A stretch of 64,000 nucleotides of DNA from Utricularia gibba (Eukaryota > Streptophyta > Magnoliopsida > Lamiales > Lentibulariaceae): NCBI GenBank assembly GCA_002189035.1, contig NEEC01000016.1, forward strand, positions 186,001 through 250,000, in the 5' to 3' direction. The first letter of the stretch is position 1. Each line of letters begins with the position of its first letter. Positions 1-64,000 of the stretch are shown one piece after another. The translations under genes and the position numbers were made by a program. The notes beneath the pieces were generated by a model. It was given only the letters and a program-made list of their open reading frames with translations. It was not told the DNA's origin and made no database searches.

Positions 1-2091
1 TACAAAATTTCTATGAATCCGTATTTACATCTTTACAATGCTCTATCACTGTCGTCTGCTTCATATTATGAGTCTAATCATGAACACATATCTACGAGAA
101 AACACCCAGCAGTTTCGAATAATCGTGTGTTGTTGGTGAATTTGAATTCGGATTTCTTCCATCATCAGTAGCACGCTTTGACGACATAGGCATTTGCATG
201 CACATCACAGTACTAGAAAAGAGAGCACGTAGAGAAAGCAAACAGGACGACGAAAGACGTCTCTAAAGTACTTGGATGCATCACTTGCTGTGATGATAGA
301 CGTCTAGCACCATGATCTTGTAACCTTTTCACCTAATTTCATGCAATAAAACTGAATCTGAAGCAGTTTAGAGGAAGCATTTTGGGTGACGATGGAGTTC
401 GTGGGCTCACGTGGGGGTTGCAAGCGATGAATTTTCTGTGTGGCAGTGCAGGCTTGGCTTTGTTGGCGACAAATAAATACAAGTGACAAATCGTCGTCTT
501 CCTCTTCTATTAAATGCAGGACATATAACTATCACCTGGAGGAAATAAATATTCAAAGCACAATGTGTGTAATAAACTACAACAACTTACCCTGTGTGTT
601 TTCCTCTGTGTGGGGGTCGGATCCCACTGCTTCAGGCCTGGCACAACCAGACCAGACCTCACCAGTAGCCTTCATCTCCTCCTCCCGATGCCAACCTCCT
701 ACTCCTACTAACATCTGATGCGTATCACATGTCGTGTCCCTCTGCACATTGGATCCATTTTAAATGATGCAACTGCTAATCGGAATTCGATACCCGTTAT
801 ACTACACCGGAGTCGACGCCCCCTAAAAAAACACACACACACACAAAAAAAAGTATGTTCACGATAAATTCCAGTGATTAAAAACTCTTATACTTTGACT
901 GTCGAAGAATTTTTTCATGTTGGGTCTCTTACCGCACCCCCATTGTGTGATAATTGTTACCAGAAAGAAAAGATTGACATATGGTCCTTTTTCTCGCCTT
1001 CCTTCAACTTTCCGATGAGTTAACCTTTTTCCGACGAGGCCTAAAGAGGGGCATTAAGCCTAACGAGGTGAAGATCTGCCCGATAAGGCACTCTGTTGTC
1101 GAACGATTTTCCAATAAGCATTTTCCAACTCCATAACAACAAATATTCATCGTGGCTTGAGACGTGATAAGTTGTACCGATGCCCACTCTACCCAAGAAG
1201 CATTTATGGTATGTCCTAGAAATAAGGGAATACATTGCATTTGTGATATATCCTTTTTTTACTGTTATATAATAAAGGAGGAGAAAGGAAGATGATAGTT
1301 TTGATCATTTAGACAAACACATATTGCTGAGAAGAAAAGCACCCCTAAGAAGAGTAGAATTCTCCACATTTTTCTGGGGTCTTTATGTTTTTACAATTTT
1401 TCAAGTTGGTAGTGAAAGTCATTTTCCTGGTACATGAAGCACTTTCAATTTTTATTGTGTTTTTAGATTATCATTTATTGTCTATTTTTTGTTGTTGTCA
1501 ATTTATTGTCTATTTTCATATTGCAAGGATCTTACAAAAAATCATAAGTAGAACCTTTTTGATAATAATCAAAGATTCCGCTGGTTCACGAAATATATTT
1601 TTATTTCTATTGAAAATATAAAATAATATCCCGAAACAATATTTTTAGAAACACTGCTTATTATAAAAGGTTTATCCTTATTAATTATTATTATTTTCCC
1701 CAGTATCCCCTTTTAAAAAATTGCCTGCTATTATTAGGATTTATGTCGGCTACGGATGGCACTCCGATGGAGTTGAGAGGGAGAATCGCTCTGATCCGAT
1801 ACTACCGAGAAGGCTATCTGAGAGGTACGATGTAGGTTTCGTCTTCCGTGAGTTCAGATTTCCCTGCGTCCGCGGATTCTGCATTCCTCTGTGTAAATCA
1901 TTTTGAAGTATGAGTTCCCGATCTATGAGTTAGCATACGGTATTTCTGTAATTTCGTTATGAAGAGTATGAATGATCGATTCGACGGTTTATTGCGTTTT
2001 GTGTGCCTTTTTTCTGTCATGTTGGACAACTCACGTATTTGTTGTCGCGATGATGCTCACGCCTTTTTTTATGCTCATCGTTTGAACTCAG
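1..2091. other. AT-rich intergenic DNA
   Basis: No supported gene. Short open frames here show no recognisable domain. A short (AC)n microsatellite lies near 829-844, followed by an A-run. Nothing else stands out on either strand. Confidence 0.5.
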
Positions 2092-2570
2092 AATGGTTGG
2101 TCCGAGGGGTGGCAATGGTAAACGTCGTATTCGTGGTCTGGTGGAGGCAACAGAGGAAATAAAATGAGGAATTCAGGGGGTGATAGAGATGCTTTCTTGA
2201 TGACACGGTGAACCTTTACTTGCGCCCAGGAATGAAGATTGGAGGTGTTATGTCAGACGCGAAATCCAATATCAGAATTGCAGAGTGTGCACCATGATGT
2301 GATGAGCGTGTAGTCACAATATTCAGTAGTAGCTAAGGAAACAAACGGTGCTGATGGCTTTGAAAATCCCATTTGTCCTGCTTGGATGCCCTTTTTAAGG
2401 TTCCTGAGAGAATTGAATCAGATGATACTTCAATGGATGAAGATTCTGAGGAAGTTCCACAAGTAATGGTTTGAATTTTAGTGCCTTCTGATCAGATAGG
2501 GTGTATTATTGGAAAGGCTGGTGATAGTTCATTGCACTCCATTGGTTCTGGGTAAGGTTTCTTTCACTAG
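2092..2570 (+). pseudogene. KH-domain RNA-binding protein gene relic
   Basis: This looks like a broken copy of a plant multi-KH RNA-binding protein gene. A basic stretch near 2092 (MVGPRGGNGKRR) is followed near 2225-2280 by PGMKIGGVM, then SNIRIAEC, then CDERVVTIFSSS with in-frame stops on both sides of it, then an acidic DEDSEEVPQV stretch, and at 2481-2519 VPSDQIGCIIGKA. These are the first and second KH-domain starts and the linker seen in the intact family. The first KH domain has lost its GXXG loop segment, the second loop reads GKAG, and stops and frame changes occur throughout. A donor-like GGTAAG near 2550 suggests introns were kept, so it is more likely a duplicated gene fragment than a retrocopy. 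I infer it is nonfunctional. Confidence 0.7.
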
Positions 2571-5133
2571 TGATGCACGTCTATTCCTATGATTGTTACT
2601 CCGTAATCAAAGTTCCAGGCGGGACTACTCCTCTGTGGTTTTGAATATGCAACAAAGGATTAAAAAAAAGAATTGCTGTATACCTAGCACCAGTTTGTCT
2701 ATCTTACAATATCCAGTACTCTACTAAGCTCCCGTCATCTATTATGGACCCTCATAACCAGCCGCCTTACCAGGTTGCCTAGATGTCACCCTGTTTCACG
2801 AAGGAGAAATTATGACCACCGATGCTATGGCTATCTGCAGGTATATCTATTCGAACCATTCCATTTTCTCAACCCATGTTGTACAAGGAGCTCAATTTTG
2901 TCGTTTAACGTGCTTGTAAGTAAACAGCCGATACGGTGCTATGAATGCCATGTCCCCACCATGAAGGTTGATAATCTTTCACCTCTCTTTCCTCCCCATT
3001 CCAACCCAACAGCTGAACTACCTGAAGCCTGAGTCCATCTGTTGACCTGTTTTGATGAAGCAAACTGTTAAAACCGGATTACCATATGATCAGTAGTTTT
3101 CTACTATACTAACTGCGCCTTTACCTTGAGCTTCTCATTCCTCTTGGATGCTATTTAGTAGCGGTGCAAAGTGAGGGCAATATATATATTTTTGGTTTCT
3201 GTTTGTTTTGTTTGTCTAATATGAATCCTGGATGAAAAGAAGTAATTTCATTTTTCTAGACTTATCTTTGCTGCATGTTTAATGCCGTATGGAATGGTTT
3301 TCAAGCTTGTAGGCAGATATCGAGCAGGCATCAGATTGTTTGGCACTTTCCAGATTCATTTCATTTATTTGCTAATAGGAAGAACCTGTCTGGCATTGGA
3401 TTTTTGGCAGTTATGCAACGATTTTATTGATATTATCCATAGCTGATGGTGCATTATACTTTGGATCTGGTGGCAGATGTGGTCTTGTCGATGATTTTAA
3501 TGATCATTGGCATGGTCTTTCGTGATAATGATTTACCTGGATCCCACGTACGCTTCTTTTTAGATTTCAAAATGCTGCTGAGAGTGAAGGTGATTGGATC
3601 AGCCAAGTGTTCCTTCTTACTTAAAGAATGGCAAGTTTTATTTTTAATGCTTACGGTTATTTCATCTCCACTTGCAAATTGTGTCATTTTGGATTTGCAA
3701 TGTCTTATGATATTCTTGAGAGTGCTACATTGCCGTGCATCAAGCTTTTTCCCCTCCTTGTGCTAGCATTCATTTGGTCTGCATCCCTCTGAAACAGTAC
3801 CCAAGTTCGTGTTCTTCATAAATCGAATCCAAAACTATAATGACATAGATGACTATTTTTTCTCATGGAATTCCACGTCAAGTGGGAATATCTAGAACCG
3901 TGTTCGTGTTTTGCAATGATTGATGCAAGAATGGATTCCTCTTCTATCGTCCCTAGGAACCATCCTGCCCCGTCCAAGTACTCCGCTTGGGCTGTGCCGG
4001 TTACGGGCTCGGTTCTTATTAGAATTGGTTCGCCGGATCCAGGCACTGATAAGCAGACCATAAAAGAAAGGAGGATCAATGTATTTCGATCTTGCTTTAT
4101 CCGATCCTTGATTTAACCCCTTGTTTGACTTTGGATTCAGGTTTGCTGTCGAAATGAAGAGTGAAACACGTGTTAGATGTCCAAATGTTGGATTCAGGTT
4201 TGGCATACAGCAAGGAAGAAGAAATATTAAATATCAAGGAGACAGTTGTGCGCCAAGTAAAGCATCCCGAGACAAATTAAATAAGATTGTCTTGTTGTCA
4301 CACACCGCCTATCTCATTGTGGCAGCCATAATACGTTAAAAAGTTTCCATTTATGGATGCGGCAGTTCCGGTATGATCTGGGGGTGGATTTATTCCTGTG
4401 CGCCTTTGGAGTGCGAATGTGCTCTGTATCGGGTCCCGGTCTCTAACGAAACATCTTGCACTCGTTCACCTTCTCTGTGTTCACTGAATCTGCTACTTCC
4501 TTGTGAGTGAGTAGTCCCTCCCCATGGCCTAATCCTCCTCCAATGTCGCCTCTCGTGACTTGGACGCTTGCCCAATTTGTCTTTTCTCAACTTCTCTTTT
4601 TTTCCCACTCAAAAAAGAATGAATACTTCCCTTTTTTTCCACATGTATGTTGACTCCGGACAGGATCCATTAGTTATTACTCCAATACTTGCTTGCACTC
4701 GTGCTACTTAGAACGAGTGTTACATTCTAAGGGAAGTTTTCCATGACAACATCACTTCCTGTTTTTTGGTGAACTAGTTGTGGAGGTGTTTGTACGTTCT
4801 AATTAATCTAACTTGCACTCAATGACGAAGTAGAGAGGTATTTTTTTCAACCAAAGCTAACAACTCCTTGGACTTCGACTTGGGAGAGAAAGAGGATGAA
4901 GGTGGGATTGAGATAAGGCAAGAAAAAATGAAGGTGGATGGTTTCTCTTTTTTCTTTTCTTAATTACTATTTTTTCACACCATTTGAACAGAGGTTAGAA
5001 AAGTGGAGAACCAAACTGCCAGGACGAGTTCGCTTACATCTATTCATGGGATTTTGTTCTCTTGGACCACTTCTACTATCATACTTTCTGTTAAGACCCC
5101 TCTGGGTTTTTCCCTCTCCCACATTTTCCCCAC
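2571..5133. other. Intergenic DNA upstream of the NAC gene
   Basis: No supported gene. Several short open frames occur (for example 3446-3766 and 3865-4116), but I recognise no domain in them and they overlap equally long frames on the other strand. The last few hundred bases are the promoter of the downstream NAC gene. Confidence 0.45.
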
Positions 5134-5141
5134 TATAAATA
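5134..5141 (+). promoter_or_regulatory. TATA box of the miR164-type NAC gene
   Basis: TATAAATA lies 57 bases before the start codon at 5198, in a pyrimidine-rich context, so transcription probably starts near 5165-5175. Confidence 0.6.
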
Positions 5142-5197
5142 CCCTCTCACTCCTCTACAACCCATCTTCGTTTCGGCAGTAGGAGGGAGTTTCAGGA

Positions 5198-6158
5198 ATG
5201 GAGAGGGACGAGGTGATCGATCTCCCACCCGGTTTTCGGTTCCACCCGACGGATGAGGAGCTGATAATGCATTACTTATCAGTGAAGGCGAAGGACTCCA
5301 GTTTCAGGACAACAGCAATAGGGGAGGCAGACTTGAACCAGGTTGAACCCTGGGAGTTACCATGTAAGTAACAAACACTGTACGGTAGCAAGCTTCAGAT
5401 TTTTAGTGTACAATCTTGACCAAGTTCGTGGTATTTTGGTTGAAGGAAGGCGAAAATTGGAGAGAGAGAGTGGTACTTCTTCTGTATGAAGGATAGGAAG
5501 TATCCAACTGGATTAAGGGTGAACCGAGCCACAAGGGCTGGATACTGGAAGGCAACAGGAAAGGACAAGAAGATTTTTCAAGGGAAGTTCTTCGTGGGAA
5601 TGAAGAAAACATTGGTTTTCTACAAGGGGAGAGCTCCTAGAGGTGAGAAAACAAATTGGGTCATGCACGAGTACAGGTTAGATGGGATGACTGCCATGCG
5701 TATCCAGAACACATCGCACAAGGTCAGAGGAAGTAAAAGCCAATAGGGAGTTACCTTGCTTTGCTGTTTCTTCTTCTACTTGGAACCTGATCATAGTTTC
5801 TGATTTTCAGAACGAATGGGTGATCTGCAGAATATTCAAGAAGACATCAGGAGGAGACAAAGTTCATATTTCCGGTTTGGTTAGGATCCCAACCTCAGGA
5901 GATGGCTCGGGTTCCAGTTCTGGAACACCGGAGTTGCCTTCATTGATGGAGATGACGGCTGAACCTATAGGACAACACGTGACCTGCTTCTCCAATGAAA
6001 TGGAGGAGCCACTGCATAAATATAGTTATATTTCTCCCGTCACGAAGCAAAAGGACATTGGCTACAACATGTACGACATGAAAACGGTATTTGAGAATCA
6101 AGAGCTTTCTGTTATTTCAACAGCTCCTTTAGACCTTGATTCCCTGTGGGATTTCTGA
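5198..6158 (+). CDS. NAC transcription factor, NAC100/ORE1 (miR164) clade
   Basis: DNA-binding NAC transcription factor, predicted nuclear. Three exons fit: 5198-5367, 5446-5722 and 5811-6158, giving about 264 residues. Exon 1 carries subdomain A/B ([19 protein letters not shown]), exon 2 the [24 protein letters not shown] and [13 protein letters not shown] blocks, and exon 3 starts with [11 protein letters not shown] and ends in LDSLWDF. Exon 3 encodes HVTCFSN over a near-perfect miR164 site, which places the gene in the NAC100/ORE1/CUC-type miR164-regulated group by established family knowledge. The first splice is odd: the strong donor GTAAGT at 5364 joined to the only usable AG (5444-5445) gives a stop, so I used the weaker GT at 5368, which adds one residue relative to the family. 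One extra G at 5445-5446 would restore the expected LPWKAK. The gene may act in ageing or boundary control, but that is inferred from the clade only. Confidence 0.85.
5974..5994 (+). promoter_or_regulatory. miR164 target site in NAC exon 3
   Basis: The 21 bases AACACGTGACCTGCTTCTCC plus a final A pair with canonical miR164 at 18 of 21 positions. Mismatches fall at miRNA positions 13, 20 and 21, so the seed and the 10/11 cleavage site are fully paired. It encodes the conserved HVTCFSN segment of miR164-regulated NACs. Confidence 0.85.
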
Positions 6159-6653
6159 GTTCTTGATCATGGTGTATCATTAGTGCACAACAAAGGCAAA
6201 AAAGAAGAAGAAATAACTATACCGTTTATTTGGTGATAGAATACTGTTTTCTATTCTCGTAATGGGACAAAGAGTGAATCATTCTAGTATTTGAAGAATA
6301 CATGACTGGAGATCAAAATTTCTTACCCTATTTGACATCCTACGATGTTAGCTGCAAGATAAGAACTTGACAAATGACATTGAATATATAATTCTAAATA
6401 ATAATGTTGCTAATCAAATGCGTATTCACTAAATTATGCATACCAGAACCATGCATACGTATAGCATAATCTCACTCAAATAATCTAGAGGAGATGGACA
6501 TCCTTGCCGATAGAAAGTATGATTGCAAATGCATGATCAATTTTATGAAGAAGATATGGAAAAGCATGGAGAAAGTGCTAACCGGATTTACGGAAAAGGA
6601 AGAATTTGACAAACAGAGGTATAGAAAGAGGAAGAAACTTCGTAGCTTCGATT
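6159..6653. other. Convergent 3' flanks of the NAC and VTI1-like genes
   Basis: About 500 AT-rich bases between two convergent genes, holding both 3' UTRs. I see no further gene. Confidence 0.6.
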
Positions 6654-7735
6654 CTAAAATCTAAAATACAAAATTATACAAAACGTGAGAACCAGGACTG
6701 CAAGTATACCACCAATGGCCCATTTGCTATGGCATATCCTTCTTGGTATCGAATCTACAGCTCTATCAGTTGTGCTCGTTTCGTCCCATGCTCTGTGAAT
6801 CTGTTCTCGCAGGAAAATTTTATCAATATCAATTATGTTGTCATGAAGTAGCTATTACAGAAATAGACCTTTGATCCCAACAACATATATCACAAGAAAA
6901 TATTTTCTATAGGATACCATGTTTCCTTTGGCGCCTGCATCGGTCTGTTGCTGTTGGTGCAGATTTTGAAGTAGAGGCACTCCAAGTTCTTGCCCCTCAA
7001 GCATGATATCTTTACCTTCTTCAACCCTATCGCTTGATGTGTTTGAAAGTGTAGTTATGATTCTGTCACCTTTAGCTTCAGACGCAGATGCCTGCCGCAG
7101 AACAAGCAGTAGAAAATCTCATCAATTAAATTTCTGTCACCAATTGAATAGCTTGACAAATGATAAGATGGATTTCTTTTGCACGAGTGTGCAACAGAGA
7201 TGAAAACGTACAGTGGACACATCTAATATCCCAGCCTCAAGCAGCTCATCTCGAGCGTCTTTTTCCAAGCTCGTCGATGCAATTAGCTTCACTTCATTCT
7301 TCAAGTTATTCAGATCAGACTGGTACTCCCTTACCTTCGCAAGAAGAACAGCCTTGACATTCGCTTGCAAGCTTCGAGCCTCCACGTCCATCTTCCGAAT
7401 CTACCAGGACATCACCAAATCTCAAAAAACGAGGATGCATGGGTCAATTAGAGAAAAAAATTGAAAGGAAAAGAGGTAATCTCCACCAGTTCTTCGGCAA
7501 TACTCAGTTCTGAAATGATTAACCTCAGGCCTCTTCTTATCTGTAACAAATTCGACCGCCATTATCACGAGCTCAGTTCCGAGAGAATGGAATTTTTTCT
7601 GAAACATACAGCGAAGCAAATCACGTATGAAGTCCACTAACCTCCATCAACAATAACAGCAGACGACGTCTTCCTGAATAGATCTGCGGAAAGCTTGCTG
7701 AATCGGCTCTCGTAGCCTTCAAACACCTCACTCAT
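6654..7735 (-). CDS. Divergent VTI1-type Qb-SNARE
   Basis: Predicted vesicle SNARE of the VTI11/VTI12/VTI13 family, acting in trans-Golgi, prevacuolar or vacuolar fusion. Proposed exons, 5' to 3' on the minus strand: 7735-7642, 7509-7487, 7400-7212, 7091-6918 and 6800-6654, giving 208 residues in one frame (the family is about 220). The start MSEVFEGYESRFSKLSADL, the Habc helices (RKMDVEARSLQANVK, REYQSDLNNL, ARDELLEAG) and the SNARE helix start (LGVPLLQNLHQQQQ) match VTI1. The C-terminus (KWAIGGILAVLVLTFCIILY) is a single tail anchor. Exon 2 is only 23 nt in this model; the longer family-like exon starting at 7540 does not join exon 1 in phase. The last part of the SNARE helix is about seven residues short and poorly conserved. 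It may be a working but fast-evolving paralogue or an early pseudogene. Confidence 0.75.
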
Positions 7736-8267
7736 CTCTCACCGGCTGAACCTTCAATCAACGATACCGCAACACGTCCGGCCAACGAATTTCGGTGCTC
7801 TGAATTTATCAAAATGATCCATCCATCCACAGCGGCAAAAGCGAATCGGAAATTGCACTCCATATCAGAAAGAAAAAAACAGCGCGAAAATTGGAAATCC
7901 TACCGGCAGATCAGAAAATCTCCTCACTTCACGCCGTGTTGCCTGACCGTCACTTAACCGCCAAATTTCGAACCGCGAAAAGCAAAACAGTAGAATCGCA
8001 GATGGATACACAACTCCACAAAGATGTAAAGATGTGTGCACATAAGTTTGTATACATCAATCCCTCCCTCACTTACCCTATATATATGTAACGGTTCATT
8101 ATTGCGCACACGCTACAATGCTGTTAACAAGAACTCTCCCAGAACTACTGGATTCACCAAGCCTTCATCCTTCAAAATCTCCGTCAACTATAATGCGGAG
8201 ATGAAGAAGTTGGAGTCATCTTTCAGGGGGGCAATGAATGAGAGAAAATGGTTGAAATGGAAGATTC
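7736..8267. other. VTI1-like promoter and GNL1 3' flank
   Basis: About 530 bases between two minus-strand genes: the promoter and 5' UTR of the VTI1-like gene on the left and the 3' UTR of GNL1 on the right. No separate gene is supported. Confidence 0.6.
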
Positions 8268-11200
8268 TCAGGCAGCGGTTTGGTTTGGTGAAACGAGGGT
8301 GTTCCCGTCGGGAATGAGACTGCATCCAGATACGGCTTGGTTCTCTTGCAGTTTCTTCAGTTCTTCTTCAGAGAAAACTTCTGACTGCAATGAGGGAGCT
8401 ATGTTTTTGACGTGCAACCATGTAAAATCCCAGAGGCCATCTCCTGCAACAGCATCACTCGGCACAAGAATCCCACTTGCCTTCATTACCAGAAGTGTAT
8501 TCTTGAGAAGCTCCGGGACCAACTCATGGATTTTTTCGCTCTTTTTCCCTCGAAATCTCAGGTTCAGATATTTTTCGAGACAACGAAGCACCTTGAGCCA
8601 GATTTCGCTGAATGCATTGGACTGAGAGATGTCATTCAAGGACTGTAGGAATGCCTTGGTCAATAGCTTGAGGGCCAAGATCATTGAGCCTTCCATACTG
8701 CGATAATCTTTCAAAGAATGTGGCAGAACCATGTCGAGTAGTTCATCGACTAGCTTAAAAATGACTTGATCTAGATACTGCAACAATATATCGGTTGGTA
8801 CCTGGATGCCATCCACACCAGCTGAGCATCTTTGCAGAGACATGATGGCATGATTCCTGACTACTTCCCTCTGATCCACACATACTCTCTTCAGTCCTTG
8901 ATTAACTCTCATCCACATTTCTAGTATGTCCTGAGACATCTTTTCAACTGCCTCCCCACTTGCTGCTTCCTTCGTCTTTCGATACCATGCTGATAGGCAA
9001 ACAACTGAGTCGGCCATCAGGTCTAAGGACTTGATAGAGCGATCAACCTGACCAACCCTTGACTCGGCAAACTGCCTAGCAGCACTTATGCAGAGAACAT
9101 AGTTTGCGGGAGACAGGTGAGCCCCGTCAGACATAATATACCTCAGAGTCTCAAACCCAGCTTCGGATGCTTCAGGATGGCGAGCTGTGATGGAGAGTAG
9201 AGAGATGATTGTCCGCCAACCCATGTGGGATCTTATCTGAGCAGCATTTGCTTTTACAAGATGCATCACTTCCTGTGTGATTTGTTCACAATAAGCATCA
9301 GCCACTCGTGCATCAAGTTTCAACACTAGTTGCAAAGACTTCAGAAGCTCATCAGTAAGGTTTTCTTTGTATGGGAGCAAGCGCTGGCATATTTGAAGCA
9401 GCCCAAAAACAGCCTTCTCTACAAGGGCACAAGGCATTGCAATTGATTGAACAACATTCGCTATGTGCTCATAAACCTTTTGCCATAGCAGCATGATTCT
9501 ATCCCTATTGTTCAGGGTGACTGCAATCAACAATTCCAAGCAAAAAACACTTGTTTCTTCATCTTCGACAGAAATATTCCCTTTCAGAGAGCTTCCTGCA
9601 GTCATAACTAGAGCATGGACGAGCTGCGATAAGGAATCTGCTTGCAGAAACTTGCTCTCGGCAAAAATGCTATCAATGTGGCAATTTTGAACCATCTGCA
9701 CAATGCGCCGACGGCCAGCAACTTGCTCTTCGGAGGGTTGGGTTGTTGCCTGTTCTCCATCGAGGGATAATAGAAGGCTAAAACGGCCCATAATACCTGA
9801 TGGCTTTCTGGAGGTAGTCACTGCTGGTGCCTGGAATATGGGGGAATGATTACCAGATAACGTGGTTTGATCCATGAGAGGAAGAGACTCCAGGTCATCG
9901 GTAGCATCATTCACAATATGGGAAGGAAGAAGGCCTATTTTCTGCAAACTCAAGATGCATTCCACTATGTTTCTCCAGCCTGAACGAATGTGATCTCCAT
10001 AACGGTTGACAAGAGTGAAAACTGCTTCAGTTGCTAACTTAGCTTTGATGTCATCCCCAAAATAGAGGAGTGACTTTTCAGAGAATGAAGGATGCAGTAA
10101 GGTGGTAAATTTGCAAAGAGATACGACCATATCATTCAATACCTCACCATAATTGTATGACACTGAAAGCTTTGCAATGGCCAAAAATCCATCAATACAC
10201 GAGTTCAAGGTCACTTCTTGTTCTGCATGGTCAAATACAACAGAAACAGCAGCAACAGCTGTGCCAGATAAAACAGCAAACATGTCGTAGTCAAGATGAC
10301 ATGCACCATCAGAGGCTATATAAGGGGTAGTTTGCTTTGCCTTATGCACCAGACCAATCCAGTGGCTCCGCCTTAGAACTGCAGCAGAACCAACTTGATC
10401 TGGAACCATACGAATTTCATTTTCACAGATGGAATGATACAGCTCAGACAAGAAATCTTGAGGAAGATCTTTGCCACCGTTTATTTTTCTGTTGTTTCGG
10501 ATAAAATCTTCCTCACTCATTTTCTTCTTGACCTGTGTATTGTGCTGATCTGTGTTAAGCATTATTAGAGAATATGATAGCAGGAGGGCAGCATCCTTGT
10601 TGACCAAAATATCTGGTGATTGCTCATAATAGCTCTCAGAAAATGCTTCAAGCACTCGGTGTATTTTTTGTGACTCCCCTGGTAATCTAAAAGTTTCCAA
10701 AAAAATCCGTAAAGCAACATCGAGATTCATGTCTTTAAAATCAAAAGTCCTTGCAAACTCCTGAAGCACCTGAATGGAAAAGGGATCATGGCTACCCAGG
10801 AAATCTCCAATCACATCCTTATCTAATCCAAAAGTAAATCTAAAGAAGAATGCAACACTTTTGGGATCCAGTTTTTCCGGCAATAAGTGTGTTGCCTGAA
10901 GAGCCTCCAGACCCTTTTTTGGGTCCGTGTTAAATTGATCGACACCAACAACCAACTTTTTCTTTATTTTTTTCATATTTCGAACAAATGGAACCCAGTG
11001 AAGAGGCTGCTCATAATCATAGCATCCCAGTGTCCAAAACGGCTTATATTCTGTAAGTTCCTGAGAATATTCCCCATCGCCTGATGCAGTTGGCCCTATT
11101 CTATCAGCCATACTTTCAAGCACAGCAATAAGGCCATCCAGAGCAAGAGTGTTTATAACAGACAATGGACTGTTCACAGGAAAGGCACTCCTTGAGAGCA

Positions 11201-12671
11201 AGTTTGCAATGGCTTCAAACACATTAGTGCATGATATATCGCAATCATAATTAGCATACATATCAGTTGCGAACATGGGCTGTCTGCAAAGGTCAATAAG
11301 AGCTTCCATGGCAACTTCTTGTTGTTGGTATGAAGCTCCATGCTTACCTTGGGCAACCCTCAACAGAACACCAGAAATAAAAGCCTCAAGCTGTAGTTTT
11401 AATTTAGTGCGAAGATGATGATAGAGATTGAGAACTATACTGCACACTGTTGAAAGAATAAGAGGGCTCATTGACAAACCAAACTGCATTAGGTTGCAGA
11501 ACAGATCTTCCTGTATAATAGCCAATAACTTAGGATGGTTCCCAAGAGAGGGGCCGCTTAATTCTATTGCAGAATTAATCAAGCCGAGAGCAAACAGAGG
11601 GACATCTTCAACATATGCGATCGGATTTGATCTTGAACTAATTTCAATGTTCTCCATCACATTTAATAGGGAGCACAAGAAGTGAAGAATTTCGATTGCC
11701 GCAGGGAGACCATACGGATCCATCATGGAAGAATTACCAATAAAGGAGCCATCATCACCATCACCAGACTCATTCTTTTTTTCATATTCTGCAACATGAA
11801 AGCCATCAATATGCAGCTCTGTTTTGACAGAGTGATTTTGAACTGTTTCCACATCCTGCAAGGATATTTTCATTAATTGTAAAAAGCTTAACTCATCATG
11901 CGCAAGAGGGCAATTTGCATGCTAGTTACTGCTTACCTCTATTTTGGGATATCTATCTCGACGGGTTATGTCTTCCATTCCATCATGAAAGTAAGGAAGG
12001 CGCAAAAAAATACACCTTACAAGTTCATGCATTGTGTGTCGGGATGTCCTTTGTAGCAGTTCACTTTTAGAGCTTGCCTGATGAACAATACGAAAACAAG
12101 CATTAACTATGCTGCATACATGATGATTGCTTAAACTATTAGACGCTTGACTTTTCATGCAAGCCAAGAGAACTTGAAGAATCTTCATCAGGACAACTTC
12201 CTCAGATGCTGGATCTGTAACTTCAAAGCGACAACTCGTTACAGCATCCACAATTAGATGTAAAGCACTATCCACATTCACAGTTCTCGAATCAAGAATC
12301 TGTAGGTTTAAGATTTTATAAATGGATGACAGAGCAACTCCAGTGATGGGTGCACCAGTTTCATCAGATTTAATGATATCCAAAAATGGCTGGATGTATA
12401 GAACTGGATCAACAGTATACCAATGGCTTTGCCACAAAAAGATCTTCTTGCGAAGCTCCTTGAAAGATACTATGAGAGAATGCTCTAGCTGTTCATCATC
12501 AGCACCATATTGAACTCCCCATCTAACGTTTCGCCTCATTACAGCCAAAACTGCACCAATTTCTGAATTCACCATGCAGGCTAAAGCACCACCGGAGGGC
12601 CTGAATGGACACTCAGGCTTCTCCAACACCCCATTAACTTTGCTCTGCTGGGGTGTCGATCTCATATCCAT
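8268..12671 (-). CDS. GNL1: GNOM-LIKE 1 ARF guanine-nucleotide exchange factor
   Basis: Large GBF-type ARF-GEF that activates ARF GTPases on Golgi membranes to drive COPI traffic. Two coding exons, 12671-11937 and 11855-8268, are joined in phase 0 and give 1440 residues, close to the family's 1440-1450. An N-terminal DCB-type region (SEIGAVLAVMRRNVRWG, ADDEQLEHSLI) is followed by HUS motifs, the Sec7 domain around residues 530-740 (FRLPGESQKIHRVLEAF with catalytic Glu639; SYSLIMLNTDQHN) and the HDS regions. Sequence choices such as ENLTDELLKSLQLVLKL and LLKNTLLVMKASGILVP fit GNL1 better than GNOM. Met677 occupies the position whose side chain sets brefeldin A sensitivity. A 5' UTR intron seems to run from a donor near 13498 to just before the ATG. 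The 3.6 kb second exon is fully open, so the gene looks intact. Confidence 0.93.
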
Positions 12672-14193
12672 CTTGCTTGGAGATCCACCAGGAAAAAATG
12701 GATTTCACCCTTAAAAGCTGATGAAGAAAATCCAACAGAAATTAATGAAATGACATTAATGTTACAAAAAAAGGGGGGAAGTAACAACTTGGAGCGTAGA
12801 TAACAAAAGATTAGGAAAACCCAAAATAAAGCAATAAAAGACAAATGTTGCCTAAATCTTGACATATGAATACGAAACATTACACATTATATCAGCAAAC
12901 AGAAAAAACCCATTCGATTTAATCACCAAAATAAGGACTTATTCCAAACACGAACATGAGGGACTTATTCCTCTAAACTGTTTTTTTCGGGCGTTACAAT
13001 TGGACTTGTTGACATCACTCAAAAGGGAAAGATGGGATATAGAATGGGTAGGTGCTTTTTAAGTTGCTTGTCTAGTCCCATTGATAACAGAACTACAGAC
13101 ACCAACAGAACTATGATCTCGCAGATGAGCACCGATCCAGGAAATGCTTGCAAAATATGCATCATATATAACAGGAAAATTAAACTTAATTATCGGCTGT
13201 CACCACCCACATAAAAGAAATCATCATAGTAGAAGTGTAATTTTAAAGTTCGAGATTCAATAACTCACCCGATCCAACAATCACATCCAGCTACATTTCG
13301 CCCGCCCACACCCAACACTAAACAACCAAGTAAAAAGATCCAAGAATTAAAACGCAAGATCCAAAGCAAACACATCACCAAAATAGGGAGAAGAGGATGA
13401 CTATATTTGGAATCATCAAGCATGATTATCGTCAAACAATCTACAGTGTTAACCAGAGTCTTCCCGAATCAAAGCATGTGAAAATGTAAAGACAATTACC
13501 AGTGTGAATACCGATCCACAGAGTTATTCTCCGTCGAACGCTCTGCCTGCGGCGAGAGAGGACAAGAGTTGACCCTTCGAATTAAAGAAACTAAAATGGT
13601 CAAGAACCCGATGTGAGCTCCTCGTTCTGGCGCTGTAACTAAGCCAAGCCTGTACGTTATACGTAAATTAACAACGCTGTCACCGTACGTGCGCTTTTCC
13701 CGTATTTGAGCCCGCCGCCTACGCTTTATCTCTTGGGCCGCGCATAGGCCCAATCGGCTACCTCGGGGCACTTGCTCTTCTTTATTGCCTTGCCTTTCTA
13801 GATTTCAAACATTACCTTTGATAAGAAATTAAGTGTCGAGTTGAGTCAACAAGGCTTATTATATTTATATCTATGGAACTAGAAAACATGCAACAGTGAC
13901 TACAAACACCTAAATCCACCCTCGTAGGAGGGTCAGAGAACTTAAGTTTTCATGGGTTTCAAGAGGGCGGGGGCACAGCCACATGTAACATCATGACACA
14001 GAGTAGAAGCTGACAGACAGAAGCCAATTCTGCTAGGAAGCCACAAAAATGTAGGCTTCTTCAATTCACATGCATTGTTTCTTTATTTTTTTTCCACCCT
14101 GTGGAGAGAAGAACTGGCTTCCACCTGCTGGCATTAGTCTCGTATATACAACAAACTCCTTACCAACCATGCTTCTTTGCGACAGGGAGCCTG
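12672..14193. other. GNL1 leader intron and promoter; SnRK1 3' flank
   Basis: On the minus strand a donor (CTG|GTAATT) near 13498 suggests a noncoding first exon at roughly 13499-13570 and a leader intron of about 0.8 kb. The GNL1 promoter lies to the right of that, and the SnRK1 3' UTR reaches in from 14193. No extra gene is seen. Confidence 0.5.
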
Positions 14194-18702
<4,509 letters not shown>

Positions 18703-20294
18703 TCATATCACGATTTGCCCTTGTTTCCGGCACAGAGTCGCCGGCCTCTGATTGGTGCCTCCGGAATTTTGAGGCCTCACATGGTGAGGATCTGCCTGGC
18801 TACTGTGCTTCCCAGTTGGGATATCGTGATTGTGCTTCCCCTCGTATGTAGTAGTCACATCCCTTGTGTCTGATGTAGCTCGTTCCACATGCTTCCGAAC
18901 ATTACAACCAGCGTATGTGCATCTGTAGTAGCTCCTGCAGAAGAAACCCAACATGAACCTGGATGAGATTGATGCCAAGGTAGAACTAGAAACCATGCTA
19001 TGTATCCTGCTCTTTCCACCCATTTTACAGTGATGCTGCTTAAATAAGGCACCTTGGATGTGTTTTCCCCTTCACTACTTTCTGTCCGTACTTTCTCCAT
19101 CTATATCCATCGTCCAGAAGATCAACCTCACTCCTCGTCTGCACAACAATTTTGTACTCTGTAGAGGTTCGTGGGGCAGGTTTTTCGAGTTCCACATTTC
19201 TGCAAGACAAATCAAACGAGCTTTCATGGATTAAAAGAGAGAAGCATCGGATGAAAAGTTAGGCACAGTGGCCTACCTTCTCTTTGCATCAGGTATGTCT
19301 CCCTCTTCGTCATCTGGTACAACTACAGACTCTTTGCTCTCATTTTTATTATCAGCCACAGAATGTGAGTCGAATGCTTCCTGACCAACCAAAGGCATGG
19401 ATTTGCTCTGCGCAGGATCTTTTCCTCGTTTGCTTGACTGGGGAGGATCATGATTGTGCTGCCCTTTGTATATAATCTCCGAGATGGAGCCATCTGTTGA
19501 TGTTTCCACTTTCTTCCTCACAGGGCAATCAGCATGTGAACATCTGTAGTAGCTCCTGGGGCATTCCCTGGCCTTCACATTCTTCTGCCCGTACTTCCTC
19601 CAGTTGTAGCCATCGTCACCTGGATTTCCGAGTTCGGCTTTCACCGCAGGCGCTTTCATCTCAGGTTGAATTCCATCATATGACTCAATTTTCATAGCTT
19701 CTGCTTCTGGTAGGCTTGGGAAGGCATCATATGAAGGCGATGATGGTGGGTGCTGCTGAATTTGCATCTGAGTGCAGGAATCATTCAAGGCAGCTTGAGC
19801 AGTGACAAATGCGAGAGCTTGCTGGTGAGAGATAGCAAAAGGGCTCTGCGTGGATTCAAGGACTCAAGGTTTTAAGCTGATCCCCAAATGGATTACAAGA
19901 TTCACACAAAGCAGGAAACTGACCTGAAGCGGAGATAAAAGCCCCGGAGAGGGAAGCAACCCAGAGGGCGTCGGCGTCATACCAGATGGAATCATCAACA
20001 GATGGCTCAGACTGTCGGCCGACGGCGCCACCGCCAAGCTCGTCGGCCGGTTTCGCTTATAACCCCCACCTCCCCCGCCGCCGCTCTGTCCATCCGCCCC
20101 CTTATCTCCACCCGTCTCCCCCGGCGTCACACCCCGTGGCGTAGCTTCAGAAAAGAAGCTCGAAAGCAGGGTCAACGGACCTGGGCTGAACCCGAGTCCC
20201 CAAACTCGTATCCGAAAAAGGATTCCACGGGAGCCGGCGGCGGGACCAGGATGGACGCCGGCTTCGGCCTCCGAGCTTCTTCACCCCCATCCAT
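18703..20294 (-). CDS. Group I WRKY transcription factor (WRKY3/4-like), frame broken in exon 1
   Basis: Nuclear W-box-binding factor with two WRKY domains. Exons: 20294-19924, 19845-19277, 19199-19053 and 18934-18703. The N-terminal region has [16 protein letters not shown] and, across the first splice, [19 protein letters not shown], as in WRKY3/4-type proteins. Domain 1 (exon 2) has WRKYGQK plus a C2H2 finger (CSHADC...HNH). Domain 2, split by the typical group I intron, has [15 protein letters not shown] and CTYAGC...HNH; its next residues read KGKTHPR instead of the usual KGNPNPR. The natural ATG (20294) reads [14 protein letters not shown] and then hits a stop, whereas all conserved sequence lies one frame away. 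One more T (minus strand) in the five-base run at 20215-20219 would join them. It is either an assembly error or a recent frameshift; the rest of the gene is intact. Confidence 0.85.
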
Positions 20295-21398
20295 GGCTTC
20301 TCCTTGTCCCTCAGTTCCAGAATTCTGCCATGAAACTTAATATCTCCCCTCCTGAGCAAGCATCTCGGCAAGGGAAGGCAGCAATCATGTAGAGGCCTTC
20401 GAGAGGGGTAAAAATCCTGATCCCATGTGCGTTTCTTCGCATTGTTTATGCCCGCAAGTTGGATTAAAAGATGGATCAAGTAGGCCAAGGTGAGGTACAA
20501 CCCGGGGGGCCGACCGGGTGCGAGTTTGCAATCACGCAGGGTGAAGCAACTGACACCCATTACCTCACATCAACCGCCATCAATGAACCCTTGGGTTGCT
20601 TCACCCCCTACGCCTTTGCAAAATCTTGTCTTCTTTATTTCCTTAACAACTTCCTCGACAAAAATGACAATAACAAAGACCTGTAATTAATTACTTGATC
20701 TATTTGTGTAAAAAATGAATGTTCAATGGACATGCCCATGCTGTCAAATGATGGAGCGCATCATTTTGTTTACCATTAATATCGAAAAAAATAATATTTT
20801 TTATATTATATTTTATTTACCATTCTTCAATTCTATGAAAATCATTTATTAAATAATTGCGGATACATGTTTTAAATTCTGATTCAGTTAAAAAGTAAAA
20901 TTATTTGAATTAATATACTTTATTATTAAAAACAATAATTGATTTAAATAACTTTAAAAAATTCATTATCATATTTATTGAAGAAGATAGAATTTATAAA
21001 CTACATTATCATTATATTTAGTACTTTAAATTAGTAAGAATGAATAATTTATCCATTTTAATCTTTAAATAACTATATAAAATATATGCTACTAATTAGA
21101 ATTACATATTTCTAACTATTTTTATTATTAAAAAATAAAAAATGTATATTTATTGATAAAAAAAATTATCACTTAGAATCAATTGGTCCCCGTGTTTTTT
21201 TTTCTTTTTTTGCCTTTTTTTGTGAAGCTAAGTAGTGTGTTGATTTGGAGCAAGGCCTCCCTCTCCTCGCAACGATTGTGTTATGTTTTTTTTCAAGATA
21301 CAATCAATAATAGAAGTGGCTGCAAATCTGCGACGTGGCCTTGAACCAGATAAAAAAAAGGTCGATGACTGTCTTATTGACTCAGCAACAGAAATTTC
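20295..21398. other. Divergent promoter region, WRKY / UPF0301 gene
   Basis: About 1.1 kb between two divergently transcribed genes. The middle (20690-21170) is very AT-rich with T and A runs and no coding signal. Both 5' UTRs fall here. No separate gene is supported. Confidence 0.5.
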
Positions 21399-22486
21399 AT
21401 GGAGGCTGCTTCAAATTTTTGTGGTTCCACTTCAACCTCATCCATCACCTCTGGCCTAAAGCGACAATCTCTTCTACAAAAAGTGCCAACAAGTTGGTCG
21501 ACACCACCACCAGCTGCAGGATCCATGGAAGCCGGAAGCTTTCTTTCCTCCAATCCCTACACAAAAGCCACTGAAATCCTCCCACTCATCACCCGAAATC
21601 ACCTGTTCCCGGGAAGAAACTCAAGCAGTCACCAAACTAGGAGATCCCCAGTAGTAGCATGTATGTGTAAATTTCAATCTGCATCCCTGCTTCTGAAGGG
21701 AAAGGTCATCATCGATGTTTACTTGACCGTTTTTGTTGGGATTTGTGATTATCTCAAGGTTGCGGATCAGGGGTTCCACCATCGGAAGATGAGGATGGGT
21801 CCGGGCCATCGATTCTGAGATCCGATTGGCGAGCATTCAGAGCAAGATTAGCGGCGAGGGAGCGTTCAGAGGAGTTCTATGCCGGCGCTCAGCTACGAGA
21901 TCCGATTAGCCTGGGAGACAAATGGGCTCACGCTATACACCAACCGGAAAAAGGGTGCCTACTGATCGCGACGGAGAAGCTCGACGGAGTCCACATATTC
22001 GAACGAACCGTTATTCTCCTCCTCTCCGCCGGTGAGATCTACCACACCGGCGTGATCCTCAATCGCCCATCTCTCATGTCTATAAAAGAGACGCGATCCT
22101 CGGCCATGGACGAATCTGGACTGTTCTCCAACCGTCCGCTCTTCTTCGGCGGTCCCGTGGAAGAAGGTATTTTTCTAATAACCCCCGGAAGCGGAAACAG
22201 CGGCAGCCGCATATTTGATGAGGTGATGAAAGGAGTCTACTTCGGGACGAAGGAGAGCGTCGGCGGCGCCGCGAATTTGGTCAAATCAGACATGTTTCAG
22301 ACGGAGGATTTCAGGTTCTTCGACGGATGCTGTGTGTGGGAGAAACAGCAGTTGGCGGAGGAGACTCGGGCCGGGTATTGGGCCCTAGCCGCCTGTAGCC
22401 CCAGTCTTATCAAGGCCCCAAATTTGGGCATTGTCGGGCTCTGGGAAGAGATTAGTGGGCTTCTCGGCCCAAGAAGAGTATGGTAA
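21399..22486 (+). CDS. Plastid UPF0301/DUF179 (AlgH-like) protein
   Basis: Plant member of the bacterial AlgH/UPF0301 family; the molecular function is unknown. Exon 1 (21399-21660) encodes a Ser/Thr/Pro-rich leader of about 87 residues typical of a chloroplast transit peptide. Exon 2, starting at 21759 (or 21771, also in frame), runs to 22486, giving about 329 residues. The family domain occupies roughly the last 190: LGDKWAHAIHQPEKGCLLIA, FERTVILLL, TGVILNRPS, NRPLFFGGPVEEGIFLI, a variable loop, and EDFRFFDGCCVWEKQQL then GYWALAACSP. Those blocks match the GGPV and RFFxGCxxWxxGQL elements of the family. The gene is divergent from the WRKY gene. I infer plastid import but nothing about substrate. 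Confidence 0.88.
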
Positions 22487-25382
22487 TTCCGATCCTCATC
22501 TAAAAAAGCCAGTCCGAGAGAATATACACACTCCCTAAAAAGGAAAACTAATGTAATCTCTTATTCAGCCCAGATTCATTGTACGGCCGACTCTGCTTGT
22601 AATGAAAGTGGGTGGAGTAAAGAGGCAAATGGGGCATGGGAATCATTAGTGCTAGTGTTTGTCCAAATCAGAGAAACAGTTCCCCATTATTAAAAATCCA
22701 GTATAATTAATCTCCATTTTTACAAAAATAATGATAAATTGATCTCAATTATTTAGAAAAAATGAATTCTATTAAAACGTTAAGTTGTGAATTGTGAAAA
22801 TGGCATTAAATGCACCCCGCCAAGGTAGAGGATAGCGGTATCCCCTCGCCACCCGCCCCCATTAAACAAAATCCCACACATTTATGTGTGTAATAAAATA
22901 TAAATGAGGGGGCTGTTATGCAAATAGGGTAGCTTCAATTATATCTCGAATCTGATGCGCGAGAGGAGAGACCTATCCTATACTATCCTATCATCGCCAT
23001 CATCTATTTCCCAACCCGCAACAACAACAATAGTAGCACTAATACTAATAATAAACTCTGAAAAATAAGATTTAAAAGTGTTACGTCCGTACAACAAAGA
23101 TGGGATGGGATGGATGCGTATTGACCCAGGATTGGGATTGGGATTGGGATTGAGTTTTGCAGTGCATATTTTGGTTGTCCAAATCAGGGGCGTGGGAGGG
23201 GCGATGATGGACCAGGGAGGGAGGGAGCATTGAAAGTAGGGCGTTCAGCCATCAGTTTTCCAGCCATTTATGGCTTCCATCTAACCCTTGACTCCTCGTC
23301 CTTTTTTTTTTCTTAGTTTCATATGGAACAAACAATTAGGTTCATGTTTTATGATTATTTAAAATTGTCAAATTTGTTCATTTTTTTTAAGTTAATTGAA
23401 TTCAAATGATTGAAAAGTATTTATAACTTGATCGTCATTAATGAATGTATTATTAGCCAAAACATGTAAGATTGTATATTTTTGAAAATGTATTATCATC
23501 AAATAAAAATGTCATACTTGGATGCAACATTAAGATTATTGAGATCACAATCGAATATAGATTTCATTTATATTCATTCCTTTATACTATTCAAACAAAA
23601 AATAATATTAATCAAATCAAATATAATTTAAATATGAATTGTTTGTTCATTATGCAGTTCAAATAGAGAAACAAATGAAAAATACAAATCCAAAATATAT
23701 TTATTATTTTATTTTATTTTTTAATACTTAAATGCCTGCTCATGCTCATGCAACCGAGTATTATGTTTTTATGTACAAAATTAATATTGATGGGTCTAAA
23801 AATCTCTTTTCCTTATTAAATTAATAATCGAATTAGAGGTTGGTTATAGCACAAAATTTACATACCCATAATAAATATTTAATTATTCTCTAGGATATGA
23901 CGTCATTATGCATCTCGCTATTAAAAGATTTATTTATCTTAATATTTTATTTTGCAAGTATCAAAATCCGGCCATCACCTCCGTTCCGTTCCGTCGGCAA
24001 CGAACCCAACGCGGTGCGCCCGTTGCAATAAATATCGGATCCGGTTGGGTCCGCATCTATTTTTATTTCAAACCAACGAGACAACTAGTTCCAGTCGGCT
24101 TTAATGACTCCCATTTAATAATTATTTTCTGCTTTTTAATAATTCAAAGCACTCATATGGTTTCATTTTTGAAAACAAAATAACGTATTTATCTATTTTT
24201 AATTAAAATGAAATGCATGAAATTATTAATTAAAATGGATGATGTCATTTTGGGGTCAAAACAGTATAATATAATAGTCTGGGACGGAAATCGAAATTTT
24301 TTTAAATATAACTATGTCTGATGTCAAATTTAATAAATAGAAAAATAGAAAAAGAAAAGAAAGGCAAGGAGGGGAGGGAGCCCAAAGAACATGGAGGAAG
24401 GGGGAGGTAATAAATGCCGCTGCCTTTTCACTTCCTAAAAACTAAGAAAATCTTCATCATTCTTACCGTAGATTTTATGCCTCTCTGCTATTGTTGCTGT
24501 TGGTTGTTTTTCCTTTTCAAAGCGTACTGGATACTGAGACCCAACTTTGTTATGGAAAGAAATGATTTTGATTCCTAGAGTGTGGAGGAAGAAGATATGG
24601 TGAGCCCACACACTTGTTGACAAAAATATCCAACTCATTGTTGTTTACGAAGCATTTCTTCTTCTTCGTCTTCATGTTTTTGTGCTGCACGTAGAGCAAG
24701 AGAGAGAGTGAGAGAGATCTTTGTTACCCTGGATCTCCTTCCCTCTTTGTTTTTTGTTTTTTCTTAGACGTCTAGTATTTGATCGACAAATAGATTCTCT
24801 TTTCTGGGTAAGCTTTTTCTTCTCCAATGGCGGAGATGTAAAGATTGCCGCTTTATTTACTTTTTTTTTTCAATAATCTGGATCGAATTCCGGGATTTTT
24901 TTACTGTCGGAGATTTTCTAGTCTTTTTCTCTTATACTTGTTGACTCTGTTGATTTGTTTTTCTGGAGAAGGAGCTGGGTCTGAGATAATTCATGTTTTC
25001 CATTTTTATTTTGTTCCTCTTGTTTCACTTCAGATTATTCTACTGAGAAACCATCTTCTTCTTGTTCATGTGATTTCTGCTCAACCCAGAGTTAGATTCG
25101 TGTATTTATACAGATAGGCATGCTTGAATTTGAATCTTGTTATGGAAAATGAACTCATTTGAGGTCAACTTGGCAAAGCCCTGTGGAAACTGAAAACTGT
25201 CTCTTTTTTTCCTGTAATTTTCATGCACAGATTAGTGAGTTATACGTATCTTTCTCTGATGTCAAGGTCAGGTAGACTTCGGGTATGTTCTGTTGTTCTC
25301 CTTGCTGGTTCAGCCAATCTTGGGAACTACCATACAAGCGAATACCATTGATTAATCTTGAGGAGGCAACTACAATGGCCTA
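22487..25382. other. AT-rich intergenic DNA and DUF863 leader
   Basis: No protein gene is supported between 22487 and about 24650. From about 24690 the sequence becomes a typical 5' UTR: a GA-rich stretch, CT-rich runs and a splice donor (GGGTAAGC near 24806). This is probably the leader and leader intron of the DUF863 gene. Short tandem GGATTG units lie at 23129-23152. Confidence 0.5.
23129..23152. repeat. (GGATTG)n short tandem repeat
   Basis: Four head-to-tail GGATTG units, just after GGGAT repeats near 23100. Simple-sequence DNA in an intergenic region. Confidence 0.8.
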
Positions 25383-27624
25383 ATGTTTTTGTATCACGAG
25401 AATCAGGCGATGAATGGCCAGAATCTTGGATCATTCTCATCATGGATTTTCAGAAACGGCGTTTTAGGAAATGATAGTTTGAAGATGAGGGAAACCATCC
25501 TCGAGCATGAATCAGTATTTAGAAATCAGGTAATGTGCTGGTTTGATTTCTTTCCCCAGTTTTCGTATTTTTGATGCTAACCATTCCATACCTTCTACTC
25601 TATTCAGCTCCTGGAGCTTCACCGTCTCTATGGAAGACAGAAGGAGCTGATGGATGAGATAAGGAGAGTAGATGATAGGCATCTGGTGCAAGAAAAATTT
25701 CCACTAGTGCCTCAAGCTTCCTATGATGGAGACACTGGACTGTCTCTTCGTACGGTTCATAGACCACCATGTAATGTCAATGCGGTGACTCTTGATCTGG
25801 TATCAAAAGGGTTTCCCCAAAATCCAAGCTTTACTGTGCAGCGGAAAGAAAGCACCCAAAGGCATCTGCCCTGCACCTTTGCTGGTAAGCATGTGAAAGT
25901 TTGTCCTATTGCTTGTTTCATGTATCTCAAAGCCAATCCTGGGTGCGTTTGGTTTGCTTTCTGGTTCTTCGATGTGCTTCCCATGCTCACTTTAGTCTCA
26001 TTGCATGTGATCAGAGAAAAATGCATGGTTGGACCGTAGTTGTAAAGGAGAGATATTTCCCGGGAAGCCATCTGCACTCCAATCCCAAAATGCAGAACCT
26101 TGTCGGAAAAGGAAATTATTTGGAGTTGAAATTCCTGAAGCAAATGACGCTTCTGGAGATGACAGGCATGGTGTGTCCATGAGCAACATGAAAGGTGGAA
26201 ATCATCAAGGAAGCCACTGTTTTACCTCGTGGACTTTTAATTCTTTGATGGCAAATAGTGAGCTTGAAGGAGCTGCAGGAAAAGATGGCAGCAATGAGCA
26301 ATCTTGCTGGTCACTGGGATGTTCTTCGATTAGCTCGAATACGTTCAGAGTTCCGTTTCACAAGGAAGAAGGTCGGACACAGTATGATGAGAATGTTAAT
26401 TCAAAGCCTGCTGAGAAGTTGCCTTGGTTCCTTAGAAAGTTTAATGAACATGATGATATGATAAAGGGAATGAAGAGTTCTTACTTCATGAACCTGGAAT
26501 CCTTGCAGCAGTGTAAACATAGTTTTTTCAAGAAAGCTGAGCCGCAGGACATGAACCTCAAAAATGTAGTAGTCCCAGATGAATCAGCTGCTTCACATGC
26601 TGAGAATGCTCCCGAGAAACATTGTGGCTTGATGATCGCGGCTATAAATGCCTCCATTCCTGAGAGGATGCGAACAAAAGCAGATAAAGACGACAACCAG
26701 CCAACCAAAGTTCTTATCTCTGGTTCTGGTGGTAAAGATGGTCAAGATTGGAACACTTGTACGTCTGACTTGAGGCACCAGATTGATTTGAACTTGTCCT
26801 TGGATGAGGAAGACTCTCCGGTTGTGCACAGTCTCACAACCATGGTAAGAATCGCAGCTACAGAGATAGATTTGGAGGCACCCATGGTTGACGAGTTTGA
26901 TGCAGATGTATCCACCAAAGAAGCAGGCATCTGTAATGAAGAGTTCGATAGACTTGCTGCCGAAGCCATAATTGCCTTCTCACTGCACAAAGAACAGAGG
27001 TCAGTGGATGTTGATGTCAGTGACCTTTCGGAGGATACATCCTGCAATGATCTCAAATGGTTTGCTGAACTCATTATTTCCGAGTTCGAAAAAACGGCAA
27101 CACCTCAGGCTGACAAAGAATCGATCCCTGAAGGCATGGATCATTTCGAGTTCATGACTTTGAAGCTTGAAGACTGCAAAGGAAAGAACTACGACTATCA
27201 GCCGGTTGTTTTTGACAACGAAAAGGGCAGCGATACTGTCTCAACTAGAACGAGAAGGCAGTCAAGGAGAGGGAAGCCAAGAAAAGACTTCCAGAGAGAC
27301 ATTCTCCCTGGTATGGTTACACTTTCCCGTCTGCAAGTATCAGAGGATCTTCAATCCTTTGAAGAGCTAATGAAAGCTCAAGGGAAAGCTTGGCAGTCGG
27401 GTTTATCACAACGCAGCACGGCGCGGGGCAGTCGAGGAAAAAAACGGACGGTTTCCCCGGATACATCACCAAAAACGAAGCTCATTTGCTCATCTCATGC
27501 ACCACATCAACAGCCCATTTGGCAGCTCCAGGAAAGGAGTTTAACAGGTTGGGGAAAGAAGACCAGGCGGCTGCCAAGACAAAGATGTCCTAATGGTTTT
27601 GTTACATTTCCCATAAAATGCTGA
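25383..27624 (+). CDS. DUF863 family protein with an EAR-like motif
   Basis: Plant-specific DUF863 protein of unknown biochemical role. Three exons (25383-25529, 25608-25884, 26015-27624) give 677 residues, shorter than many family members. The N-terminal signature is RETILEHESVFRNQLLELH followed by RLYGRQKELMDEIRR (about residues 36-68); the C-terminal signature is RRGKPRKDFQRDILPG, then SRLQVSEDLQSFEEL (about 556-595), both typical of the family. Between them lie acidic, Ser-rich, low-conservation regions, plus IDLNLSL, an LxLxL match at residues 400-404, and EEFDRLAAEAIIAFS. The EAR-type motif suggests recruitment of TOPLESS-like corepressors, which is an inference. A two-codon upstream ORF (ATG GCC TAA, 25375-25383) overlaps the start codon by one base. 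The PPR gene follows 348 bases downstream on the same strand. Confidence 0.88.
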
Positions 27625-27972
27625 ATCAGTTGAGGCCAGCTTAAACCAACCCGAGAAAAATGTATTCTTGATTTGATGTAAATTATTGTTGTACTCAGCA
27701 TAGGCCATGCCTAAGTTACCCAGATTCCAAGTTCACCTGAACGTTTGATTGTCTTGAGAAAGCAGCAGTTTTTGCTACTGTTTTTGGAACACAAAAGAGA
27801 AGATTTTCCAGATGAAATCTGGTTTTACCCGAGTTTTGATTGGTTTTAGATCCATGCACAGTTGTGGAATCAATTGAAAAATGTATCTTCATGAAGTTTG
27901 GGCAATGACTTCTATAAGGATAGTGGAATTTGTCAGCGGGATGTTGAGATATCAGCTTACTGAAAAGGCTGC

Positions 27973-30099
27973 ATGTTTGTCCGAGGAGCGAAGGTGGCAA
28001 AATCTCCAACGCGAATCTACAATGACACCCTTTCTTCTTGGAATTCAACCGTAGTTCAATATTACAGAGACGGTGATCACAAGGGAGTTCTGGAAATTTA
28101 TTTGAATTTGAGACGGAAACATGTAGGTATTTGTGGTGTTGCCATTAATTTCGCGTTGAAAAGCTCTGAGGAATTGGGAACGTATGGATTTGGAATTAAT
28201 CTTCACGGCGATGCATTGAAATCTGGATTAAGTTGTGATAGATATGTGGGTTCATCGCTGATTGGATTCTATTCTGGGTATGACCGAGTAGTTAATGCAG
28301 CTCAGGTGTTCGACGAAATTCCTCAGAGAGATCTTGTAGCTTATACTTCTATGATAACTGCGTATGCGCGAGCTAGTACTGGTCATTGCATCAGCAATGC
28401 TTTCACAGTTGCATGTGATATGCAGATTGAAGGACTCCAGCCGAACAGGGTGGCGCTGGTGAGTTTACTGCAATGCTCATCACGACTCCGAGCGCTGGTT
28501 GAAGGGAAATCCATTCATGGTTATGCAATGAGAAGAGGTATTGGTCATAATGATGAAGTATTCAAAACCAGCTTGATGCACATGTATATGAAGTGCTGTG
28601 ATCTAGCTCATGGGAATCTGGTCTTCAAGGATATAAGGGAGAAAAGTAGCGGTCCCTGGAATGTGATGATCAGTGCTTATCTTGAAGCTGGTCAGCCTTT
28701 GGAAGCTTTCAAGCTTTTCCTTCAAATGGTAGTAGATAAATGTGTGCTTGACTTGATTGCATTGTCGAATGCATTATCGGCTTGTGCAGAATTAGGTGAT
28801 TTGCTCGTAGGAAAGATGGTTCAAGGTCAAATACTTCGAAGAGGATTTGAATTAGATTTAATTGGAACTACTGCTTTAGTTGACATGTATTGTAAATGCA
28901 GTGACTTATCTTCCGCAGAAAGCATTTTCATTAAAGAGCAGGCAAAGGATGATGCGCTGTTTAACGTGATGATCGCTGGTTTTTTGCGTAGTGGATGTGT
29001 TTTTAGAGCCATTGGGACATTCCAAGACATGATCGCCATGTGCATTGCACCAAATGCAGGTACCCTTATCAGCATCCTCTCAGCCCTTTCTGAAATTGAA
29101 GATTTCAGAGCAGCCAAGTGTATTCATGGATATGTTCTGAGACAATGTATGGAGGAGAGCGTTTCTCTTTCCAATCAGTTTATTGATACGTACGGGAAGT
29201 GTGGGTTCATTGAATATGCAAGAAGAGTGTTTCATGGCATGAATTTCAAGGATACGGTGTCGTGGACGTCGATGATGGCCGGCTTTGTGATTCAGAGACA
29301 TGCTGATGAAGCGTTAGCCTTGTATGCAATGATGCAGAGAGAAAACATAGTCTCTGATGCTGCCGTGTTCACATGTCTGCTGCAAGCACTGAGTCAGCTT
29401 GGATCTATGCGTTTTGTGAAGGCGTTGCACGGTCACCTGCATCGCTTGCGGCTTCTGGAGAAAGACGCGACACTGGTGAACACCTTGATAACTACATACA
29501 GCAAATGGGGAGAACTTGATGCTGCCATCACTCTTTTCCAAGACATGCCTAAAAAACACCTGTCTTCTTGGAACACCATGATAGCTGCATATGGAATGCA
29601 TGGGGACATTTCCCAAGCTTTGAAACTTGTTAATCAAATGAAACAGGAGAACACTGTACCCGATGAGGTAACATTCAAGTCAATCCTATCGGCCTGCAGC
29701 CACAATGGGCTAGTGGAAAAGGGACTGCTATTTTTCAGATCAATGCAGGAGCAATACGGGTCATTTCCGTCCGGTGAGCACTATTGTTGTATTGTGGATT
29801 TGCTGGGGCGAGCAGGGAGGCTCGAAGAAGCATACAATCTCCTGAAGCATGCCGATCAACTACACAACATTTCAGCTCTTTCTGCTCTGCTTGCTGGTTG
29901 TAGAACTCATGGAAATTGGGAGATAGGTGAAGAAATTGGAAAATGGTTACTGATGGTGAACCCCAAAAACAGAAGCGCCTACTGCTCCATGTCGAACACA
30001 TATTCTTCTGGGGGGAGATGGGACGAGGCAGCTCATGTTGAGTCTCTTGCTAAGCTTGAAGGACTCAAAAGAATTCCTGGTTATAGCCTCATCGGATAA
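27973..30099 (+). CDS. PLS-class pentatricopeptide repeat protein, E subgroup
   Basis: Intronless 708-residue PPR protein, predicted to bind organellar RNA and help C-to-U editing or another processing step. PPR units of the P, L and S types run from about residue 45 to 640, with recognisable pieces such as VAYTSMITAYARA, NVMISAYLEAGQPLEAFKLF, TLVNTLITTYSKWGELDAAI and SWNTMIAAYGMHGDISQAL. The C-terminus has an E-type region (LSALLAGCRTHGNWEIGEEI ... NRSAYCSMSNTYSSGGRWDE) and stops at LKRIPGYSLIG, so there is no DYW deaminase. Editing factors of this kind usually borrow a DYW partner. The N-terminus is basic and hydroxylated, compatible with import into mitochondria or plastids, but I cannot tell which. 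The frame is fully open, with no sign of decay. Confidence 0.93.
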   Translation: MFVRGAKVAKSPTRIYNDTLSSWNSTVVQYYRDGDHKGVLEIYLNLRRKHVGICGVAINFALKSSEELGTYGFGINLHGDALKSGLSCDRYVGSSLIGFYSGYDRVVNAAQVFDEIPQRDLVAYTSMITAYARASTGHCISNAFTVACDMQIEGLQPNRVALVSLLQCSSRLRALVEGKSIHGYAMRRGIGHNDEVFKTSLMHMYMKCCDLAHGNLVFKDIREKSSGPWNVMISAYLEAGQPLEAFKLFLQMVVDKCVLDLIALSNALSACAELGDLLVGKMVQGQILRRGFELDLIGTTALVDMYCKCSDLSSAESIFIKEQAKDDALFNVMIAGFLRSGCVFRAIGTFQDMIAMCIAPNAGTLISILSALSEIEDFRAAKCIHGYVLRQCMEESVSLSNQFIDTYGKCGFIEYARRVFHGMNFKDTVSWTSMMAGFVIQRHADEALALYAMMQRENIVSDAAVFTCLLQALSQLGSMRFVKALHGHLHRLRLLEKDATLVNTLITTYSKWGELDAAITLFQDMPKKHLSSWNTMIAAYGMHGDISQALKLVNQMKQENTVPDEVTFKSILSACSHNGLVEKGLLFFRSMQEQYGSFPSGEHYCCIVDLLGRAGRLEEAYNLLKHADQLHNISALSALLAGCRTHGNWEIGEEIGKWLLMVNPKNRSAYCSMSNTYSSGGRWDEAAHVESLAKLEGLKRIPGYSLIG

Positions 30100-30370
30100 A
30101 TATTGCAAGAATTCCTTCATTTCCTTGTAGGCCTCCGGTGCGGTATTCCGATGCGACGGATGGCCAACTGCTTCAGCGTTTCTGTAGCTGGGGGTTTTCC
30201 ACAATACCCTTCTTGTTTATTGTCCACAAGATGGTTTGCTCCAACGGAAAACGATGCCCACAAGAAGATAGCGAGCAACTGAAGGAATTAGGCTCGTCCA
30301 CGTGTCGCGATCTTCACGAAGCCTGACCCAGAAGCAAGAGCCTCAGTTCATTTCTGAGTAGAATCAAGCT

Positions 30371-32125
30371 ATGGCCTCCATCATCCCGGTGGCGATTCCC
30401 AAGTGTTCGTCGTCGTCGTCTCTTTTTACTCCTCATGATCTTCTTCATTCTGCTGAGATCTCCGGCGGGCTGCGGATGACCAGCAACACGCTGAAACACG
30501 GAATGAGAAAAATCAAATCCGCAAGAAAAGATTTGCACTTTGTGGTTTCCGCGGCCACTGAAAGGCGTGGAGGAGGAACCTTTTACTTCAATATCACCGG
30601 CTTCCCTTTCCCACTTGGTCCATTTCTCAACCGTTCCACTGTTAAATACGAGGTGCGTGTTCCTTCCTTTTTCGATGTTTTCAGGTTCGGTCGGGATGTA
30701 CTCGATTCTCTTTGGTGTGCTTTCGTATCCGCTTTGGTTTCGACGGCTTTTTATGCTGGAATTTCAGGCTGTTAAAGACACCATATGGCTGTTTGAACAA
30801 GAGCAGGCCCTGGGTTTCAGCAGTGTCTCAACCAACATACGGATGACAGTGATCAAGCTCAAGTCAGGTGGATTGTGGGTTCATGCGCCTATTGCCCCAC
30901 CGAAGAATGCATTACGGTAATTGGGTCTTCTTTGAAATGCTTGCAAACTGAACATTCTGTCAAGCTAATTAGGCCTCAGATCATCATTGTTGCAGCTTTT
31001 GAAAGAGTTAAGAGCTCCAGTGGAGTATATAATCCTGCCCACCTTTGCATATGAGCACAAAATATTTGTTGGTCCGTTTTCGAGAAAGTTTCCTCGAGCT
31101 CAGGTATGGGTGGCTCCTCGGCAATGGAGTTGGCCATTGAATTTACCCCTGGAGTTTTTTGGAATATTCCGTGCCAAAACGTTGCGGAACGACGACTTAG
31201 CAACCCCCTGGGCGGAGGAGATTGAACAGAAAGTTCTTAGCTCTCCAGAAGTTGGTCAGCAGTTGCCCTTGTTATTGTTGAAAATCCTTGACTGATTTCA
31301 TTAGCTAATCAAATTTATGGAATGTTTCAGGGATTGGACCATATGTAGAAGTTGCATTCTATCATAAGCGCACAAGAACACTCCTTGTGACAGATGCTGT
31401 CATATATGTTCCAAGGCAGCCGCCTGAATGTATTGGCAAGGACTCGTTGCTAAAATCAGCTGAAAACGGATTGGCTGTCAAGATTCTAAGTAAAGGAAAA
31501 GAGGTACCTGAGGAGCCTGTTGTCGACAACAAGGTGAACAGGCAAAAAGGTATGGCTTTGCAGCATTTCAATCCTAAGGCAGCATATATTTGTGATTTAA
31601 TCCATTGCCTCGTTCAGGATGGGAAAGAATGGTTCTCCAGATACTTTTCCTCGGTCCTTCCAATCTGTTGGAACCAAATGCTAGCTTTTCACAGATGTCA
31701 CAAAAGCTAATAGTCTCTCCTATTATAAAGACACTGGTTTTCAGCAAAGTTCCTGAAAAGGTAGATTGATCATACATGCTCATTCATGTAACTCTAGTCT
31801 CCTTTAACATGAACACATTGCGCAGGTCAGAGACTGGATCAACGGTATCATCAGAGATTGGAAATTCAAAAGAATAATTCCTGCTCACTTCGCTGCACCC
31901 ATCAACGCAAGCTCATCAGACCTGCTTTCTGCATTCTCATTCCTCGATGATCTTTTGGGTGAACGCATTGCAACTCGGCCATCACTTTACCTTCTCTTGA
32001 CATCTGCTCTGGGGAAGGCCGCAAGCTACTTCCCTCCTGATGACATGAGGACCCTATCTTCTCTTGATCAGTTCCTGGTCTCCGTTGGGGCTGTGAAGAA
32101 GACCGTCTCCGGACGCAAGAAGTAG
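30371..32125 (+). CDS. DUF4336 plastid protein, one splice out of phase
   Basis: DUF4336 protein with a likely chloroplast transit peptide (Ser-rich first 60 residues); function unknown, although the fold has been compared with metallo-hydrolases. Exons: 30371-30652, 30768-30916, 30996-31254, 31331-31549, 31618-31760 and 31826-32125, about 450 residues. Conserved stretches are DTIWLFEQEQALGFSSVSTN, MTVIKLKSGGLWVHAPIAP, LPTFAYEHKIFVGPFSRKFP, QVWVAPRQWSWPLNLPLEFF, VEVAFYHKRTRTLLVTDAV and DWKFKRIIPAHFAAP. The exon 2-3 junction fails: the donor at 30917 leaves two bases, while the acceptor at 30995 opens phase 0. One extra G in the GG at 30916-30917 would repair it and give the family's spacing. 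A canonical alternative, acceptor at 31012, keeps frame but drops about five residues. Confidence 0.85.
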
Positions 32126-32667
32126 CAAAAACTCAGATCTCCCCACCAGTAGTAAGTTTTGTAGATAGCTCCCTCTTCTTTGAGCAAGCGTGATTGTATG
32201 TATACCTGATTTTCTTGTGTCTTGGCTCAAAACCCATGTCTTGATTCAAGTGTCTGAACCCACCATTCTGCATCTTGGATGTGACTTTGTGAAATCACTT
32301 GCAATTTTTCATTTTGATAATCTGTATGCAAAATCATGTGTTAATGCTAAATGTCACAAAGCTATGTTTGTATTGTAGTCTCATAACAGCTTCTTTATTT
32401 TGATCTCCTCAAGGGCAATAACGTAATTAAATGTAAATAGAAAAGAATATAATTGATATTTTATTATTTATTTATAAAATCATTTGTAAACAATTCGTTG
32501 GGGGAAAACTATGCAGAGCACTGTGCGTGTTGGCTCTGTTTAACCGGAAGAAGGTCCGTCCTCGGGCTCCTCACTCCCAATAGGAGTGGGATTGGATTTC
32601 TTAGCCGCTGCTACACTGCATGATCATTTGCAGATGAGAGCTGTGTAGTAGATTGGTGGACAGGGTC
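32126..32667. other. Intergenic DNA, DUF4336 to glucosidase II
   Basis: About 540 bases holding the DUF4336 3' UTR and the promoter and leader of the next gene. No gene of its own is seen. Confidence 0.6.
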
Positions 32668-35600
32668 ATGGGAAAAGCTCTCTACGTTTTTTTGATTCTC
32701 TGCTTATTCGTTGATGACGGTTTCTCTTGGAAGAAGGATGAGTTCAGGAACTGTAATCAAACCCGTTTTGCAAGCGTGCCCGTTCTCAGAAGCCGGGCTC
32801 CTGCTCCTTGGTGGCTACCCATGTCGCCATCGCCGATGGTGATCTTGTGGCAAAGCTAGAGAACAATCAGGGAGGTTCTGAAAGTGGGGAGGTTGCTGCG
32901 AAGCCTTTAGTACTCAGTATATCAGCGTACCAAGATGGTGTGATGCGGCTGAGAATAGATGAGGATCAAAGTTTAGGGCCGCCGAAGAAGAGATTTGAGG
33001 TTCCTGATGTCATTGTACCTGAGTTTTTGAGTACGAAGCTGTGGCTTCAGAGGTTAGAAGAAGAGAACAGTGAGGATGGGTCGGGTGTCTTGTCGACTTT
33101 TTATCTTTCCGATGGGTATGAGGGTGTGATTAGGCATGATCCCTTCGCGATTTTTGTGAGAGAGAGGGGTAGAAATGGCAAAAGGGTGTTATCTTTGAAT
33201 TCGAACGGTTTGTTTGATTTTGAACAGTTAAGGGAGAAAAGGGAGGATGAGGATTGGGAGGAGAGATTTAGGAGTCATACTGATAAAAGACCTTATGGAC
33301 CACAGAGTATTAGCTTTGATGTCTCATTTTATGATGCTGATTTTGTTTATGGTATCCCAGAACATGCAAGTAGCCTGGCGCTAAAGCCGACCAGAGGACC
33401 TGAATTTGAGCATTCAGAACCTTACAGGCTTTTCAATCTTGATGTTTTCGAATACGTACATGACTCACCTTTTGGGCTATACGGGAGTATTCCATTTATG
33501 TTATCTCATGGTAAGTCCCGAGGTAGTTCAGGTTTTTTCTGGTTGAATGCAGCTGAAATGCAAATAGATGTTTTGGCTTCCGGTTGGCATAACGAGTTTG
33601 AATCAGTTCTAAAGTTGCCTTCTCATCAGGAAAGGATTGACACCTTGTGGATGAGCGAGGCTGGTGTGGTGGATGCCTTCTTTTTTGTTGGTCCAGGGCC
33701 AAAAGATGTAGTTAGACAGTATACTGCTGTCACAGGAACATCAGCCATGCCTCAGTTGTTTGCCACTGCCTACCATCAGTGCAGGTGGAATTATAGGGAT
33801 GAGGAGGATGTCAGTAATGTTGATGCCAAGTTCGATGAGTATGACATTCCCTATGACGTTTTGTGGCTTGATATTGACCATACTGATGGGAAAAAGTATT
33901 TTACATGGGACAAGCTTTTATTCCCAAATCCACAAGAGATGCAGAGGAAGTTGGCTGACAAGGGTAGGCATATGGTAACAATCGTGGATCCTCACATTAA
34001 GCGAGATGATTCTTATTTCATACATAAAGAGGCTACAGAACAACGATACTATGTGAAGGACTCCAGTGGCAATGACTTTGATGGATGGTGCTGGCCTGGC
34101 TCCTCATCTTATTTGGATGTTGTCAATCCAGAAATTAGGTCTTGGTGGGCAGACAGATTCTCATATAAGAATTATGTTGGTTCAACATCATCGCTGTATA
34201 TCTGGAATGATATGAATGAACCTTCAGTGTTCAATGGCCCAGAGGTAAATCTTGACGTCTTCCATAGCTTCTGCTATTCCTATGTTGATGTTAGAATTAG
34301 TTTTAAGCAGACCAAAGGCTATGGATGGCACATATGCTGTAGATAATGCGTTCTGTGGAAACAAACGGCATATGTTTTTTTTTTTCACTTTGCAGCTATC
34401 TGAATGCATGACTCTTTATCGTTTTGTTTGTTGTTACCATCTTTGTTTTTTAATAGATGGTTTGCATTTCAAGTTTCCATTGTGATATCAAAAGTTACCA
34501 AGTTCTTTTCCTTCACCTGTATGCCTACTTTACTTATTTGGTGGTTGAGGCTTTCTTAGTGCTTTTCAAAACTGTGTGTCGTGGTTACTCTTGGGGAAAC
34601 ATTTTACCTTCATTCAGGTATCAATGCCCAGAGATGCTCTGCACTATGGAGATAATGAGCATCGGGAGTTGCACAATGCCTACGGCTATTACTTCCACAT
34701 GGCTACGGCTGAAGGACTTGTTAAGAGGGGGAGGGAAGGGATCGGCCCTTTGTTCTTTCTAGAGCATTTTTCCCTGGAAGCCAACGATATGGAGCAGTGT
34801 GGACTGGGGATAACACGGCAGAGTGGGAGCACCTGCGAGTTTCAGTTCCTATGATTTTATCTCTTGGCCTCACCGGGTTGTCATTCTCTGGTTAGGAAGT
34901 TTTTCTAGTTATATCATCATCTCGTGCATTTGTACCAATTTATGCACTTGTTTATATCTATTCTTCACAGGTGCTGATGTTGGTGGGTTTTTTGGTAATC
35001 CTGATACTGAATTGCTAGTTCGTTGGTATCAGCTGGGAGCCTACTATCCATTCTTTAGAGCACATGCTCATCATGACACAAAACGGCGCGAGCCGTGGCT
35101 ATTCGGGTACAAAACACTTCTTGTGATGGTATATTTCGAGTGTGTAAAGCTGAATGGACGCTGAACAAACATCACAACCATGTGTTTTGGCATAGAAGCA
35201 GTGTTTATGTTGAATTGTTATAAAAAGTCTTTTTTCATGATACTTTGAATGCAGGGAGCAGAACACAATACTTACCCGGGATGCTATACACATACGGTAT
35301 ATGTTGCTCCCCTATTTTTATACATTGTTCAGAGAGGCAAATGCTACCGGCATCCCAGTTGCTCGCCCCCTTTGGATGGAATTTCCATTTGATGAAAAAA
35401 CATTCAGCAACGATGAGGCCTTCATGGTCGGAAATGGCCTGTTGGTTCAAGGAATATACACTGAGGTGCTCCTCTTTTTCGCTATTCTTTCATTCTTATC
35501 CTTGCACTGATGCTTGTCTTCCTCAAATGGATTGATATCTCTTATTTCTATGCTCAACGATCACCCAGGGAGCTAAGCATGTCTCAGTCTATCTTCCCAG

Positions 35601-36222
35601 CAGCGAGCCTTGGTACGACCTGCTGACTGGAGCTGCTTACAAGGGAGGAGCAACCCATAAGCTGGAAGCTATAAAAGACAGGATACCAAGCTTCCATCGT
35701 GCAGGTACCATTATACCACGCAAGGATCGGTTCAGGCGAAGCTCGACACAAATGGAAAATGATCCCTACACGCTGGTAAGCCTCGATACTCGCATATGCT
35801 AGAGAATGAATGCAGTTGACATCAAGACAGAGTGCACTTCTTATCCTTTTTTGTTATCCAACTTCCAGGTGGTGGCACTCAACAGCTCGAATGCAGCAGA
35901 AGGTGAGCTTTACATTGATGACGGGAAGAGCTTCGAATTCGTAAAGGGTGCCTATCTGCATCTTCATCTCACATTTGCTAATGGAATGCTTTCTTCCTCC
36001 AACATCGGCCCTCAAAAATTCACATCTCCCTGCACTATTGATAGAATCATTCTACTTGGTTTGTCTCATAAACCAAAAACAGCCGTTGTTGAACCCGATA
36101 ACCGCAAGGTGAACATTGTAATGGGACCTGTTACATTCCTGGGAAGCTCAGGCTCAGCAGCCCCAACCATTCGTAAGCCTGGCCTCCGCATTTCAGATAA
36201 CTGGAGGATCAAAGTTCTGTAA
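32668..36222 (+). CDS. RSW3: ER glucosidase II alpha subunit (GH31), two frame breaks
   Basis: Catalytic subunit of glucosidase II, which trims the inner alpha-1,3 glucoses from N-glycans in the ER for calnexin-type quality control; the Arabidopsis orthologue is RSW3/PSL5. A signal peptide ([19 protein letters not shown]) starts exon 1. Exons: 32668-34244, 34618-34890, 34971-35106, 35255-35465, 35569-35775 and 35869-36222. GH31 motifs include [32 protein letters not shown] with the nucleophile Asp (about residue 515), and [17 protein letters not shown]. The frame breaks twice. After CNQT near 32762 the family sequence [15 protein letters not shown] continues one frame off, and after GLVKRG near 34727 so does [19 protein letters not shown]. 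One extra base in the CCC at 32762-32764 and one in the five-G run at 34727-34731 restore 919 residues, against about 921 in Arabidopsis. Confidence 0.92.
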
Positions 36223-37011
36223 AACCTTAACATAGCACTTTGGTTGCTCTGTAACTGGGATTTAGCATGGACACCCAAATTCAACTCCATGAGATGGATG
36301 AAAGCAGAAACAGTGATGCCTTAGAATTTACTGTGAATGCGAGATTGACCTATGCTTCTTGCATGTTTCATTTTGGTTAGTGTTTCATGTCTAACAACTG
36401 CTAGTAGGCTTGACGCCAACTCTCTGCTTTTATTTTCTAGAAACGATAAGAAACAGCAAGCTACTTATGAGTACACGTTGTCATTATTACTTTCTCTGCA
36501 CACTCCAGAGTAGGCTCAGTGGGTAAGCCAACAGAACACTGTAAATTGATTCTCACCCACAACTTTATATCGTTTGATATCACTTCCCCTTCCAAAAAGC
36601 ACTGATCCATGTATTTTAGAATCAATTCTCGTGCCAAATAGAATCCAACCCTTCTTTTTCAAAAGCTACTGACCTGAAATGCTTCTCTAGATTTTTTAAG
36701 TTGTTACTTGCACAAGACCCCTGTACTTTTTAGAGCATCTTTCAGGTTCTTTTAGGATGAAGGCTATGTGGCCATGCTACCATAGCATGGTGAACTCAAT
36801 AGTCAATCATTGAAGTGAACGGATATCCCCCACCAGCCACTGAGCTTTTTGCTTGCCATCGTGGTATGTCGAGAGATTCAGAGCACAGATCTCATTCATT
36901 TGAATTGTCTGCCCATCTGCCCCCTGAAGTAAAAATCTAATATTTCTTCAGCTCCCCTTCCTTGGGCTGTGTTCCTTCCATCCTCCCTCTTGTTTGAGCG
37001 TCAAGACACGT
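36223..37011. other. Intergenic DNA, glucosidase II to UVR8
   Basis: About 790 bases with the 3' UTR of the glucosidase gene and the UVR8 promoter and leader. No separate gene is supported; a tRNA-like stretch near 36510 was rejected. Confidence 0.55.
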
Positions 37012-39761
37012 ATGGCAGAAGTGGAGGTAACACAAGGTGGCAGCAGTAGTGGGAGTGAAGCAGCTACTGGTCCCATACGCCGTGTGCTTCTCATCTCAGC
37101 CGGCGCAAGTCACTCCGTTGCGCTTCTCTGTGAGTGGTTGTTTTTTTTCTTCATTTTGTATCCTGTATGTTTGGCAAAATGCCTCTGAATGATCTGCTGC
37201 TTTATCCTTATCCTGGATGGACGAGAATGTTCCACGTTTTCCTTGTTGTATGATAGTTTATTCGAGGTATATGTGTACCTTTTGAGAATATCTCGCGTTA
37301 TTGGGTTTATTTGACGAGTTAAACAATATATAAGTGGGTGTTGGTGTAGGTGCAAGTGTCACTTCTTCTAAAATTTGATGAAGTTTCTAAATGGAAGATG
37401 AATCTCATGTAATCCATGTCAAGTTTCGGATTGGCACTACTATTTGGTATTTAATGAAATGCAAGACGAGTTTTGCATGGATAACATGATGTAATGCAGC
37501 TGGTAATGTCGTTTGCACTTGGGGGAGGGGAGAAGATGGTCAGCTAGGACATGGAGATGCTGAGTATCTGCTTTCTCCGACGCAATTGACTGCACTTGAT
37601 GGCCAAGAGATCGTTACTGTCATTTGCGGAGCTGATCATACAACAGCCTATTCAGAATCACAGCTGCAAGTTTTTAGCTGGGGCTGGTAATTTCTCTTAA
37701 TGCAATGCATACATAGCTCATTTTCTGCATCTTTTTTTATGTGATTTCTCACTTCCTACATTGTACAGGGGTGATTTTGGGAGGCTAGGGCATGGCAATT
37801 CCAGCGACTTGTTTTCCCCTCAGCCAATTAAAGCATTGCAGGGTCTGAAGATAAAGCAAATTGCGTGTGGAGATTGCCACTGTTTAGCAGTGACCATGGA
37901 AGGTGAAGTTCGAAGGTCAGACACCCTTGTCTTCATGCTAATATGCTTGTTTTTGTCATTATGTTAGTGAAAATTTGCGATGCTATTTTCTTTGATTGCA
38001 CTGCAGTTGGGGAAGGAACCAAAATGGTCAACTAGGACTCGGGAGTACAGAGGATTCTTTAGTGCCTAGGAAGATTGAATCTTTCGAGGTGTTAACAGTT
38101 CTCTAGTTCTACAATTTTAGATCCCTTTTAATTTATGCCATGGGGAGAATGCTATTGACTCTCATGACGATGACAGAAATGTCTTTTTAACGATTGTTGA
38201 AGCATGGTACATTTATCCCTGAAACTGATACTTACATCTTGTTTACATGATTGAGTGTTGATATTGCTGAGGATTATGTTTTGAGATGTGGATGTTTCAT
38301 GTAGGGCATTGCAGTGAAGATGGTGGCTGCTGGTGCTGAACATACTGCTGCTGTAACAGAAGATGGTGAGCTCTACGGCTGGGGCTGGGGGCGATATGGT
38401 AACCTGGGAATAGGTGACAGAGCCGATCGCCTTGTCCCAGAAAAAGTTACACTGTTGGGGTATGCAAATACTCAAAGGCTGACTGTGACTGACCTTGGCC
38501 AAGATAGATGGTGCTCTGCCACTAGTCTTTTTCTTCATCTCATTTTGGTACTGCTTGATGCAGGGAGAAAAGGTGATCCTGGTAGCATGCGGTTGGCGTC
38601 ATACGATTTCAGTCTCTTCCTCTGGTAGTTTGTTTACTTACGGGTGGAGCAAGTATGGCCAACTGGGACATGGGGATTTTGAAGATCACCTAATTCCACA
38701 CAAGGTCCAGTCTTTGCAGGGGCATGAGATATCTCAGGTACATCCATTCTATTTACAATGAAGCCATCTAATTTTTTATACTTCAGGAGTTTTTAACGGC
38801 AAGTTCTTTATATGATTTCTTCAATAAAAAACACGTTTCCTTCCAGATTTCGGGTGGTTGGAGACACACAATGGCTGTGACAATTGATGGTAGACTTTTT
38901 GGTTGGGGATGGAACAAGGTTCTTAGTCTATTTTTATTCACACATTCTCATTTTTCCTCTTTCTTTAAAAGAAAACTAAACCTGCACTTGTTTTTTCACC
39001 ATAGTTTGGACAAGTTGGAGTTGGTGACAATGTGGATCATTGCTCACCACAACAGATAAAGCTTCCATTTGATCAGGTGCTGTCTCGTTTTAAACTTATC
39101 TTTCCCTTGGAAAGAGATGCCTTCCTTGATGGATTTTCAATCTGAAATGAGATCAGAGAGTGGTGAACATCGCATGTGGTTGGAGGCATACACTTGCTGT
39201 CACTGAAAGACATAATGTGTTTTCATGGGGAAGGGGCACAAATGGTCAGCTCGGTCATGGCGACTCCATTGATCGGTAAGCCCATGACCTCCACTCACAG
39301 GATGGCATAGAGAGAATGTCCAAAAAATCTGTCAAAATTGTGCTGATTGACAGAAATCTCCCAAAGATCATAGAAGCACTGAGCTTGGATGGATCAAGGG
39401 GGCAGTACATAGAGGCCTCCAGAGCTGAGATATCTTCAGGTTTCAAATGTGGCTTCCCAGCTGATAAAATGCTCCTTGGTATTCATTCCTATTATGCTCA
39501 TGGTGTGCATGTTCATAATGCCAGAAAAATCATGGACTTCGCCAACTGAGAGATATGCAGTTGTGCCAAATAAGAACGTAAGATTTAGCAGCATCATCAT
39601 GAATGACAACACCTTAGCAAGCCTCTGAATTGAATACTTTCTATCCTCTTTTTTTTCTCTGACAGCGGCTAGGGAAGCAGCACCCAGAGCTGGAACTCGG
39701 AGGAAATGGGAATGATCTTGATGTCCCTCAGAGTGGTGACACGAAGAGAATGAAGATTTAA
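37012..39761 (+). CDS. UVR8: UV-B photoreceptor UVR8 (RCC1-repeat protein)
   Basis: Seven-bladed RCC1-type propeller that senses UV-B through tryptophans, monomerises and binds COP1. Twelve exons: 37012-37129, 37500-37686, 37769-37915, 38007-38088, 38305-38459, 38564-38737, 38847-38918, 39005-39076, 39157-39275, 39354-39439, 39525-39577 and 39666-39761, 453 residues after one correction. The three GWRHT motifs place Trp241, Trp293 and Trp345 where Arabidopsis has W233, W285 and W337, and Arg294 matches R286. The C-terminal tail ends [15 protein letters not shown] with the COP1-binding Val-Pro pair (442-443). The exon 5-6 junction is out of phase by one base: the four-G run 38457-38460 needs a fifth G to give [17 protein letters not shown]. 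Everything else is intact, so I take the gene as functional with a probable sequence error. Confidence 0.95.
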
Positions 39762-41223
39762 GACATCTAAACAACTCTGAACCCTCACCTAAGACCACTG
39801 CTTTTTCAGCTTCATTCAGCACTGCATACTAGCAGCTGATTGGTGTCCTCTCAGATATAGAGATAAATGTGCCTGAGTTTCTGTTTCCAGGACAGTTTCA
39901 TGGACTCCAAGGTCCTCCAAAACCTCTTGTCTTCCCAAATTCATTTGCATGAGATAAACTAGCAGAGCTCGCGTCTGCCATATCCACATCTCTGCGAAAC
40001 ACTTGCAGTTCACTGTGCAGCAGAAACAACTTCGAGTGAATGGCTATCAGAGTAATGTTGTCTGGGAGTAAATTGAGCAGGTGATGAAGAGAACATAGCA
40101 CCATTTTGGCAACCCCAATTTTTTTCAATTTTTAAAGATAAAATAACTAAATATATTTAATATTGATCTTATACAATTTTTTACTGGGCTTATATTTAGT
40201 GGCCCGAATGAGAATTTTATGTACGGAAAATGAAATAAAAATAATGATTGATTTATATCTAGTTGATGATGCTATTATTACAAGGGATCACAAATTATGC
40301 GATAATATAATATATTCCAGAAAATAAAAAGGCTTCCGAAAACAGCCTCAACGCGTCAGCGATGCTCAAGATAGAGACGAATACAGAAATTTAATATTTG
40401 ATATTTTCAAAAGAAACCCGAAAGTCGTCCAGCCACAATCTTCATGATATGTTGATAGTGACACCCTTTTTTTCAAACTATATTATATAATTAACATATC
40501 TTTAGAGATAAGATTGCAGAGGGGGGAAGTTTCGAGGAGCCTATGGACGTGCAGTGGACCGGGACCCCATGTCATGTCCTCCAACAGACAAGGACAGGGA
40601 CCCGGCCTTGTCTGAATATAAAAATATATCAAAAATATTTTAATTAAAATAAAAACCCCGAAATTGGTAATCTCCCCAAATCGCATTTAGAAAGCCGGCC
40701 GGCTTCTTTGGGAAATCTGATTTCCTGGGTAATTAATGACGGGATTCTCCTTATTTTTGTCAAAAGCATGAAGGACAAAATTGTCCACTTTCGAGCATCA
40801 AAGCGGGGTATCTTTCGTGGTCGCGGGATCGCGACGATCTTTTCGTCGCTACGTGGCCCTAATCATTATTATTTTTTAACAAATAATTTCACTTTTTTGT
40901 CGTTACTATACACATGGTGTGCCCATCAAATTAATTTTGTTTCATTGTGCTACTAAATTTAAATTTATAATTTGAGTAAAAAAATTGTTACATAGATTAT
41001 GATAATTTTCCATCTTTCTTATTCCGAAAAATTTGATGCTTCTAGAATTTCTTCCTATTCGACTCCGATTGATTCCCACAACAAAAGTCCAAACTTCTAA
41101 ATAGTTTTTGAACCATGATTGGATCGTTCAAATCGTAAATTTCTTTTTTTTTTCTACCATTTAAAATAGTAATTATTAGTGATTTATTTATAAAATAAGA
41201 TAGAAGTTTTTTTATTATTTTCT

Positions 41224-41272
41224 TAATATATATAGATATATATATATATATATATATATATATCTATATCTA
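41224..41272. repeat. (TA)n microsatellite
   Basis: A TA dinucleotide run of about 14 units (41236-41263), flanked by degenerate ATAGATAT and ATCTATAT copies that extend it as an inverted repeat. Self-complementary and probably length-variable. Confidence 0.9.
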
Positions 41273-41746
41273 TGTATTCGCTCAAATATATTATTACTGC
41301 ATTTATATATTTCATAATAAAATATTACAATAGGCATATATTATGCAATAATAGCAAATCCCGACCTATAAATTAGAATGCTCTAATATAGTATATGAAC
41401 GATTTGAATATTTTTTTATAAATTTCATGAAATAATATTACTACCATAAATTTAATATATATTTTTTGTTTTACGGGTGTCTATTTTTTAAGAAATTATA
41501 ATCCCAAAAATGCTGACGTAGGAGTAGTGTAGCGTTATGTGGAAAGGTGGAAATCCAACGCGGATGATGGTGATTGGCTGAGGATGATGTCCTTCGGTTA
41601 CCGTGTGGGAGCTCGCAGACAATCCCTGCCCCCTCCCGCTGCAACACACAACACAAGCCGACGCGCAACGTTGCCGTAAGCAGTGACGTTATTTAAGCTC
41701 GCTTCGTTCCTGCCGTCCACGTGGCACGCAAGTCGGCAAGTTGCCA

Positions 41747-41759
41747 CCCCCCCCCCCCC
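41747..41759. repeat. Poly(C) tract
   Basis: Thirteen consecutive C followed by ACCCTACCCCTACCC, a C-rich strand that could fold as an i-motif, with a G-quadruplex on the opposite strand. Its length is a likely sequencing weak point. Confidence 0.85.
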
Positions 41760-42428
41760 ACCCTACCCCTACCCTTGCTAATAAAACAAATGTTATTAAA
41801 AAAAGGATTTTTTCGTACATCTTAGAAATAATTTTTATCTCATAAATCATTTTTAATTTCAAAAAATGTACCATTTGAAAACTACATCTATTTGGTAAAC
41901 GTGTTCTCCAATACACGTTTTTATTTGTAAAATATTTATATAATAATTCTCCTTTTCAAAACTATTATATTATGTAAGGTCTATTAATTAAATAAGTTTT
42001 AGATTTTCTTTTTAATTGATTACAAATACTTCTATCAAATGTAATAATATCTTAGCTTAACACTTGTGAAACTTATTTCTACACATATTTTAAATTATAA
42101 TTATATGATACATATTTATCTAAATATAAATAATTAAAATAGATCATTAATTAAATTGGTATATCATACTTATCCTATTAAAGTGATGGGAAACATTTGT
42201 TAAGTTAGGTTAATTGATGAGAATTCAAATTATGAGCCATTTAGAAAACTAGTTACTCTAATAATCAATTTTTAAACATACGAAGTCCACTTTTCTAATA
42301 CATAATTAAAAGTGTTGGGTTCTGATTTTATTTAAAGAAAAAGGGTAAAATGTGGTGAAAGTTAAGATAAGCTTTGAATAATCAAAATGTGGTAAAATGG
42401 CTCATGAGTGGGGTCCACGCAAAGGCAA

Positions 42429-42460
42429 CACGTGTTGAGCCTAGAATCTTCCAGTATAAA
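42429..42460 (+). promoter_or_regulatory. ABRE/G-box plus TATA box of the ATAF-type NAC gene
   Basis: ACACGTGT (CACGTG core at 42429-42434) lies 20 bases before TATAAA (42455-42460), which itself is about 125 bases before the start codon. An ABRE-like G-box this close to TATA fits abscisic acid or stress control, as known for ATAF-type NACs. Confidence 0.65.
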
Positions 42461-42583
42461 ATGGCGTCTCCCTGCCTTGAAAAATCTTCGTTCTGGTGGC
42501 AAGCGTTTAGTGGTGGGAGGAGGAGAAGCTGTAGAAAGTGCGTTGTCTCTTGTTTTTGCCGAGTCTTGGGATTGGGAAGAAGA

Positions 42584-43719
42584 ATGAAGGGAGCGTCGCA
42601 GTTGGATTTGCCGGCGGGGTTCAGGTTTCACCCCACGGATGAAGAGCTCGTGGAGCATTATCTTTGCCGGAGGTGTGCGGGGCAGAGAATCGAAGCCCCC
42701 GTGATTGCTGAAATTGACCTTTATAGATTTGATCCTTGGGAGCTTCCGGGTAATTGACTTGATCCTTTCTCTCCTGTCTTTTTGTTTTTTCTGTTTCTGG
42801 AGGAATTGGAATTTGGGGATTTCCTATTGGGGTGTCGTCGTTGTGATCGACGGACTGCTTCGATTTGTGGGAGTTTGGCTTCATGTTTCAATTGGGTTGC
42901 AGGTTTCTCACTTTACGGTGAAAAGGAGTGGTATTTCTTTTCTCCCCGAGACCGGAAATATCCCAACGGTTCACGGCCCAATAGGGCGGCAGGAACTGGA
43001 TACTGGAAAGCCACCGGAGCTGATAAGCCGGTCGGGAAACCGAAGACCCTGGGAATAAAAAAGGCGCTTGTTTTTTACGCTGGAAAAGCTCCCAAGGGCT
43101 TCAAAACCAATTGGATTATGCACGAATACCGTTTAGCTAACGTGGATAGATCTGCTGGGAAGAAAACCAATTTGAGGGTACTCACCAACTCTCTTCTTAT
43201 CTACTTATGTGTGTGACTCCATCTGGGATGTGTTGCTTACTTGTGTGGATATGGTGGCAGCTTGATGATTGGGTATTGTGTCGAATATACAACAAGAAGG
43301 GAACTCTGGAGATATACAACAACGTTAACCAGAGGGAGGTGCACTTTTCTGATAGTGAAGAACAGAAGCCAAACCTGGACTTGTACCACCAGCAGTACAA
43401 TGGAGCCATAAAACCATCACCCATGCTTCAGGCTCCTCAACCGTTCCTAACTCGGCCAAAGGACGAGTCTCTTCATTTTGAAACCTCCGATTCCCTTCCA
43501 AAACTGCACACGGACTCGAGTAGCTCCGAGCAAGCACCATGTCCGGAGTTCAAGGAGGTACAGAGTGAGCCCAAGTGGTCTGAAATGGAGAGCACTCTAG
43601 ATTTGCAGGTGAATTACCTGGATGGATTTCAAGACGAGATTTTTGGATCACAGATGGGCTACAGTGATCAGCTCCCTCTTTTCCAAGACATGTTTGCTTA
43701 TGTACACAAGCCCTTCTAA
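42584..43719 (+). CDS. ATAF-subfamily NAC transcription factor
   Basis: NAC transcription factor of the ATAF1/NAC2 stress group, nuclear. Three exons (42584-42749, 42903-43177, 43261-43719) give 299 residues; Arabidopsis ATAF1 has 289. Subdomains A to E are complete: [87 protein letters not shown] then HEYRLA, and [14 protein letters not shown]. The ATAF-typical features are the [19 protein letters not shown] block and the intron before LDDW. The C-terminal activation region is acidic and Ser/Pro-rich and ends [11 protein letters not shown]. The frame is open upstream of the chosen ATG, but the TATA box at 42455 puts the transcript start after the earlier ATGs. No defects. Confidence 0.93.
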
Positions 43720-45266
43720 CCAAACATGGCATTGGAACTCTCAGTTGCAGAGAAGTGGATTCTTGATTCACAATCAAGCATCACGAAGCCCCAGCCCAGA
43801 GAATAAGCAGCAAAGATGATGCCCAAATCTTACCCAGGGATGGATGGATCACTGTAATGTTAGCTCTAGAACGATGAACCTCGGGGCTCCACAAGTATGC
43901 CTTAATTGTTTGTGATGTCTTTGGTCAGGCGCATCCCCTCTTCACGCTCTGACCAGACAAGATTGAAACATTAGGCATTGCCTGTAACCTCACTCACAAG
44001 ATGTATCATTTATTAGTTCTTTTTGTTGCACCCGACCAGACAGCATGAATAAGAGTATTATGATCATTCATATTACTTTTGAGTATGATTAGTTCATCCT
44101 TAATTATATTTAACAATAATGATGATTGATTATATGTGATTTAGTAAATATAAACACAAATTCTTTTAAAACTATTTGGATATAATGTATCATCATTCAC
44201 ACTCATTTTATACAATATTAATTATTTTAGATATTCACGCGTTTTATACTATTTTATTCCAAAAAAAAGATTTCATACAAAATTAAAATCATTTATATTA
44301 TAGAGTGAGAATTATGTACCTAATTTTATGAGAATGTCAAAGTGCAACAACTGTCATCTCCAATGCAAAACACGCAGAGGGCCCATCACGTGGACAGCTG
44401 TAGTACCTTCCAATGGTTTGGGCCGGAACTCGATGTACTCCGGTTGTCTTATGGGTAAAAAAAATAAGGCTCAAAAAAGTCGCCTGAAACGGGCTTTAAA
44501 TAACAAAAAAGCCCAACGCACAAGTAATCCTGAAAACCATTCCGTACAATGAGAAATCTTCAAACATCTCATATGTTTACGTATGAAAAATGATTATTTT
44601 TTTATTTTAATATATGAGGTAAAATAAATAAATAATTAATTCTATAAATGATTCAATAGAACCTAAATAAAGAACTTATTGATTGTGTCATATCCATTTC
44701 ATTAATTTGAAAAATAATTACTACTATCTTTATTTCGTACACATAAATAAAATAAAATTATTGACATTGATCATTTTTTATACACAAAAAAATATTAATG
44801 ACGATTCTTCAAAATCATACCATTCAATACAGACTTGAATTTAATTAATGGCTTTTCAACCAATTATTTACCTAGTAAATTTCCTTTTCTAGTGGGTAGA
44901 GTATTAATTATTGCAAAATTTTCTGATTTTAATAAGGAAATTTGTTGATTTTTTATATTATTTTTTTGTAAATTTTCAACATTGCAACGCCCACGTATTC
45001 TAGTGAAAAAAAAAGATTATTTTCAAATTAACTTTTTAATTTTTTTCAAAATTTTTAATGCGAAATCCATTTTTCTTTTTTGAAATTCCAAAATTGATTC
45101 AAATGTTCAAAAGATGAAATGCGCTTGACTGAAATTAATAGTAAACTAGGCAAATTCAAACAATCGTGGGCCCCACTGAAGCACCACCAATCACTCACAC
45201 CGCCTTTTGATGCGTCGGGTCCAATGAACCCATCGGACCCGGGCCCATCGTTCACGTGTTGTACAA

Positions 45267-45284
45267 CCCCCCCCCCCCCCCCCC
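45267..45284. repeat. Poly(C) tract, 18 bases
   Basis: Eighteen consecutive C after GTACAA. Such a run is rare in AT-rich DNA and its exact length is uncertain in any assembly. Confidence 0.85.
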
Positions 45285-45382
45285 TTTTATGGCCATCATG
45301 CATTTTACGTGAAGAATGGCTATCTATCTATCTTCATGCCCCCATTAAATCAATCATTTAATTATTTTTTTATATTAAATCC

Positions 45383-45420
45383 TAAACCCTAAATTCATAC
45401 CCCATCCACCAAACCCTAAT
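45383..45420. repeat. Two telobox-type AAACCCTAA motifs
   Basis: AAACCCTAA occurs at about 45384-45392 and AAACCCTAAT again about 27 bases on. They match the plant telomere repeat and the telobox found in promoters of growth-related genes and Polycomb-recruiting elements. They may also be a small interstitial telomeric remnant. Confidence 0.6.
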
Positions 45421-47676
45421 AGGTTTTTATTTTCTTTATTCTTCTCAAAATTATCCATTTTCTACTGAAGGCTAATTCTTGGCTTACCCTAAAGAAGAAG
45501 CATCTACCAATTGCCATACCAAGCTTGGGATTGTATACCAAAGATTATTCAAGTATTTTATAAATCATACGTGTGTATTAAAATATTACAAATCTAAATA
45601 TTGTCAAAGTGATGGATAATGAGAGTTTCATTAAATACATATGCATGTATTTCATTTATCTCCTATCAATGAAACACCTCATCAAAGTCTTTCAACTGAT
45701 TATATATATTTTGATTCATACTTTTTTTATAATATCATTCGTTTCGAATATTTAATTATCATGATTTTATATTTTACCTCTTAACATGTCATATCTCTAA
45801 TCGTTATCTAATGCGGCATACCGTCAATAATACTATAACCTTACACTTTAACTACTTCATTAGAATATTAATCTCCATAAACTTTCTCTTCTCGTAGATC
45901 ATAATCCTCCAAATGTAGTTGGGTGGCAACTACGTAGCATTATGTGGGAGATTTGAATAGTAGAGTTAGGTCTCACGATGGAGTCAAATGGAGGAATCAA
46001 TGGCATTGAATCCCCCCGACAGTTCCATTCGTATCGCAGATGCCTCGCACCCAGACCCAACTCCGAACACTCCAATCGTTCACGTGATAGCAGCAATCCG
46101 CCGCGCAACGCCAAAGGGATCATAAATCGAATTGGAAACCTAAAAGTATTTCAAACCTGATTCTGCAAGTTACAGCCCCCAAGTGGGTATCATAATGAAT
46201 CATTTAAAAAAATGGTCATTTAATCTTTATTTACTATATATTATGACTACAATTTTACATACATGATATCAATTTGATAAAAATCATTTTTTTAGTCATA
46301 ATATTTGGTACATTTTCATTTTATACTAAAATAATATAACTTTTATAAAATTCAGTCAATAAGTTTACCAATTAACTTATTTATGGCATTTAGACAAAAA
46401 ATTCATCGAAACTAACTGTCATAACTAATATTCGGCATAATTGATAAAAATTGTGGAAAATTATTACAAGTGATAGTTAGTTTAGACTAGTTTTTGTCGT
46501 AATGCTATAAAAAATTAAGTGGTAAATTTCTTGACTGAATTTTGTACAAATTAAAATTTTCGATGTAAAATGAAAATATATCAAATCTTATGAATTAAAA
46601 AATAATTTTTATCAAACAATTTTATACTACACCGGTAGCTCGGAGAGATGAGGGTTCTCTTTGCTCCAGACAGTTTACAGTTCGGATTGCAGATTGGAGG
46701 GTGAGGGTGGACTCATGAATGATACGCACCTAACTAACTGCTGGTGCATGAAGAAGAGAGGAGATTAGTTGGTGCAATAAATGCCTGCCTCCAAGAGCAG
46801 CAGTTGCCGCGTTAGGTTCTTCTTCTGCCTGCATTCACTCCTCACTCCTACTACACTCTTCTTCTTCTTGTGGTTTGCTCAATAGAATAATACCAAAAAA
46901 CAAACAATTATTCTCTGTGGCTTCATTATCTCCATTCAATTCAATTATAGGGAGGGGTTTATTGTACTCTCCCTTTACTATACTCTAGTTCCATCCCCAC
47001 CCTACTCCCCCCTCCTTAACCAACCCTAATTTTCAAAATCCCTCTTAATTATTTGTGTTTAGATAAATGCATGTTATATGGTTATAATTGAAAGCATGTT
47101 TAGTAGACACGACGTCTTTAGAATATATAGAATCTGCTCAAAGTATGCCCATCCTCATTACAAATTGGATGTAGAGGAGATTGTGCTCAACCCCTAAATG
47201 TAGAATATATATGAGATTATGTAATCTTTTAGACATGGTAATGTTCAATATATATGATAACTTATTCATACATGTACACAAGCATGGAGAGATCTTTTGG
47301 AGTTTGCATCTTTAACACTGTATTTGATATTACATTTTTGGTTTTTGGTCGTTTATTACATCAGTTCATTTAGTGTAATAAAACCAATTTATTTGGCCAC
47401 TCTCAATTTTTTCTTCAAATTTTTGGGTCACCAAAATTATGTGTTTTGATCACAAACATATACTACACACGTATATTGATCAATGCATATAATATGGATT
47501 GATTCCCAATTCTGAAATTTAGAACTAGGGTTTAGTAATGAATGCATATTATAAGGCGCACGTGGTTGTTCTCTTCTCTTGCATATAAAGAGGCAAAAGG
47601 GGAGGTTGTCTATGTGTGAAGTGGTAGAGAGGCATCAGTGTTAGAATACAGAAATGGTATTAATATTATTATCAAA

Positions 47677-47961
47677 ATGGCGGATTCCTCAGGGTCCCCT
47701 CCCTCTCCCTCCCGCATTGAACTGGAACTGGCGTGTCTGGAAAGAGGGCCACTCTGCCTCGTCTCCATCGCCATTCCATTCCGGCAACCAGCCTGCTCTG
47801 TAACACAAATCAAGGAATCATCCTCACCATTTACTCTTATTAATGTTGTTATTGTAATAACAATGCCAATTCATGAGAACGAGGCCACACGTGCATCGAT
47901 TTGTGTGACAGCCAAGGCAAGCCAAGCCGACGCCATTCACGTGCACCACCGCTTGCCCTAA
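47677..47961 (+). CDS. Orphan small ORF behind a TATA box
   Basis: A 94-residue open frame starting MADSSGSPPSPSRIELEL and ending DAIHVHHRLP. A TATA box (TATAAA at 47584) lies 93 bases upstream, a plausible promoter distance. I recognise no domain, signal peptide or clear membrane helix, apart from a short hydrophobic LINVVIVITM. An ATG in another frame at 47653 precedes it. It may be a short peptide gene, a noncoding transcript, or chance. Confidence 0.25.
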   Translation: MADSSGSPPSPSRIELELACLERGPLCLVSIAIPFRQPACSVTQIKESSSPFTLINVVIVITMPIHENEATRASICVTAKASQADAIHVHHRLP

Positions 47962-48837
47962 ACGAACCATCTCCTCTCTTGGGCACGGAAGCACATGCAA
48001 ATGTAATAACAAGTGAAATGTGTTTGAAATTGTTGCCTTGCAAATGCAATCATTTCCAGAAACTAATTTTATTACAACGAATTAAGAAAATATGTCAAAA
48101 GGGAGGCAGGCAGACATGATATCTGTGGTGGCATTTTAAAATAACATCCATAATAGAACAATGATTCCGAGGGGGCATAGGGAAATCATTGGTGCAATAA
48201 TGCAGTGTGAAGGGATGATGATTGGGGAAGAAGAGGACGATGAGGATGGTGGAGGTGAAGGTGCATCTTCTTCCCAATCACTGCAAAGGGAGGAAGGACT
48301 GGACTAAACAAAAGCTTCTTTCTTTTGTTTTGTGAGCCTTGGGAAAAAAGTTGAACAGCAGCAGCAGTTGGCAAAAGCAAGTGCAGGCAGTGGGGGCTCA
48401 ATGTCTACTGGTTTTGATCCCTAAACAGCAATCAATGCTCTCATAACTACCATACAAACAAAACAAATGGCTTTGTCTCTCTGGTGTAAAGCACAGGGAT
48501 TACATCCCATTCCTCTCCTGTGTTGTCTGCAATGAAAACACACTTTTTGCATAACACAAACCAGTTGAAGCAAAAGAGATAATCCAGTTTGAATCAAAGG
48601 GAAAAGAAGACTCTGCAATCAATATATTCTCAATTACTCCCATCAACCATCTTCTGCTTCTTCTTCCTCGCTACCCCTATGCCTTTATTGATTGTTGCCT
48701 TGTCTGCTTAAAGCAAGGTTTGTTCCTTTCAGGGGCAATATTTCATTTTTTTTTTCTTGGTTGAGGCGATCACACCTTTTTCGCTTGTCATGGTGAAACT
48801 TCATTGAGCCCCCTGCTGAGAAGAATTTGTGGAGAAA
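47962..48837. other. Intergenic DNA and NPH3 leader
   Basis: No recognised gene. The sequence from about 48640 on, with its CT-rich run, is likely promoter and 5' UTR of the NPH3 gene. Minus-strand open frames here lack domain signals. Confidence 0.45.
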
Positions 48838-51007
48838 ATGGCTGCAGAGAAATCCTGTTCCAAAGGGCAGGCATGGTGAGTCATGAATTCAAGATTTGTT
48901 CTGTCATCTCTGCCGAGAGTTTTTTTTGTTTTTTTTGAATATGTTTCACTGATGCTGCAGGTTCTGCACAACTGGATTGCCCACTGATGTGAGAATCGAA
49001 GTAGATGATATGGTTTTTCATCTTCACAAGGTGCAGCAATGCGTACAGATTTACCTGAGATTTGATGCTCTGTTGTTGTTGTTGTTCTGAGGATTTCTGG
49101 GCTCTTTCAGTTCCCATTGATGTCCAAGAGTAGGAAGCTTCAAGAGCTGATTGAGGAGCAGGAGAAGAGATTTTCCGCAGGAAGCCAAGAGCGCCGCCGC
49201 AAATATGAAGAGATTCGGGAGGAGAGCGACGGTGGAGAAGAGGACGAGAAATGTTACATCAATCTCCCAGATTTTCCGGGAGGCTCGGTACCATTTGAAA
49301 CCGCCTTGAAATTCTGCTACGGCCAGAAAATTGAAATCTCTGCATCTAACGCCGCCGCGCTCCGCTGCGCCGCCGAGTACCTGGAAATGACGGAGGAGCT
49401 CTCCGATGGCAACCTTATTTGGATGACGGAAAGTTTCATATCGCAATCTGTTCTGAGAAACATCAAGAGTGCTCTGATAACTTATGCCTCATGCCAAAGA
49501 TTGTTGCCCATAGCGGAAAATTTGGGAATCGTCATGAGATGCATCGAGGCAATCGCCACCAAAGCCTCCGCCGCAGATCCGTCGTTGTTTGGCTGGCCCT
49601 TGAACGAGGATTCTGCTCCCTCCGGTAATGAAAGAGGGAAACCCATCTCAGGAAAGAGAGGCGGAACCGCCGCCGTTGGTTCATGGCTAGATGAACTTGG
49701 TCGTCTGAATATCCCCTTCTTCAAGCGATTGATATTCGCCATGAAAGCTCTGAATCTGCGCGGAGACGTTATCGAGATCTGTCTCATCCACTATGCGAAA
49801 AAGTACATTCCTGGAATTTCGCGCGCAGGACGAAAAGCAACGGCGTCATGCTGTACAGCGCCGTCGGAGCACGAGCAGAGAGAGCTTCTGGAGACGATAA
49901 TTTCCAATTTGCCGAAGGAGAAAAATCTCCGATCGGCCGGAAACTTATCCAGATTCCTTTTCGGATTGCTGCGAACGGCGTACATTCTCAACGCCTCTGA
50001 GTCTTCTCGATTAACAGTGGAGAAGAAAATCGGATCGCAGTTAGAGCAGGCGACTTTAGACGATCTGCTGATTCCCAGCTACTCATACTTAAACGAGACG
50101 CTTTATGATGTGGATTGCGTGGAAAGAATTTTGAGTCACTTTCTTCACGACAGAGAAAACCGATCCGCCGCCGGGGTCGGAGAAGACGACGGTGACAGCA
50201 ACCCCAGATCTGCAGCTTTAATGATGGTCGGCAAACTGATCGACAGTTACTTATCAGAGATCGCCTCCGACGCAAATTTGAAACCAGAAAAGTTCGTCGA
50301 TCTCGCCGCTGCCCTACCGTACCACGCCAGAATCTTCGACGACGGGCTTTATCGCGCCGTCGACGTCTATCTCAAGGTGTGTAAATCTCAAATTCCTTCT
50401 TCGATTGAACAACATTCACAAGTGTCTATCGAATTCGATAACAGCTACTGTTTCATCAAAATGACAGGCGCATCCATGGATCTCGGAAACGGAGAGGGAG
50501 AAGATCTGCAGCGTTCTCGATTACCAGAAGCTAACACTCGAAGCCTGCACCCACGCGGCGCAGAACGAGCGACTGCCACTGCGAGCCGTGGTTCAGGTGT
50601 TGTTCTTCGAGCAGCTTCAGCTCCGCCACGCGATCGCAGGAAGCATTCACACCGCCGAAGCATCCGAAGCCTCGGCGACGCCATCGACGGACGTCGTGGA
50701 AGAATCCGCGGCAGCGGTGGGAGAGTTAGCGCTGGTGCCACACAGTAACAACGGGAGGCGCGTGAACGAGAGCGACAATCAGGTGCTTCGCGTCGACATG
50801 GATAGCATGAGGACGCGGGTCCACGAGCTAGAGAGGGAATGCACCAGCATGAGGAAAGCGATCGAGAAGATGGGCCCAAAGTCACACGTGGAGAGACATG
50901 GTTGGATGGGCAGGTTCGGGTGCAAAATCAAGCCCCAGGTGTGCAATTCCCATGATCGGACGGTGCTGGATGCGAGGAAAGGTCGTGGTCACCGCAATAG
51001 CCATTGA
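48838..51007 (+). CDS. BTB/NPH3 (NRL) family protein
   Basis: NPH3/RPT2-like protein, usually a plasma-membrane-associated CUL3 adaptor in phototropism or auxin responses. Four exons (48838-48875, 48961-49030, 49111-50376, 50468-51007) give 637 residues. The N-terminal BTB domain begins QAWFCTTGLPTDVRIEVDDM and HLHKFPLMSKSRKLQELIEE, and ends NAAALRCAAEYLEMTEE. The NPH3 domain follows (DWWxx equivalent lost to GSWLDELGRLNIPFFKRLI; LEACTHAAQNERLPLRAVVQ). A C-terminal coiled coil, VDMDSMRTRVHELERECTSM, precedes a basic tail. A long acidic, charged insert (SAGSQERRRKYEEIREESDG) sits inside the BTB fold. I cannot name the exact NRL member. The frame is intact. Confidence 0.92.
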
Positions 51008-51911
51008 TGCCTTCGACTCATTTTAAACTGGTATTCCTCTTTATTTACCCGTTCCCTCTGTTATTTTTTCCGAATAACACAGTAACTTTCTTCTTATAAA
51101 TTCAAATTTTAATTTTTTAATTGTAAATTCGATACCATTATTTTTAATTTAGGAACCCTTTTGTAGATATTAAAATGAGTTGTCAATAAAATTATTACTT
51201 TTCACCATAAGAAAAAAATAAAATTCTATTATAAATACAAAATTTAGTCTTAAATATTATTTTTTCAATATAGTATTATGTGGGATAAATAAATTCATAA
51301 ACAATAGACTTAGTAATGATAGAGTATGAACAAATGGTATTATTAAATATTAGAAAATAATAAATTACTAATTTTCCAAATAACATTAGTAGACCACCAT
51401 TATTTTTTTCTTACTTATTAAAATAAAAATTTTATTCAATTTGATCATTTTTTTGATACACATATAATATTGAGTTCGCATTTAATTATGTGGACCCTAC
51501 CCGAAAATCAATATTTAATGGTCTCTTCTTTTTAGAGTGGCCTTTTCCACAGCACAAGAAGACAAAATGTGGCAGAGTCGTGTCGCCCATGGGCCTGGCT
51601 CAGACACTTTATTAACAGAACTGGACTCTGTCACTTTTAGGGACGGCTCAATAGGCCTGCTAAAACCCTGGACCATGAAAAGCCTGGCCCAATAATAACA
51701 AAATTTATATTATCCAAATTAATAGTATTTTAAAATCCAAATTTAATCATAGTGTGGATTTGAAAATCTTTTTAAGTATATGTTGAATGAGATTCATTAA
51801 TATTATATAATATTTAAATCATTCCAAATAGGACAAGATATTATTATGCATTTTGGAAATTATTATTATTATTTAATAGTTTCTTGTGATAATAAAAATA
51901 AATGTGGGGAA
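51008..51911. other. AT-rich intergenic DNA
   Basis: NPH3 3' UTR followed by AT-rich sequence and the distal PsbO promoter. No gene seen. Confidence 0.55.
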
Positions 51912-51969
51912 GATAAGATATTGCCACGTGTAACGGGAGCCACAGGGACCAATCAAAATTCAGCTTATC
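51912..51969 (+). promoter_or_regulatory. Light-responsive module of PsbO (I-box, G-box, CCAAT)
   Basis: GATAAG (I-box, 51912-51917), GCCACGTG (SORLIP plus G-box, 51923-51930), CCAAT (51949-51953) and a reversed I-box CTTATC (51964-51969) lie within 60 bases, 97 to 154 bases before the ATG. Paired I-box and G-box elements are known light-regulatory units of nuclear photosynthesis genes. Confidence 0.7.
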
Positions 51970-52065
51970 CCAGTTACGTTATCCCTTCAACATCGAAAAC
52001 CATCTCCATAATTTCCTTGATCCTCTCCGATCCACTCATCTCTTCCTCCAAGCTCCAACCACAAA

Positions 52066-53226
52066 ATGGCAACGTCAATGCAGGCCGCCGCCACCCTCAT
52101 GCAGCCGGCGACCTTCGCCGTCCCCACCCGAGGCGCACTCCCCGTCCGATCATTGGGCAAATCGTTTGGATTCGAACCCGCGGCGTCGCGCCTCACTTGC
52201 TCCCTCCACTCTGATCTCAAGGAACTTGCAGTTAAATGCACGGACGCTGCCAAGATCGCCGGTTTCGCTCTAGCCACTTCCGCACTCGTTGTATCGGTAC
52301 AATATCAGTTTGCTTCACTCAAATTATGTGCAATTTAGGTTCCAATTTGCTATCGCATTGGCTGTTCCTGTGCCGTTGTTTCGTCACAAGAAAATCATTT
52401 GGCGGCACTAAAATTAAGCGCCGCTTTCTGGATGTGGTCGATGCAGAATTTCTTTTTCCTGTGACAGGGAGCGAATGCTGAAGGTGTGCCAAAAAGGTTA
52501 ACGTACGATGAAATCCAGAGCAAGACTTACTTGGAAGTGAAAGGAACTGGAACTGCAAACCAGTGCCCTACGATTGAAGGTGGAGTTGATGGTTTTACCT
52601 TCAAGTCTGGGAAATACAACGCCAAGAAACTCTGCCTGGAGCCAACTTCCTTCACTGTGAAAGCAGAGGGTGTAAACAAGAATGCTCCTCCTGATTTCCA
52701 GAAGACTAAGCTCATGACCCGTTTGACCTACACCCTTGATGAGATCGAGGGTCCTCTTGAGGTGTCTTCTGATGGAAAGCTCAAGTTCGAGGAGAAGGAT
52801 GGCATCGACTATGCGGCTGTCACCGTGCAGCTTCCCGGTGGGGAGCGTGTTCCATTCCTTTTCACAGTCAAGCAGCTTGTGGCATCAGGGACACCTGATA
52901 GCTTTTCAGGAGAATTTCTTGTTCCATCATACAGAGGCTCTTCCTTCCTCGACCCAAAGGGCAGGGGCGGATCTACTGGTTATGACAATGCAGTTGCTTT
53001 GCCGGCCGGAGGACGAGGAGACGAGGAGGAACTGGAGAAGGAGAACATTAAGAACACTGCATCTTCTACTGGGAAGATCACCTTGAGTGTTACTCAGAGC
53101 AAGCCTGAGACTGGTGAGCTGATTGGAGTTTTTGAGAGTATTCAGCCTTCTGATACAGATTTGGGCTCAAAAGCTCCCAAGGATGTCAAAATCCAGGGGA
53201 TCTGGTATGCTCAGCTTGAGTCATAA
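52066..53226 (+). CDS. PSBO: Oxygen-evolving enhancer protein 1 (PsbO)
   Basis: The 33 kDa extrinsic subunit that stabilises the manganese cluster of photosystem II in the thylakoid lumen. Two exons (52066-52296, 52468-53226) give 329 residues. A stromal transit peptide (about 1-55) is followed by a lumen-targeting hydrophobic segment ([18 protein letters not shown]), cut to start the mature protein at Glu82 ([17 protein letters not shown]). Mature PsbO signatures are [31 protein letters not shown] (the two disulfide cysteines), [18 protein letters not shown] and [16 protein letters not shown], ending in [11 protein letters not shown]. The light-responsive promoter module upstream fits. It converges with the MIP1/DUF547 gene, about 340 bases apart. 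No defects. Confidence 0.98.
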
Positions 53227-53568
53227 TGTGCATTTCTTGTTTTGAGAACGAATGTAACTCAACCAGAGCTGCCTGCTTATGATGATGATGTAATTGTTCC
53301 ATATACTACTCGAGTTTCTCAGATCAAGGTGTTCCTCCTTCTCGATCACAACACATTTCACCGCCCCAGGTCACGAACCTTGAGCAAAACGATGAAAACA
53401 TCAAAACAGCAAAAAACAAAAAAAATTTAGTTATATTGTTATATTCGTCACGCCTGTGAAGCAAAATTACTCAGAGACGGGGGTGCGTTTTCATGTACAT
53501 GCAAACGATGAGAGCAGCTCTGACAGACTCAGGGATTAGCTGCTTGAGGGATTCGCAAGCGTCTTCTG
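53227..53568. other. Convergent 3' flanks of PsbO and the DUF547 gene
   Basis: About 340 bases between two convergent stop codons. Both 3' UTRs probably meet or overlap here. No gene. Confidence 0.65.
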
Positions 53569-56178
53569 TCATATTTGCTTCACCAGATCTCTCACTATCA
53601 GATACCTGAAAGCAAAGCTGTGGGCAGTCCACTCAATGCTTCTCCGGTTGTTTGTCTGCTGGCATTTCTTGATACACTTTGTCAAAGAATCAGGCAAAGA
53701 CTGCTGGATCATCTTCATGATACCAGCTTGGCATAATCCCGAGTCCTTGGCGAAGCAGTGTATGATCTTGGGGAGAAGGATTCTGTGGTCTTTTCGGACG
53801 CCAAACGTCGCTCGAATGTAGTCGTCCTTCGCAGCTTCCAGCTCCTGAAACACCCTTTTCGGGTTGTAAACGCGAACCTGCGAATGCCGGACATGGGGAA
53901 CGAACATTCACCTCAACGGTTGTGTTGAAGTAGAAAGAAAGGGAAGGAGGAGAGAGTTACAGCAGGGTCAGAGTGGCATCCGGAGGAGAGTGCGAAGTAG
54001 AGAAGAGGCTCAGGGCGATGGATACCATAGGCCTGCTTTTTACCAGGAGCTTTGAACTTTGATTTTGAAGGGAGCAACAGCCTCATCCACTGCGCAAAAC
54101 GCTTGGAGGATCAACTTAGACTTTACAGGAAAAGACGCACATTTTTGGTTCCTTGATTCTTTGAAGGAAGAGTTGAAGGAGCATTGTACCTGCACTGGTC
54201 GATACATCCTGCATCCCAGGATTGAGTTCTGGATAAAATCTGCACTCACAACATGACCTCCGATATTGTATGCGGCCTGTTGACAGAAGAAAGTCTGAAT
54301 ATGTAACCAAGTTCCAGGCTCACAAGGAGAAGAAGCTCATCACCTTCATTTGTAGTAGCATTCGCTTCATGTTGTTCTGGGGGACACCGAACGCGAGGAA
54401 CGCCTATAAGTCGCACAATAATCAACAATGGCAACTAAGAAGGGCTAGAAGACAAGGATCAGATTCAGTTGCAAAGGAATTATACGTGCATCAAAAGGGC
54501 ATTGTGTATGTTTATCCAAAATGCTAGCTTCTCCTCATGTGTCATCCTCTTAGGATCTACGCCTTCCAGCTGAGAAATGAGAGACCTGTTGGAACTATGG
54601 TCAGTAAACCTGAAAACCAGGGATGTTAGCAAGGAAGCCATAGAATGACTAGGGAAACCTGAAGTTCTCTAACAAGCAATCGACATCCGCCAATTTTTTA
54701 CTGTCCCTGTATAGCCAGTTTACTTCGATCATTGTGCTGTAGGGGCCGCTGAAGTCCTTCAGCCCGTGGACATGAAAAGGGTTGTCCAAGCAAACATCGA
54801 AGCCAGAATCGTTTCTGAATCTGGGGCTCAAAGAGTCAGATTGATATTTTGGAGAGAAACCACCCATAGAGGAGAAAGATGATGTGGGAGACGAGAGATG
54901 ATTCTCTGGTCGAGGATCTGCAAGTTTGAAGTATATGCTGCACATGCACTTAACCATATCTTCGGATAGTTTGTTAGGAGTTGCGGGAACATGATCAGAA
55001 ATTCGGGCACCAAGGTGTTCTGCCAGGCTGATCATGTGAGCTGGAGAAGAGTTCCCAGCATACTGCAATACCACATACCAAAAGTGCTACTTCATGCAGT
55101 TGGTGAACAGTGAGTTCATCTCAGTAAAAAAAATTATATACCTCCATCATGGACAAAGGTTGAGAATGATATGCACGCAGAGGGGAACCTTCAGATGGCA
55201 GAGGTGAATGTTGCACCATAGACGACTGAGAACGGTGCACCTCTGAATCTGTTCTCCTAGATTCCTTCTTTGATTTTGTGGGAGCAGCTTCTGATGCTAA
55301 CTCACCTGATGTGGCAGTATGTGGTGCAAAGAAATCTAAATGCCCTCTCCTCGGTGTTTCCAGAGAAGGCTTATATGCTTCATCTTTTTTCAAAGAAATT
55401 GGTTGATCAAATGCTTTCCTGTATAGTGAAAGGAGATACTGTTCCAAGTGCGCAACTTCTACCTCCAGCACTGCGATTTCTCTTATTAGTTCTGTGGCAG
55501 GCTGGAATTATCAAACCATCAGTACATGTAAAAAAGAATCATTCTTTTTAGAAAATAGGATCCACCTTAGAAATAGTAGCTTCAGTGGGCATATTCTCGG
55601 TGCAGATAGCCTCGTAACCGAGTGCCTTCTCAAGAGCACATCGAACCGAGACCTGGTTTCCCAGCCGTTTTTCAAGCATGAGTATCTGAAGGTAACATAC
55701 ACAAACAATCCAATGTTGGTATCAAGAACAAAGGCAAGGTCAAGTTCAGAAGATGAGGAGTCATCCTCACCTCATGCCTTAAAGACCGACGAGTTTCAGC
55801 ATTTGATAATGGCTTCTTATCGCAGTTGGGAACATTCAAGCCTCCCATACCCTGAAGGCAAAAGAATGATCATTTCCACATGCTGTAGAATCATTGCAGC
55901 AACGAATGCAACTTGCAACTCCAATGCACAAGTCATAATACCATATCCCCATGATCAGCTGACCCGGCATGGCCAACTGAAGGATCTTCAGCTGCTTTGC
56001 TATCAGGAAAGCTGACATTGCAACAAATAGTTTAGGAAAGAAGCAAGTTGGTATTGATAGAGAAATTAGATGCAATCTTCATTTACTAGCATTTGGCAGT
56101 GAAATTAGGTTACCTCTGAGAGCGCTTGTGTCTCACCAGAGCAGAGCGTTTGCTGCTGCTAAATCCGTGAAGATTCAT
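53569..56178 (-). CDS. MIP1 leucine-zipper / DUF547 protein
   Basis: Plant protein with an N-terminal MIP1-type coiled coil and a C-terminal DUF547 domain. The family is named for an Antirrhinum MADS-factor partner; the biochemical role is unknown. Eleven exons fit: 56178-56114, 56011-55942, 55851-55771, 55685-55566, 55501-55142, 55062-54659, 54609-54486, 54403-54344, 54276-54190, 54089-53961 and 53877-53569, 602 residues in one frame. The zipper region reads ILMLEKRLGNQVSVRCALEK then PATELIREIAVLEVEVAHLE and QYLLSLYRKAFDQ. DUF547 includes HEEKLAFWINIHNALLMHAF, AAYNIGGHVVSADFIQNSIL, GCRMYRPVQWMRLLL, HRPEPLLYFALSSGCHSDPA and the conserved end VRVYNPKRVFQELEAAKDDY. All junctions use GT-AG. Intact. 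Confidence 0.92.
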
Positions 56179-57716
56179 TTCAGCACCAGAAAGAAACCTA
56201 TTTCACATTCTCCCTCAGTTAGCAATCAATGCTTAAAAATGCAACAAAATGCAAGAAATCTTACTGCCCACCAAAATGATCGGTTATGAGCAACAAGAGA
56301 GGGCCCTTGCAAACCTCAGCTCCAGTCAAAACCCTTTTTCATCGTTGGATACAAGCTTTCCTTTTCAGTGAAAGTCTAGAGCCCAGAACAGAAAAAAGTC
56401 AGTGATATGCACATACGAAAATGGACGGATGGTGAGGTGACTCCTTTGACAATACAAGATGCTTTCTTTCGCAAAGAAAAGCTCAAAACCGTGCAACGTT
56501 TTCACCCGTTGGACTTTTGGTGTTCACAGAAGCAAAGGCAAACAAGAAGATAGAAACCATGGGGTACATTGTAAGCTTTTCTTTATAGAAGGCGAAAGCC
56601 TCACTGGCCAGTGTCAAAACGAACACAGGAAAATGCTACAACAAGGGAATCATAGCAACGTGAAAACATATGCCTTTGGAGTGAAAGACATGGAAAATGT
56701 GCATAGCTGCTTTACCTTTGAAAAGAAAAGTTTATCTTTTTTTCGCGAGGGTGGATTAGCTTCAACCCCATTTACGTTTCGTTCCTTTTGCCTTGGTCAC
56801 TACAATACAAATCTATTACACTGTGGCACGTATAAAATTCTCTGTAAATAACTATACAGCTCACAAAGAATGTGAAGATGACAAAACAAGAAACGACGGA
56901 GAGAAATGGCTGTTAGATGAAGAATCCGATAGAAAAAAGGGACTGAAAAAGGAGAGAAAAGATTTGTCAAACAATAAAGTGAAAGCAAAAGGTCACGGAA
57001 TGGGGAATGAGAAATTCGAGGTACAATCTTGCATCACATTTTACTTACATCACGATTGATCAACTCCGTAATAAGACTTGTGGGTGTGCTTCATTTCTTC
57101 ATGAGAAAAATCGAAACTTGTAGTATGTCCAGTTGTCCAAGAGAAACACCATTTGTCTTAGAATCACACAACATCATTTTGGAATCATCAGGGATCCTGG
57201 ACCTCACCTTGTTTGTCATCATGTCCAACGGTTGTTGTCAACTTTGTCTTTTCATTTGGAAACCGCTTTTCAAACATTAAAGCCGTATCTCACATACAAA
57301 TTAGATCCGAAGATACAAGAAATATTCGTATAAATAAAATTCAAATAAAATATTCCAACAGAATATACAATTAATGGTGTTTGATATACAACCCTGGCTC
57401 AAGAAATGAGCTTTTTTTTACAGGGATCTGGACAAAGAAGTCAATGCCAAAGGTAAATGGCTGAGGGATATGGAATCTGAAAAAAAACAATCAGTAAATC
57501 ACTTATCACTTTCTCCTCTCCCCATAGAAAACGAGGCAGAACCAAGAATCTTTTTGGTTAAGAAAGAATGACATTTTAAGGGCAAAAAATGAATGGAATT
57601 TCAAAAATCAGTTCCCCGATGTTAAGTTCAGATTCCCCAGAGTTATCTCGTACCTCAAATCCCTACACAGCTTTACATGTTTCTAATTTTTGACTTGCAG
57701 ATGTGCTTTTCGCCAA
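56179..57716. other. DUF547 promoter and KNL2 3' flank
   Basis: About 1.5 kb between two minus-strand genes: promoter and 5' UTR of the DUF547 gene, then the 3' UTR of the KNL2-like gene. A minus-strand frame near 57420-57490 with a good acceptor was considered as an extra KNL2 exon but not supported. Confidence 0.5.
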
Positions 57717-59070
57717 CTACAGTTCCATGTGTATGAATTGGTTGCTCCTAGTCGCACGTCCCAATTTGCTTCTACTTCTAGTCATTGGACCACTATGTCC
57801 TGTCACCTCGTGCGACTTGGATCCATTGCCTTTTGATGGAGTGGAATGCGGGATGCTGCTAGACTTAGTAGTTTTCGTCTTTACAGGCCGGTTTCGTTTC
57901 GGATTGTCACAGCTAGAAGAATCATCCGCTCTTGGTGGTGATTTGCATAATCCTGATTCGAAAGATAGTGTAGCGAACTCTTCCCAGTAGTATGGAAATC
58001 CAATCACAAAGTGATCATACACCTGTGAGGGCAGAGGAGTTCAGCAGTTTGTGAAAGGGGTATGAGAAAATAATTGGAATCCGAAGTTTGATGGCTCAAA
58101 ATGAGTAGCAGCAGCATTTTATGCTGCAACGAAACTGGACGAATGGAATAATACCTCAGGTGGGAATCCGTTTGCATGAGTGCGAGACCGATTTAGATGC
58201 CCATGGATTGTGACCACTATGCCATCAACTGTCATAAGTGTAACCGCATCATGCCGTTTTGCTATTGCAGCAGATGAAAACACTCTTATGCCTTTGTTCC
58301 TGTTACATCAGAATCAAAAGGCATTACAACCATACACAATACACCTGACAATGACCAACGAAGTTTTTCAGTATCACTATCAATAGCTACTACCATTGAA
58401 GGCAAAGCCACAAGAGATTACGACCCATCCAACAAAGCAATTAGAACAACTAATGTGAATGGTGAAGGCGCAAAAAGACAAGTATCATGAATCATTATGA
58501 TGCATCTGAGTAGTTCGTTGACCAAATAGATGATCAAGATTCCCATTAGTTTATCCTCATGGTTGCCTGATATAGATCACAAAAATATGTAGCTTGCAAG
58601 TTCCAATTTTGATGGAATGATCGCATGGATACAATGCAAAACACTCTAAACAAAATGAAGTTACCAGAACATCAATTATACAAGTTCAAACACAGAAGTT
58701 TACTCGTTGACACATTTATGAGGATTTAAATATTTGCCCAGAAACAGCGTGATAAATAAGAACACGAACACAATACTTACTCCTTAGAAGAGAATCCACC
58801 AATTCCCAGCCTTGCCTCCTTAGAACCCTTATCCGATTTAATCAGCCACCAATCTTGCAAGAACACCTTGCAGATAAAAATCAATCAACATCAAATTCTC
58901 TCCCGTACTAGCCCAGCATGACAAAAAAAAAACTAAAAAATGCAGACCAATTTCAACGTGGAGACACTTATAGCCGAATGTTGGGTGTTTGCTGAATAGG
59001 CCGACGGGGTTTCAAGGCAACTTCCTGCCGGCGCTGCGACGGTGTTTTCCCTGCCCCGCTTCGCCTTCAT
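57717..59070 (-). CDS. KNL2: KNL2-like SANTA-domain protein without recognisable CENPC-k
   Basis: Kinetochore-null-2-type protein, part of the Mis18-linked machinery that loads CENH3 at centromeres. Four exons: 59070-58948, 58866-58781, 58299-58155 and 58022-57717, 219 residues. The SANTA domain spans about 42-135: VFLQDWWLIKSDKG, ARLGIGGFSSKE, RVFSSAAIAKRHDAVTLMTV, DGIVVTIHGHLNRSRTHANG and VYDHFVIGFPYYWEEFA. The short tail is basic (KRNRPVKTKTTKSS, TRSRSKLGRATRSN) and holds no CENPC-k motif that I can see. In eudicots KNL2 exists as an alpha form with CENPC-k and a beta form without it, so this resembles beta-KNL2. The exon 1 donor (TTG|GTCTGC) is weak, so the first 41 residues are less certain. 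Confidence 0.82.
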
Positions 59071-59261
59071 TGTCTCACCAGAAATGCTTTATTTATTTAT
59101 TGTTTATTTTTTCCGTGTGCCGTAGGGCAAATAGAACAAAGGCGCCTCTGTTGAGGCTAATTTCGTCATTTGCTAAGCGCATTCTACCCCAATTCCACTT
59201 TCTTCTTTCGACTTCCGTCTTGCTTGCGGGAGCTCCTTGCGTATTCATTCATCTTCTGAAG
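59071..59261. promoter_or_regulatory. Candidate bidirectional promoter, KNL2-like / thioredoxin-fold gene
   Basis: The KNL2-like start codon (59070, minus) and the noncoding first exon of the plus-strand gene, which ends at a donor (GAAG|GTGAGG) near 59261, lie under 200 bases apart. No clear TATA box was found, which is common for shared promoters of housekeeping genes. Confidence 0.5.
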
Positions 59262-59678
59262 GTGAGGATTATTAAGCATTGACTACCAATACTTTCTGTT
59301 TACAGACATTGATTTTCACGCTTGCCCATAAAATATTGCTTTTTGTGGTTGATTTTGTGTAAGTGAAGAAGGTTGAGCGTTCACTTGAGCGATGTGTGCT
59401 CACAAAATGTTCACTGTATACCCATCTGCACACTATATCACCAGTTTGAAATGTCTGCTTATTCCAGTCGTTTTTCGAACAAAAATTGTGGGGTTCTGTC
59501 TTTTTCTTTTCCTTGTGTTCCAGGACGAAAGCACATGCGTGTTGCTGTTTCCTCTTTTTGTTTATTGCTGTTTCAGTTTTAAATTGCTGCTGCGTTATCA
59601 TGTATGCATTATTTTTCTCTTCATATATTGTGCATGGGTTCTTGATTTTCCCGGGAAAAACTTTTCATGTGCTGCAGG

Positions 59679-61004
59679 ATGGAAGAGCCATCTTTTCTCA
59701 CCAAAATATTGCTTAACCTCCGGTCCACCTGCAAGTATGTTATCATAAACATTTTTTAATACCTTGTATGATGCCAATGGTATGATCCCTTTCAAAGTTC
59801 AACATGTACAAGTTTCTTTTTTTTTTTTTTACCTATGTAGTTCCTGCTTCATAGTTTTGAAACAGCTTCTTAGCCATGAGGTACTAGCATTCTAAATGGG
59901 TGTTCATGCTTCGATGGATCCAGTAGGTCCTTGTTTGGGAACTATGAACAGCGGGCATTTTTTTAATAAAGTGATTATTATGAATCGGTTGGATGTGTTT
60001 CACTGTGTCAGTTTGTGAGGAAAGGCTTGAAGTTGTGCAGTCTTTTGAACTGTGTAGTGTCCTTTAACGCGCTGTTGCTTCTAGCGCTCTTTTTTTTCAC
60101 TATCTGGGAGAAAGGTTAGTTGTAGGCGACTGCTATATTTTGAACTCTTGAAAGTTAGTTTATGATCATGTAGGTACTACACCGGCTATCCAAAGGATCT
60201 CGGGCCTTCCAAAGTTCTTCACTTTTCCTCAGAAAGGGAGTTTGTGCAGCTTCTTCATCAAGGCTATCCGGTGGTTGTTGCATTTACGATCAAGTACAGA
60301 TGATTCCCCTTCACGTTCAGGTTTGATTAAGCTATGAAATAATATTTTGATTCATGAACAACATTGTAGGTGTAGCCTCACCAAACCTCTGGATGCAGTA
60401 CTAGAGGAAGCTGCAGCAGAGTTCAATCCAGATGTTAAATTTATGCGCGTAAGCTGATGCTTCTGCAGTTCATTGTTCTCTTTTAGACTTGTAACCCCAC
60501 AAAAAATCTGTCGCTAAATCCCAACTAAGATCGTTGATCATCATCTTCTCATCATAGGTTGAGTGTCCAAAATATCCAGGGTTTTGCTTAACACGCCAGA
60601 AGAAGGAATATCCCTTCATAGAATTGTTCTACAACCCAGAGCAGGTAAACTCTTCCCTTCTTCACGACTTAACAGTGCTGTGCTTACCTTGCTGGAGTTG
60701 GCAAATAACATACGACCATACTGTTGCTTCTGTTATGCAAGGCCAAGACTCAAAGCAAGGCCGGTGATCCAAATGTCACCAAATACACAGTCAAAGTTTT
60801 ACCGGTAATTTCATCCTCACTAATACCTCACAGTGCACATAGTTGCATTGCATTGCATTGCCTTGCCTAGCCTAGCCTCGTACCAGTCTCCTCAGGTTGT
60901 GTTTATGTTACGATTTGCAGTTCAATTACGACGTGAGTGCTTATGGATTCAGAGAGTTCTTCAAGCGCCATGGGATTCGATCACCCCATAGAAGTGATGA
61001 CTAG
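59679..61004 (+). CDS. Thioredoxin-fold protein lacking a CxxC site
   Basis: Small plant protein with a thioredoxin-like fold, of unknown role. Six exons (59679-59734, 60174-60293, 60370-60448, 60558-60644, 60742-60804, 60921-61004) give 162 residues, starting MEEPSFLTKILLNLRSTC. Recognisable blocks are YYTGYPKDLGPSKVLHFSSE, HQGYPVVVAFTIK, PDVKFMRVECPKYPGFC, EYPFIELFYNPEQ and VLPFNYDVSAYGFREFFKRH. The usual CxxC redox pair is absent; only VECPKYPGFC has two cysteines, six residues apart. A leader intron ends with CTGCAG just before the ATG. It shares a promoter region with the KNL2-like gene. A small GCATT/GCCTA repeat lies in intron 5 near 60843-60880. Confidence 0.83.
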
Positions 61005-62748
61005 TTCTGAAGCCTCAATGGAGCATGGAAACGAAGCCTAGGGGAGTGTTCATGTATTGGTGGAGGAGTTGGTAAAACCAAGATAAGAAAACAAGGTGTT
61101 AGCTGGTAGTTCTGAGACTGAATGAACTTGTGGGTGCCTTTTGAAATTAACGATAAAAGAAGTTCATTTATAATATATTTGAGACTTTTGGGGTGCCTTT
61201 TGAGAATATATAAATTATTTCCAAGAATATGTTATTATTATTATTATTATCCTGATAGTAAAAATTAATTTGGTCGTAGAAAGTAAATAGGAATATCCAA
61301 TAATGCCCTCACCACTACCATGAAGCATGTCCCTCTGCCCTGGAAAACCCTTCTAAAGAAATGCTTTTTCATCTCACCCCTTTCTCTCTCTCTTCCCGTC
61401 TGTGCCACTTAAAATTCGATGTCGACCTACCAATTTCTTCATAGTTCTTAGTACCCCACCTTCTTCATCCTCAAGACCTTCACTTTTTCAAGTCTGCTTT
61501 CTCTTAGTGGACCTGTGCCGTGTTACATAGGGGCACACACATTTATATGTAGAATATGTATATATTTTATGTGTATTGTGTGTTTGCCCATCCCAATTCT
61601 AACGAATCTGGTTCCTCACACACGACCCACATCAGAGATGTGTTTCTCTAGTAACTTTAATAATTTCCCTAGTCAAAATCTTGCCAAAACGAACAAACCC
61701 ACATCCAAGAAACGCTAAAAGGGGTGATCTACAACTTCTCTGAGGTACATTAACATGGATTCTTGTCTCAATGTCTGTAACTGGCCATGCCTCCTCTTTT
61801 GTTGTTACTGACGTGTGTGTATGCGTATCTCTGTATGTGTAACATGACTAATGGCAGCATTGTCGTGACCTGGCTACAAGGCTTCTCACCCGATTAATGA
61901 AATTGGTTTTGGTGGGACTTTGGAATCTGCTTCAGTCCGTTTGTTTTCTGGGTTAACTGAATTGGTTCTTCAAATGATTGAAATTTTTGTGCTTGTGGGT
62001 TGCAAAAATTGAGTTCTGATATGCTTCCAATTCTTCCCTATTGTACACCTTGTTAGGGCCCTCTTCGCGTTTGCTATAATGGTTCTTGAAACTCTAATGG
62101 ATTTTTTTTTTCCGCCGGTTTGGCTTTGCACGTTCAATTTATGCCTCTTAATCTGAGGGTTTGTTATTCAATTTACGGGCGTGAGTTAATTAGTCGGAAC
62201 TCAACTGTGTGCCTTGTTACAGCCTTGCACGGCATTGCTGTCTCAAGTTTAACTGTAAAAAAAAGCATCTTGGACAGTTTTAGTGTCAGGATTTATTGGT
62301 CTTGTTCGAGATGAGGCTGTACAGGTTGTTACAGATATATGCATAGATGTTTTTGACAGTCGTGATTGTGTTACAGCTTATGTGTTTTGACAGCTTAAAA
62401 AATGCATGCCATTTCACACTGCTTGGTTTTGATGTTTGCTTGTTTTTTATATCGCACTTACAATATATTTGATAGGTTAAAAAATGGTTTCCTTGGAAAG
62501 CATAGGCATCATTCAATCATACCTCCTTGTCTGGGTTTCGTTGGATTCTGAAAATCGGATTCTGAAAATCAAAATTCTCTCTTGTTGATGAAGTCCCTGT
62601 GTGTGTCGGTGTATTAGAAAGTTGTTTGTAGAAGTGAGGGAATAAGATATGTTTCTAGATATAGATCACTCATCAATGCCTTGTGACGTGGAGTCAGCGT
62701 TAATTTGAAACTTTTCGGTGAGCTGCCTTGTTGCTTTTCCTCAGGGGA
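61005..62748. other. 3' flank of the thioredoxin-fold gene; SUVR5 promoter and leader intron
   Basis: The left part is 3' UTR and AT-rich spacer. A CT-rich stretch near 61370-61500 is probably the SUVR5 promoter or 5' UTR. A donor (GAG|GTACAT) near 61742 and an acceptor (CTCAG|GGG) at 62745 outline a leader intron of about 1 kb. Confidence 0.5.
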
Positions 62749-62763
62749 TGCTGTGAATGTAAA
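62749..62763 (+). promoter_or_regulatory. Tandem minimal uORFs in the SUVR5 leader
   Basis: ATG CTG TGA (62749-62757) is followed without a gap by ATG TAA (62758-62763), in the exon that carries the SUVR5 start codon, 20 bases upstream of it. The AUG-stop form is known to stall ribosomes in a few plant mRNAs in a boron-dependent way; any such role here is inference. Confidence 0.55.
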
Positions 62764-62783
62764 CTGGAACCAAGTAGTAAAGC

Positions 62784-63914
62784 ATGGAGGTTCTTTCATG
62801 TGCTGATGCTCATCATGCCGGAGAATCTGATGACAAGGTTTCAGAAGCAGCCATGGAACCAGAACAAGTTAGAACAGATATTAATTTTGATGGAATCCCA
62901 AATCCGGCTGGAAGCTATCATGAAGTAAAAGAGAATGATAGTTGCGCTGTTTTGGATAATTTCCTCCCCTCAGAAGGCTGCTCTAATGGTGAAACGTTTT
63001 ATGAACTTGAACTTGAAGGTCAGAACCTTTCTTGCTATTCACATGGTTCAGATGACGATTCAGAAAAGGGAAATGACGATCATTTTCATGGTCCTGATTT
63101 TGCATTGGAGAACCCAGATGCAGCAGAGGATACAGCTGAAAGTGAAATGGCTACGAACAGCTCCACTAGAAGCTCATCCCACTCTCAAGCCAACACCATG
63201 GAAACAGATAAACCCCAGGCAGTATGGGTAAAGGTATCTTTTATTATTGTTTTGGGCCAATTTAGTTACCTGTACCATTTGTTGTGAAATCCGATTGCGG
63301 TATCCAGTATGCTATTACAAGTCCATCTAAAATGCTCACTGTCATATCCTAAATCTTTCATCCACAGTGGAGAGGGAAATGGCAGTCAGGGATAAGATGT
63401 GCAAGAGCTGACTGGCCGTTGTCCACTTTGAGAGCAAAACCAACGCATGATAGGAAACAGTATCATGTGATATTCTTTCCCCGAACAAGAAATTACTCAT
63501 GGGCTGATGTTCTCCTGATTTGTCCAATCAACGAATTTCCACACCCCATTGCATACAGTAGTCATGTAATTGGTGCAAAGATGGCGAATGATTTGAGTGT
63601 TGCTCATCGATTTATCACGCAGAAGCTGGCTGTGGGAATGCTCAATATTCTTGACCAATTGAACCGTGAGGTTTGCTCTAGGCCAACCTTATATTGTTGT
63701 TCTTTACTACTTCCTTGGCAATGTGATACAATAATTATGATTGCCATACCAGCTTCCTTTTCATTCAATTTTCATTATGAATAATATCTCATGGGAATAT
63801 CAGGGTTTGGTGGAGACTGCTCGAGATGTGAACATTTTGAAGGGTTTTGCTCGGGAAGCTTCGCATTGTAAAGAGTACAGTGAACTAGGAGGGATGCTTT
63901 TGAAACTTCAAACT
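62784..63914 (+). CDS. SUVR5: SUVR5-type histone methyltransferase, 5' part
   Basis: N-terminal part of a SUVR5 (AtCZS)-like SET-domain protein, which in Arabidopsis deposits H3K9me2 with zinc-finger-guided targeting. The window ends inside the gene, so the SET domain is not visible. Exons seen: 62784-63233, 63368-63670 and 63804-63914, all phase 0. Exon 1 is acidic and Ser-rich, without a domain (MEVLSCADAHHAGESDDKV), and ends ETDKPQAVWVK. Exons 2 and 3 give the conserved region WRGKWQSGIRCARADWPLST, YHVIFFPRTRNYSWADVLLI, FITQKLAVGMLNILDQLNRE and LVETARDVNILKGFAREASH. The start at 62784 has a good AGCATGG context. The donor at 63915 is clear, and sequence after it is intron. Confidence 0.85.
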
Positions 63915-64000
63915 GTAAGGATTTATTTTCTATCTTTGATTAGATCCTTTTGTAATTGTAAAGAGCTTTTACCCCACCAACAATGATTAATTTTCTATCT

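Follow-up and report, generated by a model that had tools for sequence, protein, structure and literature searches.

The residual deletions left in PacBio CLR assemblies by the Quiver consensus are single-base, enriched in G or C runs and cause false frameshifts in genes, and they are the closest described counterpart of the frame losses reported here (PMC4832174; PMC4888979). The losses here are single-base as well, and probably share the enrichment and the false frameshifts. In a Streptomyces assembly, 205 indels remained after Quiver, nearly all of them in G or C homopolymers (PMC4832174). The same class of residual consensus deletions was described by Watson and Warr (2019), as far as the citation of that work in PMC9985148 indicates. 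Pseudogenes formed after whole-genome duplication offer a second comparison, and the feature shared with them is a frameshift in one of two copies. Unlike such duplicates, the present cases include single-copy and highly conserved genes, come with no other decay and are uniform in sign and apparently in context.

The window, that is, the whole stretch of 64,000 nucleotides that was analysed, corresponds to C402:186001-250000 in a plant assembly of 100.09 Mb and 516 contigs. We take this assembly to be the 2017 long-read assembly of Utricularia gibba, presumably produced on the PacBio CLR platform. A literature search, with the 2017 genome paper outside its scope, found no statement on indel errors of this assembly. 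Part of the window has a colinear duplicate, or homeolog, elsewhere in the genome (Table 1), which lies in reversed orientation and shares 75-89% DNA identity with positions 32596-44061.

Table 1. Location of the genes with frame losses in the window, of the homeologous stretch and of the frame splits found elsewhere in the genome (n, number of splits).
Feature	Location	Strand	Remarks
NAC transcription factor gene	5198..6158	+	NAM domain across 2 exons; Pfam NAM, both exons
Group I WRKY gene	18706..20300	-	Pfam WRKY; exon 1 frame change between 20198 and 20219
DUF4336 gene	30371..32125	+	single copy; Pfam DUF4336; relatives aligned
Glucosidase II alpha-type GH31 gene	32669..36223	+	one-base losses at CCC 32762-32764 and G5 34727-34731
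UVR8 gene	37013..39762	+	one base (T) lost between 38451 and 38452, not in a run
Colinear duplicate (homeolog) of window 32596..44061	C505:2117001-2147000		carries glucosidase II, UVR8 and NAC
NAC splits, n = 3	C409, C480, C2
HSP70/BiP splits, n = 6	C451, C496, C255 twice, C1, C304 with C241
HSP90 splits, n = 3	C451, C255 twice
Actin split, n = 1	C1

A sequence-only reading of this DNA had proposed up to six missing bases in five genes. In glucosidase II, the two losses that it placed at CCC 32762 and G5 34727 were both borne out base by base by the homeolog at C505, which reads ACCCCA where the window has ACCC-G and GGGGGG where the window has GGGGG, and the aligned coding parts of the two copies showed no frame-changing indel beyond these sites. 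Across the second break, the frame of the Pfam GH31 matches changes, as does that of the matches to PDB structures, and the piece downstream of it matches animal glucosidase II structures. The protein of the copy at C505 is 93% identical over the long exon, and dN/dS between the two copies is about 0.11; the dS values of glucosidase II and UVR8 against their homeologs are about 0.36-0.44.

Similarly, the loss in UVR8 stands when compared with the homeolog and with Arabidopsis UVR8, but its proposed placement in the G4 run at 38457-38460 does not, as the absent base is a lone T at 38451/38452, 8 bases upstream of the donor. The homeolog reads ACATCTGTTCAG|GT where the window reads ACA-CTGTTGGGGT, which in codons is GTT ACA TCT GTT CAG|GT against GTT ACA -CT GTT GGG|GT; the solved Arabidopsis protein has VTSTGGEK here, so that the serine codon of the window gene has lost its T. 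As written, the exon and the acceptor are out of phase. An alternative donor (AAAAAG|GTTACA) used with an internal acceptor was considered and rejected, because conserved residues would be deleted. The second UVR8 copy, at C505, gives a dN/dS of about 0.10 against that of the window; a search for a haplotig of the UVR8 stretch turned up this diverged homeolog alone.

The loss of splice phase in NAC, at GG 5445-5446 at the start of exon 2, was confirmed against the closest paralog (L013), which has one G more at the acceptor. The paralog is spliced as CCC T|gtaagt...cag|GG AAG GCG, whereas exon 1 of the window gene ends in CCA T|gtaagt and its acceptor reads ...aag|G AAG GCG. In WRKY, the frame of exon 1 shifts between the FF motif and the GFSPGP motif, and this change is supported by two intact paralogs, at C98 and C412, in which the N-terminal SPGPMTLVSS motif lies in one frame. 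Its placement in the A5 run at 20215-20219 is uncertain, as the spacing and residues fit the loss of one base from a G4 run (CCCC 20198-20201 on the plus strand) at least as well.

DUF4336 is the ambiguous case. The failure of the canonical phase is real, the donor at GG 30916-30917 being one base short for the acceptor at 30995/30996, but the missing base is not secure, as a second acceptor (cctcag|ATC, 30979/30980) lies 16 bases before the canonical one and keeps the frame of the unaltered sequence, with SSLLQ as additional residues. The Pfam score is 343.7 bits for the contiguous form vs 339.6 bits for the form using the upstream acceptor, and cyanobacterial relatives mildly favour the contiguous join. 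Either a base is missing or the upstream acceptor is used with five extra residues, the contiguous form being slightly preferred. Alternative splicing through a second in-phase acceptor (window 30980-30995) is possible in this gene.

The claim that every case is a missing base thus holds for five of them (NAC, WRKY, glucosidase II twice and UVR8) and is ambiguous for DUF4336. That every case sits in a homopolymer is wrong for UVR8, and the argument is weak for the GG and CCC sites because 46% of the coding bases here sit in runs of at least two. A long gene, judged from its translation to be BIG-type ARF-GEF-like, occupies positions 8271-12704 on the minus strand and provides a local negative control, with an open frame of 1217 codons and no frame loss. 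The stop between its long ORFs was considered as a further break and rejected as an ordinary intron, as was an NPH3-like frame break at 50465-50745.

NAC, HSP70, HSP90, actin and tubulin genes were surveyed genome-wide for exons that fall apart into adjoining or overlapping segments read in different frames, on the basis of search tables and short cut-outs, with a matched sequence of very roughly 100 kb (summed from the tables). All 13 within-exon splits found outside the window, in NAC, HSP70/BiP, HSP90 and actin, are net -1, their start-to-start distances being 2 modulo 3, and the 12 sites other than the one on C304 and C241 each showed a one-base loss in base-level alignments or frame translations. 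The five losses confirmed in the window have the same sign. The contexts, assigned by parsimony, are CCCC, CCCCC, CC(C), GGGG, GGGGGG, GG(G), A6, C6-7 and one lone C, the latter at an HSP90 site outside any run. Most losses appear to fall in mononucleotide runs, mainly short ones of G or C, with UVR8 and the one HSP90 site excepted; this share is a parsimony estimate since gaps at third codon positions are not strictly placeable. For comparison, G or C runs of at least three hold only 4.7% of the coding bases. Unlike in the PacBio CLR/Quiver pattern, lone bases are lost here too (the T of UVR8 and the C of HSP90), the platform presumably being the same.

Over five families and many contigs, coding sequence thus shows about 0.13 losses per kb, or one in about 7-8 kb. 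At this rate, about three within-exon losses are expected from the coding sequence of the window, roughly estimated at 22-25 kb, and four are observed (WRKY, glucosidase II twice and UVR8), in addition to the junction of NAC and perhaps that of DUF4336. The density of losses in the window is ordinary and there is no hotspot. One tubulin-like piece (C1:5059605-5059932), with a +1/-2 split, was excluded from the count as this copy carries stops; it is probably a true pseudogene.

One HSP70 locus is present on two contigs, C241 (31 kb) and C304. Across 10.4 kb, the two versions show 22 mismatches and ten indels of one base, or about one such indel per kb. Such indels (seven) even exceed the mismatches (six) in one 6 kb part, whereas they rarely do so in natural variation. 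The contexts of these indels (C5/C4, G4/G3, G3/G2, A7/A6, T8/T7, short pairs and lone bases) resemble those of the coding cases, and some of the differences could reflect true heterozygosity. The stretches concerned, C241:1-20000 and C304:2230001-2250000 (L065-L068), resemble two haplotypes with a tandem pair of HSP70 genes. The first HSP70 copy carries an identical frameshift on both contigs, which may be real or systematic, so that not every case need be an error. The second HSP70 copy in C241 was matched only at profile positions 350-597, as if partly deleted.

The proposal that the assembly has under-called bases is supported by the genome-wide -1 pattern, by the indels between C241 and C304 and by the published PacBio consensus errors with this signature of sign and context (PMC4832174; PMC4888979). 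We consider it very probable that the frame losses of the window are residual one-base deletion errors of the long-read consensus. Such a consensus would have been released without full polishing by accurate short reads, its caller omitting one base, most often in a short G or C run and occasionally a lone base. An omission in an exon or at a splice junction would make an intact gene look frameshifted, the DNA of the plant itself carrying the longer sequence. A point against consensus error is that real deletions outnumber insertions in most genomes.

The alternative that survives best, a recent and real loss of function in redundant copies left by whole-genome duplication, the deletions being true, is unlikely. 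Duplicated genes could nevertheless lose their function in this way, and the earlier argument that essential or conserved genes would hardly become pseudogenes is weak because glucosidase II and UVR8 have second copies at C505; NAC also has close relatives, and the HSP70 frameshift common to both haplotype contigs points in the same direction. However, WRKY has no other close copy in the genome, DUF4336 is present only once, and the -1 sign is invariable. HSP90, BiP and actin genes that are intact in every other respect show -1 losses at a similar rate. In addition, the dN/dS of about 0.1 in glucosidase II and UVR8, a sign of purifying selection, and the lack of stops or larger frame-changing indels in the exons compared disfavour old pseudogenes, although a very recent loss would leave no such trace.

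That real single-base changes are compensated at splicing appears very improbable as a general explanation. DUF4336 provides the model for it, since its donor joins in frame to the acceptor at 30979/30980, with five extra residues and a drop of only 4 bits in the Pfam score; yet the relatives slightly favour the contiguous join, no rescue that retains the conserved residues was found for UVR8, and the explanation accounts for one of the six cases. We would give slightly less credence still to a combined scenario in which the losses are real, the strongly shrunken genome having a bias to one-base deletions in G or C runs that recently broke many genes, some of which, such as DUF4336, were rescued by shifted acceptors. 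Programmed ribosomal frameshifting or RNA-level correction at the runs can practically be dismissed, as no point in its favour was found, the sites differ between copies and the relatives are simply in frame.

If the losses are consensus errors, false frame breaks at intervals of roughly 7-8 kb of coding sequence would truncate or mis-splice a sizeable share of the gene models in this assembly. Unless it is polished, the numbers of pseudogenes and gene losses counted for this genome would be inflated. The frame losses are thus to be taken as a quality warning and bring no new biology. As a separate observation on the assembly, the lengths of C1 (8,500,000 nt), C2 (6,192,500 nt), C409 (2,492,500 nt) and C505 (3,452,500 nt) are all exact multiples of 2,500, far above chance, perhaps reflecting a chunked consensus or trimming.
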